Positions 1 through 52,432 of a stretch of DNA of 52,432 nucleotides are shown one piece after another. The notes below the pieces were generated by a model. That model was not told where the DNA came from. It saw only the letters and a list, made by a program, of their open reading frames with translations, and made no database searches. Every line of letters begins with the position of its first letter. The first letter of the stretch is position 1. The stretch is taken from NCBI RefSeq assembly GCF_013362815.1, contig NZ_JABFVK010000010.1:1-52432 (forward strand), in the 5' to 3' direction. The position numbers were made by a program, and so were the translations under genes. Source of the DNA: Hamadaea sp. (lineage in GTDB: Bacteria > Actinomycetota > Actinomycetes > Mycobacteriales > Micromonosporaceae).

Positions 1-19
1 CGGGGCACTTTATGCCCCG
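1..19 (-). terminator. Stem-loop downstream of BMP lipoprotein gene
   Basis: Seven-base arms CGGGGCA and TGCCCCG enclose a 5-nt loop, starting 16 nt past the stop codon of the minus-strand lipoprotein gene. There is no visible T-tract before the window edge. It could be a terminator, or a hairpin that lowers expression of transporter genes lying beyond the edge. Confidence 0.5.
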
Positions 20-35
20 TCCATGATTCAGCGGG

Positions 36-1121
36 TCACTTCGGCTGAGCCGGCGAGTTGACCGTGATGGTGCCCGCGATGATGTCGGCCTTGAGCTTGT
101 CGATCTCGGCCTTCAGGGTCGCGTCGATCTTGGTGTCGAACTCGTGGTACGGAGCGAGCGAGACGCCGTTGTTCTGCAGCGTGCCCTTCGCACCCGTGTT
201 GTTCAGCAGCGTGCCGTTCGAGGTCGCCGCCTTGCCGAGCGCGTCCGAGACCAGGTCGGTCATGTTCTTGACGACCGTGGTCAGCATGACCGAGCAGTAC
301 TTCGTGGTGGTGCAGCCGTCCGAGTCCACCCAGATCACGGTGTACTTGGTGCCGGCGTTGGCGGCGGTGCCGAGGCCCGCGCCACCGGCGACCGGCATGA
401 TCACGTCGGCGCCCTGAGCGGCCAGCGCGTCGGACTTCGCCTTGCCCGCGTCCTGCTTCACGAAGTCGTCCGTGAACAGACCGTCCTGCTTGTCCTTGTC
501 CCAGCCGAGCAGCACGACGTTCTTCTTGTGAACCTCGTTGTACTTCTTCACGCCGTCCGCGAAGCCGTCCATGAAGATCGTCACCGGCGGAATCTTCTTA
601 CCGCCGTAGGTGCCGACCTTGCCGCTCTTCGAGTAGCCCGCGGCCAGGTAGCCCGCGAGGTACGCGGCCTGCTGGGTCTCGAACTGGATCGGGTAGACGT
701 TGGCCTGGTCGCCGTTGCCCGAGTCGACGATCGCGAACTGGATCTTCGGGTTCGCCTTGGCGGCGGCGGTGGTCGCGTCGGCCATCAGACCGCCGACGGC
801 CTGGATGTACTTGCAGCCCGCGGCAGCCTGGTTCGTCAGGTTCGGCTGGTAGTCCGACATCGCCGAGGACGCCACGTAGCTCGTGGTGATGGCGGTGTTG
901 GCGGCCTTGGCCTTCTCCATACCCGCCCACGTGCCGGCGTTGAACGAGTGGTCGTCGATGCCGCCCGTGTCGGTGACCATGCACGCCTTGTAGGCGGCAC
1001 CGGCGGCGCTCGACGAGCCGCCGCTCGGGTTGTCGGCAGGCTTGCTACACGCGGCGGCAAACAGCGCCAGGCCGCTGGCCGCGACAAACGCGGCAATCTT
1101 CATCCCACGCGCAGGGCGCAA
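36..1121 (-). CDS. BMP family (PnrA-like) substrate-binding lipoprotein of an ABC transporter
   Basis: The product is a 361-aa exported lipoprotein. It has a basic N-terminus, a hydrophobic stretch and a lipobox-like LFAAAC ending in the lipidated Cys. The mature part begins with VTDTGGIDDHSFN, typical of the BMP/Med/PnrA family, whose members bind purine nucleosides or related solutes outside the membrane for an ABC importer. I place the start at a TTG (1121) because a GAGGAG ribosome site lies 6 nt before it; the ATG at 1103 is in the same frame but badly spaced. The permease and ATPase genes expected downstream would lie off the left edge. The ligand is not known from sequence. An inverted repeat with TTGCAA-type half sites lies upstream, like those in the maltodextrin cluster. 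Confidence 0.85.
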   Translation of the reverse strand: MRPARGMKIAAFVAASGLALFAAACSKPADNPSGGSSSAAGAAYKACMVTDTGGIDDHSFNAGTWAGMEKAKAANTAITTSYVASSAMSDYQPNLTNQAAAGCKYIQAVGGLMADATTAAAKANPKIQFAIVDSGNGDQANVYPIQFETQQAAYLAGYLAAGYSKSGKVGTYGGKKIPPVTIFMDGFADGVKKYNEVHKKNVVLLGWDKDKQDGLFTDDFVKQDAGKAKSDALAAQGADVIMPVAGGAGLGTAANAGTKYTVIWVDSDGCTTTKYCSVMLTTVVKNMTDLVSDALGKAATSNGTLLNNTGAKGTLQNNGVSLAPYHEFDTKIDATLKAEIDKLKADIIAGTITVNSPAQPK

Positions 1122-1144
1122 GACGGTCTCCTCTCCCATGTGAC

Positions 1145-1183
1145 GTCGCAAGTCCAGGTCTGCTGTTGCAAACAACTTGCGAC
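1145..1183 (-). promoter_or_regulatory. Candidate LacI-type operator upstream of BMP gene
   Basis: Perfect 8-bp arms GTCGCAAG (1145-1152) and CTTGCGAC (1176-1183) flank an inner GTTGCAAAC. The half sites resemble the CTTGCA/TGCAAG boxes in the malE-malR gap and before the secreted amylase. It lies 24 to 62 nt upstream of the chosen start. Binding by the LacI-type protein in this window, or by a paralogue, is inference. Confidence 0.4.
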
Positions 1184-1369
1184 GAATCTACGGACGGGAG
1201 ATTACGCCTCTCCCTGCCCAACAGCGGATCATCGTGCCCGGTTGTTGAGCACCCGTTATGGCCGCGTGACTAAGAGGTGCACTGGATCACCTCAGCCACC
1301 CGTCATGATCCCCGTCTTCGAGGAATCTATCGCTTTTGTCGGTATTGCGGGCCCGAACGAGGTAGCTTG

Positions 1370-1717
1370 TCAGCGCCAGAAGACGGCGACGCCGGCAGTC
1401 ACGAGAACCATGCCGATGATGCCGAAGAAGTGGCCCTTCGAGACCTCTTCGCGTTTGCGTACCGGGAAGACGGCGCCGAAGATCAGCAGGGCCAGCACCA
1501 GCTTCACGATCAGTTTCGCCGTCGGCGGCTCGTCGCCTTCGTCCCGCAGCGGCGCCGACAGCGCAAGCCCGGTGACCAGCTGGGTCCAGACGCCGATCAG
1601 CATCGCCTGGTTGATCCGGAACTTCCCGGCCAGCCACTGGGTGACCGCGCCGCCGAGCAGCAGCGCGAAGCCGATGAGGTGGGCGTACAGCAGGATGTAC
1701 CGAACGATCTCCTTCAC
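1370..1717 (-). CDS. Small integral membrane protein of unknown function
   Basis: A 115-aa protein with about four predicted transmembrane helices: an N-terminal helix beginning KEIVRYILLYAHLIGFALLLGG, a second around the INQAMLIGVWTQLVTG stretch, a third near LIVKLVLALLIFGAVF and a fourth at the C-terminus. A short acidic loop (RDEGDEPP) separates helices two and three. The topology recalls CopD-like or other small actinobacterial membrane proteins, but I recognise no family with certainty. The GTG start lies 10 nt after the stop codon of the GH13 gene on the same strand, so the two are probably co-transcribed. I see no clear ribosome site. Confidence 0.65.
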   Translation of the reverse strand: MKEIVRYILLYAHLIGFALLLGGAVTQWLAGKFRINQAMLIGVWTQLVTGLALSAPLRDEGDEPPTAKLIVKLVLALLIFGAVFPVRKREEVSKGHFFGIIGMVLVTAGVAVFWR

Positions 1718-1727
1718 GCCGCGCAGC

Positions 1728-3536
1728 TTACGCCAGTCGCCACACCTGCACGTCGGGCCCGCCGGTCGCCGGGACCACGCCCGCGACCAGGTCCGCGCCG
1801 CCGTACAGATTTGCGCCCGTCAACCCCAGGTCGATCGGCCCGCTCGCGGCCCGTCGCGCCACGACCAGCAGCGTCTCGGTCGCCGTCTCGCGCAGGAAGG
1901 CCAGCGTGTCGGCGGCGGCGTACACCCAGCGCAGGCCGCCGTGGCGCAGCGCCGGCTGGTCGTTGCGCAATTTCACCAGCGACTTGTACGCCGAAAGCGT
2001 CTCCCGATCCTGATCGCTCGCCCGATTCCACGGCATCGGCGTACGGGAGTTCTCCCCGTTCCACCCAGTCAGACCAAACTCGTCACCGGCGAAGACCATC
2101 GGCGTACCCGGCATGGTCATCTGCAGGGCCACCGCGACCAAGTGCCGCTCCCGGGTTCCCGCGACGGTCCGCATCCGGGCCGAGTCGTGCGAGTCCAGCG
2201 GGTTCCACGAGTGAACAAGGGTGCGCCACGACATCCGGGCGCCGAAGTCGTGGACGGTGTCCAGCACCGACTCCGCCGTACGCCGCGGAACCCCGCCCGG
2301 GACTCCGAAGAAGTAGTCGTTCGGAGTGTCCGGGGCGCAGAGCCAGGTCCAGATCGGGCGGGTGAACCCGCCGTAGTTCATGGTTCCCTGCCAGCCGTCG
2401 TGGTCGACGTCGCCGGTCGAGTCGTGCATGTGCTCCGCGACCAGCATCGCGTCGGGGCGTACGCCGAGGATCTCCCGGCGCAGCAACGCCGCGACCTCGT
2501 GCGTACGGTTCTCCTCGGCGCGGCGGCCGGTCATGTTCGCCACGTCGACCCGCCATCCGTCGAGCAGCGGCGACCCGTCCGGCTTGTGCAACCACTTCCG
2601 CAGTACGCCGATCATCCGCTCCCGGGTCAGCGGGCTGCCCCAGTTGAGCTTGGGCAGGCTCTTGACCCCGTTCCACGACTCGTAGTCGCCGTCGGCCAAG
2701 CCGTAATCCGGGCCGAAGTAGAACATTTCGCGTTCCGGTGAATCCGGATCCTCGGCCGCAGCCTGGAACCACTCATGGGCGTCACCGCAGTGGTTCGTCG
2801 TGATGTCGCCGATCAGCCGCATACCCCGGGCGTGGACGGCGTCGGCAAGACGGTAGAGCGCCTCATCCCCGCCGAGCAGCGGATCCACCACGTCGAAAGT
2901 GGACGCGTCGTACCGGTGGTTGGACCGGGCCGGGAAGATCGGGGTCAGGTAGACCGTGTTCACGCCGAGCGCGTGGATGTGGTCGAGGTGCTCGACGACG
3001 CCGTCCAGGTCACCGCCGAAGAACTGCTCGGCGGTGCCCGGACCGCGGCCGATCACCTCGTCCAGGTCCCACTCGCGGGGCAGTGCCCAGTCGGGGAGGT
3101 CATCCTTGTCCAGCGCTCCGGCGTTCGCCGCGCGGGCGTACCGGTCCGGGAAGATCTGGTAGACGATCGCGTCGGCCATCCACTCGGCCGGGACGTCGTA
3201 GGTGACCAGCCGGAAGTCGGTGGTGTCGGTGAGATCCCCGGCCACCACCCCGGCGGCGGTCAGCCAGTACGGCTCGCCCTCCTCCGGGAGGAAGTAGAAC
3301 CGGTAGTTGGTCACCGGGTTCCGCGCCTCGTACTGGATGGCCCACCACTCGCCGTCGGCATGGCGTACGGGGAGGAAGCGCGGTTCGCCGTCCGGGGTTC
3401 CCCGCAACCAGACTTCCCGAATCCGGGCCGCTGCTGGTACGCGTACCCGCAAAGTCACGACCTCGCCCAGCGTGGGCCGAGCGGTCGAGACGTAGAGCGA
3501 GGAGCCGTCATGATGGGGTTGATCGATAAGACGCAC
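1728..3536 (-). CDS. Cytoplasmic GH13 alpha-glycosidase (neopullulanase/cyclomaltodextrinase type)
   Basis: About 602 aa without a signal peptide. An N-terminal beta-rich domain typical of neopullulanase-like enzymes (roughly residues 1-110) precedes the (beta/alpha)8 barrel. The conserved GH13 regions are visible: DITTNH, GWRVDVANM with nucleophile Asp at about 331, LVAEHMHD with acid/base Glu at about 368, and LDSHD with Asp at about 451. Such enzymes cut imported maltodextrins, cyclodextrins or pullulan fragments in the cytoplasm. The GTG at 3536 has a GGGG ribosome site 7 nt upstream; an in-frame ATG at 3572 is possible and would add 12 residues. It follows malG on the same strand, separated by a family A palindrome. 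Exact linkage preference cannot be read from sequence. Confidence 0.88.
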   Translation of the reverse strand: MRLIDQPHHDGSSLYVSTARPTLGEVVTLRVRVPAAARIREVWLRGTPDGEPRFLPVRHADGEWWAIQYEARNPVTNYRFYFLPEEGEPYWLTAAGVVAGDLTDTTDFRLVTYDVPAEWMADAIVYQIFPDRYARAANAGALDKDDLPDWALPREWDLDEVIGRGPGTAEQFFGGDLDGVVEHLDHIHALGVNTVYLTPIFPARSNHRYDASTFDVVDPLLGGDEALYRLADAVHARGMRLIGDITTNHCGDAHEWFQAAAEDPDSPEREMFYFGPDYGLADGDYESWNGVKSLPKLNWGSPLTRERMIGVLRKWLHKPDGSPLLDGWRVDVANMTGRRAEENRTHEVAALLRREILGVRPDAMLVAEHMHDSTGDVDHDGWQGTMNYGGFTRPIWTWLCAPDTPNDYFFGVPGGVPRRTAESVLDTVHDFGARMSWRTLVHSWNPLDSHDSARMRTVAGTRERHLVAVALQMTMPGTPMVFAGDEFGLTGWNGENSRTPMPWNRASDQDRETLSAYKSLVKLRNDQPALRHGGLRWVYAAADTLAFLRETATETLLVVARRAASGPIDLGLTGANLYGGADLVAGVVPATGGPDVQVWRLA

Positions 3537-3604
3537 GTCGCGTCCCCTTCTCGTGAGAAGTCGACGTTTCATCCCACACGATGGTGGGGTCGCGACAGTT
3601 TCGC

Positions 3605-3666
3605 GTTGATCATGAACCTAGGGTTCCGCAGAACAGCTAGAGCGGAACCCTAGGTTCATGATCAAC
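3605..3666. repeat. Palindromic element, family A (copy A1), 62 nt
   Basis: Perfect 25-bp inverted arms enclose a 12-nt loop. The ends are GTTGATCATGAAC and its complement. It begins 10 nt after the malG stop codon and lies before the GH13 gene. Unit length matches the other family A copies at 8672, 12001, 13344, 42968 and 43047, but the interior differs from theirs. It probably forms a strong hairpin in RNA and may reduce read-through from malEFG. Confidence 0.85.
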
Positions 3667-3676
3667 CCTGGGAGAG

Positions 3677-4519
3677 CTAGCCCTTCACCGCGCCCGCGGT
3701 GAGGCCGTTGACGATGTACTTCTGGAGGTAGAGGAAGACGCCCACGGTCGGGACCGCGGTGAGCAGCGTGCCCGCCGCGAACATTCCGAAGTTGGCGTTG
3801 CGCTCGCCCGCGACCAGGCCGTAAAGGCCGACCGCGAGGGTCTTGGACTCGGGGTCGCGCAGGAAGATGTTGGCCATCAGCACCTCGCTCATCGTGCCGA
3901 TGAACGCGAGCATCGCGGTGACCGCGAGGATCGGCGCGACCAGCGGCAGGATGATCCGGAAGAAGACCTGCACGTGGGAGGCGCCGTCGACGGTGGCCGA
4001 CTCGTCGAGTTCCTTGGGCACCGTGTCGAGGAAGCCCTTCATCAGCCAGGTGTTCACGCCCAGCGCCGTGCCCATGTAAAGCAGCAGCAGACCGGCCGGG
4101 GTGTCGAAGCCGATGTAGCGCCAGTTCTCGGTGATGTCGGTGAACAGGATGAAGATCGCGACGATCGCCAGGAACTGCGGGAACATCTGGACCAGGAGCA
4201 GCGCCAGCAGCCCGACTCGACGGCCGTGGAACCGCATCCGGCTGAAGGTGTAGGCCGCGCTGAAGCTCAGGAAGACGCTGGCGAACGACGAGACGAGCGC
4301 GATGACCAGCGAGTTCATGAACCAGTGGGCGAACGCCGTGTTGTCGAACAGGTGCTGGAAGTTCTCCGCGCTCGCGCCGGTCGGCCACAGCTTGGACGAG
4401 GCCAGCGTGCCGAGCGGGTTGAACGCCGCCGACACAACGAAGACGATCGGGAAGAGCGAGAAGACGGCCACGAGCACGGCGATCAAGTGCCGCCAGCCCG
4501 TGCGCTTGAACCAGGTCAC
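3677..4519 (-). CDS. malG: Maltodextrin ABC transporter permease MalG
   Basis: A 280-aa inner permease subunit with six predicted transmembrane helices. The EAA loop that docks the ATPase is seen as ELDESATVDGASHVQVFF followed by RIILPLVAP. MalG pairs with MalF to form the channel of a maltose/maltodextrin importer. The GTG start overlaps the malF stop codon by 4 nt (GTGA) and has a GAGGAGG site 7 nt upstream, so translation is coupled to malF. The family A palindrome A1 follows 10 nt after the stop. Assignment rests on the EAA loop, the gene order malE-malF-malG and the flanking GH13 genes. Confidence 0.92.
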   Translation of the reverse strand: MTWFKRTGWRHLIAVLVAVFSLFPIVFVVSAAFNPLGTLASSKLWPTGASAENFQHLFDNTAFAHWFMNSLVIALVSSFASVFLSFSAAYTFSRMRFHGRRVGLLALLLVQMFPQFLAIVAIFILFTDITENWRYIGFDTPAGLLLLYMGTALGVNTWLMKGFLDTVPKELDESATVDGASHVQVFFRIILPLVAPILAVTAMLAFIGTMSEVLMANIFLRDPESKTLAVGLYGLVAGERNANFGMFAAGTLLTAVPTVGVFLYLQKYIVNGLTAGAVKG

Positions 4520-6195
4520 GAGTAGACCTCCTCGAGCGACCGGCTGCGCCGGAACCCGATGATCGACATGATGGCGACCAGCGTGAAGATGATCACCGAG
4601 ACGGCCGCCGCGAAGCCGAGCTGCGCGATGCCGCCGAAGGCCAACCGGTAGGTATAACTGATCAACAGGTCGGTCGCACCGACCGTGGCGTTGTCGATGG
4701 CGTACGGCCCGCCGTCGGTGACCAGCTTGATCGCGTTGAAGTTGTTGAAGTTGTACGCGAACGACGAGATCAGCAGCGGGGTGAGCGCGACCAGCAACAG
4801 CGGCAGCGTGACCCGGCGGAAGCCTTGCCAGGCAGTGGCCCCGTCGATGCTGGACGCCTCGGTCAGCTCCCGGGGTATCGCCTGCAACGCGCCGGTGGCC
4901 ACCAGGAACATGTAGGGGAAGCCGAGCCAGAGGTTGACGAGGATCAGCGACATCCGGGCGGTCATCGGCTCGCCGAGCCAGTCGATGTGCCAGCCGAACA
5001 GGTTGTTGATCAGGCCGAAGTCCTTGTTGAACATGTCCCGCCAGACCAGCAGCATCGCGAACGACGGCATCGCGTACGGCAGGATGATGATGACCCGGTA
5101 GATCTTGGTGCCCCGCATGCGCGGCGAGTGCAACGCGAGCGCGCACAGCAGGCCGAGCGCGAAGGTGGTCAGCACCGAAGCCGCCGCGAAGGCGAAGTTC
5201 CAGACGAAGACCGCGAAGAAGTTCCCGGAGACCGTCTTGTCGGTGAAGATCCGGGTGAAGTTCGCCAGGCCGACGTTGACTTTCCAGCCCTGGGCGATCG
5301 TCTCGCCGTCCGCGCTGCGGAAGTAGCCGTTCTTGGCGTCGGCGGTGTAGGTCTTGCCGTTCTTGGTGTCCTTGACGCAGTCGCAGGCCGCGTCGTAGTC
5401 GCGGACGGAGGTCAGCTCGACCGCCTTGCTCAATCCGCTCGACTTGATCGCGCCCTGCTCGGTCGGCACCGCGAAGTTCGCGATCTCGTCGCCCCGGGCG
5501 CTCGCGTCCGGCTTGCTGAGGATGTCGTAGCCGGGGACCTCGGAGAGCTGCTTGGTCAGCGACAGGTTGGCGTCGGTGAGACCGGGCAGCTCGGTCAGGC
5601 CGTCCGGCGTACCGACCTTCGCCTGGTCGAGCAGCGGTTCGCCCTTGTCGTCCACCGGGACCAGCAGGAAGACGAGCTTGCCGTCCTTCAGCGCGGGCGA
5701 CAGGTTGTACGACGCGGCCCCGGCGACCTGCTCGAGGGAGCTGGTCTGGATGGCGGTGATCGCCTCTTCCTTGGTGCCGCGGTGGCCGTCGCCGAAGTTC
5801 GTGAACGCGGTGCTCACCGTCAGGATCACCGGCACGAGTTGGAACACGACCAGGAACACGGTGCCGGGCAGGAGGTATTTGAGCGGGACGTGCCGCCGGC
5901 TGAGATAGAGGTACGCGATCCCCGCGCCGGCCGCCACCAGCACACCGACACCGATCCAGTTGTCGGTGCGGATCAGCGGCGGCAGGCCGAAGACCAGCAG
6001 GGCGGCGACGAGGCCGAGCGCGATCAGCCGGCCCACGAGGAACCCGACGGTGATCTCGCGCGGGCGGTAGTCGGCGGGGCGGTGCGGTTTCGAGTCGGAA
6101 CCGCGCTGGCCGGGCAGGCCGGAGCGCGGGGAGCCGGAGCTCCCCGCGCCCGTCACGCCACCCGACCCGGATGAGGTCGTGCTCGGCGTCGTCAT
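4516..6195 (-). CDS. malF: Maltodextrin ABC transporter permease MalF with large extracytoplasmic loop
   Basis: A 559-aa permease. A Ser/Gly-rich cytoplasmic N-terminus of about 45 residues is followed by three helices (near residues 50-130), then an extracytoplasmic loop of roughly 200 residues, then five helices. The loop corresponds in position to the P2 loop of E. coli MalF that contacts the binding protein; here it carries an ACDCVKD Cys-x-Cys motif. The EAA loop reads ELTEASSIDGATAWQGF. The ATG at 6195 lies 13 nt after the malE stop codon. An upstream in-frame ATG (6279) would lie inside malE and encodes an implausible Arg-rich extension. The loop sets it apart from the short actinobacterial MalF type. 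Confidence 0.92.
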   Translation of the reverse strand: MTTPSTTSSGSGGVTGAGSSGSPRSGLPGQRGSDSKPHRPADYRPREITVGFLVGRLIALGLVAALLVFGLPPLIRTDNWIGVGVLVAAGAGIAYLYLSRRHVPLKYLLPGTVFLVVFQLVPVILTVSTAFTNFGDGHRGTKEEAITAIQTSSLEQVAGAASYNLSPALKDGKLVFLLVPVDDKGEPLLDQAKVGTPDGLTELPGLTDANLSLTKQLSEVPGYDILSKPDASARGDEIANFAVPTEQGAIKSSGLSKAVELTSVRDYDAACDCVKDTKNGKTYTADAKNGYFRSADGETIAQGWKVNVGLANFTRIFTDKTVSGNFFAVFVWNFAFAAASVLTTFALGLLCALALHSPRMRGTKIYRVIIILPYAMPSFAMLLVWRDMFNKDFGLINNLFGWHIDWLGEPMTARMSLILVNLWLGFPYMFLVATGALQAIPRELTEASSIDGATAWQGFRRVTLPLLLVALTPLLISSFAYNFNNFNAIKLVTDGGPYAIDNATVGATDLLISYTYRLAFGGIAQLGFAAAVSVIIFTLVAIMSIIGFRRSRSLEEVYS

Positions 6196-6208
6196 CGGCG
6201 TCGTCTGC

Positions 6209-7465
6209 CTACTTCTTCTTCGCGATCGCGTCGTTGATGGCCTTCGCCGCGGCCTCCGCGGCGGTCTTCGGGTCGCCACCCTTGATCACGGCCACCTCGG
6301 CGTTGCCGAACGGGCCCCAGATCTCGTTCATGGCGGGGATCGCCGGCATCGGCAGGCCGTCCTTGCCCGCGTCGAGCCACTTCGCCACGTCCGGGTCGGC
6401 GGCCTTCGCGTCGTCCTGCGCGGCCAGCAGCGCCGGCGGACGCGGGTCGGCGGCGTACAGGGCGTTGGCGACCTCCTTGTTCGTGACGTAGTTCGCCACG
6501 AACTCCTGGGCCATCGCCTTGCTCTTGCCCTTGCTGGCGACGAAGAAGGCCTGAACACCGAGGAACGGCTGGGCCGGCTTGCCGCCGGAGAAGCCCGGGA
6601 TCGGGGTGATGTCGTACTTGATGCCGGCCTTCTTGATGTCGGCGATGTTCCACGAACCGGTGATGAAGAAGGCGGCCTTCTTGGCGGTGAAGGTCGCGGT
6701 GACGTTCTCGGCCGCGATCGAGGTCTTCAGCGCGCCGGCGCCCTTCTCGCCCAGCTCCTTGAGCTTGGTGAAGGCGGCGATCGAGTCGGCGCTGTTGACC
6801 GTCACGTTGTTCGGGTCCGGGTCGCCGGCCGAGGTGAGGCCGAACAGCGAGCCGCCGCCCGAGGAGTAGATCGGGTAGATGTGGTACGCGTCGCCGGAAG
6901 CGCCGCACTGGTCGAGCAGGATCTCGCTGACCTTGCCCGACTTCTTCAGGTCCTGACCGGCCTTGACCAGGTCCTCGATGCTCGCCGGAGCGGTCGGGGC
7001 CAGGTCGGTGTTGCGCACGAGAGCGATGTTCTCCAGCGCGTACGGGGCGCCGTAGATCTGGCCGTTGAAGGTCACGGCCTTGACCGCGGCCGCCGCGAAG
7101 AGCGACTTCTGCTGCGGGGACAGCTGCACCGGGTCGATGGCGCCGTTCTGCACCAGGTTGCCGATCCAGTCGTGCGCGCCGACCACGACGTCCGGGCCGC
7201 TGCCCTGCTGCGAGGCGGTCACGAAGACCTGCTGCAGGTTCTCGCTGATCTCCTTGACCTCGACGGTGACGCCGTTGTCCTTGCCGAACTGGTCGGCGTA
7301 CTTCTTGAGCACGGCCGAACGCTTGGTGTCGGCCCAGATGACCAGCTTGCCGTTGCCCTTGTCCTTCGACGGGGTCGCCGTGGGCTCGTCCTTCGATCCG
7401 CATGCCGCCAGCGCCGAGGCGGACGCCGCCGCGCCCAGAGCCGCAAAGACGGTACGTCTACGCAT
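6209..7465 (-). CDS. malE: Maltodextrin-binding lipoprotein MalE
   Basis: A 418-aa solute-binding lipoprotein. The signal peptide starts MRRRTVFAALG and ends with lipobox ALAAC; the paired arginines could allow Tat export. The mature protein has the family 1 extracellular binding protein fold signature, with GKLVIWADTKRS near its N-terminus and FFITGSWNIADIKKAG later, as in maltose-binding proteins. It delivers maltose or maltodextrins to MalFG. The ATG at 7465 has AGGAG 6 nt upstream; a preceding TTG is too close to it. It is the first gene of the malE-malF-malG run and is divergent from the LacI-type regulator, with candidate operators between them. Confidence 0.93.
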   Translation of the reverse strand: MRRRTVFAALGAAASASALAACGSKDEPTATPSKDKGNGKLVIWADTKRSAVLKKYADQFGKDNGVTVEVKEISENLQQVFVTASQQGSGPDVVVGAHDWIGNLVQNGAIDPVQLSPQQKSLFAAAAVKAVTFNGQIYGAPYALENIALVRNTDLAPTAPASIEDLVKAGQDLKKSGKVSEILLDQCGASGDAYHIYPIYSSGGGSLFGLTSAGDPDPNNVTVNSADSIAAFTKLKELGEKGAGALKTSIAAENVTATFTAKKAAFFITGSWNIADIKKAGIKYDITPIPGFSGGKPAQPFLGVQAFFVASKGKSKAMAQEFVANYVTNKEVANALYAADPRPPALLAAQDDAKAADPDVAKWLDAGKDGLPMPAIPAMNEIWGPFGNAEVAVIKGGDPKTAAEAAAKAINDAIAKKK

Positions 7466-7561
7466 CAAGGTCTCCTGTTCAGATGGGCCACGCCTTCAGG
7501 GGCCCGGAGGGGGTCAAACCAGGGGTATGCAGTTGTGTGTTGCGCGCACGTTAGCAAGACT

Positions 7562-7607
7562 TTGCAAGGAGTGGAAGTCCTTGCAGCCCCGTAGCCGCAA
7601 GATCTTG
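7562..7607. promoter_or_regulatory. Candidate operators in the divergent malE-malR gap
   Basis: TGCAAGGA and TCCTTGCA form perfect 8-bp arms 7 nt apart (7563-7585). A perfect 10-bp palindrome CAAGATCTTG follows at 7598-7607, just before the malR -10 box (TAGCAT, 7618-7623). Similar TTGCAAGG boxes precede the secreted amylase. Such boxes are expected targets of LacI-family maltose regulators; autoregulation and repression of malE are inferred from position. Confidence 0.6.
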
Positions 7608-7629
7608 TCTGTTCAGTTAGCATTCCGCC

Positions 7630-8652
7630 ATGCGTGCACGTCTGGCCGACATTGCTCGGCAGGCCGAAGTGAGCGAGGCCACGGTCTCGCGGGTCCTCAA
7701 CGACCGCCCTGGGGTGTCGACGGAGACCCGCCAGGCGGTGCTGACCGCGCTCGATGTGCTGGGCTATGAACGCCCCACCAAGCTGCGCAAACGTAGCGCG
7801 GGCCTCGTCGGGCTGGTAGTTCCAGAGCTCGACAACCCGATCTTCCCGGCATTCGCTCAGATCATCGAGTCGGCCCTCGCCCAGCAGGGATACACCCCGG
7901 TCCTGTGTACGCAGACCGCCGGCGGCGTGACCGAGGACGAGTACATCGAGATGCTGCTCGACCGCCAGGTGGCGGGCATCGTCTTCGTCTCCGGCCTGCA
8001 TGCCGACACGACGTCGGATCCGGACCGCTACCGCAAGCTCCTGACACGTCCGCTGCCGATCGTGCTGGTCAACGGCTTCGTCGAGGGCCTGGAAGCGCCG
8101 TTCGTGTCGGTCGACGAGCGGGCGGCGGCCGACTCCGCCGTCTCCCATCTCGCCGCCCTCGGTCACAAGCGGATCGGCCTGATCTCCGGGCCCGACCGCT
8201 TCCAGCCGGTGCAGCGCAAGATCGCCGGTTACCGGGACGCCATGCGCCGCCTGCTGCAGCTGAGCGACCGAGACATGGATTCGATGATCTCCCTGTCGCC
8301 CCTGTTCGGCGTCGAAGGCGGGTACGCCGCGACGACCCGGCTGCTAGACCGCGGGGTGACCGCCGTCGTCTGCGGTTCCGACCTGATGGCGCTCGGGGCG
8401 ATCGGGGCGGCCCGGCAGAAGGGCCTGAACGTCCCCGGCGACTTCAGCGTGGTCGGCTTCGACGACTCCCCGCTGATGGCCTTCACCGACCCACCGTTGA
8501 CCACGTTGCGGCAGCCCATCCGGGCCATGGCGGTCGCCGCTGCGCGGGCGCTGATCGACGAGATCCTGGGGCATCCCGCGCCGCACTCCGAATACGTCTT
8601 CCGCCCGGAGCTGGTGGTACGCGGCTCCACCGCCCAAGCCCTTTCGCGTTGA
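7630..8652 (+). CDS. malR: LacI family transcriptional regulator of maltodextrin use (MalR-like)
   Basis: A 340-aa regulator. The N-terminal helix-turn-helix and hinge read LADIARQAEVSEATVSRVLN, the standard LacI-family DNA-binding unit. The periplasmic-binding-like sensor domain follows (VGLVVPELDNPIFP, then HKRIGLISGP, then VVGFDDSPL). It is divergent from malEFG and lies upstream of two alpha-glucosidase-type genes, so a role as maltose-responsive repressor of all three units is likely. The -10 box TAGCAT ends 6 nt before the ATG, so the transcript should be leaderless. A family A palindrome lies 19 nt after the stop codon. The effector sugar is inferred from neighbours only. Confidence 0.9.
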   Translation: MRARLADIARQAEVSEATVSRVLNDRPGVSTETRQAVLTALDVLGYERPTKLRKRSAGLVGLVVPELDNPIFPAFAQIIESALAQQGYTPVLCTQTAGGVTEDEYIEMLLDRQVAGIVFVSGLHADTTSDPDRYRKLLTRPLPIVLVNGFVEGLEAPFVSVDERAAADSAVSHLAALGHKRIGLISGPDRFQPVQRKIAGYRDAMRRLLQLSDRDMDSMISLSPLFGVEGGYAATTRLLDRGVTAVVCGSDLMALGAIGAARQKGLNVPGDFSVVGFDDSPLMAFTDPPLTTLRQPIRAMAVAAARALIDEILGHPAPHSEYVFRPELVVRGSTAQALSR

Positions 8653-8671
8653 CCCCCACCCCGTTTTTCGC

Positions 8672-8732
8672 GTTGATCATGAACTAACGGTCGTGCTCGA
8701 CGGCGTGTCGCGTCCCCCAGACCGTGATCAAC
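8672..8732. repeat. Palindromic element, family A (copy A2), 61 nt
   Basis: It begins GTTGATCATGAAC and ends GTGATCAAC, so only the terminal part is an inverted repeat. The middle contains GGCGTGTCG, shared with the copies at 12001, 13344, 42968 and 43047. About 46 nt are almost identical to the unit at 12001. It follows the malR stop codon by 19 nt. Confidence 0.8.
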
Positions 8733-8785
8733 ACACCCGCACAGAGCCATCCTCGTGAAACTTGCTGAAAGCTTCTGCTTGACGT

Positions 8786-8800
8786 TTGCAAGGTTTGCAG
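8786..8800 (+). promoter_or_regulatory. Candidate MalR box before the secreted amylase
   Basis: Direct repeat TTGCAAGG-TTTGCAG, matching the half sites in the malE-malR gap. It lies about 53 nt upstream of the amylase start. It suggests that the amylase and alpha-glucosidase unit belongs to the same regulon. Confidence 0.5.
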
Positions 8801-8852
8801 CGCATTCTTCATCCCGTCACCAGTCAGGTGGCGGGTGGAGAGGAGCAGCAGC

Positions 8853-10295
8853 GTGCGCGGGTGGCGAAAGCGGGCCGGATGCGCGCTGCTGCTCGCCGTA
8901 GCGGGCTGCTCGGCGGCTCCCCTTGCAGAAGCCCAGCCGTCGGCGTCGGCGTCGCTGTCATCTGGGAGCGCTCCAACCGGCGTCGTCGTCCACCTCTTCG
9001 AGTGGCCCTGGACGTCGGTCGCGACCGAGTGCCGCGACCAGCTCGGTCCGGCCGAGGTGGCGGCGGTCCAGGTCTCGCCGCCGCAGGAACACGTGGTCCT
9101 GGCCGACCAGGGCTATCCGTGGTGGCAGGACTATCAGCCCGTCTCGTACCAGCTCGGCAGCCGGCGCGGTGATCGGACGGCGTTCGCCGCGATGGTCACC
9201 GCCTGCCACGCCGCCGGCGTCAAGATCTATGCCGACGCCGTCGTCAATCACATGACGGCCCAGCTGTACGGGGTCGGTTCGGCCGGCACGAAGTTCACCC
9301 AGACCGGCTATCCGGACTACGACGGCTCCGCCGACTTCCACCACTGTGGGAAGTCGATCGCCGACTACACCAACCGCAACGAGGTGCAGAACTGCGATCT
9401 CGTCGGGCTCGCCGACCTGGCGACCGAGCGCTCACCCGTGCGGGATCGGCTGGCTGCGTACCTGAACGATCTGCTCAGCCTCGGAGTCGACGGGTTCCGG
9501 ATCGACGCCGCCAAACACGTGCCCGCGACCGACCTGGCCGCGATCTACGCCAAGCTGACCAAGACGACCGGCGGGACTGCTCCCGTCATCTACCAGGAAG
9601 TCCTCTTCAGCGTCAGCGAACCGATCCAGGCCGAGGAGTACCTGCCCTACGGCGCCGTCCTGGAACCCCGGTACGGCCCGGATCTGGCACGCGCACTGCG
9701 TACCGGCAGCAGCCTCGCCAATCTGGAAGGGCTCGGCGACGAGTCGGGTACGCCCCTGGTGGACTACAAACCGTCCGCGTCCGCCGTCGTCTACGTGGAT
9801 AGTCACGACAGCCAACGCGGCGGCACCACGTTGACCTACAAAGACGGCGCGCTCCACATGTTGGCCGGGCAGTTCATGCTGGCGTACCCGTATGGGACGC
9901 CGCTGGTGATGTCGAGCTTCACCTTCGACTCCTACGACGCCGGACCGCCGAGCGACGCCAAGGGCACCACGCTGCCGGTCTCCTGTGGGCACGGCTGGGA
10001 ATGTGAGCACCGCTCGCTGCTGAACCTGGTCGCCTTCCGGGCGGCGGTCGGAGACGCGCCGGTGTCCCAGTGGTGGGCAACCGACGACCAGCTCGGCTTT
10101 GCGCGTACAAGCAAGGGATACTTCGCCTTGAACCGCGCAGCTGCCGCCGTGACCCGGACCGTCGAGACCGGACTTCCGGCCGGGACCTACCGCGACCGCG
10201 TGCATGGCACCGCCGTCACCGTCGACGCCTCGGGCCGCGCCACCGTGACCATTCCCGCGCAGAGTGCGCTGGCCTTCGACCTGACTTCCCGCTGA
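8853..10295 (+). CDS. Secreted or lipid-anchored GH13 alpha-amylase
   Basis: A 480-aa exported GH13 enzyme. The signal sequence MRGWRKRAGCALLLAVAGC ends in VAGC, which fits a lipobox; cleavage after AEA is the alternative. GH13 regions are visible: DAVVNHM, GFRIDAAKHV (nucleophile Asp), YQEVLFS (acid/base Glu) and YVDSHDSQR (third Asp). This pattern is that of actinobacterial alpha-amylases, which cut starch outside the cell. The GTG at 8853 is preceded by GGAGAGGAG with 7-nt spacing, preferred over the GTG at 8835. It is followed after 29 nt by the alpha-glucosidase gene. A separate starch-binding domain is not evident. Confidence 0.88.
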   Translation: MRGWRKRAGCALLLAVAGCSAAPLAEAQPSASASLSSGSAPTGVVVHLFEWPWTSVATECRDQLGPAEVAAVQVSPPQEHVVLADQGYPWWQDYQPVSYQLGSRRGDRTAFAAMVTACHAAGVKIYADAVVNHMTAQLYGVGSAGTKFTQTGYPDYDGSADFHHCGKSIADYTNRNEVQNCDLVGLADLATERSPVRDRLAAYLNDLLSLGVDGFRIDAAKHVPATDLAAIYAKLTKTTGGTAPVIYQEVLFSVSEPIQAEEYLPYGAVLEPRYGPDLARALRTGSSLANLEGLGDESGTPLVDYKPSASAVVYVDSHDSQRGGTTLTYKDGALHMLAGQFMLAYPYGTPLVMSSFTFDSYDAGPPSDAKGTTLPVSCGHGWECEHRSLLNLVAFRAAVGDAPVSQWWATDDQLGFARTSKGYFALNRAAAAVTRTVETGLPAGTYRDRVHGTAVTVDASGRATVTIPAQSALAFDLTSR

Positions 10296-10324
10296 GATTC
10301 CACCCCCTGCGAAAGGAACCACCT

Positions 10325-11941
10325 GTGAGCACGACCGCCGCCCCGGCCCCGACGATCCTGGGCAACGACGACTGGTGGCGCGACGCGGTCGTCTACCAGG
10401 TCTATCCGCGCAGCTTCGCCGACGGCGACGGCGACGGGACCGGCGACCTGCGAGGCGTCCGGCAGAGGTTGCCCTACCTCAAGGAACTGGGCATCGACGC
10501 GATCTGGCTCAGCCCCTTCTACACCTCACCGCTGGCGGACGGCGGCTACGACGTCGCCGACTACCGCGACGTCGACCCGCGTTTCGGCACCCTCGCCGAC
10601 TTCGACGACATGACCGCCGACGCGCACGCGCTGGGCATCCGGATCATCGTCGACCTCGTCCCCAACCACTGCTCGAACGAGCACGAGTGGTTCCAGGCCG
10701 CGCTTGCCGCCGGGCCGGGCGCGCCCGAGCGGGACCTGTTCATCTTCGGCGACGGCCAAGGCGAGCAGGGCGAACTGCCGCCGAACGACTGGGAGTCCAT
10801 CTTCGGCGGACCGGCCTGGACCCGGGTGCCGGACGGCCAGTGGTACCTGCACCTGTTCGACCCCGGTCAGCCCGACTTCAACTGGGAGCACCCGGCCGTT
10901 CGCGCCGAGTTCCGCGACATCCTGCGGTTCTGGCTCGACCGCGGAGTGGACGGATTCCGCATCGACGTCGCCCACGGGATGATCAAGGCCGACGGCCTGC
11001 CCGACGTCGGGCGTACCAGTGCCGACGGCGAGCGGCAGGTCGTCATGATCGGCAACGACACGCTGCCCTACTTCGACCAGGACGGCGTCCACGAGATCTA
11101 CCGCGAATGGCGGCCCATCCTCGACTCGTACGCCGGAGGCCGGATGGCCGTCGCCGAGGCGTGGGTGCCGAACGCCCAGCGGCTCGCTCGCTACATCGGC
11201 GCCGACGAACTGCACCAGGCCTTCAACTTCGACTTCATGATGGCCTCGTGGGACGCCGAGTCCTTCCGGACCGTCATCGACAAGTCCCTGGCCGAGGCCG
11301 ACCTCGTCGGCGCGCCGACCACCTGGGTTCTATCCAATCACGACAAGCACCGGCACGTGACGCGCTACGGCGACGGGGAACTCGGTCTCGCCCGGGCCCG
11401 CGCCGGGACGCTGCTCATGCTGGCGCTGCCGGGTTCGGCGTACCTCTACAACGGCGAGGAACTCGGCCTCAACGAGGTGCTCGACCTGCCCGACGAGCTG
11501 CGGGAGGACCCCGCTTTCCGGCGTACGGGCGAGAGCCGGGACGGGTGCCGGGTGCCGCTGCCCTGGTCCGGCTCGCCGGAAACGGGGTTCGACTTCGGCC
11601 CGGCCGGTGCGGCCCGCCCTTGGCTGCCCCAGCCGGCGTCCTGGTCCGGCCTCACCGCCGAAGCTCAGGAGAACGACCCGGCATCGACGCTCAATCTCTA
11701 CCGCGCTGCGCTCCGGCTCCGCAAGGAACACCCAGCCCTGGGCGGTGGAACCTTGACCTGGCTCGACAGCCCTTCCGGCGTACTCGTGCTGCGTCGCGAA
11801 CCCGGGCTCGTGGTCGTCGCCAACGTCTCCGGTGAGCCCGTCGACCTCGCGTCCTATGGCTCGGAGGTGGTTCTGGCGAGCGGGCCGCTCGACGGCGACG
11901 GCCGCCTGCCGGCCGACACCACCGTCTGGCTCACCGCCTGA
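10325..11941 (+). CDS. Cytoplasmic GH13 alpha-glucosidase (oligo-1,6-glucosidase/AglA type)
   Basis: A 538-aa protein without signal peptide. It opens with WWRDAVVYQVYPRSFADGDG, the hallmark of the oligo-1,6-glucosidase/alpha-glucosidase subfamily. Catalytic regions are VDLVPNH, GFRIDVAHG (Asp), AVAEAWVP (Glu) and VLSNHDKHR (Asp). It would release glucose from short malto-oligosaccharides that enter through MalEFG. The GTG at 10325 has AAAGGA 7 nt upstream, 29 nt after the amylase stop, which indicates one operon. The in-frame extension back to 10070 overlaps the amylase and is rejected. A large composite palindrome follows within 5 nt of the stop. Confidence 0.9.
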   Translation: MSTTAAPAPTILGNDDWWRDAVVYQVYPRSFADGDGDGTGDLRGVRQRLPYLKELGIDAIWLSPFYTSPLADGGYDVADYRDVDPRFGTLADFDDMTADAHALGIRIIVDLVPNHCSNEHEWFQAALAAGPGAPERDLFIFGDGQGEQGELPPNDWESIFGGPAWTRVPDGQWYLHLFDPGQPDFNWEHPAVRAEFRDILRFWLDRGVDGFRIDVAHGMIKADGLPDVGRTSADGERQVVMIGNDTLPYFDQDGVHEIYREWRPILDSYAGGRMAVAEAWVPNAQRLARYIGADELHQAFNFDFMMASWDAESFRTVIDKSLAEADLVGAPTTWVLSNHDKHRHVTRYGDGELGLARARAGTLLMLALPGSAYLYNGEELGLNEVLDLPDELREDPAFRRTGESRDGCRVPLPWSGSPETGFDFGPAGAARPWLPQPASWSGLTAEAQENDPASTLNLYRAALRLRKEHPALGGGTLTWLDSPSGVLVLRREPGLVVVANVSGEPVDLASYGSEVVLASGPLDGDGRLPADTTVWLTA

Positions 11942-11944
11942 CCC

Positions 11945-12258
11945 GCCCCTTTCCGCGCCCCCCGGGCGACTTTCCGCGCTCCCCGCGGGCGACTCTCCGC
12001 GCGATCATGAACTAACGGTCGTGCTCGACCGGCGTGTCGCGTTCCCAGCGCCCTGATCGTTCACCGGACTAGGTGATCGACTTTGGCCCAGCCGGAGCCG
12101 ATGTCGATCACCTAGTTACGGGAACGATCAGGGCGTTAGAGGATCAGCGACCTGGAAAAACGCAGTCGATCACCCCGGTTAGTTCATGATCGCGCGGAAG
12201 GTCCCCGCGGGGAGCGCGGAAGGTCCCCGGAGGAACGCGGAAGGTCCCCGGGGAACGA
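11945..12258. repeat. Composite nested palindrome between convergent genes (family A core)
   Basis: This fills the 322-nt gap between the alpha-glucosidase gene and trpS, and no gene is seen in it. Level 1: each flank has three 21-23-nt tandem units of the form GCGGAAAGTCGCCCG (left flank, on the reverse strand) and GCGGAAGGTCCCCG (right flank). Level 2: 11998-12017 and 12178-12197 are inverted copies built on CGATCATGAACTAAC. The left one opens a 62-nt family A unit (12001-12062). Level 3: 33-nt arms at 12049-12081 and 12103-12135 pair with four mismatches. It should act as a two-way transcription barrier. Confidence 0.85.
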
Positions 12259-12263
12259 GGGGG

Positions 12264-13404
<1,141 letters not shown>

Positions 13405-13451
13405 GGGGTGGGGCGGCAGGGGCCGACGGGGTGGGGCGGGAGAGGGCGGGG

Positions 13452-14387
13452 TCAGTCCCGGCTCTGCGCCAGGACGGCGGAGACGACTGGCGCAGGATTG
13501 CCGATTTCGAGCGCTGCGTTGTGCGTACCAGCTGGAAGTGCGAGCGGAACCGGCGCGGCCTGAAGCTGGTGCGGAACCTCGGCCACCCGGGCCAGGACGA
13601 CCCGCGCGACCCGGCGGCCGTCGAGCGCGAGCACCCGCAGCGTGACGCCGGCCCCGGGGACCTCGACCGTGTCGCCGACCCGGGCGAGCCGGCCGAGCGC
13701 GGCCATGAGGTAGCCCCCGAGCGTCTCGTAGGGGCCCTGGGCCAGCTCCACCCCGGTACGCCGGGCGAAGTCGGCGAGGCTGAGCCGCCCCTCGACCTCG
13801 GCCGGGAGCAGGCCGGTGAACGGCTCGTCGTCCTCGTCGTACTCGTCGTGGATCTCGCCGACGAGCTGTTCGATGAGGTCTTCGAGGGTCACGATGCCGG
13901 CGGTGCCGCCGTATTCGTCGACGACCAAGGCGAGCTGGTGACGTTCCCGCCGCATCTCCGACAGGGCCGGCAGCAGCCGGATCGCCGCCGGTAGACGCAT
14001 GATCTCCCGCACCAGTACGCGCAACGGCGCACCCGGGTCGCCCGCCAGCAGATCCCGCAGGTGGACGAAGCCGATGACATTGTCGGCGTCGCCGTCGACC
14101 ACCGGGAACCGGGAGTGATGCCGGCCGCGGGCGACCGCCTCGGCCTGCGACCGCTCCCAGCGGGCGTCGAGGAAGACCACATCCGGCCGGGGCACCATGA
14201 CCTCGCGGATCAGCGAGTTACCGCTGGCCCAGACGTCGTCGATGATGCGGCGTTCGTCGCCGCCGAGGTGGATGTTGGTGGTCACGAGGGCACGCAGCTG
14301 ATCCTCGCTGAGCCGCTCCCGCAGGACCCTCATGATCCACGGGGACAGAGTTCGAGCAAAGAGTCCGGGTCTATGACCATCGGGCAT
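13452..14387 (-). CDS. CorC/HlyC-type CBS-domain protein without DUF21
   Basis: A 311-aa soluble protein. It has a paired CBS module ([17 protein letters not shown], then [23 protein letters not shown] and [20 protein letters not shown]) followed by the CorC_HlyC transporter-associated domain (from about residue 215). These domains bind adenine nucleotides and regulate Mg/Co efflux in relatives. Most actinobacterial family members begin with a DUF21 membrane domain; this one does not, and galE starts too close upstream to leave room. It therefore resembles E. coli CorC. The -10 box TACCAT ends 6 nt before the ATG at 14387, which supports that start and a leaderless mRNA. Divergent from galE. 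Confidence 0.85.
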
Positions 14388-14463
14388 CTTTGCATGGTAC
14401 GACTCCACGCGGCCGGGGTCCCAGCAGCACGTAGTGTTGCCAGCGAACCGTTAGGGAGGTCTC

Positions 14464-15435
14464 ATGAAGCTGCTCGTCACCGGGGGTGCCGGATTCGTCG
14501 GCGCGACCGTCACCCGCCTGCTGCTCGACGCCGGCCACGAGGTGGTGGTCCTGGACGACTTGTCGCGCAACGACGCCGACCAGGTCCCCGCCGAGGCCAC
14601 CTTCGTGCAGGCCCGGGTGCAGGAGGTCGGCGAGGTGCTCACGCCCGACGCCGGCTTCGACGGCGTACTGCACTTCGCGGGGCTCATCTCCGCCGGCGAG
14701 TCGATGGCCCATCCCGAGCTGCACTGGGAGGCCAACACCCGGGCGGGGCTCAACCTGCTGGACGCGATGCGTACGGCCGGGGTGAAGAAGCTGATCTTCT
14801 CGTCCACCGCCGCCTGTTACGGCGAGCCGTCCGAGCTGCCGCTGACCGAGCGCGCCGTCACCATGCCGATCAACACCTACGGCGCCACCAAGCTCGCCGT
14901 CGACCTGGCCATCGCCTCCGAGGCCCGCGCGCACAAACTCGCCGCGGTCAGCTTGCGCTACTTCAACGTCGCCGGAGCATTTGTACGCTCGACCGAAACG
15001 ATGATCGGCGAGCGCCACGATCCGGAGACCCACCTGATCCCGATCGCCCTCGAAGTGGCGGCCGGGAAGCGGGAGAAGCTGCCGCTGTTCGGCGACGACT
15101 ACCCGACGCCCGACGGCACCTGCATCCGCGACTACATCCACGTCGCCGACCTGGCCGAAGCCCACCTGCTCGCATTGGCCGCAGCGGTGCCCGGCGAACA
15201 CAAGATCTACAACCTCGGCAGCGGGACCGGGTTCTCCAACGCTCAGGTCGTCGACGCTGTGCGTACCGTGACTGGGCACCCCGTTCCGGTCGAGTGGCTT
15301 CCGCGACGGCCCGGCGACCCCGCCTCCCTGTACGCCTCCTCCGCCCTCGCTCAGGCCGAGCTCGGGTGGACTCCTTCGCGTACCTCGCTTGAGGCGATCG
15401 TCGCTGACGCTTGGGCCTTCTACACGCGCCGCTGA
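14464..15435 (+). CDS. galE: UDP-glucose 4-epimerase
   Basis: A 323-aa short-chain dehydrogenase/reductase-type enzyme that interconverts UDP-glucose and UDP-galactose in the Leloir pathway and for cell-surface polysaccharides. The NAD-binding glycine motif GGAGFVG is at residues 7-13. The catalytic serine/threonine is in FSSTAACYG, and the Tyr-Lys pair is in YGATK. RYFNVAGA and CIRDYIHVADLAEAH are typical GalE segments. A GGGAGG ribosome site precedes the ATG. galK lies 1.6 kb downstream, beyond an oppositely oriented chitinase gene. A family C palindrome follows 32 nt after the stop. Confidence 0.94.
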   Translation: MKLLVTGGAGFVGATVTRLLLDAGHEVVVLDDLSRNDADQVPAEATFVQARVQEVGEVLTPDAGFDGVLHFAGLISAGESMAHPELHWEANTRAGLNLLDAMRTAGVKKLIFSSTAACYGEPSELPLTERAVTMPINTYGATKLAVDLAIASEARAHKLAAVSLRYFNVAGAFVRSTETMIGERHDPETHLIPIALEVAAGKREKLPLFGDDYPTPDGTCIRDYIHVADLAEAHLLALAAAVPGEHKIYNLGSGTGFSNAQVVDAVRTVTGHPVPVEWLPRRPGDPASLYASSALAQAELGWTPSRTSLEAIVADAWAFYTRR

Positions 15436-15467
15436 CCGCGCGCTGGACGCGCCGGGTGCTTGCGCGT

Positions 15468-15519
15468 TATCCGGGATAACGTCGCTATTCCCGCGAGAAT
15501 AGGGACGTTATCCCGGATA
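15468..15519. repeat. Palindromic element, family C (copy C1), 52 nt
   Basis: Arms of 23 nt with one mismatch start TATCCGGGATAACG and enclose a 6-nt loop. It lies between the convergent galE and chitinase genes, 32 and 58 nt from their stop codons. It suits a bidirectional terminator and is related to the elements at 45607 and 48713. Confidence 0.85.
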
Positions 15520-15577
15520 CAGAGTTGATCAAGCTTCCGGAGACAGAGACGATCAAGCCGTCCCAGGACGCAAGCGG

Positions 15578-16975
15578 TCAGCCCAGGATGGGAGCGAGCG
15601 CCCCGATCAACGCGCCGTCGTTGGAGTCCTGAGAGATCTCCCAGGCCATCGCACCCCGAAGGCCGAGAGCCTTGACCAGAGCCGTACGCTCCCCGATCGA
15701 CTTCGGGTCCGAGTAGCAGATGGTCGTCGCGACCGTCACCGTGCCGCTGCTCAAAGCGTGTACGCCCGCCGGGTTGACCAGGTAGGGCTCACCGGCCAGG
15801 GCGTTCCATCTGCGGGTGTACCCGTTGGCGTCGATGATCCCCGCCACGTCCACCAGGTCGTGATAGGACGGCTGGGGCTTCTGGTCCCATTGGAGCGAAT
15901 CCCCGTCGAGACCCGTGTTGTCGAACGGACCGTAGAGCCCGGCGTCCGACCGGATGTACTGGTTGGCGTAGAACGGCACGCCCACCACGATCTTGTTCGC
16001 CGGTACGCCCTGCGTCAGGTAGTACGCGACGGTGCCGACGGTGTTCCACGTCCAGTCGGACGCGTTCGGGTCCCGGGGGTCCCGGGTGAACAGCGTGTCG
16101 TGCGCTGCGACGGCGCCACCCATGACGTTGAAGTCATAGGTCATGATGTTGGCCCAGTCGAGCTGCTTCACGAAGTCCCGCAGCTCGTAGTACTTGGTGG
16201 AGTTCTTCGCCGCCGGCAGCGCCGCGGTCAGCAGGTAGTGCTGCCCGGTTTCCCGGCCGAGCGCGTCGAGCTGACGACGGAACTCCTGAGCCAGGAGGGT
16301 GGCGTTGTGCCGGTCCTCGGGACCGTAATCCGCATTCCCGCCGGCGAGCGCCGTCGGGTACTCCCAGTCGAGGTCGATGCCGTCGAAGACGCCCGCCGCG
16401 GCGCCGATGCCGCCCGCGTTCTCCGGCCAGCCACCGGTCGGCAGGTTGCCCTTGATGAAGGTGTCGATGCAGGACGCGACGAACGCCTCACGGCGGGCGG
16501 CGGTCTTGGCGACCTGGGCGAAGTGCGTGGACTTGGTCCAGCCACCGAGGGAGATCTCGACCTTCAGCCCGGGGTTGGCCGCCTTGAGCTTGCGGAGCTG
16601 GTTGAAGTTGCCGTAGAGGTGCTGGTCGGGGTAGTTGTCGGCGACCCCGTCGACGGTGTTGTCGCCCGACCAGTAGACCTGCTGGAAGTCCGCCCACGGG
16701 TCGAGGACGGAACAGCCGGGGGTCTCCGTGGCCGCGTCGAAGGTGGGTACGCCGAAGGCGTACTGGATGACGTTGAGCTTGTCGACGGGGATGTCTTTGA
16801 CGTAGTAGCCCCGCCCGTAGACGTTCCAGTCGGCGAAGTAGGCCGACACGACCTTCTTCGGCGCCTGCCCGCCGTGAGGGGCGCCGGCGCTGGCGGCCTG
16901 CGGAGGCAGGAGCGCGACGCCGACGGCGAGCGCCGCCGCCACCGCGACGCCCGGCCTGACGAGTGAACGAATCAT
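15578..16975 (-). CDS. Secreted GH18 chitinase
   Basis: A 465-aa exported enzyme with a Sec signal peptide (MIRSLVRPGVAVAAALAVG to about residue 30, cleavage after AASA). The GH18 catalytic motif DxxDxDxE is present as FDGIDLDWEYP, where the last Glu is the proton donor. KVVSAYFADWNVYGRGY is the first barrel strand and MTYDFNV the family's conserved MxYD. It should hydrolyse chitin outside the cell. There is no separate chitin-binding or fibronectin domain. The ATG at 16975 has GAGGG 7 nt upstream; a longer in-frame ORF has no signal peptide at its start. The promoter gap is shared with galK and contains arms ATCTGT and ACAGAT (17002-17024). Confidence 0.92.
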   Translation of the reverse strand: MIRSLVRPGVAVAAALAVGVALLPPQAASAGAPHGGQAPKKVVSAYFADWNVYGRGYYVKDIPVDKLNVIQYAFGVPTFDAATETPGCSVLDPWADFQQVYWSGDNTVDGVADNYPDQHLYGNFNQLRKLKAANPGLKVEISLGGWTKSTHFAQVAKTAARREAFVASCIDTFIKGNLPTGGWPENAGGIGAAAGVFDGIDLDWEYPTALAGGNADYGPEDRHNATLLAQEFRRQLDALGRETGQHYLLTAALPAAKNSTKYYELRDFVKQLDWANIMTYDFNVMGGAVAAHDTLFTRDPRDPNASDWTWNTVGTVAYYLTQGVPANKIVVGVPFYANQYIRSDAGLYGPFDNTGLDGDSLQWDQKPQPSYHDLVDVAGIIDANGYTRRWNALAGEPYLVNPAGVHALSSGTVTVATTICYSDPKSIGERTALVKALGLRGAMAWEISQDSNDGALIGALAPILG

Positions 16976-17069
16976 GTGACGACCCTCACTCCCAACCGAG
17001 CATCTGTCAAGAGTCCTAACAGATAGGGCCGCTGGGCTGCCCCGATGTACGCCGACTACCATCCAGCCC

Positions 17070-18194
<1,125 letters not shown>

Positions 18195-18225
18195 CGCCCG
18201 CTGGGCTTACGCCCGCTAGCCTTCT

Positions 18226-18327
18226 GCGCTGGATCAGGGTTCCCGGTCGAATCTCGCCGGGGAGCCTCTCGGGCGAGCCGCCGGGAGTGCGGTCAGTCAA
18301 GATTCGACACAGAACCATGATCCGGCG
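18226..18327. repeat. Palindromic element, family B long form (copy B1), 102 nt
   Basis: The ends are GCGCTGGATCAGGGTTC and the near complement AACCATGATCCGGC. Between the arms is a module of about 50 nt with GCCGGGGAGCCTCTCGGGCG. This module is the reverse complement, with few changes, of the module in the copy at 40017. It lies between galK and the YihY gene, 31 nt after the galK stop. Confidence 0.8.
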
Positions 18328-18371
18328 GGGAGCGCGCGCCACAACCAACCCGCATCCGCGAAGATGAACGG

Positions 18372-19358
18372 GTGGTGGCGATCTTCCGACGGATCCAGCG
18401 GCTTGGCAGCGCGGCGCTGGGGCGCTATGAAGATTCCGTGGCCGCCGCACGGAAACGATCCGGGGTCTTCGACAACTTCTGGGGCGCAAAGGAGCGCTAC
18501 TCGGAGGTACTAGGCGGCCGTCTCGCCGCCGCGATCGCCTACTACGCCTTCTTCGCACTGTTCGCGCTGTCCCTGGTCGCGTTCTCCGTATTCGGTATGG
18601 TGTTCAGCTCGAACGACACGGTCAAGGGCGCCGTCACCGACTGGCTCGCCCAGACGCTGCCGACCTTCCAGCCGGAGCAGTTGCAGGCCAACTCGACCGC
18701 GATCGGCATCTTCGGTCTGGTCGGTCTCGTCTTCACCGGGCTCGGCTGGGTCGACGCCTTCCGGACGTCGCAACGGGCGATCTGGCGGCTCGAGCAGCAC
18801 CCGGGCAACCTGTTCATCCGCCGCGTGGTGGATCTCGGGATGCTCCTGGCGCTGACCCTCGTCCTGGGCCTCTCGCTGGCCGTCATCGACCTGTCCTCGG
18901 CCCTGTTCAGCTGGATCTCCGGGGACACGTCGTCGATCTGGCTGACGCTGTCGACCGCTGCCGTGACCCTCCTGGTCAACAGCTTCATCGGGGCCGCGCT
19001 GCTGACCGTGCTACCCCGCCTGCACGTCCAGCCCCGGCGGCTGATCCCCCCGGCGATCATCGTGGGAATCGCCGTGTCGCTGCTCAACTGGGGCGGCCGG
19101 GCGTACATCACGCACTCATTGCGGTTCTATCCGACCGCGACGGTGATCGCGACGACCGGCGTACTGCTGCTCTACCTCTACTTCTTCAACCAGATCGTGC
19201 TCTGGGGGGCGGCGCTGGCCGCTGCCTCGACCCGAGGACGGTTCATCGACCTGGCCGCTGGGCCACGCCCGGCCGACCCGCCGGAAGACCAGCCGGAGCC
19301 GGCGGACCCGCCAGCCGATAGTCCCGCTGGGGGTGCCAGCGGTTCGCCGGCGACTTGA
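18372..19358 (+). CDS. YihY/BrkB family membrane protein
   Basis: A 328-aa integral membrane protein of the YihY/virulence factor BrkB family (once misnamed ribonuclease BN). The diagnostic start of the first helix is RLAAAIAYYAFFALFALSLV. Five to six predicted helices follow, ending with TGVLLLYLYFFNQIVLWGAAL. The last 40 residues are Pro/Ala/Asp-rich and probably cytoplasmic. Function of the family is unsettled; a transport role has been suggested. Tandem GTG codons at 18372 and 18375 both fit as start; no strong ribosome site is visible. The final 116 nt overlap the opposite-strand 2H phosphoesterase gene. Confidence 0.82.
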   Translation: MVAIFRRIQRLGSAALGRYEDSVAAARKRSGVFDNFWGAKERYSEVLGGRLAAAIAYYAFFALFALSLVAFSVFGMVFSSNDTVKGAVTDWLAQTLPTFQPEQLQANSTAIGIFGLVGLVFTGLGWVDAFRTSQRAIWRLEQHPGNLFIRRVVDLGMLLALTLVLGLSLAVIDLSSALFSWISGDTSSIWLTLSTAAVTLLVNSFIGAALLTVLPRLHVQPRRLIPPAIIVGIAVSLLNWGGRAYITHSLRFYPTATVIATTGVLLLYLYFFNQIVLWGAALAAASTRGRFIDLAAGPRPADPPEDQPEPADPPADSPAGGASGSPAT

Positions 19359-19842
19359 TGTCCCCGGTATGCGTGAAGAGCGTGAATTCGCTGACCTCGA
19401 ATCGGGCCTCGAACCCGGCCAGCTTCTCGAAGACGTCGTCGAGCGCCGGTTCGGGCACGTCCTGAGCCACCGTCACGTGCGGGTGGTACGGGTAGTGCCG
19501 CGGACGTTGTAGTTCCGGCGTCGCGGTGATGGCGGCGGCCAGCTGCTCGCATTCGCTGATCCCGGCGGCGACGGCGACGAAGACGACTTCGGTGATCGGC
19601 CGGAAGGTGCCCGTTCCCCTCAGGAGCAGCTCGAACTCCGTATGCTCAGCGGCCACCACGGCGAGGTGCCGCTCGATCGCGTCCAGGTCGGCCGGGTCGA
19701 TCTCGGTCGGCCCGAGCAACGTGACGTGGGCGGGGATGGCTGTGCCCAGCGGATCCCCCGCCTCGATGCGATGGCGGGTCAGCTGCGGTCCCCACGGGGG
19801 CGGGACGTCGACCGCCACGCCGATCCGGACGGTCTGCGTCAT
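19243..19842 (-). CDS. 2'-5' RNA ligase family protein (2H phosphoesterase)
   Basis: A 199-aa protein with both H-x-T-x motifs of the 2H superfamily: AHVTLLGP in the N-terminal half and PHVTVAQD in the C-terminal half. These histidines catalyse cleavage or ligation at 2',3'-cyclic phosphates or 2'-5' linkages; the true substrate is unknown. The ATG at 19842 has AGGGGG 5 nt upstream and gives the common family start (beta strand TVRIGVAVDV). The last 20 or so residues are Pro/Gly-rich and lie entirely within the antisense overlap with the YihY gene. Confidence 0.82.
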   Translation of the reverse strand: MTQTVRIGVAVDVPPPWGPQLTRHRIEAGDPLGTAIPAHVTLLGPTEIDPADLDAIERHLAVVAAEHTEFELLLRGTGTFRPITEVVFVAVAAGISECEQLAAAITATPELQRPRHYPYHPHVTVAQDVPEPALDDVFEKLAGFEARFEVSEFTLFTHTGDIKSPANRWHPQRDYRLAGPPAPAGLPAGRPGVAQRPGR

Positions 19843-19969
19843 GGCCGCCCCCTTTCGGACGGGACTGTAGCCATCCTGATCCCGGCGAGGATCGTCCGTT
19901 CCTCCAGCGATCATCACCCGTTCGCCGGGATCGCGCGAGCTGAACCCGCCCTCATTCACGAAAGCGTTC

Positions 19970-20034
19970 GCGCTGGATCAGGGTTCCGGGTCGAATCTTG
20001 GGGCAAGATTCGACCGAGAACCCTGATCCAGCGC
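19970..20034. repeat. Palindromic element, family B short form (copy B2), 65 nt
   Basis: Arms of 31 nt pair with two mismatches around a 3-nt loop. The ends are GCGCTGGATCAGGG and CCCTGATCCAGCGC. It lies 15 nt after the cysN stop. It is nearly identical to the copy at 33551 and lacks the internal module of the long form. Confidence 0.87.
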
Positions 20035-20049
20035 GCGAAGAAGGCAGCC

Positions 20050-21393
20050 TCAGGACGCGGAAACGATCATCCCCGCGCCGACGGTCCGGTTCGTCACCTC
20101 GTCGATGATGATGAACCCGCCGGTCGTGCGGTTCCGCCGGTACTCGTCGACCAGCAGCGGTTGCGTCGTACGCAGCCGGATCCGGCCGATCTCGTTGAGC
20201 CCCAGCGAGGAAGCCGACTCGTCCCGGTGCAGCGTGTTGATGTCGAGCCGGTAGTTCAGGGCCTTGACGATGCCGCGTACCGACCGCGTCGTGTGCTTGA
20301 TGGCGTACTTGCCCCCGACGGCGAGCGGCGCGCTCTCGTCCATCCAGCAGACCATCGCCTCGATGTCCTGGGCCACCGCCGGAGCGTTGTGCGGACGGCA
20401 GATGAGGTCGCCACGGGCGATGTCGATCTCGTCTTCCAGCCGGACGGTCACCGACATGGGCGGGAACGCCTCTTCGACTGGCCCGTCGGCGGTGTCGATC
20501 CCGGCGATGCGGGTGGTGAGGCCGCTGGGCAGGACGAGCACCTCGTCACCGGGCTTCAGTACGCCGGACGAAACCTGGCCGGCGTACCCGCGGTAATCGA
20601 GGACGGCCGAGGACTGGGGCCGGATGACGTACTGCACCGGGAAGCGAACGTCGACGAGGTTGCGGTCGGACGCGATGTGCACGTGCTCCAGGTGGTGCAG
20701 CAGCGACGGCCCCTCATACCAGGGCATGTTCTCACTGCGGCTGACGATGTTGTCGCCGTTGAGCGCCGAGATCGGGATCGCGGTGAGGTCCGGCGCATCC
20801 AGCTTGGCGGCGAACGACGCGAACTCGTCGGCGATGGAGTCGAAGACCTCCTGCGAGTAGTCCACGAGGTCCATCTTGTTGACGCAGAGCACCAGGTGCG
20901 GCACCCGCAGCAGGGAGCAGAGGAACGCGTGCCGCCGAGACTGCTCGACCAGGCCCTTGCGGGCGTCCACCAGGATGATCGCGAGGTCCGCAGTGGATGC
21001 TCCGGTGACCATGTTCCGGGTGTACTGAATGTGCCCGGGGGTGTCGCCGATGATGAACTTGCGCCGGGGCGTGGCGAAATACCGGTACGCGACGTCGATG
21101 GTGATGCCCTGCTCGCGTTCCGCTCGCAGCCCGTCGGTGAGCAACGCCAAGTTGGTGTACTCGTCGCCCCGCGCCGCGCTGACCGCCTCGACCGCTTCGA
21201 GCTGATCGGTGAACAACGACTTGGTGTCGTAGAGCAGGCGGCCGATGAGCGTGGACTTGCCGTCGTCGACCGATCCGGCGGTGGCGAACCGGAGCATGTC
21301 GACTTTGTCGACCGGAGACACAGTCATGCGGGCGGGCGGGCTCGTCAGCGTCGGCGCAGCCGACTCATCGGGTTTGATCTGCGACAAGCCCAT
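20050..21393 (-). CDS. cysN: Sulfate adenylyltransferase subunit 1 (GTPase)
   Basis: A 447-aa regulatory GTPase of ATP sulfurylase. With CysD it forms adenosine 5'-phosphosulfate from sulfate and ATP, with GTP hydrolysis driving the reaction. The G1 loop is AGSVDDGKST, followed by GITIDVAYRYF (switch I), DTPGH (G3) and NKMD (G4). EF-Tu-like beta-barrel domains follow. There is no fused APS kinase domain (as in CysNC), since the protein ends soon after the second barrel. The ATG overlaps the cysD stop by one base (TGATG), indicating coupling. A family B palindrome follows 15 nt downstream. Confidence 0.95.
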   Translation of the reverse strand: MGLSQIKPDESAAPTLTSPPARMTVSPVDKVDMLRFATAGSVDDGKSTLIGRLLYDTKSLFTDQLEAVEAVSAARGDEYTNLALLTDGLRAEREQGITIDVAYRYFATPRRKFIIGDTPGHIQYTRNMVTGASTADLAIILVDARKGLVEQSRRHAFLCSLLRVPHLVLCVNKMDLVDYSQEVFDSIADEFASFAAKLDAPDLTAIPISALNGDNIVSRSENMPWYEGPSLLHHLEHVHIASDRNLVDVRFPVQYVIRPQSSAVLDYRGYAGQVSSGVLKPGDEVLVLPSGLTTRIAGIDTADGPVEEAFPPMSVTVRLEDEIDIARGDLICRPHNAPAVAQDIEAMVCWMDESAPLAVGGKYAIKHTTRSVRGIVKALNYRLDINTLHRDESASSLGLNEIGRIRLRTTQPLLVDEYRRNRTTGGFIIIDEVTNRTVGAGMIVSAS

Positions 21394-22376
21394 CAGAAAT
21401 ACCCCTCACGCTTGCGGTCTTCCATCGCCGCCTCGCTGACCTTGTCGTCGCCGCGGGTCGCCCCGCGTTCGGTGATCCGGGTCGAGGCGACCTCGTCGAT
21501 CACCTTCTCCACGGTGTCGGCCTCGGACGGCACCGCAGCGGTCAGGCTCGCGTCGCCGACGGTGCGGTAGCGGACCCGGCGCTTGGTGACGGTCTCCCCG
21601 GCCCGGGGCCGGATGTACTCGTTGACGCCGAAGAGCATGCCGCCCCGGTCGACGACCTCACGATCATGGGCGAAGTAGATCGAGGGAAGGTCGATGCGCT
21701 CGCGAGCGATGTAGTGCCAGACGTCCAGCTCGGTCCAGTTGGACAGCGGGAACACCCGGATCGACTCGCCGGGGCTGATCTTGGAGTTGTAAAGCGACCA
21801 CAGCTCAGGACGCTGGTTGCGCGGGTCCCATTGGCCGAATTCGTCGCGGAAGCTGAAGACGCGCTCCTTGGCTCGGGCCTTCTCCTCATCCCGGCGCGCT
21901 CCGCCGAACAAGGCGTCGAAGCGGTACTTCTCGACCGCGTCGAGCAGCACCGGAGTCTGGATGCGGTTGCGGGTGCCGTCAGCAGGCTCGCGTACCAGTC
22001 CCCGCTCCAGCGCGTCGGGCACGCTCGCGACCACCAGCTGCACGCCGAGCTCGGCGACCCGACGATCCCGGTACTCCATCACCTCGGGAAAGTTGTGGCC
22101 CGTGTCGACGTGCATCACCGGGAACGGGATGCGGCCGGGGTGGAAGGCCTTCTCGGCCAGCCGGAGCATGACGATCGAGTCCTTGCCGCCGGAGAACAGC
22201 AGCACCGGGCGTTCGAACTCCGCGGCGACCTCGCGCATGACGAAGACGCTCTCCGCTTCGAGAGCGTCCAGGTGCGATATCCGATACATAGCCGGGGAGC
22301 GCTCGCGTGAGCCGCTGCCGGGAGCGCTCGCGTGAGCGGCCAGAAGTTCGGTCTGCGTGCGGTCAGCCTGGGACAT
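21393..22376 (-). CDS. cysD: Sulfate adenylyltransferase subunit 2
   Basis: A 327-aa catalytic subunit of ATP sulfurylase, a PP-loop enzyme. The PP-motif is LLFSGGKDSIVML; HVDTGHNFPEV, FGGARRDEEKARAKER and RVFPLSNWTELDVW are characteristic CysD segments. Acts with CysN in sulfate activation. The N-terminal 29 residues are low in conservation, and an internal ATG (MYRISHLDALEAE) matches the usual family start. I see no good ribosome site before either. Two copies of GGGAGCGCTCGCGTGAGC lie in the N-terminal coding part (22294-22341). It follows cysQ after a 64-nt gap on the same strand. Confidence 0.94.
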   Translation of the reverse strand: MSQADRTQTELLAAHASAPGSGSRERSPAMYRISHLDALEAESVFVMREVAAEFERPVLLFSGGKDSIVMLRLAEKAFHPGRIPFPVMHVDTGHNFPEVMEYRDRRVAELGVQLVVASVPDALERGLVREPADGTRNRIQTPVLLDAVEKYRFDALFGGARRDEEKARAKERVFSFRDEFGQWDPRNQRPELWSLYNSKISPGESIRVFPLSNWTELDVWHYIARERIDLPSIYFAHDREVVDRGGMLFGVNEYIRPRAGETVTKRRVRYRTVGDASLTAAVPSEADTVEKVIDEVASTRITERGATRGDDKVSEAAMEDRKREGYF

Positions 22377-22440
22377 CAGATTTCCAGACCTTTCCTAGTG
22401 CTTTGCTGGGGAATTAAGCTACCCGGCGATCGACGACGGT

Positions 22441-23298
22441 TCAACCGGCCTGTGACGTGGTCAACAGTTCCCGCTCGATCGCCTCCAACAGCGGGCGGGC
22501 CAGCCGCGGGCGACACACCAGGAGGTCGGGCAGCCGCGGGTCGGCCTGGTTGTAGATCAACGGCGAGCCGTCCAGCCGGGACGCGTGCAGACCCTGGGCC
22601 AGCGCCACCGCGACCGGCGCGGCGGAGTCCCACTCGTACTGCCCGCCCGCGTGCAGGTAGGCGTCGGCCTCGCCGGCGATCACCGCGGCGATCTTCGCGC
22701 CGGCCGAGCCCATCGGCACCGGCACCGCGCCCAGCTCCTCGGCCACTCGCGCCACGAACTCCGGGGGCCGGCTGCGGCTCACCGCGATGCGTACCTGCGC
22801 GCCGTGCGCGGTCTGCTCCGGCGGCGACTGCGGCGCGCTGTCCGTGGCGAGCACACTGCCCTGAGCGGGCAAGGCGATCGCGCCGGCGGCTAGCCGTCCC
22901 TTCTCGCTCTTCAATGCTCCACTGGTACGCCGTCTCCTGCGGGCTGCGCTCGCTGGTGTCGTCGTCCACAACGCGACGTGCACCGCCCAATCGGTTCGCC
23001 CGGGTTCGGCGTACTCCCGGGTGCCGTCGAGCGGATCGACGATCCAGATCCGTTCGGCGTCCAGGCGGTCGGCGGCCTCATCGGCGTCCCGGGCGCCGAG
23101 CGCCTCCTCGGAGAGCACCGCGTCCTCCGGCCGCCACGCGGCCAGCTGCGCCATGAGGAACTCGTGCGACCGGCGATCTCCCTCGGCCCGGAGTCGGCCG
23201 GGATCGGCGAAACCGACCTCCGTCCGCAGGTCGAGCAGCAGTTCCCCGGCCCGGGTGGCGAGGTGACGGGCGAGTTCGGCGTCCAGCATGTCGGTCAT
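22441..23298 (-). CDS. cysQ: CysQ-type 3'(2'),5'-bisphosphate nucleotidase, with an odd internal segment
   Basis: A 285-aa member of the inositol monophosphatase superfamily that should remove the 3'-phosphate of PAP, a by-product of sulfation. The metal-binding motif is WIVDPLDGTREY, and the second is YEWDSAAP. Next to cysD and cysN, a CysQ role is more likely than a generic inositol phosphatase. The ATG overlaps the stop of the upstream transferase gene (TGATG). An Arg/Thr/Ser-rich stretch (WTTTPASAARRRRRTSG) of about 24 residues interrupts the usual beta-hairpin after VHVAL. Within it, G/C at third positions favours another frame; see findings. Confidence 0.86.
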   Translation of the reverse strand: MTDMLDAELARHLATRAGELLLDLRTEVGFADPGRLRAEGDRRSHEFLMAQLAAWRPEDAVLSEEALGARDADEAADRLDAERIWIVDPLDGTREYAEPGRTDWAVHVALWTTTPASAARRRRRTSGALKSEKGRLAAGAIALPAQGSVLATDSAPQSPPEQTAHGAQVRIAVSRSRPPEFVARVAEELGAVPVPMGSAGAKIAAVIAGEADAYLHAGGQYEWDSAAPVAVALAQGLHASRLDGSPLIYNQADPRLPDLLVCRPRLARPLLEAIERELLTTSQAG

Positions 23299-24854
23299 CA
23301 GTAGGCCCCAGATGTGCGTACCACGGCGGTGAGCGTGCGCAACAAGATCACCAGGTCCAACGAGAGCGACCAGTTCTCGACGTACCGCAGGTCGAGCCGG
23401 ACGGCTTCCTCCCACGGCAGATCCGAGCGGCCGGAGACCTGCCAGAGGCCGGTCATGCCGGGCTTGACCGCGAGGCGGCGCAGCACGTCGTCGTGGTACA
23501 TGGCCACCTCCTGCGGCAACGGCGGGCGCGGACCCACCAGCGACATCTGCCCGGCCAGGACGTTGAACAGCTGCGGCAGCTCGTCGAGGGAGAGCCGGCG
23601 CAACCAGCGTCCGACGTCGGTCACCCGGGGATCGTCACGGATCTTGAAGAGAACCCGGTCATTCTCATTGAGGTGTCGAAGTTCGCTCAGACGCGCCTCT
23701 GCGTCGACATGCATCGTACGAAACTTGTAGATGCGGAACTCGCGGCTGTCCCGGCCGACTCTCACCTGGCGGAACAGCACCGGGCCCGGCGAATCCCGCC
23801 GGATGCGCCACGCGATGAAGCCGAACAACGGCGAGAGCAGCACGATGAGCAGGGCCGCTCCGGCGCGGTCGACCATCTCCTTGATCACCCGGCTGCCGCC
23901 GGACAACCGGGGGTGATCGACGTGCAGCATCGGCAGGCCGTCGACCGGCCGCAGGGTCGTGCGATCGCCCGCGACGTCCATGAGCGCGCTCGCCACGATG
24001 AGGTCGACGTCGTCGCCCTCCAGCCGCCAGGCGAGCCGCCGTAGCCGTTGCCCGTCCAGTTCGGGGCAGCTCAGCACGATCACGGTGTCCGCGCCGGCGC
24101 GGCGTACCGCCTCGGCGACCTCGTCGAAGGTGCCGAAGACCGGCAGCCCGACCTGCCCGTCGCCGTCGGCCGGAACGCACGCGCCGACCACGTCGAGACC
24201 GTGGAACCGTTCGCGGCGCAGCTGATGGGTGATCGCGACGACCGCCAGCTCGTGCCCGACCACGATCACCCGGCGCAGGCAGTCGCCTCGCAAGCGGCGG
24301 CGGTGCAGTCGTTTCCGCAGGGCGAACCGTGCCACGATCACGGTGGCCGTCGCCGCCGGCAGTGCGACGAGCACATACGTACGCGCGGTCGGCAGTTCCA
24401 AGGCGTACGAGACGATCGCGATCCCGGCGGTCAACGCCAGACCGCCCCGGATGACGCGGTCGTACTCGTCGGTGCCGACGTAGAGGAACCTCGTGTCGTA
24501 CGCCCGGGCCAACGCCAGCACCAGGACCAGCCCGATCGGCAGCAGCGCCGAGAGCACGAAGTAGATCCGGGTGTACGAGGTCAGCTGGCTGAACCGCAGG
24601 TGGAAGGCGAGCCAGCCCGCGCCGAGACCGACGAGGAAGTCGGCGAGGATCAGGGTGAGCTGATACCGCGTCTCCCAGCGGCGCGCCCGCCGCACGTGCG
24701 CGGGATGCACATACTGGTACGCCCCCGGCAGAATGCGCGGCAGGACGACGGTGTCGACCTCCGTGAGCGGCCGGGTGTCCAGGATCGGCGGTACGGGCGA
24801 CTCCGCGACACGCGGATGCGGGCGAGGTCCGTTACGACGCCGTTGCTCGTCCAT
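23298..24854 (-). CDS. Polyprenyl glycosylphosphotransferase (exopolysaccharide initiating sugar transferase)
   Basis: A 518-aa membrane enzyme of the WbaP/CpsE type. An N-terminal region with about four transmembrane helices (residues 65-180) and a Rossmann-like central domain precede a fifth helix (AGAALLIVLLSPLFGFIAW). The C-terminal bacterial sugar transferase domain follows, with FRIYKFRTM, LRRLSLDELPQLFNVLAG and SLVGPRPP. It transfers a hexose-1-phosphate from a UDP-sugar to undecaprenyl phosphate, starting a surface polysaccharide. No other glycosyltransferase genes are adjacent. Its stop overlaps the cysQ start, so the two are translated together. Confidence 0.92.
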   Translation of the reverse strand: MDEQRRRNGPRPHPRVAESPVPPILDTRPLTEVDTVVLPRILPGAYQYVHPAHVRRARRWETRYQLTLILADFLVGLGAGWLAFHLRFSQLTSYTRIYFVLSALLPIGLVLVLALARAYDTRFLYVGTDEYDRVIRGGLALTAGIAIVSYALELPTARTYVLVALPAATATVIVARFALRKRLHRRRLRGDCLRRVIVVGHELAVVAITHQLRRERFHGLDVVGACVPADGDGQVGLPVFGTFDEVAEAVRRAGADTVIVLSCPELDGQRLRRLAWRLEGDDVDLIVASALMDVAGDRTTLRPVDGLPMLHVDHPRLSGGSRVIKEMVDRAGAALLIVLLSPLFGFIAWRIRRDSPGPVLFRQVRVGRDSREFRIYKFRTMHVDAEARLSELRHLNENDRVLFKIRDDPRVTDVGRWLRRLSLDELPQLFNVLAGQMSLVGPRPPLPQEVAMYHDDVLRRLAVKPGMTGLWQVSGRSDLPWEEAVRLDLRYVENWSLSLDLVILLRTLTAVVRTSGAY

Positions 24855-24936
24855 CCCGCACCCCCGCTCGCCGACGAACGGGCGCGCTCCGGACGCCCGT
24901 TATGTCGGCATGTTCAACGGGTGAGCAGCGGCGACG

Positions 24937-25524
24937 TCACGCCGCGTGGTACGCGTTCTGGGTTGGTTCCAAACCTTTGACGATCAACGACTCCACCGCG
25001 TCGGCCGCGCGGTCGACGAGGAATTCGAGTTCCTTGCGCTCGGCGGCGGAGAAGTCGGAGAGGACGTAATCGGCCGGATCCTGGCGGCCGGGCGGGCGGC
25101 CGATGCCGAACCGCAGCCGCAGGTAGTCCTTTGTCGACAGTGACTTGCTCATCGACCGCAGGCCGTTGTGGCCGCCCTCGCCGCCGCCCTGCTTCATCCG
25201 GATCTGGCCGTACGGAATGTCCAGCTCGTCGTGCACGGCGATGACCTGCGCCGGCGGCACCTTGTAGAACAGGGCCAGCGCGGCGACCGGCCCGCCCGAC
25301 AGGTTCATGTAGGTCATCGGCTTGGCCAGCACCAGTTTCGGGGCATCCACGCCGTACCCGAGCCGGCCCTCGGCCACCTCGGCGACCCCGCCACGGGTCT
25401 TGCGCGCGAACGATCCACCGACCCGCTTGGCCAACAGGTCGGCGACCATGAAACCGACGTTGTGCCGGTTGTGCGCGTACTGCGGGCCCGGGTTACCCAG
25501 CCCGACCACCAGCCACGTGCTCAC
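24937..25524 (-). CDS. pth: Peptidyl-tRNA hydrolase
   Basis: A 195-aa cytoplasmic enzyme that recycles peptidyl-tRNA released by stalled ribosomes. [22 protein letters not shown] contains the conserved Asn and the catalytic His. [20 protein letters not shown] and [12 protein letters not shown] are further family motifs. Length is typical. The GTG at 25524 has GGGAGG 6 nt before it; the longer frame that runs back through the terminator and rplY is spurious. It lies downstream of rplY, separated by a strong terminator. Confidence 0.96.
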
Positions 25525-25553
25525 ACGAACCTCCCGCGTACACCATGCCAGAT

Positions 25554-25586
25554 GAGAAAGGCCGCCACATCGTGGCGGCCTTTCTC
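25554..25586 (-). terminator. Rho-independent-type terminator between rplY and pth
   Basis: A perfect 15-bp stem (GAGAAAGGCCGCCAC and its complement) encloses a 3-nt loop. It starts 11 nt past the rplY stop on the minus strand. The arm ends in CCTTTCTC, giving a short pyrimidine tail. It should separate rplY transcription from pth. Confidence 0.85.
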
Positions 25587-25597
25587 GACGAGGTTGC

Positions 25598-26233
25598 TCA
25601 GCTCTCGGCGGGAGCCTCGGCCTCGGCGGCCTCGGCCTCCTCCGCCTCCTCGGCCGCCTCGGCGGTCTCGCCCTCGAGCTGCTCGGCGGTCGGCGCGACG
25701 CTGACGACGGCGATGGTGGTCTCCGCGTCGGTCGCGAGCTCGACGCCGCGCGGCAGCTTGAGGTCACCGGCGGTGACGTGCGAACCGGCCTCCAGGCCGT
25801 CGATCGACGCCTCGAGCGACTCCGGCAGGTGCAGCGCCTCGGCGACGATCGAGACGCGGTCGTGCTCGGTCACCACGAGGGTGCCGGCGGCCGCGGTGCC
25901 GATCAGGTGCACCGGGACGTCCACGGTGACCTTCTCGCCGCGCTTGACGATGACGAGGTCGACGTGCTCGAAGGTGTCCCGGATCGGGTCACGCTGAATC
26001 GCCTTCGGCAGCGCGAGGGTCTTGGTGCCGTCCTCGTCGAGCAGCTCGAAGACGGTGGTCATGCCGCCGTGGCGGATCGCGGCGGCGAACTCCCGGGCGG
26101 GCAGGGCGATGTGCTTGGGCGCCTCGCCATGCCCGTAGACGACTGCGGGCACCTTGCCGGCGCGGCGGGTGCGGCGCGCGCCGCCCTTGCCGAACTCCGT
26201 ACGCGGCTCGGCGCTGATCTTTACCTCAGACAC
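25598..26233 (-). CDS. rplY: Ribosomal protein bL25, long CTC form
   Basis: A 211-aa large-subunit protein that binds 5S rRNA. The N-terminal L25 domain starts [31 protein letters not shown]. The C-terminal TL5/CTC beta domain is followed by a Glu/Ala-rich acidic tail of about 35 residues. The long form is common in actinobacteria. The GTG start has GGAG 8 nt upstream. The order glmU-prs-rplY-pth is a conserved actinobacterial block. The gap of about 200 nt upstream to prs (26234-26436) shows nothing I can name. Confidence 0.96.
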
Positions 26234-26436
26234 GGTTCATACTCCTGGCTCAACGGGCTGGCTGGCTGTCGTGGGCCGACGCGAGGGCGCACGGGCACAG
26301 ACCCGGAGCACCATGTCGATCACGGTGCTTCAACGCAGACCGCGAAGCCCGCAGAGCACCCTCGCCGTGGCAACCGGACCAGCCTACCCGACCACCTAGC
26401 GTGACCCCAGCCCACCCCCGCTTTGTGAGCGGCGTC

Positions 26437-27417
26437 TTAGCTGAGGCCGCCGAAGAGCGTCGTCACCGAGCCGTCGTCGAAGACCTCGCGGATCGCCCGG
26501 GCCAGCAGCGGGGCGATCGACAGCACCGTGAGCTTGTCGAACTGCTTCTCCGGCGGGATCGGGAGCGTGTTGGTCACGATCACCTCGGCGATGCGGCTGT
26601 TCTTCAGGCGCTCGGTCGCCGGGTCGGAGTTGATCGCGTGGGTGGTCGCCACGATGACGTCGCCCGCACCGGAGTCGAACAGGATGTCGGCGGCCTTGCA
26701 GATGGTGCCGGCCGTGTCGATCATGTCGTCGACGATGATGCAGGTTCGTCCCTCGACCTCACCGATCACCCGGTTCGCGACGACCTGATTGGGCTTGAGC
26801 GGGTCACGAGTCTTGTGGATGAAGGCCAGCGGACAGCCGCCGAGCCGGTCGGTCCAGCGCTCGCCGACGCGTACGCGGCCGGAGTCCGGCGCGACGACGG
26901 TCAGCGCTCGGTCGCCGTACTTCGCCTCGACGTAGCCGGCCAGCGTGTCCATCGCGAACAGGTGATCCACCGGACCGTCGAAGAACCCCTGGATCTGCGC
27001 CGTATGCAGATCGACGGTGAGGATGCGGTTGGCCCCGGCCGTCTTCAGCAGGTCGGCGATGAGACGGGCCGAGATCGGCTCCCGTCCCCGGTGTTTCTTG
27101 TCCTGGCGGGCGTACGGGTAGAACGGAAGCACCACGGTGATCCGCTTGGCCGAGCCCCGCTTCAGGGCGTCGATCATGATCAGGGTCTCCATGACCCAGG
27201 TGTTCACCGGGCTCGTGATCGACTGGACCACGAACGCGTCCGAGCCTCGGACGGACTCCTTGTACCGGACGAAGATCTCCCCGTTGGCGAAATCGTAGGC
27301 AGCGGTCGGGGTCGGTGCGACGCCCAAGGTCTGCCCGATCTCCTCCGCCAGCTCGGGGTACGCCCGCCCCGAGAAGAGCATCAGATTCTTCCGGTTCTCC
27401 GCGACGATGCTGCCCAT
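26437..27417 (-). CDS. prs: Ribose-phosphate pyrophosphokinase
   Basis: A 326-aa enzyme that makes PRPP from ribose 5-phosphate and ATP, feeding purine, pyrimidine, His and Trp synthesis. FANGEIFVRYKESVRGSD, LPFYPYARQDKKHRGREPI (the flexible catalytic loop) and the PRPP-binding signature CIIVDDMIDTAGT are all intact. The ATG at 27417 gives the normal MGSIVAENRKNLMLFSG start; the longer frame upstream has no support. It follows glmU on the same strand after about 126 nt. Confidence 0.96.
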   Translation of the reverse strand: MGSIVAENRKNLMLFSGRAYPELAEEIGQTLGVAPTPTAAYDFANGEIFVRYKESVRGSDAFVVQSITSPVNTWVMETLIMIDALKRGSAKRITVVLPFYPYARQDKKHRGREPISARLIADLLKTAGANRILTVDLHTAQIQGFFDGPVDHLFAMDTLAGYVEAKYGDRALTVVAPDSGRVRVGERWTDRLGGCPLAFIHKTRDPLKPNQVVANRVIGEVEGRTCIIVDDMIDTAGTICKAADILFDSGAGDVIVATTHAINSDPATERLKNSRIAEVIVTNTLPIPPEKQFDKLTVLSIAPLLARAIREVFDDGSVTTLFGGLS

Positions 27418-27543
27418 CGGCCCTGTCTGCCCCTCCGCGCGCCACTGCGACCAAGTATGACCCTCGCGGGTCATCCTCTCCCGGCACTTGACCAAGCTCG
27501 TAGCCGGTTCACGATCGGGTGCGACAGATCACCGTTACGCGCG

Positions 27544-29019
27544 TCACCCCTGGTCAGAGGTACCCGAATCGGCGTACCCCGCCGCGTCGAGCGCGGCTCG
27601 GGCCGCCTGCGCGGCAGCACTGTCGGGCCGGCGCTTGAAGATCCAGCCCTCCTTGTTGACCTGCCGCTCCCGCGCCACCGCCAGCGCGCCCGGCGGGACG
27701 TCGGCGTCCACGACCGAACCGGCGGCGGTGGACGCGCCGTCCCCGAGCGTCACCGGCGCCACCAGCACCGAGTCTGATCCCGTGTTCACGTGCGAGCCGA
27801 TGACCGTCCGGCTCTTCGACCGCCAGTTGTAGTTGGCCACGACGTTCGCCGCGCCGATGTTGGTGAAGTCGCCGACCGTCGCGTCGCCCACGTAAGACAG
27901 GTGCGGAACCTTGGTCCCCTCGCCCAGCGACGAGTTCTTCACCTCGACGAACGTGCCGACCTTCGACTTCACGCCGAGCGTCGTCCCCGGTCGCAGGTAC
28001 GCATACGGCCCGACCTTGGCCTGCGGGCCGATCTCGGCCAGCACCGCGTGCGCCTTGACGACCTCGGCCCGCTCGCCGACGACGGTGTCGATCAGCGTGA
28101 CCTCCGGGCCGACGACCGCGCCGGCCGCCACCGAGGTGGCCCCCTTCAGCTGGGTGTTGGGCTCGATCACCGCGTCCGGCTCGATGGTGACCGCAGGTTC
28201 GATCCAGGTCGAGGCCGGATCCACGATCGTGACGCCGGCCCGCATGTGGCCGTCGTTGATCCGGTCCCGGAGCAGCGCGCCCAACCGGGCCAGCTCGGCC
28301 CGGTCGTTGCAGCCCAGCGTCTCCTCCACGGCCGGCGCGGTATGCACTGCGAGCCGCCGGCCCGCCGCGAGCAGCAGCCCGAACACGTCGGTCAGGTACT
28401 CCTCGCCTTGGGCGTTGTGCGTGGTCAGCTTGCCGAGGGCGTCCCGCAGGGCGTCCGCCTCGAACGCGTACACCCCGGCGTTGATCTCCCGGATGGCCAG
28501 CTGCTCGGCGTCGGCGTCGCGCGCCTCCACGATCGCGGCCAGGCCACCGAGCGCGTCGCGCACGATGCGGCCCAGGTTGCCCGGGTCAGGCACCACCGCG
28601 GTGAGCACAGTCGCCGCAGCCGCCTCGCTCTCATGCCGCTCGATCAGCGCGGTGAGCGTCTCCGTACGCAGCAGCGGAACGTCGGCGTTCACGACGAGAA
28701 CGGTGCCGGTGACATCCTCCAGCGCGTCCAGCGCGGTCCGCACCGCGTGCCCGGTGCCTCGCTGGTCGGCCTGCAGGATCGACTGCGCCTGCGGCGCGAT
28801 CTGAGCGAGGTGTTCCGAGACGAGTTCGGCCTGGTGCCCGACGACGACCGCCGTACGCCCGCTCAACGGTTCCGTGGCGGCCAGCACGTGCCCGACCAGA
28901 CTGCGACCCAACAGCGGATGGAGAACCTTGGGCAGCTGGGATTTCATCCGCTTGCCCTCGCCGGCCGCCAGGATGATCACAGTACGCGCCACGCGGGATA
29001 CCGCCTTTGACTCGGACAT
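27544..29019 (-). CDS. glmU: Bifunctional GlcNAc-1-P uridyltransferase / GlcN-1-P acetyltransferase
   Basis: A 491-aa bifunctional enzyme that completes UDP-GlcNAc synthesis for peptidoglycan. The N-terminal nucleotidyltransferase domain starts with IILAAGEGKRMKS and contains QRGTGHAV. The C-terminal left-handed beta-helix acetyltransferase domain has hexapeptide repeats and NIGAANVVANYNW with its catalytic region. The ATG at 29019 is only 10 nt after the 3' end of tRNA-Gln and leaves no room for a ribosome site. A GTG at 28992, with AAGGCGG 8 nt upstream, is the alternative and would shorten the protein by 9 residues. Confidence 0.95.
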   Translation of the reverse strand: MSESKAVSRVARTVIILAAGEGKRMKSQLPKVLHPLLGRSLVGHVLAATEPLSGRTAVVVGHQAELVSEHLAQIAPQAQSILQADQRGTGHAVRTALDALEDVTGTVLVVNADVPLLRTETLTALIERHESEAAAATVLTAVVPDPGNLGRIVRDALGGLAAIVEARDADAEQLAIREINAGVYAFEADALRDALGKLTTHNAQGEEYLTDVFGLLLAAGRRLAVHTAPAVEETLGCNDRAELARLGALLRDRINDGHMRAGVTIVDPASTWIEPAVTIEPDAVIEPNTQLKGATSVAAGAVVGPEVTLIDTVVGERAEVVKAHAVLAEIGPQAKVGPYAYLRPGTTLGVKSKVGTFVEVKNSSLGEGTKVPHLSYVGDATVGDFTNIGAANVVANYNWRSKSRTVIGSHVNTGSDSVLVAPVTLGDGASTAAGSVVDADVPPGALAVARERQVNKEGWIFKRRPDSAAAQAARAALDAAGYADSGTSDQG

Positions 29020-29029
29020 TTGCGAATAG

Positions 29030-29101
29030 CTCGGCCGCCAGGACTCGAACCTGGAAAGAGGGCACCAAAAACCCCAGTGTTGCCAATTACACCACGGCCG
29101 A
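29030..29101 (-). tRNA. tRNA-Gln (anticodon TTG)
   Basis: A full cloverleaf: acceptor TCGGCCG/CGGCCGA, D-arm GTGT/ACAC, anticodon stem GGGGT/GCCCT with loop TTTTGGT, and T-arm CCAGG/CCTGG with loop TTCGAAT. Anticodon TTG reads CAA (glutamine). Discriminator is G and no CCA is encoded. It lies directly upstream of glmU on the same strand. Confidence 0.95.
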
Positions 29102-29118
29102 ATTCGTGCCTCGCCAGC

Positions 29119-29967
29119 CTAACGTGCGCCGCCGTGGACGGCATCAGCAGGCCCGGACAGGGCGTCGATGACACTCCCGATGGTGCGGTATAGGTCCCGG
29201 CTATGGCAAACGCCTATCCGCAGACAGCCGTGGTGGTCCACGCCCCGGTTCTGCCGATTCGTCTTCGGGTTGTGCCGCTTGATGTTCGTGGCGCGGAAAT
29301 CCTCCGGCTGGGCTCCGACCGTCTCGGCCCACCACGCCACCGCGGCGGCGGCGTCGGCGGTCTCGTGGATCTGGACCCGGAACGACAGATCCGACCGCTC
29401 CACCGCCATGGCGTCGAGGAACCGGAGGAACAGCCGGACGAGCCGGGGGTCGCTGTTGACGAACTCCACCCGCTCCACCTGCCGCCAGGGCTTGGACTTC
29501 GTGCCTTCGCACCAGTACATGACAGCGCCCAGGAGGAGCAGGTCGCGCTCGTCCAGCCCGCCGATCGTGGCAGTGGCCTCGGCGTCGAGGACTCGCCGAT
29601 GTTCGTCGCGCTCGACCCGGTGCCGGTCCCACCGGGCGTCGTTCATGCGCTTGGCGTGCTGCCGACGGCGATGAGCCTCCGGGGTGTCGTCGGCGAGCGG
29701 GATGTGCCGGGTCCATTGCCAGGCGGTCGACCGGGCGACGCCGAGCTCCCGGGCGATGCCGGGCACGGAGTAACCGGCGTTGCGCAGGTCGACGGCGCGG
29801 GCGCGGAGTTCGTCCTTGGCGTTCGGGCGGCGGGTCCAGTCCGGGGCGGGTACGCCGCGGAGCCATTCTTCGATCTGTTCGCGGCTGACGCCGAGCAGTA
29901 CGCGGAGTTGGGATATCGATAGCTGTTCCTCGACCCGCAGACGGCGGGCCTCCTCCCCCATGTCCAT
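29119..29967 (-). CDS. HTH protein with possible LAGLIDADG-like endonuclease domain
   Basis: A 282-aa protein. Two helix-turn-helix-like segments lie in the N-terminal third: SISQLRVLLGVSREQIEEWL, and YSVPGIARELGVARSTAWQW, the latter resolvase-like. The rest contains LLLLGAVMYWCEGTKSK, VEFVNSDPRLVRLFLRFLDAM and TNIKRHNPKTNRQNRG. The order of acidic-turn, NSDP and Lys/His/Asn elements recalls solitary LAGLIDADG-fold homing-type nucleases and their derivatives, but I give this as a tentative reading. It ends 17 nt from the tRNA-Gln gene and is divergent from the desaturase. ATG codons at 29967 and 29961 both fit; no ribosome site is visible. Confidence 0.7.
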   Translation of the reverse strand: MDMGEEARRLRVEEQLSISQLRVLLGVSREQIEEWLRGVPAPDWTRRPNAKDELRARAVDLRNAGYSVPGIARELGVARSTAWQWTRHIPLADDTPEAHRRRQHAKRMNDARWDRHRVERDEHRRVLDAEATATIGGLDERDLLLLGAVMYWCEGTKSKPWRQVERVEFVNSDPRLVRLFLRFLDAMAVERSDLSFRVQIHETADAAAAVAWWAETVGAQPEDFRATNIKRHNPKTNRQNRGVDHHGCLRIGVCHSRDLYRTIGSVIDALSGPADAVHGGAR

Positions 29968-30068
29968 GCAACAGGATTAGCACGGGTGTACGAGGAAGGG
30001 GAGTCTTGCGTTTGCTCCGAGCTTGTGCAGCTGAGCCAAGGAAATTCACAGGTGCCGACCCTGTGAAA

Positions 30069-30097
30069 CTACGGGACCGTAAGTTACGGTGACGTAG
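30069..30097. promoter_or_regulatory. Palindromic operator candidate before the desaturase
   Basis: The core ACCGTAA-G-TTACGGT (30076-30090) has perfect 7-bp arms. An outer pair CTACG/CGTAG sits symmetrically 2 nt outside on both sides, giving a 29-nt two-tier palindrome. It is 52 nt upstream of the desaturase start. The TetR-type gene directly downstream of the desaturase is the likely binder. Confidence 0.7.
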
Positions 30098-30149
30098 GCG
30101 TAAGAGAGAACGCCCCACCCCCGCCCAGCACAGTGAGGTGCCATTGCCC

Positions 30150-31190
30150 ATGAGCACAGACGTCCACGCGGCCACTGAGTCAACGCTGACGGCCGACCTC
30201 GAGACCAACGCGACCGGCAGCGCCGAGATCGAGCAGACCATCCGGGGGCCGAAGCCGCTCACCGAGGGCGCTCAGCCGACCGGCGTACTGATCGGCCTGT
30301 GGGCCTTCGTCGTCATCCCGTTCATCGCGTTGATCGCGGCGATCCCGGTCGCCTGGGGCGGCTGGCTGTCGGGGGTCGACATCGCGATCTTCTTGGTGTG
30401 GTACTGCGTCGCCGGGATGGGCATCACCGTCGGCTTCCACCGGTACCTCACGCACGGCTCGTTCAAGGCCACCCGCTGGCTGCGCGTGACGCTCGCGGTC
30501 GCGGGCTCCTTCGCGGTCGAGGGCTCGCCCACCCAGTGGGTCGCCGACCACCGCCGCCACCACGCGTTCTCCGACAACGAGGGCGACCCGCACTCGCCGT
30601 GGCGATTCGGCACCTCGTTCTGGGCGCTGACCAAGGGCCTGTTCTACGCGCACGTGGGCTGGCTGTTCGCCCGCGAGCTGACCAACCGGGCGCGGTTCGC
30701 CCCGGACCTGGTCGCCGACAAGGACATCCAGCGCGTCGACAAGCTCTTCCCGACCCTCATCGCCATCTCGCTGATCGCCCCGGCGGCGGTCGGCGGCCTG
30801 GTCACCTGGTCCTGGCAGGGCGCGCTGACCGCGTTCTTCTGGGCCGGTCTGATCCGGGTCGGCCTGCTGCACCACGTCACGTGGTCCATCAACTCGATCT
30901 GCCACGTCTACGGCGAGCGCCCGTTCGAGACCCGGGACGGCGACAAGGCCTCCAACTTCTGGCCGCTGGCCATCCTGTCGTTCGGCGAGAGCTGGCACAA
31001 CCTGCACCACTCGGACCCGACCTGCGCCCGGCACGGGGTCATGAAGGGCCAGATCGACATCTCCGCGCGTACCATCTGGCTCTTCGAAAAGGCCGGCTGG
31101 GCGACCAATGTGCGCTGGCCCAAGCGTGACCGGCTGGCCGCGAAGCTGGTGGAGGGCGCTGAGACGAGCGCCGGCCGCCTCGGCCGGTGA
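30150..31190 (+). CDS. Acyl-CoA/acyl-lipid delta-9 type fatty acid desaturase
   Basis: A 346-aa membrane di-iron enzyme that introduces a double bond into fatty acyl chains. The three histidine boxes are GFHRYLTHG, DHRRHHAFS and ESWHNLHHSDP. Four predicted transmembrane helices occur in two pairs. The N-terminal 40 residues are polar. The ATG at 30150 has GAGGTG 9 nt upstream; GTG at 30138 is the alternative. A two-tier palindrome lies in the promoter and a TetR-type regulator gene follows, which suggests regulation of membrane fluidity. Box spacing fits the stearoyl-CoA desaturase-like class. Confidence 0.93.
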   Translation: MSTDVHAATESTLTADLETNATGSAEIEQTIRGPKPLTEGAQPTGVLIGLWAFVVIPFIALIAAIPVAWGGWLSGVDIAIFLVWYCVAGMGITVGFHRYLTHGSFKATRWLRVTLAVAGSFAVEGSPTQWVADHRRHHAFSDNEGDPHSPWRFGTSFWALTKGLFYAHVGWLFARELTNRARFAPDLVADKDIQRVDKLFPTLIAISLIAPAAVGGLVTWSWQGALTAFFWAGLIRVGLLHHVTWSINSICHVYGERPFETRDGDKASNFWPLAILSFGESWHNLHHSDPTCARHGVMKGQIDISARTIWLFEKAGWATNVRWPKRDRLAAKLVEGAETSAGRLGR

Positions 31191-31249
31191 CCGCCACCGC
31201 CGCCCTGCCGGAGCGATCCGCGGGAGCGTCGGCCTGGCAGGATGGCGGC

Positions 31250-31924
31250 GTGGAAGAAGCGCGAGGACGCGACCAGGCAGCACGTGCGGCGGACCGCACC
31301 CCGGCGAAGGGCCGGGTACGCATGTCGGCCACGCAGCGCCGCGAGCAGCTGATCGTGATCGGGCGGCAGCTGTTCGCGGAGCGGGGGTTCGACGCGACCT
31401 CGATCGAGGAGGTCGCAGCCCGCGCCAAGGTCTCCAAGCCGGTCGTGTACGAGCACTTCGGCGGCAAGGAAGGGCTGTACGCCGTCGTCGTGGACCGCGA
31501 GGTGCGTTCGCTGCTGGACCGCATCGCCGCCGCGCTGACCGCCGGTCACCCGCGTGAGCTGCTGGAGCAGGCGGCGCTGGCGCTCCTCGACTACATCGAG
31601 GAGGAGACGAACGGCTTCCGGGTGCTCGTCCGCGAATCTCCGGTGATGTCGGCGTCGGGGAACTTCTCGTCGGTGCTCAACGACGTCGCACACCAGGTCG
31701 AGCACATCCTCGGGGCGGAGTTCAAGTCCCGGGGCTACGACCCGAAACTGGCCGAGCTCTACTCGCAGGCCCTCGTCGGCATGGTGTCCCTGGTCGGGCG
31801 CTGGTGGCTCGAGGTACGCAAGCCGCGCAAGGAGACGGTGGCCGCGCACATGGTCAACCTCGCCTGGAACGGGCTCGCCCAGCTGGAGCAGAAGCCCGGC
31901 CTGCTGACCCGCCGGGGCAAGTAG
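31250..31924 (+). CDS. TetR family transcriptional regulator
   Basis: About 224 aa. The DNA-binding helix-turn-helix reads TSIEEVAARAKVSKPVVYEHFGGKEGLYAVVVDREV. The C-terminal ligand domain is helical. It follows the desaturase by about 60 nt and probably controls it through the 29-nt palindrome at 30069. Start is uncertain: the GTG at 31250 has a CAGGAT -10-like box 6 nt upstream (leaderless reading). A GTG at 31187 would overlap the desaturase stop, and an ATG at 31322 would give the shortest form. Similar regulators in mycobacteria are linked to lipid metabolism; the ligand could be a long-chain acyl-CoA, which is inference. Confidence 0.87.
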   Translation: MEEARGRDQAARAADRTPAKGRVRMSATQRREQLIVIGRQLFAERGFDATSIEEVAARAKVSKPVVYEHFGGKEGLYAVVVDREVRSLLDRIAAALTAGHPRELLEQAALALLDYIEEETNGFRVLVRESPVMSASGNFSSVLNDVAHQVEHILGAEFKSRGYDPKLAELYSQALVGMVSLVGRWWLEVRKPRKETVAAHMVNLAWNGLAQLEQKPGLLTRRGK

Positions 31925-31939
31925 CCCCGGCGGCGGACG

Positions 31940-32422
31940 TCACGCGGCGGCCGGTCCCGGATGCTTGCCACCCGGTACGCGGATCGCCTCCTCCTGCCGC
32001 GCCTGCTCCATCGGGCCGGTGCGGTTGTAGAAGCCGGTCGTGAGCAGCACGGTGCCGATGAGGCTGGAGACCACGCAGGTCGCGACCGAGAAGTTCAGCT
32101 TGTTCAGGTCGGACCGGATGATGATCAGCCCGAACACGCCGACGAACATGAAGACGCCCCCGGCCACCATGTCGACGAAGTGGTCGACGTTGCGGCCGTA
32201 GAGGTTGGCCAGCAGGACGATCGCTCCCATGACGATGGAGAGGATCGAGAAGGCCAGGTTCGTCTTGAGCCCGAGCACCACCGTGTCGCCGCGCGAGAAG
32301 AACGGCTCGTCAGCGGTCTGGATCGCCCCGATGATGCCGAAGATCAGCAGGTAGAGCCCGATGAGCACGGCCAGGGTCCGGTAGAACGGCCGCAGCCGAT
32401 GGTTGACCGGTATGTGCGACAT
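31940..32422 (-). CDS. DUF4383 membrane protein (paralogue 1)
   Basis: A 160-aa protein with four predicted transmembrane helices. It starts HIPVNHRLRPFYRTLAVLIGLYLLIFG, the typical opening of DUF4383 proteins in actinobacteria. GRNVDHFVDMVAGGVFMFVG is shared in outline with the second paralogue at 33646. Function is unknown. The ATG at 32422 has GGGAG 9 nt upstream. It converges with the TetR gene, with 15 nt between the stops and no terminator-like hairpin. The C-terminal 20 residues are polar. Confidence 0.85.
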   Translation of the reverse strand: MSHIPVNHRLRPFYRTLAVLIGLYLLIFGIIGAIQTADEPFFSRGDTVVLGLKTNLAFSILSIVMGAIVLLANLYGRNVDHFVDMVAGGVFMFVGVFGLIIIRSDLNKLNFSVATCVVSSLIGTVLLTTGFYNRTGPMEQARQEEAIRVPGGKHPGPAAA

Positions 32423-32477
32423 GATCGGATTCTCCCATCCGCGCGACCGCTCCACCCCGCGAATCGGGCCATTCCCG

Positions 32478-33491
32478 CTAGAGGGCGCGCTGCCACTCCA
32501 TACCACCCCACGCCGGGCGGAAACCCATCGCTTCGTTGATGGCGATCATGTAGCCGTTCGCGGCCGCGTTCCAGGTGGTGATCCGGGCGATCGCCGGGTC
32601 CTCCCGACGGGCCCGCCGCAGGTTCTCGATCTTCGCGATGGTGCCCAGCCGGTGGCCTCGGTGATCGGGATCGACGAGCGTGATGAACTGCAGCGCCTGC
32701 CCGTTGTTCAGCTCCGGGTCCAGGCAGATCGTCGTCCAGCACACGAGCTTGCCGGAGGCGGAGTGGACGACGCCGGTGTGCACCGTCTTGCGGCCGCGGA
32801 CGATCAGCGACTCCTCCCGCTCGCGTACGCGGTCGGGGGTGACCTTCTCCGGCTCGATGTCGAGATCGCCGGTCGGGGCGTCGGAGAACAACCGCCCGTC
32901 GAGGTACGCGACATCGTCGATCAGGTCGTCTGGCGGCACACCCAGCCACTGCACGACGTCGTACCCCTCGGCGCGGGTCCACGCCTCGGCGAGCATGCGA
33001 TCGAGGACCGCCTCGTCGACTTCGGCGATCTCCAGCTGGCGGGCGATCTCGGGCAACGCCGGCTCGAAGCCCAGCGACCGGGCGAAGGCCGCGGGTGCGG
33101 CCGGAGCGGGCGGGCAGCCCTCGACGTCGTACATCGTGGCACAGTGCAGCTTCGTCCGGCCCAGCCGGCTCGCCCGCTCGACGGCGTACGCGAACAGCTC
33201 CCGGCCGAACCCGCGACGGCGGAACTCGGGGGTCACGATGACGTCGATGTTGGCCACGTCGGTGTTCTCGAGCACCGGGGCCTCGATCCGGGCCAGCCCG
33301 ACGGCGGTGCCGTCCAGCCGGGCCAGATACCGCTCACTGATCTGCCCGGGGAACGGATCGGTGACGAAGCAGTCGAACGACAGCCGGGAGAAGACCGGGC
33401 CACGCGGGTTGTCCTCGGCCATGGCCGCGCGATACACGGGGTACGCGTCGTCGTGGTCGGCCAGGGTGGCGAGGGCGATGTCGAGACTCAT
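32478..33491 (-). CDS. Protein with tandem GNAT acetyltransferase domains
   Basis: A 337-aa cytoplasmic protein. The first GNAT domain (about residues 5-160) contains VIVTPEFRRRGFGRELFAYA, the acetyl-CoA pyrophosphate loop. The second (about 190-337) contains TLVDPDHRGHRLGTIAKIENL and ends NGYMIAINEAMGFRPA. Tandem GNATs occur in mycothiol synthase and aminoglycoside or antibiotic acetyltransferases; I cannot tell the substrate. A CATAGT -10-like box ends 6 nt before the ATG at 33491, supporting that start and a leaderless transcript. It is flanked on both sides by DUF4383 genes on the same strand. Confidence 0.88.
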   Translation of the reverse strand: MSLDIALATLADHDDAYPVYRAAMAEDNPRGPVFSRLSFDCFVTDPFPGQISERYLARLDGTAVGLARIEAPVLENTDVANIDVIVTPEFRRRGFGRELFAYAVERASRLGRTKLHCATMYDVEGCPPAPAAPAAFARSLGFEPALPEIARQLEIAEVDEAVLDRMLAEAWTRAEGYDVVQWLGVPPDDLIDDVAYLDGRLFSDAPTGDLDIEPEKVTPDRVREREESLIVRGRKTVHTGVVHSASGKLVCWTTICLDPELNNGQALQFITLVDPDHRGHRLGTIAKIENLRRARREDPAIARITTWNAAANGYMIAINEAMGFRPAWGGMEWQRAL

Positions 33492-33550
33492 CCGCCCACT
33501 ATGTCCGACTGCCGCACTTCGCGCAGCCGGGTTTCCGCCCGCCTGCTTGG

Positions 33551-33615
33551 GCGCTGGATCAGGGTTCCGGGTCGAATCTTGCGCCAAGATTCGACCGCGA
33601 ACCCTGATCCAGCGC
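33551..33615. repeat. Palindromic element, family B short form (copy B3), 65 nt
   Basis: Arms of 31 nt with two mismatches and a 3-nt loop. Sequence is almost the same as copy B2 at 19970. It lies 30 nt past the stop of the DUF4383 gene at 33646 and about 60 nt upstream of the GNAT start. Confidence 0.87.
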
Positions 33616-33645
33616 GCTAGTCAGCGGGTGCCCAAAGGCGCGGCG

Positions 33646-34080
33646 TCAGTGCGCGGCGACGGTGCGGCCGGACTTGAGGTAGAGCCCGGCGGCCATCAGC
33701 AGCGAGCCGATGACGTACGCCACGATCACGTTCGACATGCGGTAGTTCAGGAAGTTGGCGTCCGTACGCATGATCAGCAGGCCGATCGAGCCCACTGCCA
33801 TCAGCGCCCCGCCGAACAGGAAACTGACCACGCTGTCGACGTTGCGGCCGATCAGCAGCGCCAGCAGGACGAGAACGCCGCTGCCGATCATCAGCAGGGC
33901 GTGCCCCGGGTTCATCCCCAGCAGGCCGAACACCTCGCCGTCACCGGCGGCGAAGTACTTGTTCGAGGAGGTGCCGAAGAAACCGATCACTCCGATCGCG
34001 ACAGTCACCAGCGAGGCGACGACGGCGATCGTCCGATAGAGCGGACGCAGCGGGTGGTTGACCGGCGCGTGCTTGAACAT
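33646..34080 (-). CDS. DUF4383 membrane protein (paralogue 2)
   Basis: A 144-aa protein with four predicted transmembrane helices. The opening APVNHPLRPLYRTIAVVASLV matches paralogue 1, and GRNVDSVVSFLFGGALMAVGSIGLLIMRTD parallels its third helix region. The start ATG has GGGAG 6 nt upstream. It lies 55 nt after the ABC-F stop on the same strand. The two paralogues probably arose by an old local duplication around the GNAT gene. Function is not known. Confidence 0.87.
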   Translation of the reverse strand: MFKHAPVNHPLRPLYRTIAVVASLVTVAIGVIGFFGTSSNKYFAAGDGEVFGLLGMNPGHALLMIGSGVLVLLALLIGRNVDSVVSFLFGGALMAVGSIGLLIMRTDANFLNYRMSNVIVAYVIGSLLMAAGLYLKSGRTVAAH

Positions 34081-34135
34081 CTCGCACTCCCGAGTGAGGG
34101 CTTCTACAAACCCCGAGAGGGTACAACGCCCCGGT

Positions 34136-35926
34136 TCAGCCCTCGGCGACGGTCTCCGCCAGCGTGAGCCACTCCTCCTCCAGCGCCTCGCGTTCGGCGA
34201 TCAGCGCCCGCAGATCGGCATCGAGACTCGCGACCTTCTCGTAGTCGGTCGCGTTGTCCGCGAGCTGCTTGTGCAGCTTTTCCTCCCGATCGCCCAGCTT
34301 GCTCAGGGCGCGCTCTACGCGTACCAGTTCCTTCTTGGCGGCCCGCAGGTCACCCGCCGCCGAACCGCTCTTCTCGGCCTTGACCGGCGCGAGCCCCGCA
34401 GTTTGCCCGAGGCCCGCGGACCGGGTGAGATATTCGTCGATTCCGCCCGGCAAGTGGGTGATCCGGCCGTCGCCGAGCAACGCGTACGCCGTCTCCGTGA
34501 CCCGCTCTACCAGGTAGCGGTCGTGGCTGGCCACGATGAGCGTGCCGGGCCAGCCGTCGAGCAGGTCTTCCAAAGCGGCCAGCGTGTCAGTGTCGAGGTC
34601 GTTGGTGGGCTCGTCGAGGATGAGCACGTTCGGCTCGGCGGCTAGCAATCGCAGGAGTTGCAGCCGCCGCCGCTCGCCGCCGGACAAGTCCTTGACGTGT
34701 GTCCACACCCGACGGTCGGTGAATCCGAACACCTCGGCGAGCTGAGTCGCCGACAGTTCCTTGTCGCCCACCTGGACCCGCTTGGCGACCTCCTCTACCG
34801 CCTCCAGCAACCGGAGGTTCCCGGGCAGCTCGGCGAGCTCCTGCGACAGGTACGCGATCTTCACGGTCTGGCCGGTGAGCACCTGGCCGGACTCGGGCTT
34901 CAGCTGCCCGGTCAACGCCCGCAACAGGGTCGTCTTGCCCGCGCCGTTCGGGCCGAGCAGGGCGATCCGATCGCCGGGGCCGACCCGCCAGGTGACGTTG
35001 TCCAGGATCTTCTTCGGACCGGCGTAGAGCGTGACGTCTTCGAGGTCGAAGACCTGCTTGCCGAGCCGGGCGGTGGCCATCCGGGCCAAGCTCACCGAGT
35101 CGCGGACCGGCGGCACGTCCGCGATCAGGGCGTTCGCGGCCTCGATACGGAACCGCGGCTTGCTCGTCCGGGCCGGGGCGCCCCGGCGCAGCCAGGCGAT
35201 CTCCTTGCGCAGCAGGTTCTGCCGCCGTTCTTCGGAGACCTGCTCTCGGCGCGCGCGTTCGACGCGGGCGAGCGTCCAGGCAGCGAACCCTCCGTCGTAC
35301 GCGCGGACGGTCTGGTCGGCGACCTCCCAGATCCGGGTGCAGACGGCGTCGAGGAACCACCGGTCGTGGGTGACGACCACCAATGCGGACTTGAGCTTGG
35401 TGTTGATCCAGTCGGCCAGCCAGCCGATCCCGGTGATGTCGAGGTGGTTCGTCGGCTCGTCCAGGATCAGCACGTCACAGTGCCGGATGAGCAGGGCGGC
35501 CAGGGCGATCCGGCGACGCTCCCCACCCGACTTGGGGCCGATCGGGTCGTCGAGCCCGATGCCCGGCATGCCGAGCCCGTCCAGCACCGTACGCACACCC
35601 GCGTCGCCCGCCCACTCGTGTTCGGCGGCGAACCCCTCGTCGAGCCAGGCGGTGCCGAGGACGACTTGGCGTACGGTGATCTCGCCCGGCAGGTCGAGCC
35701 GCTGAGGCAGGGTGGCCACGCGCAGATCCCGCCGATGGGCGACCCGTCCGGAGTCCGGCTCTTCCGCCTTCGCCAGCAGTTTGAGCAGCGTGCTCTTGCC
35801 CGCTCCGTTGAGCCCGACGACGCCGATCCGGTCGGCCTCGTCCAGCCCCAGCGACACGTCGGTCAGCAGCTGCCCGGCGGTGCCGTAGCCCTTGCCGACC
35901 CGGTCGAGATTGATGATGTTCGCCAT
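34136..35926 (-). CDS. ABC-F family ATPase (Uup/EttA-like)
   Basis: A 596-aa soluble protein with two ABC domains and no membrane part. Walker A motifs are GLNGAGKST and GPNGAGKTT, signatures SGGERRRIALAAL and SGGERRRLQLL, and Walker B motifs LILDEPTNHLD and LILDEPTNDLD. The linker carries ARTSKPRFRIEAANALI. A C-terminal coiled-coil of about 75 residues resembles the Uup C-terminal domain. ABC-F proteins act on the ribosome, as translation factors or for antibiotic protection. The place next to ispE-rsmA is conserved in actinobacteria, so a housekeeping role is more likely than resistance. Confidence 0.93.
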   Translation of the reverse strand: MANIINLDRVGKGYGTAGQLLTDVSLGLDEADRIGVVGLNGAGKSTLLKLLAKAEEPDSGRVAHRRDLRVATLPQRLDLPGEITVRQVVLGTAWLDEGFAAEHEWAGDAGVRTVLDGLGMPGIGLDDPIGPKSGGERRRIALAALLIRHCDVLILDEPTNHLDITGIGWLADWINTKLKSALVVVTHDRWFLDAVCTRIWEVADQTVRAYDGGFAAWTLARVERARREQVSEERRQNLLRKEIAWLRRGAPARTSKPRFRIEAANALIADVPPVRDSVSLARMATARLGKQVFDLEDVTLYAGPKKILDNVTWRVGPGDRIALLGPNGAGKTTLLRALTGQLKPESGQVLTGQTVKIAYLSQELAELPGNLRLLEAVEEVAKRVQVGDKELSATQLAEVFGFTDRRVWTHVKDLSGGERRRLQLLRLLAAEPNVLILDEPTNDLDTDTLAALEDLLDGWPGTLIVASHDRYLVERVTETAYALLGDGRITHLPGGIDEYLTRSAGLGQTAGLAPVKAEKSGSAAGDLRAAKKELVRVERALSKLGDREEKLHKQLADNATDYEKVASLDADLRALIAEREALEEEWLTLAETVAEG

Positions 35927-35954
35927 GATCCTGTTTCGCTAGATGTGCCCGCCA

Positions 35955-35971
35955 GGCCCGTACCTCGGGCC
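35955..35971 (-). terminator. Hairpin after ispE
   Basis: GGCCCG and CGGGCC arms enclose a 5-nt loop, 13 nt past the ispE stop on the minus strand. There is no T-tract. It could slow or end transcription before the ABC-F gene, but the stem is short. Confidence 0.4.
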
Positions 35972-35984
35972 GACGAGCACGGTG

Positions 35985-36935
35985 TCAGATGACGCGAGCG
36001 CCCACGACCGGGCCCTGCGCCACGCGTACGGCCCGGCAGACGCCGGCCTTCTCCAGCCCGGTCACGATGTCACCGGCGTGGCCGGCGTCGGAAGCGAGGA
36101 AGACGCAGGTCGGGCCGGAGCCGGAGACCAGACCGGCGAGCGCGCCCGCCTCGGTGCCGGCCCGCAGCACCTCGCCCAGCGCCGGGCGCAACGAGATCGC
36201 GGCCGCCTGCAAGTCGTTGCCGAGCGCAGCGGCCAGCACGGCCGGGTCCCGCTGACGCAGTGCCGCCATCAGGTCGTCGGTGTCGCCCAGCGGCTCCGGA
36301 GCCTCTCCGGCCAGCCGCAGCCGGTCCAGCTCCCGATAGACGTCCGGTGTGGACAGACCACCCTCGGCCAGCCCGAGCACCCAGTGCCAGGTATGCGCCC
36401 GGGCCAGCACCGGACTCACCGCCTCACCCCGGCCGGTGCCGAGCGCGGTGCCGCCGTGGACGAGGAAGGGCACATCGGAGCCGAGCGAGGCGGCCAGCCG
36501 CGCCAATTCGTCGCGCGGTACGCCGGTCCCCCACAGCGCGTCGCAGGCGACCAGCGTCGCGGCGGCGTCGGCCGAACCCCCGGCCAGCCCGCCCGCCAGC
36601 GGGATCTGCTTGCGCAAGTGCAGCCGCGCGTGTGCGTTGACCTTGGCCAACTCCGCGAGCGCGTGTGCCGCTCGGATGATCAGGTTGCTGTCGTCGAGGG
36701 CGAGCGACCCGGCGCCCTCCCCCTCCATCGTCAGCGTCAGCGTGTCGCCCCGGCGCGCGGTCACCTCGTCGTAGAGGGAGATCGCGTGATAGACCGTACG
36801 CAGCTCGTGGAAACCGTCCCGGCGCAGTGGGCCGACGCCCAGATGCAAGTTGATCTTCGCCGGAACGCGCACCTTCACGGTGCTGGGCAACGGCCGGTCT
36901 TGCTCGTCCTCATCCGGCCACCACGCTTCGGTCAC
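35985..36935 (-). CDS. ispE: 4-diphosphocytidyl-2-C-methyl-D-erythritol kinase
   Basis: A 316-aa GHMP kinase of the MEP isoprenoid pathway that phosphorylates CDP-ME at the 2-hydroxyl. The N-terminal [24 protein letters not shown] is diagnostic. The ATP loop is [16 protein letters not shown], and the C-terminal motif is [13 protein letters not shown]. The GTG start overlaps the rsmA stop codon by 4 nt (GTGA), indicating coupling. The order rsmA-ispE-ABC-F is conserved across actinobacteria. Confidence 0.95.
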
Positions 36936-37837
36936 CGGGCAACCCTACCGTCTGACTCGGCTTCCGGCGGTTCGCTCACGTTCCGGCTCACCCTCCGCCG
37001 AGCTGTGGCGATGGCTGCGAACTCCGTGACGGTCAACGACTCCCCGCGCGCCTGCGGATCGACGCCCGCGGCCCGCAGGATCTCCTCGGCCACCGCCGAC
37101 CCGCCGGCCCATCCGGCTAGCGCCGCCCGCAACGTCTTACGCCGCTGGGCGAACGCCGCGTCCACGACGGCGAACACGTCTGCCCGGGCGGCCTCGGCCG
37201 GCGGCGCGTCCCGCACGGTGAACGCGACCAGCCCGGAATCGACGTTCGGCACCGGCCAGAACACCGCCGGTGGCACCTTTCCGGCCATTCGCGATTCGGC
37301 GTACCAGGCGAGTTTGACCGAGGGGATGCCGTAGACCTTGGAACCCGGCCCGGCGGTGAGCCGATCGGCCACCTCGAGCTGCACCATCACCAGCCCGTGC
37401 CGCAGGCTCGGCAACGTCGCGAGCAGATGCAGCACGACCGGCACCGCGACGTTGTACGGCAGGTTGGCCACCAATGCCGTGGGCGCGGGCGTGAAGTCGG
37501 CCGCGGTGGTCCGCAGCGCGTCGCCGGACAGCACGGTCAGCCGATCCTTCGCCTCCGGGGCCTGCTCGGCGACGGTCTCGGGCAGCGCGGCGGCCAGCAC
37601 GGGATCGAGCTCCACCGCGTGGACTTCGGCCGCGGTCTCCAGCAGCCCGAGCGTCAGCGAGCCCAGGCCGGGGCCGACTTCGAGCACGACGTCGTCTTCG
37701 GTCAACCCGGCCGCCGCCACGATGCGCCGGACCGTGTTGGGGTCGTGGACGAAGTTCTGCCCCAGCTTCTTCGTCGGGCGTACGCCCAGCTTGGCGGCGA
37801 GAGCGCGGATCTGCGCCGGCCCCAGCAGTCCGGTCAT
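36932..37837 (-). CDS. rsmA: 16S rRNA dimethyladenosine transferase
   Basis: A 301-aa SAM-dependent methyltransferase (KsgA) that dimethylates two adjacent adenines near the 3' end of 16S rRNA during 30S maturation. [18 protein letters not shown], the SAM motif [15 protein letters not shown] and the catalytic [10 protein letters not shown] are intact. A -10-like TAGGCT lies 8 nt upstream of the ATG. The gene is linked to ispE by overlap. tatD lies upstream after a gap of about 30 nt. The rpf gene often found between tatD and rsmA in actinobacteria is absent. Confidence 0.95.
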
Positions 37838-37870
37838 AGTCGATCAGCCTACGGCCTCACCGGGGCGTCT

Positions 37871-38881
37871 TCACCAGGGGCCGAACACGCGTTCCCCGGT
37901 GGCCGAGATGCCCTGGCAGACCTCCTCGACGGGCAGCCCCTTCGTTTCGGCCAGCGCGCGTACGGTCAGCGGGATGAGGTAGGAGGCGTTCGGCGCGCCC
38001 CGATGCGGCATCGGCGTCAAGTAGGGCGCGTCGGTCTCCACGAGCAGCTGGGAGAGCGGCGTCAGCGCAGCGGCTTCTCGTAGGTGCGGCGCATTCTTAA
38101 AGGTCACCGTGCCTGCGAAGGACAACACATACCCCCGGCGTACGCACTCCCGGGCGAAGAAGACGTCACCGGAGAAGCAGTGCAGCACGACGGTGTCGGG
38201 CGCACCGGCGTCGTCGAGCACCCGCAGAACGTCGGCGTGCGCGTCGCGATCATGGATGACCAGTGCTTTCCCCGTACGCTTGGCGATCTCGATGTGCCCG
38301 CGGAAGCTGTGCTCCTGCGCCTTGAGACCCTCTTCGCCGGTGCGGAAGAAGTCCAGCCCCGTCTCCCCGATCCCGCGTACGCGCGGCTGCCCCGCGAGCG
38401 AGTCGATGACCGCGATCGCGGCGTCCAGATCGGCCAGCCGAGGAGCCTCGTTCGGATGCAGCGCCACCGTCGCGAGCACCGACGGTTCCCGCTCGGCCAG
38501 CTCGGCGCTCCAGCGGGAGGACGCTTCGTCCACCCCGACCTGGACCAGCCGGTCGACGCCGACCGCCCGGGCCGCCGCAACCTGGTCGGCCACCGACCAG
38601 CCCGAGCCGTTCGACCCGACGATGTCGCTTTTGTCGCTTTTGTCGCCGGCAGCCGTCCTCCCAGCGTCGGCACCGGCCTCGGTCGAGCGACTGCCGGCGA
38701 CGATGTCGCTTTTGTCGCCGGCAGCCGTCCTCCCAGCGTCGGCACCGGCCTCGGTCGAGCGACTGCCGGCGACGATGTCCAAGTGCACATGGCTGTCGAG
38801 GACGGCCACCGGCAGCGCAGCCGGCGCTTCCGGCGCTGGGCGTTCGCGGCGGTCGGCGGCACGGCGGCTGCGGTCGGTCAC
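37871..38881 (-). CDS. tatD: TatD family metal-dependent hydrolase with repeat insertion
   Basis: A 336-aa TIM-barrel hydrolase; relatives act as 3'-5' DNA exonucleases or DNases. Metal ligands are visible: SHVHLD (His31, His33), GIGETGLDFF (Glu), VIHDRDAH and HCFSGD (His), and VETDAPYL (Asp). Between the first His pair and the next helix (VADQVAAARAVGV) lies an extra stretch of about 60 residues. It is made of two 24-residue units (IVAGSRSTEAGADAGRTAAG core) encoded by a 72-bp tandem repeat. Normal TatD proteins have only a few residues there. A TAGGAT -10-like box ends 6 nt before the GTG start, so the mRNA is probably leaderless. Confidence 0.9.
   Translation of the reverse strand: MTDRSRRAADRRERPAPEAPAALPVAVLDSHVHLDIVAGSRSTEAGADAGRTAAGDKSDIVAGSRSTEAGADAGRTAAGDKSDKSDIVGSNGSGWSVADQVAAARAVGVDRLVQVGVDEASSRWSAELAEREPSVLATVALHPNEAPRLADLDAAIAVIDSLAGQPRVRGIGETGLDFFRTGEEGLKAQEHSFRGHIEIAKRTGKALVIHDRDAHADVLRVLDDAGAPDTVVLHCFSGDVFFARECVRRGYVLSFAGTVTFKNAPHLREAAALTPLSQLLVETDAPYLTPMPHRGAPNASYLIPLTVRALAETKGLPVEEVCQGISATGERVFGPW
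38618..38779. repeat. In-frame 72-bp minisatellite in tatD
   Basis: Two copies with period exactly 72 bp (38642-38713 and 38714-38779, identical over 66 nt). A partial unit with a smaller GTCGCTTTT duplication lies at 38618-38641. Because 72 is a multiple of 3, copy changes leave the tatD frame open. Confidence 0.92.
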
Positions 38882-38941
38882 CTCGTGATCCTAGCCGCGC
38901 CGCTACCGCAAGATCCGCGTCGCTACAGCAAGATGCCGGTG

Positions 38942-39967
38942 TCAGATCTCGTAGCGGATGTCGAGGTCCTGTACGTCGGTGACCTCCGCCACTGGTGCCC
39001 ACACTTCGTAGACTCCGCGCTCCTGGCACTGCGCTCCGGTAGCAGCGACGGTCACCGCATCCGGCTCGCAGATCCGCAGACGGGCCCAGTCGCCTTCGGC
39101 TCCGACGCCGGTGCAGAGCACTCCGCGCCAGCGGGCGTACCGGGTGCGGCGGGCAAGGGAGTCGACCGGGAACCGGGCGGCCCGGGACATGGCCAGTACG
39201 CGGAAGGTCTCGGGCGGATCGGCGACCGCGTCGTGCTCGGCCTCCTGGAACCGGCCGACGAGGCGGCTGAACGGGCGCTCGCCGTGCAACGGGTGATACT
39301 CCTGCTCCGGTGCCACCCCGGGCAGTCCGTAAAGCAGCGGACGCCACTGTGGACCGGCCAAGCGCAGCCAGCCGCGTTGTTCCGGCTGATAGGTGTACAG
39401 AATCGCCTCGGAACCGTCCGGTGTGTACGCCACCAGCGAAGCGTTCGCCGTGAGCGGCAGATCGGCGAAGCCCGCGGTGTGGAATTCGGGGATCAGCTCG
39501 GTGCTGCTCGGGGCGAACCCGGTGCCCAGCACCGGCGGGCCGACCCGTTCGTGCGCCGGAATGGCGCTCAGTCCGTCACCGGGTCTCGGGTACGCGTAAT
39601 CGACCGGATCGACCGCGCGCCACCGGAGCACGAACGTGACCGGCGCGGTCGGTTCGGCCCCGAGCACCGACCAGTCGCCCGGCGAACGCAGTGACGCCGT
39701 GTCGTAACCGCGGTAACAGAAGCCGGACACGACAGCGCCCCGCAGTACGCCGGCGACGGCGCGGGCGGGCAACGGCTTGACCATCCGGGTGCCGCGCCGG
39801 ACGACGGCGGACGCGCGGACGGTGGCGATCAGCTCGGCATCCTCGCCGCGCACGTGCTGCTGGCTGAGCCGCTGGATCCTTTCCCAGCTCACGTCCCGGC
39901 TGAGCGGGACGAGCATCGGCCCGTCCTGCTCAACTGAGATGATCATGGAGTGATCGACAATCGTCAC
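38942..39967 (-). CDS. Uncharacterised protein between tatD and metG
   Basis: A 341-aa soluble protein that I do not recognise. It has no signal peptide, no transmembrane helix and no familiar catalytic motif. Visible segments include DVSWERIQRLSQQHVRGEDA near the N-terminus, FVLRWRAVDPVDYAYPRPGDG in the middle and LDIRYEI at the end. It is rich in Arg, Val, Ala and Pro and strictly follows the G/C third-position pattern of its neighbours, so it is a real gene. The start may be the GTG at 39967 or the ATG at 39946. Its place between metG and tatD may point to lineage-specific insertion in an otherwise conserved block. Confidence 0.8.
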   Translation of the reverse strand: MTIVDHSMIISVEQDGPMLVPLSRDVSWERIQRLSQQHVRGEDAELIATVRASAVVRRGTRMVKPLPARAVAGVLRGAVVSGFCYRGYDTASLRSPGDWSVLGAEPTAPVTFVLRWRAVDPVDYAYPRPGDGLSAIPAHERVGPPVLGTGFAPSSTELIPEFHTAGFADLPLTANASLVAYTPDGSEAILYTYQPEQRGWLRLAGPQWRPLLYGLPGVAPEQEYHPLHGERPFSRLVGRFQEAEHDAVADPPETFRVLAMSRAARFPVDSLARRTRYARWRGVLCTGVGAEGDWARLRICEPDAVTVAATGAQCQERGVYEVWAPVAEVTDVQDLDIRYEI

Positions 39968-40016
39968 GATCAGCGACGCTAGTCGCCCAAAGTGAACGGA
40001 ACGTGACCCACCGATG

Positions 40017-40120
40017 GCGCTGGATCAGGGATCTCGGCCGAATCTTGGGCTGACTGCACTCCTGGCGGCTCGCCCAAGAGGCTCCCCGGCGAGATTCGAC
40101 CCACATCCCTGATCCAGCGC
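40017..40120. repeat. Palindromic element, family B long form (copy B4), 104 nt
   Basis: Ends GCGCTGGATCAGGGATC and ATCCCTGATCCAGCGC. The internal module (TTGGGCTGACTGCACTCC and onward) is the reverse complement of that in copy B1 at 18226, so the two long copies lie in opposite orientation. It lies beyond the tandem hairpin array that follows metG. Confidence 0.82.
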
Positions 40121-40177
40121 TGAAAAGCGCAGCCTCCAGCGCTGAAAAGCGCAGCCTCCAGCGCTGAAAAGCGCAGC
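40116..40177. repeat. Three tandem hairpin units after metG
   Basis: A 22-nt unit starting AGCGCTGAAAAGCGC is present in two full copies and a third of 18 nt. Each holds a perfect small hairpin, GCGCT-GAAA-AGCGC, with a GNRA-type loop. The array ends 3 nt before the metG stop codon and its first unit merges with the end of family B copy B4. Confidence 0.88.
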
Positions 40178-40180
40178 GGG

Positions 40181-41971
40181 TCAGCCGGCCAGCCGGGCCA
40201 GCTCCTCCTCCACGATGGACGGATCGAGCTTCTTGAAGACCGGGGTCGGCGGCTTCAGCGGCGTACCGGGGACGATGTGAACCGTCTCCCACTTCGCGCC
40301 GTCGGTGTAGTCCCCGGTCAGGATCGGGTACGCCGGGCCACCGTCCAGGTCTTCGACCTCGACGATCTGCGGCATGGGCGCGTGGACCCCGGTCCCGCCG
40401 AGCAGCTCGTGGATCTGCTGGGCGGCGTGCGGGAGGAACGGCGTCAGCAGCGTGTTGCAGTCCCGGATGACCTGGAGCGCCACGTGCAGGACGGTGCCGA
40501 GCCGCTCCCGCTCGTCGTCGCCCTTGAGCTTCCACGGAGCCTGGTCGGAGAAGTAGCGGTTGGCCTCGGCGACGACCTTCATCGCCTCCGTGATGGCCTG
40601 CTTCTGCCGGTGGTGCTCGATGAGGTTGCCGACCGTCGCGAAGGCGTCCCGCGAGAGCGCCAGCAGGTGCTCGTCCTCGGCGGTCATCGGGCCGGCCGCC
40701 GGGATCTCCCCGAAGTTCTTCGCCGCCATCGAGATCGTCCGGTTCACCAGGTTGCCCCAGCTCGCCACGAGCTCGTCGTTGTTCCGGCGGAGGAACTCCG
40801 ACCAGGTGAAGTCGGTGTCGGTGGTCTCCGGCCCGGCGACCGCGATGAAATACCTCAGCGCGTCGGCGTCGTAGCGGGACAGGAAGTCGCGGACGTAGAT
40901 GACGACGCGGCGCGACGAGGAGAACTTGCGGCCCTCCATGGTCAGGTACTCGCTGGACACGACCTCGGTCGGCAGGGAGAGCTCGCCGAACGGGCCGGGC
41001 TGGCCGCCCTTGGTCCCCTGCCCGTTGTACGCCAGCAGCTCACCGGGCCAGATCTGCGAGTGGAAGGTGATGTTGTCCTTGCCCATGAAGTAGTAGGACC
41101 GGGGCTTCTCCGCGGCGGCCCACCACTTCTTCCAGGCTTCGGCGGTGTCGCCGAACCGGCGGGCCCACTCGACCGAGGCCGAGAAGTAGCCGATGACGGC
41201 GTCGAACCACACGTAGAGCCGCTTGGCGGGGTTGTCCTCCCAGCCGGGCAGCGGCACCGGGATGCCCCAGTCGATGTCGCGCGTCATCGCCCGGGGGCGT
41301 ACGTCGTCGAGCAGGTTCAGGGAGAACTTCAAGACGTTCGGCCGCCAGCCTTCCCGCGTACGCAGCCATTCGCCGAGCGCGGGGGCGAGCGCGGGGAGGT
41401 CGAGGAAGAAGTGCTGCGTCTCGATGAACTTCGGCACCTCTCCGTTGATCCGGGAGTGCGGGTTGATCAGGTCTTCGGGATCGAGCTGGTTGCCGCAGTT
41501 GTCACACTGATCGCCGCGCGCGCTCTCATAGCCGCAGATCGGGCAGGTGCCTTCGATGTAGCGGTCGGGCAGCGTACGGCCGGTCGACGGGGAGATCGCC
41601 CCGTGCGTGGTCTGCTCGAGCATGTAGCCGTTGTCGTTGACCGTCTTGAACAACTCCTGCGCCACCTTGTAGTGGTTGCGCGTGGTCGTCCGGGTGAACA
41701 GGTCGTACGAGAGGCCCAACGCGGCGAGGTCCTCGACGATCACCCGGTTGTAGCGGTCGGCCAGCTCGCGCGGAGTGACACCCTCCTTCTCCGCCTCGAC
41801 CAGGATCGGCGTGCCGTGCTCGTCGGTGCCGCTGATCATGAGCACGTCGTGACCGGCCATCCGCATGTAGCGGCTGAAGACGTCGGAGGGCACCCCGAAC
41901 CCGGAGACATGGCCGATGTGGCGCGGGCCGTTGGCGTAAGGCCAGGCGACCGCGGCGAGAACGTGACTCAT
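40181..41971 (-). CDS. metG: Methionyl-tRNA synthetase
   Basis: A 596-aa class I synthetase. The HIGH motif is PRHIGHVSG near residue 18, and the KMSKS equivalent is KFSSSR. One zinc knuckle is visible as [18 protein letters not shown]. Anticodon-binding helices make up the last 200 residues; there is no C-terminal tRNA-binding (EMAPII-like) domain. Two in-frame ATGs lie at 41977 and 41971. A TAGGCT -10-like box lies 2 and 8 nt before them, so only the second can start a normal transcript. It heads a minus-strand block that leads to tatD, rsmA and ispE. Confidence 0.95.
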
Positions 41972-42148
41972 AGCCATAGAGCCTAATCCCCGGTCGGTCC
42001 GGCTCGACGCGGCGTAGTTGGCCGCGAGGACCGGGCTCGACCGGAACGAATGGCTCAGGGGACCAGAAGGGCGGCGAACTGGATATCACTCTCCGCGACA
42101 CGCGAGGGAATGTCCAGCTAGATGCGGTTTTATCGGGAAGATGATGTA

Positions 42149-42958
42149 GTGACCGGATCAACGGAGTTCGACGGCGGCTCCGGTTCGCCGTCCACGCGCC
42201 CGGGGGGCGAAACGAGTCCCTGGGCCGCGCATTGGACCCGGCCCGAGTCCGACACCGAGTCCGCTCTCGTCGAACCGGTCGAGGAAGAGCTACCGGCTGA
42301 GATTCCGGCCCAACCGGTGGTCACCGTCGCCGCCCCGGCCGCGCTCCGCGCCGTGCCGGTCGAGGCCGAGGCCTGGCCCACGCGCGAGATGATGGCGGGT
42401 CGCACGGTCCGCGGTCACCGCCCGACCGCGTCTCGTCCGGCCAAGCAGGAGCAAGGGGTACGCACAACGTCAGTCCTCGGCCTGGCGGGCTTGGTTCTCT
42501 TCGCGCTCCTGGCCGCGTTCTTCGCCTGGGTGACCGCCGAACCGCTGTGGCTCGCGGTCGGCCACGGGCACGACGGGAAGGCCAGCGTCATCCAGTGCGT
42601 CGGCAGTGGCGTCAGTCAGCGCTGCGTCGGCGACTTCACCGCCGACTCCGGCCTGGTCGTCGAGCGGGTGGCCCTGCTCGGAGTGGATCAGTCGACCCTG
42701 CCACAAGGCGAGCAGTCGCAGTTGTCCGCTCGCATGGTCGGCTCGCACAGCGATCAGGCGTACGTCGGGGATGCCTTGCGCGGGCTGCATTTGCGCTGGG
42801 TGATCAGCTTCTGCCTCGCCATGCTCTGCGGTCTCGGGATCGCCCTGAGCACCGGTGCGATCCGGTTCAGCGACCCGAAGGCCCGGCGGGCGGCCGTCGC
42901 CACCAGCCTGGCCGCCCCGCTCCTCCTGATCATCGGCTTCCTCGCCGCCTCCTACTGA
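42149..42958 (+). CDS. Membrane protein of unknown function with disordered N-terminus
   Basis: About 269 aa. The first 100 residues are polar and rich in Pro, Glu and Ala, probably a disordered cytoplasmic region. Three predicted helices follow: SVLGLAGLVLFALLAAFFAW, then an extracytoplasmic part of about 85 residues with two cysteines (IQCVGSGVSQRCVGDF), then WVISFCLAMLCGLGIALSTG and a C-terminal LAAPLLLIIGFLAASY. I recognise no family. The GTG at 42149 with GGAAG upstream is preferred; an in-frame ATG at 42122 is the alternative. It is divergent from metG, and a double family A palindrome starts 9 nt after its stop. Confidence 0.75.
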   Translation: MTGSTEFDGGSGSPSTRPGGETSPWAAHWTRPESDTESALVEPVEEELPAEIPAQPVVTVAAPAALRAVPVEAEAWPTREMMAGRTVRGHRPTASRPAKQEQGVRTTSVLGLAGLVLFALLAAFFAWVTAEPLWLAVGHGHDGKASVIQCVGSGVSQRCVGDFTADSGLVVERVALLGVDQSTLPQGEQSQLSARMVGSHSDQAYVGDALRGLHLRWVISFCLAMLCGLGIALSTGAIRFSDPKARRAAVATSLAAPLLLIIGFLAASY

Positions 42959-42967
42959 CCGCTGAGC

Positions 42968-43108
42968 GTTGATCATGAACCTAAGGTTCCGCCTGTGCGG
43001 CGTGTCGGCCCCCTAAGGTCGTGATCAACAGACGCGGCAACGCCGCGTTGATCACGACGACGGGGGCGGTGACACGCCGCCGAAGCGGACCTTAGGTTCA
43101 TGATCAAC
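42968..43108. repeat. Double family A palindrome (copies A4 and A5) between convergent genes
   Basis: Two 62-nt family A units in opposite orientation (42968-43029 and 43047-43108) form one imperfect palindrome of 141 nt. A GC-rich centre of 17 nt separates them. Each unit has ends GTTGATCATGAACC and CGTGATCAAC and a core GGCGTGTC. The TGA stop codon of rsmI lies inside the right-hand terminus. Confidence 0.88.
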
Positions 43109-43937
43109 GCGATGGGGCGGGGGCGACTGCGGCGGCGTACACCTCGCGTTTGGCGACGCCGTAGGCGGCGGCCACCGCCTCGATCGCATCCCGGCGGGTG
43201 AGCCCGGCCCTCACCTGCTCGGCCACGAGCTCGCGGAGTTCGTCGTCGCTCGGCCGGGGCGTCTGCTGCGGCGCGGCCCCCGCGACGACGAGCGTGATCT
43301 CGCCTTTGAACTGCGCTGCCGCGTCACTCAACTCGGCCAGCGGCGCTCTGCGTACCTCTTCATATGTCTTGGTGAGCTCGCGGCAGAGAGCGGCCGCACG
43401 GTCGGGACCGAACGCGGACGCCAAGTCGCGGAGCGTGGCCTCGATGCGATGCGTGGACTCGAAGAAGACGAGCGTGCGGGGTTCGACGGCGAGTTCGGCG
43501 AGCCGGGCGCGGCGCGCGGACCCGGTACGCGGCAGGAAGCCCTCGAAGCAGAACCGGTCGACGGGCAGGCCGGACAGGGCGAGCGCGGTGGTGACCGCGC
43601 TGGGGCCAGGCGCGCAGGTGACCGGTACGCCCGCCGCGAGAGCCGCCGTGACCAGCCGATATCCGGGGTCGCTGACGCTGGGCATGCCGCCGTCGGTGAT
43701 CAGCGCGACGGTCGTGCCGGACCGAAGGAGATCGACGAGTTCGGGTGTCCGCTTCTCCTCGTTGCCCTCGAAGTAGCTGATCAACTTTCCGGGCATCTCG
43801 ATCGAAAGGTCGCGAGCGAGCCGGATCAGCCGCCTGGTGTCCTCCGCCGCGATGACCTCGGCGCTGGCGAGCGTCTCGCGCAGACGCGTCGATGCGTCGG
43901 CCGGATTTCCGAGCGGCGCGCCGCAGAGGATCAACAT
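43104..43937 (-). CDS. rsmI: 16S rRNA (cytidine-2'-O)-methyltransferase RsmI
   Basis: A 277-aa SAM-dependent enzyme of the tetrapyrrole-methylase fold that modifies C1402 of 16S rRNA. LILCGAPLGNPADAS is the N-terminal glycine loop, AEDTRRLIRLA and ALITDGGMPSVSDPG are family signatures, and PGPSAVTTALALSGLP and ELTKTYEEV follow. The ATG at 43937 has a CATACT -10 box ending 6 nt upstream, so the mRNA is likely leaderless. It is divergent from pmt. The stop codon TGA is supplied by the terminal sequence of a family A palindrome. Confidence 0.94.
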   Translation of the reverse strand: MLILCGAPLGNPADASTRLRETLASAEVIAAEDTRRLIRLARDLSIEMPGKLISYFEGNEEKRTPELVDLLRSGTTVALITDGGMPSVSDPGYRLVTAALAAGVPVTCAPGPSAVTTALALSGLPVDRFCFEGFLPRTGSARRARLAELAVEPRTLVFFESTHRIEATLRDLASAFGPDRAAALCRELTKTYEEVRRAPLAELSDAAAQFKGEITLVVAGAAPQQTPRPSDDELRELVAEQVRAGLTRRDAIEAVAAAYGVAKREVYAAAVAPAPSR

Positions 43938-44008
43938 GGTGACAGTATGGTCGAGCAGCTCACAGTCGCTCGCACCGCTAGGGGAGAAACGAGCGCTAGT
44001 ATGCGGCC
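43938..44008. promoter_or_regulatory. Divergent leaderless promoters of rsmI and pmt
   Basis: On the plus strand TAGTAT (43997-44002) ends 6 nt before the pmt ATG. On the minus strand CATACT (43949-43944) ends 6 nt before the rsmI ATG. Both would start transcription at or next to the start codon. Confidence 0.65.
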
Positions 44009-45565
44009 ATGACGATTGCCCCCGAAGCGACCGCCAGCGTCCCGCACCCGGCGGCACCGGGCGCCCCGGCCGTCTCCGACATCCGGCAGCGCCTGCTGCC
44101 GATCGATGTCAAATACGACCCGTGGGCCTGGCTCGCCATGGGCATCGTCACGCTGATCGCCGGCATTCTGCGCTTCGTCGGGCTGGACGCGCCCAAGGGC
44201 AAGATCTTCGACGAGGTCTACTACGCCACCGACGCGCACAACATCTGGCGGCTGGGCTACGAGTGGGACGAGAAGGCCAACACCGCCGGTTACGTGGTGC
44301 ACCCGCCGTTGGGCAAGTGGCTCATCGGCATCGGTGAGCAGATCTTCGGATACAACGAGTACGGCTGGCGATTCTCCGCCGCACTATTCGGCACGGCCAG
44401 CGTCCTGATGCTGATGTTCGTGGCGCGTCGCCTGTTCGGGTCGATCGCGCTGGCCTGCGCGGCCGGGCTGCTCATGTCGTTCGACGGGATGCACTTCGTA
44501 CTCTCCCGCTCGGCGCTGCTCGACATGTTCCTCATGTTCTTCGTGCTCGCCGCGTTCACCTGCCTCGTCCTCGACCGACAGCAGCGCCGGCGGCGCTGGG
44601 TGGAGTTCGTCGAAGCCGGCGGCGACCCGGCCGGGCGCGGCCGGGCGAGCCGCCCCCGGTTCGCCGTCCCGTGGTGGCGGATCGCCGCGTTCGTCATGTT
44701 CACCCTGGCGTTCAGCGTCAAGTGGAGCGCGCTCGCCTTCCTCCCGATCATGGTGTTCCTCGTCTACTGGTGGGAGATCGGCACGCGCCGGGTCGTCGGC
44801 GTACGCCGCCCGATCGTGGACACCCTGCTCGACGAGACCGGCTGGTTCCTCGTGTGCGCCGTGCTGTTCTTCGGCATCTACCTCACGACGTGGAGCGGCT
44901 GGCTGCTCACCGACGGCGGGTACAACCGGCACTGGCTCCGCGACACCGGCGGCCACGAACTCCCGGTCATCGGGGCGCTGCAGAACCTGTGGCACTACCA
45001 CCAGCAGGCGTACGACTTCCACACGCACCTCGACGATCCGCACACCTACCAGTCGTGGCCGTGGCAGTGGCTGCTGCTGGCCCGTCCGGTCGCGTTCTAC
45101 TGGTCGAGCAACGACCCCTGCGGCGGCGGCAGCTGCGCCGCCGAAGTCGTCCTCAACGGCACCCCCGCCCTGTGGTGGGCCTTCCTGCCCGCCCTGGCCG
45201 CGCTCGTCTGGCTGGCGATCTCCCGCCGCGACTGGCGCGCCGGCGCGATCCTCGGCTTCATCGCGATGGGCTGGCTCCCCTGGTTCTACTACGAGCTCGA
45301 CAACCGCACGATGTTCTTCTTCTACGCGCTGCCGCTCGAGCCGTTCCTCATCCTCGCCGTCGTCTACGTGCTCGGCGCGATCATGGGTCCCGGCAAGGAC
45401 GGGCTGCCCGACGAGAAGAGACGGATGACCGGCGCGGTGATCGCCGGGGCGTTCGTGTTGCTCGTGGCGCTGAACTTCGCGTACTTCTATCCGATCTTCA
45501 CCGGGCAGTCGATTCCCTACGACTCCTGGCTGCACCGGATGTGGCTCGGCAACCGCTGGATCTAG
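44009..45565 (+). CDS. pmt: Dolichyl/polyprenyl-phosphate-mannose protein O-mannosyltransferase
   Basis: A 518-aa GT39 membrane enzyme that moves mannose from polyprenyl-phosphomannose to Ser/Thr of exported proteins. GKIFDEVYYATDAHN contains the catalytic Asp-Glu of the first extracytoplasmic loop. About nine to eleven transmembrane helices are predicted. FDGMHFVLSRSALLDMFLMFF is a conserved Pmt segment, and a C-terminal helix block (WLPWFYYELDNRTMFFFYALP) follows. Linkage to rsmI and metG is usual in actinobacteria. TAGTAT ends 6 nt before the ATG, so the transcript is probably leaderless. Tandem family C sequence starts 1 nt after the stop. Confidence 0.94.
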   Translation: MTIAPEATASVPHPAAPGAPAVSDIRQRLLPIDVKYDPWAWLAMGIVTLIAGILRFVGLDAPKGKIFDEVYYATDAHNIWRLGYEWDEKANTAGYVVHPPLGKWLIGIGEQIFGYNEYGWRFSAALFGTASVLMLMFVARRLFGSIALACAAGLLMSFDGMHFVLSRSALLDMFLMFFVLAAFTCLVLDRQQRRRRWVEFVEAGGDPAGRGRASRPRFAVPWWRIAAFVMFTLAFSVKWSALAFLPIMVFLVYWWEIGTRRVVGVRRPIVDTLLDETGWFLVCAVLFFGIYLTTWSGWLLTDGGYNRHWLRDTGGHELPVIGALQNLWHYHQQAYDFHTHLDDPHTYQSWPWQWLLLARPVAFYWSSNDPCGGGSCAAEVVLNGTPALWWAFLPALAALVWLAISRRDWRAGAILGFIAMGWLPWFYYELDNRTMFFFYALPLEPFLILAVVYVLGAIMGPGKDGLPDEKRRMTGAVIAGAFVLLVALNFAYFYPIFTGQSIPYDSWLHRMWLGNRWI

Positions 45566-45566
45566 G

Positions 45567-45658
45567 TCTTTCGAGGGGCGTTATCCGGGATCTTTCGAGG
45601 GGGCCTTATCCGGGATAACGTCCCCTCGCCGCGTGTTGAGGCCGCGTTATCCCGGATC
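45567..45658. repeat. Palindromic element, family C (copy C2) with tandem lead-in
   Basis: A 24/25-nt direct repeat beginning TCTTTCGAGGGG and ending TTATCCGGGA (45567-45590, 45591-45615) runs into a 52-nt family C unit (45607-45658). The unit has arms TATCCGGGATAACG and CGTTATCCCGGAT. It follows the pmt stop directly. Confidence 0.85.
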
Positions 45659-45709
45659 CGGTGAGCAGATCCGGCCAGGTTGTCGGGCCCTTTCCCTAGC
45701 GTTTCCCGC

Positions 45710-46186
45710 ATGAGCGCATACATCCTTCCGGAGCAAGCCCTCGTCCGCGAGGTGACCGGCCCCAATCGCACCGGGCAGATCTCCGCCACCCCCTCGGCGG
45801 ACGGGCGATGGGAGTTCAGCCTGATCATCTGCGACGGCGACGGGCAGGTCATGACCGACCTCACCGGCGTCATCGCGCCCGACGACGTCAGCCTCGTCCT
45901 CAGCGTCCTGCCGTTGGAGGTCGCCACCATGGGAGCGTGGGGCGGGCCACCGACGGCGGCCGCGGAGCGGCGGCGCAAGCATCCCAACCTCTATCAGAAG
46001 TGGACACCCGCCGAGGAGGCCGACCTCCTCCAGCAGTTCCAGGCCGGCGAGGCGTACGCCGAGATCGCGAGATCGCTCGGCCGGACGGTGGGCGGCGTGA
46101 AGGCCCGCCTCGTACGCCTCGGCCACCTCACTCCACAGCAGGCAGGCTGGCCGATGGGGAGCCAGCGGGCTACCGCCGACGCCTGA
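45710..46186 (+). CDS. Small protein with C-terminal SANT/Myb-like helix-turn-helix
   Basis: A 158-aa protein. The C-terminal 55 residues start KWTPAEEADLLQQFQAGEAY and continue AEIARSLGRTVGGVKARL, a SANT/Myb-like DNA-binding pattern with the initial Trp and a recognition helix. The N-terminal 85 residues form an uncharacterised domain rich in beta strands. The TAGCGT -10-like box ends 7 nt before the ATG at 45710, so the mRNA is probably leaderless; an in-frame ATG at 45680 lies before that box. Target and role are unknown. A DNA-binding role is inferred from the domain. Confidence 0.8.
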   Translation: MSAYILPEQALVREVTGPNRTGQISATPSADGRWEFSLIICDGDGQVMTDLTGVIAPDDVSLVLSVLPLEVATMGAWGGPPTAAAERRRKHPNLYQKWTPAEEADLLQQFQAGEAYAEIARSLGRTVGGVKARLVRLGHLTPQQAGWPMGSQRATADA

Positions 46187-46216
46187 GCCGCCTGATCCGA
46201 GTGGCAGGATGGTCGG

Positions 46217-46735
46217 ATGTCCTCACTGATCATCCGCCCCGGAACCCTCGACGACGTCACCACCGTCCTGCGCTTCATGGATGAGGCGACCGCCTGGCTG
46301 GTGTCCATCGGGCGTACCGACCAATGGGGCAGCGAGCCGCACTCGACCAACCCGAAGCGGATCGCGCAGATGGAGGGCTTCGCCCGCGCCGGAGGACTGT
46401 GGATCGCCGAGGCCGGCGGCCGACCGGTCGGGGCGCTGTCGGTCGGCGAGGCACTCCCGTACGCACCACCGGCGCAGGAGCCGGAGCTTTACGTCCAGTT
46501 CCTCATCTCCGACCGCACCGCCAAGGGCAGCGGCGTAGGTTCGGCTCTGCTCGACCATGCGCGTGAGCAGGCCCGAGCCCTCGGCGTCGGAGTGCTGCGC
46601 CTCGACTGCTTCGCCGGTGGCGAGGGCGCGCTGATCCGTTACTACGAAGGGCAGGGGTTCACCCGGGCGGAGACGTTCTCCGTCACCCAGGGCGAACGCG
46701 ACTGGCCCGGGCAGGTCATGACCCAGCGGCTCTGA
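46217..46735 (+). CDS. GNAT family N-acetyltransferase
   Basis: A 172-aa single-domain acetyltransferase. The acetyl-CoA loop region reads FLISDRTAKGSGVGSALLDHA, and the C-terminal strand-helix is LRLDCFAGGEGALIRYYEGQGF. The start IIRPGTLDDVTTVLRFM is the usual GNAT beta-1/alpha-1. Substrate is unknown. A CAGGAT -10-like box ends 6 nt before the ATG. It follows the SANT-like gene by 30 nt on the same strand. A 62-nt palindrome follows 26 nt after its stop. Confidence 0.9.
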   Translation: MSSLIIRPGTLDDVTTVLRFMDEATAWLVSIGRTDQWGSEPHSTNPKRIAQMEGFARAGGLWIAEAGGRPVGALSVGEALPYAPPAQEPELYVQFLISDRTAKGSGVGSALLDHAREQARALGVGVLRLDCFAGGEGALIRYYEGQGFTRAETFSVTQGERDWPGQVMTQRL

Positions 46736-46761
46736 CCCCCAGCGTCGCGTTCGGCGCCGCG

Positions 46762-46823
46762 TTCCATGATCATGGTCATTTCCGCGTCGCCATGGTGACC
46801 GAGAAGTTCCCATGATCTTGGAA
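46762..46823. repeat. Palindromic element, single family D copy, 62 nt
   Basis: Ends TTCCATGATCATGG and CCCATGATCTTGGAA, with about 23 of 31 positions pairing across the whole unit. Same length as family A but different sequence. It lies between convergent genes, 26 nt after the GNAT stop and 32 nt after the stop of the cysteine-rich protein gene. Confidence 0.6.
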
Positions 46824-46855
46824 GGCCGGCCGGGCCAGCGGGGCGAGCCGAGCGT

Positions 46856-47056
46856 TCAGCCGGACCTGCAGACGTGGGTGACGTCGCGCAGTTCCTGGGC
46901 GCACTCGGCGCACTCCCAGTGACGGCAGTAGAGCCCGCAGTCCAGGCACATCGACCAGGCGGGACGCATCAACCCGTGCCCGGTGGGGCACGCCTGCACC
47001 CGGCCTCGCTGGCGAGGCGGATGACCGTACGGGAGCCAGATCTTCGCGCGTCCCAC
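46856..47056 (-). CDS. Small cysteine-rich protein (possible zinc ribbon)
   Basis: A 66-aa protein with eight cysteines and histidines arranged CPTGHG, then CLDCGLYC, then HWECAEC, then HVC near the C-terminus. This suggests one or two zinc sites. No enzyme motif is visible. The case for a real gene is the promoter: TTGACT and GATAGT/TAGTCT boxes lie upstream with the -10 ending 6-8 nt before the GTG start. The gene is divergent from the ArsR-type gene, 160 nt away, and is short enough to be missed by automatic annotation. Confidence 0.65.
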   Translation of the reverse strand: MGRAKIWLPYGHPPRQRGRVQACPTGHGLMRPAWSMCLDCGLYCRHWECAECAQELRDVTHVCRSG

Positions 47057-47093
47057 GGACGGAGACTATCGAACGGATGTTCGTCAGAGTCAA
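47057..47093 (-). promoter_or_regulatory. Promoter of the cysteine-rich protein gene
   Basis: On the minus strand TTGACT is followed after 18-19 nt by GATAGT/TAGTCT. TAGTCT (47068-47063) ends 6 nt before the GTG start, so the transcript should be leaderless. Confidence 0.55.
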
Positions 47094-47180
47094 GGCACGA
47101 CACGCCCGCATCGAAGGCGAGGATCGCCTGGTGACGTTGGGTTTTGTCGCGGTCACGGTGCGCCGCCGACAATCTAAGAG

Positions 47181-47216
47181 TTGACTTATATAAGCTGGAC
47201 CTGAAATAGTCGGGGC
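47181..47216 (+). promoter_or_regulatory. ArsR gene promoter with embedded palindrome
   Basis: The -35 box TTGACT (47181-47186) and -10 box AATAGT (47205-47210) are 18 nt apart, and the -10 ends 6 nt before the GTG. A perfect palindrome CTTATATAAG (47185-47194) overlaps the -35 box and the spacer. It is a likely operator for autorepression by the ArsR-type protein. Confidence 0.65.
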
Positions 47217-47663
47217 GTGCACGCGTTCGACGTTCTCGGCGACCCGGTACGCCGTCGGATCCTGGAGTTGCTGGCCGACGGCGAACAACCCGCCGGCGTC
47301 GTGAGCTCGACCGTGCAGGCCGAGTTCGGCATCTCCCAGCCTGCTGTCTCACAGCATCTCAAAGTGTTGCGTGACAACGGATTCGCGACCGTACGCGCCG
47401 AGGGCACCCGTCGCCTGTACGCGCTCGATCCGGGCGCGCTGGCCGAAGCCGACGAATGGCTCGGCCGATTCCGGGCGTTCTGGAGCCAGCGCCTCGACGC
47501 GTTGGCCACCGAACTGGCCCGCGGCCAACGCGAAGCCCACCGCCGTGAAGCTGCGGACAGCGAGGCTGCGCAACCCGAAACCGGCCGACGGGAAAGCCGA
47601 TCAGGAGAACAGGAGCAAGCCAATGATGGACATCATCGCAGAACTCGCCGCCGTGCAGCGTGA
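47217..47663 (+). CDS. ArsR family transcriptional regulator
   Basis: A 148-aa winged-helix regulator. The core MHAFDVLGDPVRRRILELL is followed by the recognition part FGISQPAVSQHLKVLRDNGF and wing VRAEGTRRLYALD. No Cys-based metal site (CxC) is present, so it is not an arsenic or cadmium sensor; it belongs to the branch paired with SRPBCC/AHSA1 genes. The C-terminal 50 residues are charged and low in complexity. The last 41 nt overlap the next gene. The GTG start is directly next to its promoter (leaderless). Confidence 0.9.
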   Translation: MHAFDVLGDPVRRRILELLADGEQPAGVVSSTVQAEFGISQPAVSQHLKVLRDNGFATVRAEGTRRLYALDPGALAEADEWLGRFRAFWSQRLDALATELARGQREAHRREAADSEAAQPETGRRESRSGEQEQANDGHHRRTRRRAA

Positions 47664-48270
47664 GACGGGAAGCCGTCCACTGCCCAACGGCGAAGCCAAA
47701 GTCGTCCGGCTGCGTCGCGCGTACGACGCGAAGATCGACGACGTCTGGGACGCCCTGACCAGCGCCGAACGGCTGAACCGGTGGTTTCTGCCCGTGAGCG
47801 GCGACCTGCGCCTGGGTGGGCAGTACCAGTTCGAGGGCAACGCGGGCGGCGAGGTGCTGGAATGCGAGCCGCCGGCGCGGCTGCGCGTGACCTGGTTCTT
47901 CGGCGAGCGAGCGGCGACCGACGTCTCCGAAGTGGTGGTACGCCTGGCCGAGGACGGCGGCCAGACGGTGCTGGACCTGGAGCACGTGGCGACCGTCGAC
48001 CCCGAACGGTGGGCGACCTACGGCCCGGGCGCGGTCGGCGTCGGCTGGGAGCTCGGCCTCCTCGGTCTGCAATGGGAGCTGACCGGCGTGGAGGCGTCGA
48101 TGGAGGAGCGCATGGCATGGGGCATGTCGGCCGAGGGGCGGCAACTCGCCACGGGCAGCAGCGAGGCATGGGGCAAAGCGTTGCTCGCTTCCGGCGCCAC
48201 GCCGGAGGAGGCAGCCACGGCCACGCGAAACACGACCGAGTTCTACGTTCCCCCGGAGCCCGCTGAATAG
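47623..48270 (+). CDS. SRPBCC/AHSA1-type protein
   Basis: A 215-aa protein. LRRAYDAKIDDVWDALTSAERLNRWFLPVSGDLRLGGQY is the standard AHSA1-like START-domain opening, and ARLRVTWFFG and VVVRLAEDGGQTVLDLEHV continue the beta-sheet. These domains bind hydrophobic ligands; pairing with an ArsR-type regulator is common but the ligand is usually unknown. The ATG at 47623 has AGGAG 7 nt upstream and lies inside the end of the ArsR gene, which indicates coupling. An extra C-terminal helical part (about residues 140-215) is present. Confidence 0.87.
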   Translation: MMDIIAELAAVQRETGSRPLPNGEAKVVRLRRAYDAKIDDVWDALTSAERLNRWFLPVSGDLRLGGQYQFEGNAGGEVLECEPPARLRVTWFFGERAATDVSEVVVRLAEDGGQTVLDLEHVATVDPERWATYGPGAVGVGWELGLLGLQWELTGVEASMEERMAWGMSAEGRQLATGSSEAWGKALLASGATPEEAATATRNTTEFYVPPEPAE

Positions 48271-48287
48271 AAAGCTATCGTCGCGGT

Positions 48288-48677
48288 ATGTTCCGCGATC
48301 CGTTCCCCATCTTCTTGACCGACGACCTGGCGGCGATCACGGCGTTCTACCGCGACCTTCTCGGCTTCGGCGAGGCATACCGGTTTCCTCCGTCTCCATT
48401 GGACGATCCCGAGTTCGTGGTGCTGAGTCTCGGCCCGGCCCAGTTCGGCTTCGGCCGGGCCGGCTCGGTCCCCCTGCACGGCCGCATGCGCAGCCTGGAA
48501 ACCGGTAACCGCGTCGAGGTCTGCGTCTACACCGACAACGTGGACCTGGCGGTCGACTTCCTCCGCGAAGCCGGCACACCGGTCCTGTCCGAGCCGGTCG
48601 ACCAGCCTTGGGGCGAACGAGCGGCCTACGTCGCCGATCCGGACGGCAATCCCGTCCTCATCGTCGCGCGCATCTAG
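48288..48677 (+). CDS. VOC family protein (glyoxalase/bleomycin resistance fold)
   Basis: A 129-aa single-module vicinal oxygen chelate protein. FPIFLTDDLAAITAFYRDLLGFGEAYRF is the first beta-alpha-beta unit, and ERAAYVADPDGNPVLIVARI is the closing strand with the usual DPDGN. Metal ligands are incomplete by eye, so ligand binding rather than catalysis is possible. TATCGT ends 6 nt before the ATG, so the transcript is probably leaderless. It follows the SRPBCC gene by 17 nt, and a family C palindrome follows it. Confidence 0.87.
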   Translation: MFRDPFPIFLTDDLAAITAFYRDLLGFGEAYRFPPSPLDDPEFVVLSLGPAQFGFGRAGSVPLHGRMRSLETGNRVEVCVYTDNVDLAVDFLREAGTPVLSEPVDQPWGERAAYVADPDGNPVLIVARI

Positions 48678-48698
48678 CCCCCGCGCCACTCTCGCCTG

Positions 48699-48764
48699 AC
48701 GGGAGGCCACGTTATCCGGCGATAGCGTGGCCTCCCGTCGTGGAATAGCCGCGTTATCCCGGAC
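48699..48764. repeat. Palindromic element, family C (copy C3)
   Basis: The 52-nt unit at 48713-48764 begins TATCCGGCGATAG and ends CGTTATCCCGGAC. Overlapping it is a second perfect hairpin with 14-bp arms GACGGGAGGCCACG and its complement (48699-48740). The two foldings exclude each other in part. It lies 21 nt after the VOC gene stop. Confidence 0.75.
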
Positions 48765-48807
48765 AACACGATGATCTTGCTGCGTTGGGCGTACCCTTGG
48801 TCATCTC

Positions 48808-49209
48808 ATGGCCGACCACACTCGCCTGCTCGCGCTGAGCCACCAGCTTGCCGACCTCCACAACCGCCTCCGCGACCAGCTCGCGGACCTCGACGCCCCG
48901 GCCGATCTGCCGACCCACCGCCTCGCGTTCTGCGAGGCGCTCACACACCACCACACGAGCGAGGAAACAGGCGCGTTCACCCAGCTCGAAGCCGAATCCC
49001 CCGAGCTGCGCCCGATCCTCGACGAACTCCGTCGTGACCACGAGCAGATCGTCACCGCCCTGCAACAGCTCGCCGACAACCCCACCAAGCTCCAACGCGA
49101 CACGCTCGCGGCGCTGCTGGAAACCCATTTCACCTACGAGGAACGCAAGCTGGCCGCGGCGCTGAACCGGCTCGATCCCACTCTCGGCCCAACCCTGCTG
49201 GGAACATGA
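48808..49209 (+). CDS. Hemerythrin HHE domain protein
   Basis: A 133-aa four-helix protein. Likely iron ligands are in LADLHNRLRDQL, CEALTHHHTSEETGAF, LRRDHEQIV and LETHFTYEERKL, the usual order of His and Glu/Asp in HHE domains. Such proteins bind a di-iron centre and sense or buffer oxygen, NO or iron. It is about the length of a single HHE domain. Its stop codon overlaps the start of the Nudix gene (ATGA). Confidence 0.85.
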   Translation: MADHTRLLALSHQLADLHNRLRDQLADLDAPADLPTHRLAFCEALTHHHTSEETGAFTQLEAESPELRPILDELRRDHEQIVTALQQLADNPTKLQRDTLAALLETHFTYEERKLAAALNRLDPTLGPTLLGT

Positions 49210-49679
49210 TGCCGACACCCGAGTTCATCCTCGCGCTCCGCGAGAAGATCGGCCACGACTTGCTGTGGATGCCGGGGGTCACGGCCGTGGTCCTCAATGC
49301 GGATCGTCAAATTCTGCTGGTACGCCGAAAGGACAACGGTCGCTGGACACTCGTGACGGGATGCCTCGATCCCGGCGAGCAACCGGCGATCGGTGCGCTT
49401 CGCGAGGTCTGGGAGGAAACCGGAGTCACCGCCGTGGCCGTTCGGCTGCTGCGCGTCCAAGCGCTGCCGCCGTCAACCTATCCGAACGGCGACCGGTCTC
49501 AGTTCATGGACATCGCATTCTTGTGCCACGCGGCGTCCGGTGACGCTTTCGTCAACGACGACGAGTCCACCGAAGTGGGCTGGTTCTCCACCGATGATCT
49601 GCCACCGCTGACCCGACGAGAAATGGACTGCATCGCCGACGCGTACGCAGACCGCGCTGAAGCCTGGTTCGCGTCTTAG
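49206..49679 (+). CDS. Nudix hydrolase
   Basis: A 157-aa hydrolase of nucleoside diphosphate-linked compounds. The Nudix box is complete: GCLDPGEQPAIGALREVW followed by EETGV, matching GX5EX7REUXEEXGU. WMPGVTAVVLNADRQILLVRR precedes it. Substrate cannot be read from sequence. Two ATGs (49206 and 49209) are possible; the first gives a 4-nt overlap with the hemerythrin gene. The pairing could link redox state with removal of damaged nucleotides, which is speculation. Confidence 0.92.
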   Translation: MMPTPEFILALREKIGHDLLWMPGVTAVVLNADRQILLVRRKDNGRWTLVTGCLDPGEQPAIGALREVWEETGVTAVAVRLLRVQALPPSTYPNGDRSQFMDIAFLCHAASGDAFVNDDESTEVGWFSTDDLPPLTRREMDCIADAYADRAEAWFAS

Positions 49680-49688
49680 CGCCCTGAA

Positions 49689-49878
49689 TCACGAGCAAGC
49701 CGTGGCCCGGCACGCACCCTGCGGGCCCCTAAGCCGCCCAGCCTTCCCGGTACGCAGCTGCGCGATCAGTCCGTCCACATCAGACTGACTCTTGCGCCCG
49801 TCCACCCAGGCATGTCCGAGCCACTCGGCGTCGTGGCCGATTCCGTGCGCGGCTGCCGAGACGCAGTGGGTCCCCGGC
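49689..49878 (-). pseudogene. Possible coding remnant after the VOC gene
   Basis: The minus-strand frame directly beyond the VOC stop codon reads SAAAHGIGHDAEWLGHAW and then VDGRKSQSDVDGLIAQLRTG, with largely G/C third positions. It has no start codon of its own and fades into low-quality sequence near 49730. It may be the tail of a decayed gene. I cannot name a family. Confidence 0.3.
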
Positions 49879-50256
49879 CTAGTTCGGGACCGTGACGCAG
49901 AATTCGTTCCCCTCGGGGTCGGCCAGCGTCCGCCAGCCGTCGTACTCGGCGACGACAGTGGCACCCAGTCGGAACAGTTCGTTCAGATGAGCCTCGTCCC
50001 GGAGCGGGATGTCGATGTGCATACGGTTCTTGCCTGCCTTGGGTTCGGGAACCTCCTGGAGATGGAAGACCACCGTGCCGTCCGGTGAATCGATGGCCAC
50101 CATCGGATCGGTCTCCGGCGTCCGGCCGATGGCGGCGAGCTTGGCCACCTCGTCCTCGTCGTACGCCCGAATCTGCCAGCCCAGCGCGACCTCCCAGAAT
50201 CGCGCGAGTCTCGCTGCGTTACGACAGTCCAGCACTATCCCCACAACCGTACTCAT
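49879..50256 (-). CDS. VOC family protein (glyoxalase-like)
   Basis: A 125-aa vicinal oxygen chelate protein. VVGIVLDCRNAARLARFWEVALGW is the first module, and NRMHIDIPLRDEAHLNELFRLGA with LADPEGNEFCV is the second. This is the actinobacterial glyoxalase-like type without known substrate. It is unrelated in detail to the VOC protein at 48288 (low similarity by eye). Convergent with the Nudix gene. The ATG at 50256 starts the usual STVVGIVLD strand. Confidence 0.88.
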   Translation of the reverse strand: MSTVVGIVLDCRNAARLARFWEVALGWQIRAYDEDEVAKLAAIGRTPETDPMVAIDSPDGTVVFHLQEVPEPKAGKNRMHIDIPLRDEAHLNELFRLGATVVAEYDGWRTLADPEGNEFCVTVPN

Positions 50257-50297
50257 TCAATGATGGTTACCGATTGAGAGCCGGTGTCGCGACCGAT

Positions 50298-51116
50298 TTA
50301 AGACATCAGGATTCTGATCTCGCTCAGCCACTCGACGCCGATCCGGCGAGCGTCGGGGAACCGGTCGTTGCGATCCCAGCGCCATGTCGTGGCCATCGCG
50401 AGGGCAAGGATTCGGCAGTTCCGGAGCAGGTGGTGGTCGACACCCGGATAGTGGTCGGCGACCTCGACGGGCGCGTGGGCCAGGTCGAACTCGATCGGAC
50501 CCAGGCAGCAGGTCTCGAAGTCGATGAAAAGAAGGCCGGCGTCAGTAGAGAGCAGGTTGCCCGGATGGGGTTCGCCGTGGAGGAGCTGTTCGGGCCGCCC
50601 GCTCTGACTTACGGTCTGGCGGAGGCGTGCCAACGTGTCTGCGAGGAAGGCCCGGTCTACGTCGGCTAGATCCGGTGTCCGTTCGTGGTCCGCCACAAGC
50701 GTCTGAGCCGCGGAAACTCGATCCGTGAACCGCGGAGCGGCCAGCTCGACTTTACGCATTCCGGCGTGCAGTCGTTCGAGCGCGTCGGCGTACGCAGCGG
50801 GTGGAATCGCCTGAGTGGTCACCGGTTCGTAGTAGGTCCACAGCGTGACGATGTAGTCGTCCCGGACGAAAACTTGCGGCGCTTCCAGCGCGGCCACGGG
50901 GCTGCCCAGGTCGGCCAGCCGCTGAGCGACATCCACCTCGAATCGCGCGGACTGGTCCGCCATCGGGGACACCCGGGCCAGTACGTCGCAGGGCCGCAGG
51001 CGCAGAGTCAGCTTGTTCGAGTCCTGAATGACGACGGCATCGCGGGCGATGAGACCGAGCTCCATCGCCGTTGACCTGGCGGCATCGATCGCCCGCTGGA
51101 TTCCGTACGCCTCCAC
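50298..51116 (-). CDS. Aminoglycoside phosphotransferase (APH) family protein
   Basis: A 272-aa kinase-fold protein. The catalytic loop is LLHGEPHPGNLL (HGxxHxxN; the usual Asp is Glu here), and the metal-binding motif is LFIDFETCCLGP (DFE in place of DFD/DWE). The N-lobe has VLARVSP as the probable ATP-lysine strand, with Arg where Lys is expected. These changes make an antibiotic-modifying role uncertain; small-molecule kinases of the family are equally likely. A TAGGGT -10-like box ends 6 nt before the GTG start, indicating a leaderless mRNA. Confidence 0.83.
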   Translation of the reverse strand: MEAYGIQRAIDAARSTAMELGLIARDAVVIQDSNKLTLRLRPCDVLARVSPMADQSARFEVDVAQRLADLGSPVAALEAPQVFVRDDYIVTLWTYYEPVTTQAIPPAAYADALERLHAGMRKVELAAPRFTDRVSAAQTLVADHERTPDLADVDRAFLADTLARLRQTVSQSGRPEQLLHGEPHPGNLLSTDAGLLFIDFETCCLGPIEFDLAHAPVEVADHYPGVDHHLLRNCRILALAMATTWRWDRNDRFPDARRIGVEWLSEIRILMS

Positions 51117-51125
51117 CGGGAAACC

Positions 51126-51983
51126 CTAGCCCGGCGTATGCGGCCCGGCAGCCGCATTTCCCCGGTACGCCCAGGTGGGGAAGAGCAGCAACGCTGTCGT
51201 GGCGTCGTCGTGGACTTTGCCGGTGAACTCACCAGTCTCGGCGTGCGCCGCCTCGGCTATTCGGATTCGGCGTACCAGGGCATCGGCACCCTGGTCGGTC
51301 AGGACGTCGAGCAACGCCCGCCACGTCATGATGGACAGCGAATCGACCGCGCCGGCCGCGCCGTCGGTGAGCAGCGCTATCCGTGACGCGCCCACCGGCA
51401 CTTGTCCGGTGACTGCCTCGTCGGCCGCTTCGGGCGTCGCCGCCGCGATCCAGTAGCCGCCGGGTTGGTTGGTGCGCTTCCATTTGCCGGCGGTGTAGCC
51501 GCGATTGGAGCCGACGGCTTCACCTGCCGTGGGATCGGGCGGAACTCGGCGGAGTTCGGCGATGATCTCTCGGAAGCGGCCGTCTGTGATCGCGGTGACC
51601 ACGCCGTCCACCTCGATGACGAGTGTGGTGTCGCAGAGCACGAGGTAGTCCACGGCCGCTGGCCCAGTGCGTACGAGGCAGACTGTGGCAGCCGGCGTGC
51701 TCGGCTGGTCGAGATCGCATTCGGGATGGAGCTCCCGGACGGTCCGGATGGCCGACCGGAGCAGCGTCGCGAGCGGCTCGGTCGGACCGGCCGTGTAGTG
51801 CTCGCACAGAGCTGCGACAAGCTGTCGGACGTACCACGCCGTCCCGTGGCGGCACCCTGAGTCGAAGCCAGGTGGCAGCGTCACGCCGTCAAGCACTCCG
51901 ACAAGGTCGCCGATTTGGAAGACCGCGTCCTCGTTGACCGGCCGACCCGGAGCAGGACTGGTCGCGGTCCGAACTTCGATCAT
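51126..51983 (-). CDS. PP2C-like protein phosphatase domain protein
   Basis: A 285-aa protein. GRPVNEDAVFQIGDLVGVLDGVT matches the first PP2C metal-binding motifs (NEDA and DGVT where DGxG is usual). TPAATVCLVRTGPAAVDYLVLCDTTL and RIALLTDGAAGAVDSL provide the middle and late Asp motifs, and KVHDDATTALLLF the final DD. Changes in the DGxG motif make catalytic activity uncertain. The ATG at 51983 is chosen; an in-frame extension to 52235 would run through tRNA-Ala and is spurious. It ends 9 nt upstream of the APH gene start on the same strand. Confidence 0.8.
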   Translation of the reverse strand: MIEVRTATSPAPGRPVNEDAVFQIGDLVGVLDGVTLPPGFDSGCRHGTAWYVRQLVAALCEHYTAGPTEPLATLLRSAIRTVRELHPECDLDQPSTPAATVCLVRTGPAAVDYLVLCDTTLVIEVDGVVTAITDGRFREIIAELRRVPPDPTAGEAVGSNRGYTAGKWKRTNQPGGYWIAAATPEAADEAVTGQVPVGASRIALLTDGAAGAVDSLSIMTWRALLDVLTDQGADALVRRIRIAEAAHAETGEFTGKVHDDATTALLLFPTWAYRGNAAAGPHTPG

Positions 51984-52010
51984 GAACCCACCCGGCTCGG
52001 CAGATACAGA

Positions 52011-52042
52011 AGAAGCCACTTCCCTCGACGGAAATGGCTTCT
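52011..52042 (-). terminator. Terminator hairpin after tRNA-Ala
   Basis: AGAAGCCA and TGGCTTCT arms plus an inner TTCC/GGAA extension (one mismatch between) form a 12-13-bp stem with a 6-nt loop. On the minus strand it is followed by TCTTCTGTATCT, a weak T-rich tail. It lies between tRNA-Ala and the PP2C-like gene. Confidence 0.7.
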
Positions 52043-52050
52043 GAACTGGG

Positions 52051-52124
52051 TGGAGACGAGGGGATTCGAACCCCTGACCCCCTCGATGCGAACGAGGTGC
52101 GCTACCGGGCTGCGCCACGTCCCC
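52051..52124 (-). tRNA. tRNA-Ala (anticodon CGC)
   Basis: Full cloverleaf: acceptor GGGGACG/CGTCTCC with one G-T pair, D-arm GCGC/GCGC, anticodon stem CCTCG/CGAGG with loop TTCGCAT, and T-arm AGGGG/CCCCT with loop TTCGAAT. Anticodon CGC reads GCG (alanine). Discriminator is A and no CCA is encoded. Confidence 0.95.
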
Positions 52125-52167
52125 CGGTTCGATCCGAATCCTCGGACCGGCGATAAGGCTAGCAGGT

Positions 52168-52432
52168 CTACCCAGCCGAGCGCGAATCACCCCCGCCGAC
52201 GGCCGGGCCGGCGTGGTACGGCTTTCCGCGTACACGTGATCTTGGCTGAATGGCCGGACCGCGCGAAGCGGGACGGTAGGAGATGACCGGGCCGCCGACG
52301 GCGCGAGGGAGATCTTGCTGGCCCGTCTGCGCGGCCTCGAGGGCCGCGCGCTGGCGGATGAGCTCTTCCTGGAGGAGGCGCGCGGCCTCGCGGCGGGCGG
52401 CGGCGCGGCGGCGCTGGGCCCGGCGGACCTCG
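52168..52432 (-). CDS. C-terminal part of an Arg/Ala-rich coiled-coil protein (partial)
   Basis: The minus-strand frame is open from the right edge to a TAG at 52168 (87 residues visible). It starts RRAQRRRAAARREAARLLQE and continues ELIRQRAALEAAQ, a charged helix likely to form a coiled coil. The end is a Gly/Pro/Arg-rich tail. Third positions are almost all G or C. The start lies outside the window. No family is recognised. It is 43 nt upstream of tRNA-Ala on the same strand. Confidence 0.5.
   Translation of the reverse strand, partial: EVRRAQRRRAAARREAARLLQEELIRQRAALEAAQTGQQDLPRAVGGPVISYRPASRGPAIQPRSRVRGKPYHAGPAVGGGDSRSAG

Follow-up and report, generated by a model that had tools for sequence, protein, structure and literature searches.

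Dispersed palindromic repeat families, probably REP/BIME-like, concentrated behind stop codons in a Micromonosporaceae genome

The intergenic palindromes described here probably belong to REP/BIME-like dispersed repeat families of a Micromonosporaceae lineage, copied by a trans-acting agent that our searches did not find. Several families occur throughout the genome, lie mostly at gene 3' ends, and are present, absent or replaced by another family between relatives, in agreement with the first-pass annotation of this DNA, which had proposed non-autonomous amplified elements. Proteobacteria, where they occur alongside RAYTs, are the best-known hosts of REP-like elements. In this actinobacterial lineage there are several such families and no RAYT, the elements at a given gene end turn over quickly, and one unit has a sense bias, so that two questions can be tested: which agent moves REPs where there is no RAYT, and whether targeting or selection accounts for the position of the repeats at gene ends.

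The window is the whole stretch of 52,432 nt that was analyzed, contig C18 of a 7.45-Mb genome labelled G000, which we compared with three other genomes of the same genus (G001, G002 and G003). Palindromes were found at or close to all 13 loci listed by the first-pass annotation (Table 1). As it had stated, every one of them lies near a stop codon (7-61 nt from the nearest) and none overlaps the seven minus/plus (divergent) gaps of the window. Some descriptions had to be amended. The two A copies reported at 42968 and 43047 are a pair of inverted 62-nt A units, and the one reported at 12001 is an A palindrome with another palindrome nested in it. The B elements of 102-104 nt do belong to B, but are its 65-nt palindrome enlarged by a repeated insert of ~40 nt in the loop. 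The supposed C copy at 48713 has the CGTTATCC stretch in common with that family, but is really a 42-nt stem. Only two matches in the window reached the Rfam gathering level, both of them tRNAs; plant and animal miRNA precursor models matched at three palindromes (E up to 5), far below their gathering scores, and were discarded as hairpin artefacts. A 72-nt unit in perfect tandem duplication (2 copies, 100% identical) was also seen within a coding region of the window, at 38632-38775.

Table 1. Palindromic elements of the window, with their context and the state of the same place in related genomes.
Element	Position in window	Strand	Context	Same place in relatives
A palindrome, 62 nt	3605..3666		25-bp perfect arms; 10 nt from stop of minus-strand gene 3677-4519	G003: no element
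Single asymmetric A unit (A1)	8672..8732	+	sense, after gene 7630-8652	
A-type outer arms, 87-nt second palindrome (12049-12135) nested within	12003..12191		convergent gap	
Single A1 unit	13344..13404	-	sense to minus-strand gene 13452-14333	unit common to G000 and G003
C palindrome, 52 nt	15468..15519		convergent gap	G003: other palindromes
Long B element, repeated ~40-nt insert in loop between B arms	18227..18327			G003: E element
B palindrome, 65-67 nt	19969..20035			
B palindrome, 65 nt	33551..33615		tandem gap	G003: no element recognised
Long B element with loop insert	40017..40120			G003: no element; G001: ordinary GC-rich hairpin
A1 pair, inverted, 5' ends outward (145 nt)	42966..43110	42968-43029 plus, 43047-43108 minus	between convergent genes	G003: gap of 0 nt; G002: 31-nt minimal A hairpin (L110 3835-3865)
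C palindrome	45607..45658		tandem gap	G003: C element and A unit
D3 palindrome (CCATGATCATGGTCA...)	46764..46823		convergent gap	
42-nt stem with 19 bp, C-like CGTTATCC core	48698..48739		tandem gap	G003: A unit

Strong hairpins are predicted for these palindromes. The A unit, of 61-62 nt (GTTGATCATGAAC...GATCAAC), takes three forms: the asymmetric A1 with a conserved interior GGCGTGTCG, a full palindrome, and two inverted units (~140 nt). The outer stem is the only part of A1 that is consistent across 59 copies (RNAalifold). The B palindrome has the core GCTGGATCAGGG, and its long form spans 101-104 nt. The families A to D of the first-pass annotation are found genome-wide, but its list lacked a further family, E (65 nt, GCTGCAGATCACGG), which is common in the genome. 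Nor is D the single copy it was taken for, since it has at least two forms, with 8 D3 and 18 D2 profile matches in 1.646 Mb of this genome. A ends in CGTT, with a C at position -1 in 87% of 101 flanks, and CGTC is read only in some relatives' A copies; B, C, D and E end in other sequences, and none of the families has a GTAG-type terminal tetranucleotide. We found no insertion motif common to the families, the flanks of A being C-rich and those of B and E having T at -4/-3. Short tandem repeats that include the element's first bases extend outward of B ends in 15 of 82 cases, versus 31 of 3000 random intergenic places, and are near the control level for A (3/101), E (1/86) and C (3/54). These arrays beside B elements, made of the first bases and the flank (e.g. 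window 40121-40180), may be the mark of slippage at the hairpin or of the insertion mode.

The first-pass annotation expected further copies in the genome, and they are numerous. The A core has 200 exact copies genome-wide and the B core 283, against none for either core reversed; allowing one mismatch gives 240 A cores versus 4 reversed. In a 1.246-Mb sample, the reversed A, B, C and D cores have 0 matches each. Forward cores being so far above the reversed controls, the A and B repeats cannot be put down to chance. A self-comparison of the 668 intergenic gaps of the same sample yielded de novo 153 repeated segments in about 8 clusters, including a cluster of 6 members that is probably of another kind. 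That is about 1 segment per 8 kb, half the density of the window, so the earlier estimate of about one locus per 4 kb holds for the window and not for the sample.

The expected enrichment behind stop codons, relative to divergent gaps, is clear in this sample. Convergent gaps hold 52 of the segments in 22,480 nt, tandem gaps 83 in 68,777 nt and divergent gaps 18 in 36,851 nt, although a few of these gap classes may be wrong since genes were called with a simple codon-usage caller and not with Prodigal. The segments are thus densest in convergent gaps, and sparser, yet present, in divergent ones: the complete absence from divergent gaps that was reported for the window does not extend to the rest of the genome. 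Within tandem gaps, 65 of the 83 segments are nearer the stop and 14 nearer the next start. Of the cores, 22 A cores lie in tandem gaps, 18 in convergent and 4 in divergent ones; for B the counts are 30, 13 and 4, respectively. Coding sequence is nearly free of them (3 A and 4 B matches in ~1.12 Mb). Hence, neither a lack of further copies nor an equal frequency in promoter gaps or coding regions was observed.

The families differ widely between relatives. Exact A/B cores number 200/283 in G000, 0/4 in G001, 18/286 in G002 and 23/130 in G003; the A core is also frequent in G019 (58), G053 (80) and G022 (63), where B is at background. Collinearity with the window has ~90% DNA identity in G003 and ~79% in G001. 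Gaps were compared with G003 on contigs C18, C28 and C17, where 203 of 231 could be matched; contig C31, for which synteny with G003 failed, was outside this comparison. Labelled elements were present in 54 of the orthologous gaps in G000, in 34 in G003 and in 27 in both (9.0 expected), counts in which elements peculiar to G003 are underrepresented because the label library was built from G000. The 54 gaps labelled in G000 have no label in G003 in 27 cases (one of which holds an A core on recheck), the same label in 17 and another label in 10. The empty sites that the first-pass annotation proposed to look for therefore exist, and at four convergent sites, among them 42958 with the A1 pair of the window, the G003 genes are 0-6 nt apart where G000 has an element. 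Outside the list of short gaps, C18 15435 shows other palindromes in G003.

Same-label pairs exceeded the 95th percentile of non-orthologous pairs in 5 of 7 cases for A, 2 of 2 for B, 3 of 5 for E and 0 of 1 for D; judged on these scores, copies with the same label are often truly orthologous. Inspection by eye retained 8 of the 10 different-label sites as real swaps, five being B versus E, two families that grade into each other. The two others were rejected, one (C18 45565) because a C element is found in G003 too, the other (C28 92678) because both genomes carry orthologous copies of a single B/E hybrid. Tandem sites holding elements of different labels were in excess (6 versus 1.7 expected, p 0.0018), but this excess shrinks in longer gaps (6 versus 3.0, p 0.04, for gaps of at least 80 nt; 6 versus 3.5, p 0.07, for at least 100 nt), which makes the evidence for target hot spots weak. 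At the displayed C18 sites, the 79% outgroup G001 has no A or B element, and ordinary GC-rich hairpins are found at several of them. The choice between gain in G000 and loss in G003 would depend on this one distant outgroup. All in all, these alignments indicate that the elements turn over fast between related species. In loci of other genera (Catellatospora, Micromonospora, Dactylosporangium and others), we found some long palindromes (score of at least 18) with other sequences, mostly outside divergent gaps; those of Micromonospora look like one site common to several species and are thus not independent cases. Three copies of a separate A-like subfamily are present in an uncultured Micromonosporaceae MAG (L115 9881-9936, 18835-18892 and 19780-19837).

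Ordinary transcription terminators, i.e. hairpins selected in place at 3' ends and alike through preferred sequence use, would also be expected to appear as strong predicted hairpins behind genes, and 5 of the 10 convergent orthologous gaps of G003 without an element do have a hairpin below -25 kcal/mol. This explanation is nevertheless very unlikely, as unrelated loci carry members of one family that hardly differ over 60 nt and the same genes have an element in one relative and lack it in the next. The flanks also speak against it. TTT occurs in the 10 nt 3' of the hairpin in 2 of 93 B, 0 of 30 E and 2 of 101 A elements (control 214/5000), and AAA in 24 of 93, 10 of 30 and 10 of 101, respectively (control 206/5000). 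With runs of A and not of T, these are not classical intrinsic terminators. The arms of B show no covariation (paired cells 0.889, versus 0.888 with arms re-dealt, in 42 elements), and a selected RNA hairpin is thus not supported for this family. Arm pairing in E was 0.791 versus 0.749 when shuffled, above all 500 shuffles (maximum 0.789), a difference that subfamilies may explain, and in the 62-nt set of A it was below the shuffles (0.658 versus 0.695). The use as transcript 3'-end structures suggested by the first-pass annotation thus finds no support in the A-rich flanks or in the B arms. Our guess would be a role linked to Rho, with a C-rich stretch followed by a hairpin. The 30 nt 5' of A1 are C-rich in all classes (C 47-55%, G 19-23%; controls 35-38% C, 30-32% G).

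The A1 unit is also oriented. In tandem gaps, single A1 units are sense in 31 cases and antisense in 10 (p 0.0015) when G000 and G003 are pooled, a count that is not fully independent since some copies are common to both genomes; taken separately, the ratios are 18:5 in G000 (p 0.011) and 13:5 in G003 (p 0.10). Since the bias holds for genes of either strand, the local gene majority does not explain it. In convergent gaps, single units do not favour the nearer gene (17 sense, 14 antisense), and the paired units are sense to it in 13 of 13 cases. Paired A hits number 13 in convergent gaps and 4 in tandem gaps. Among the other families, there is no significant bias in C (6:3) or D2 (5:3), Bins is at 5:5 and D3 is antisense in 3 of 3; E is at 2:13 (p 0.007), with an orientation set arbitrarily by the seeds and four or more families tried. 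The sense bias of A1 points to a strand-aware role or to strand-aware insertion.

What copies these elements was searched for in several ways. If they were canonical REPs with a RAYT (Y1) transposase as their mobiliser, for which the first-pass annotation proposed to look, one would expect the placement, alternating pairs, high copy number and species-specific family differences that we see. We found however no match to PF01797 in G000 (97% complete), G001, G002, G003 (one contig, 100% complete), G019 or G022, while E. coli and other control genomes matched, and the ends are not GTAG. The domain occurs in 8 of 61 relatives, a set that excludes G053, and none of these eight is element-rich. With no Y1/RAYT in G000 or the searched element-rich relatives, the named mobiliser is not supported; this explanation is very improbable, and would hold only if the RAYT had been lost or had diverged to an extreme degree.

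The elements could instead depend on a DDE transposon, as its MITEs, or on another insertion sequence, as its non-autonomous partners, and their terminal inverted repeats, burst-like copy numbers and the CGTT-like stretch at both ends of two A sites are in line with this. We consider it unlikely: the displayed empty sites, few of them clean, show no clear or consistent target-site duplication, and no repeated coding element with the ends of these families was found in 1.246 Mb, where there are only 16 repeats of at least 300 nt and IS copies may be missing where contigs break off. Of 12 genes that lie between inverted copies of one family, in a partial coverage of the genome, none looks like a transposase by eye, and the part viewed of a 1.7-kb stretch that separates two A cores on C8 contained no obvious one. 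A 675-nt stretch is repeated at 91% identity at C5:59972-60641 and C20:57003-57675.

Under the REP/BIME-like reading that we favour, a trans-acting agent would, in bursts, copy short units (~61-65 nt, occurring singly, as a fused palindrome or as inverted pairs of ~140 nt) to other sites. Copies would persist mostly just behind stops, and most of all where two genes converge, since they are presumably not tolerated in promoter gaps or coding sequence, and perhaps also because copying favours transcript ends. Once at 3' ends, they would be transcribed, fold into strong hairpins, and likely affect Rho-dependent termination or mRNA 3'-end stability. A bolder and rather unlikely version supposes that Micromonosporaceae have a strand-aware copying system, independent of RAYTs, by which palindromic units reach transcript 3' ends, where families replace one another at the same genes. 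As REP/BIME-like repeats, the elements would form a layer of transcript 3' ends that changes quickly from one species to a close relative. To the known cases they add another lineage, the lack of Y1, the turnover and the strand bias.

Some features of these repeats have counterparts in known systems. The terminators made of uptake sequences in Neisseria and Haemophilus consist of a short word in inverted pairs at gene ends; our elements are also found as inverted pairs there, but unlike uptake sequences are almost missing from coding sequence. In our searches of an open-access library, we found no account of such repeats in actinobacteria or Micromonosporaceae, nor of MITEs in Frankia or Micromonospora. 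The stem-loop families Bor, Ype and Efa differ in sequence and hosts, and no bias in sense direction is reported for them in the excerpts available to us (PMC1590033); like ours, they are intergenic and cluster near the 3' end of coding sequences. According to the available excerpts of PMC3733652, most REPs lie behind coding regions, in unidirectional or convergent gaps. The placement called unusual by the first-pass annotation is therefore, on these published descriptions, the one expected for REP-like repeats. The same excerpts describe CGTC-tagged REPs, palindromic repeats apparently without a dedicated transposase, which we take as a lead only; the ends of our families are different. Relative to REP/BIME elements moved by RAYTs, as the available parts of PMC2817692 and PMC3733652 describe them, our units are longer (61-65 versus 20-40 nt), lack the GTAG end and come without a Y1 transposase. 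In line with those elements, they are palindromic units in more than 100 copies, single or as inverted pairs, that form several families per genome and lie mostly in unidirectional and convergent gaps downstream of genes.
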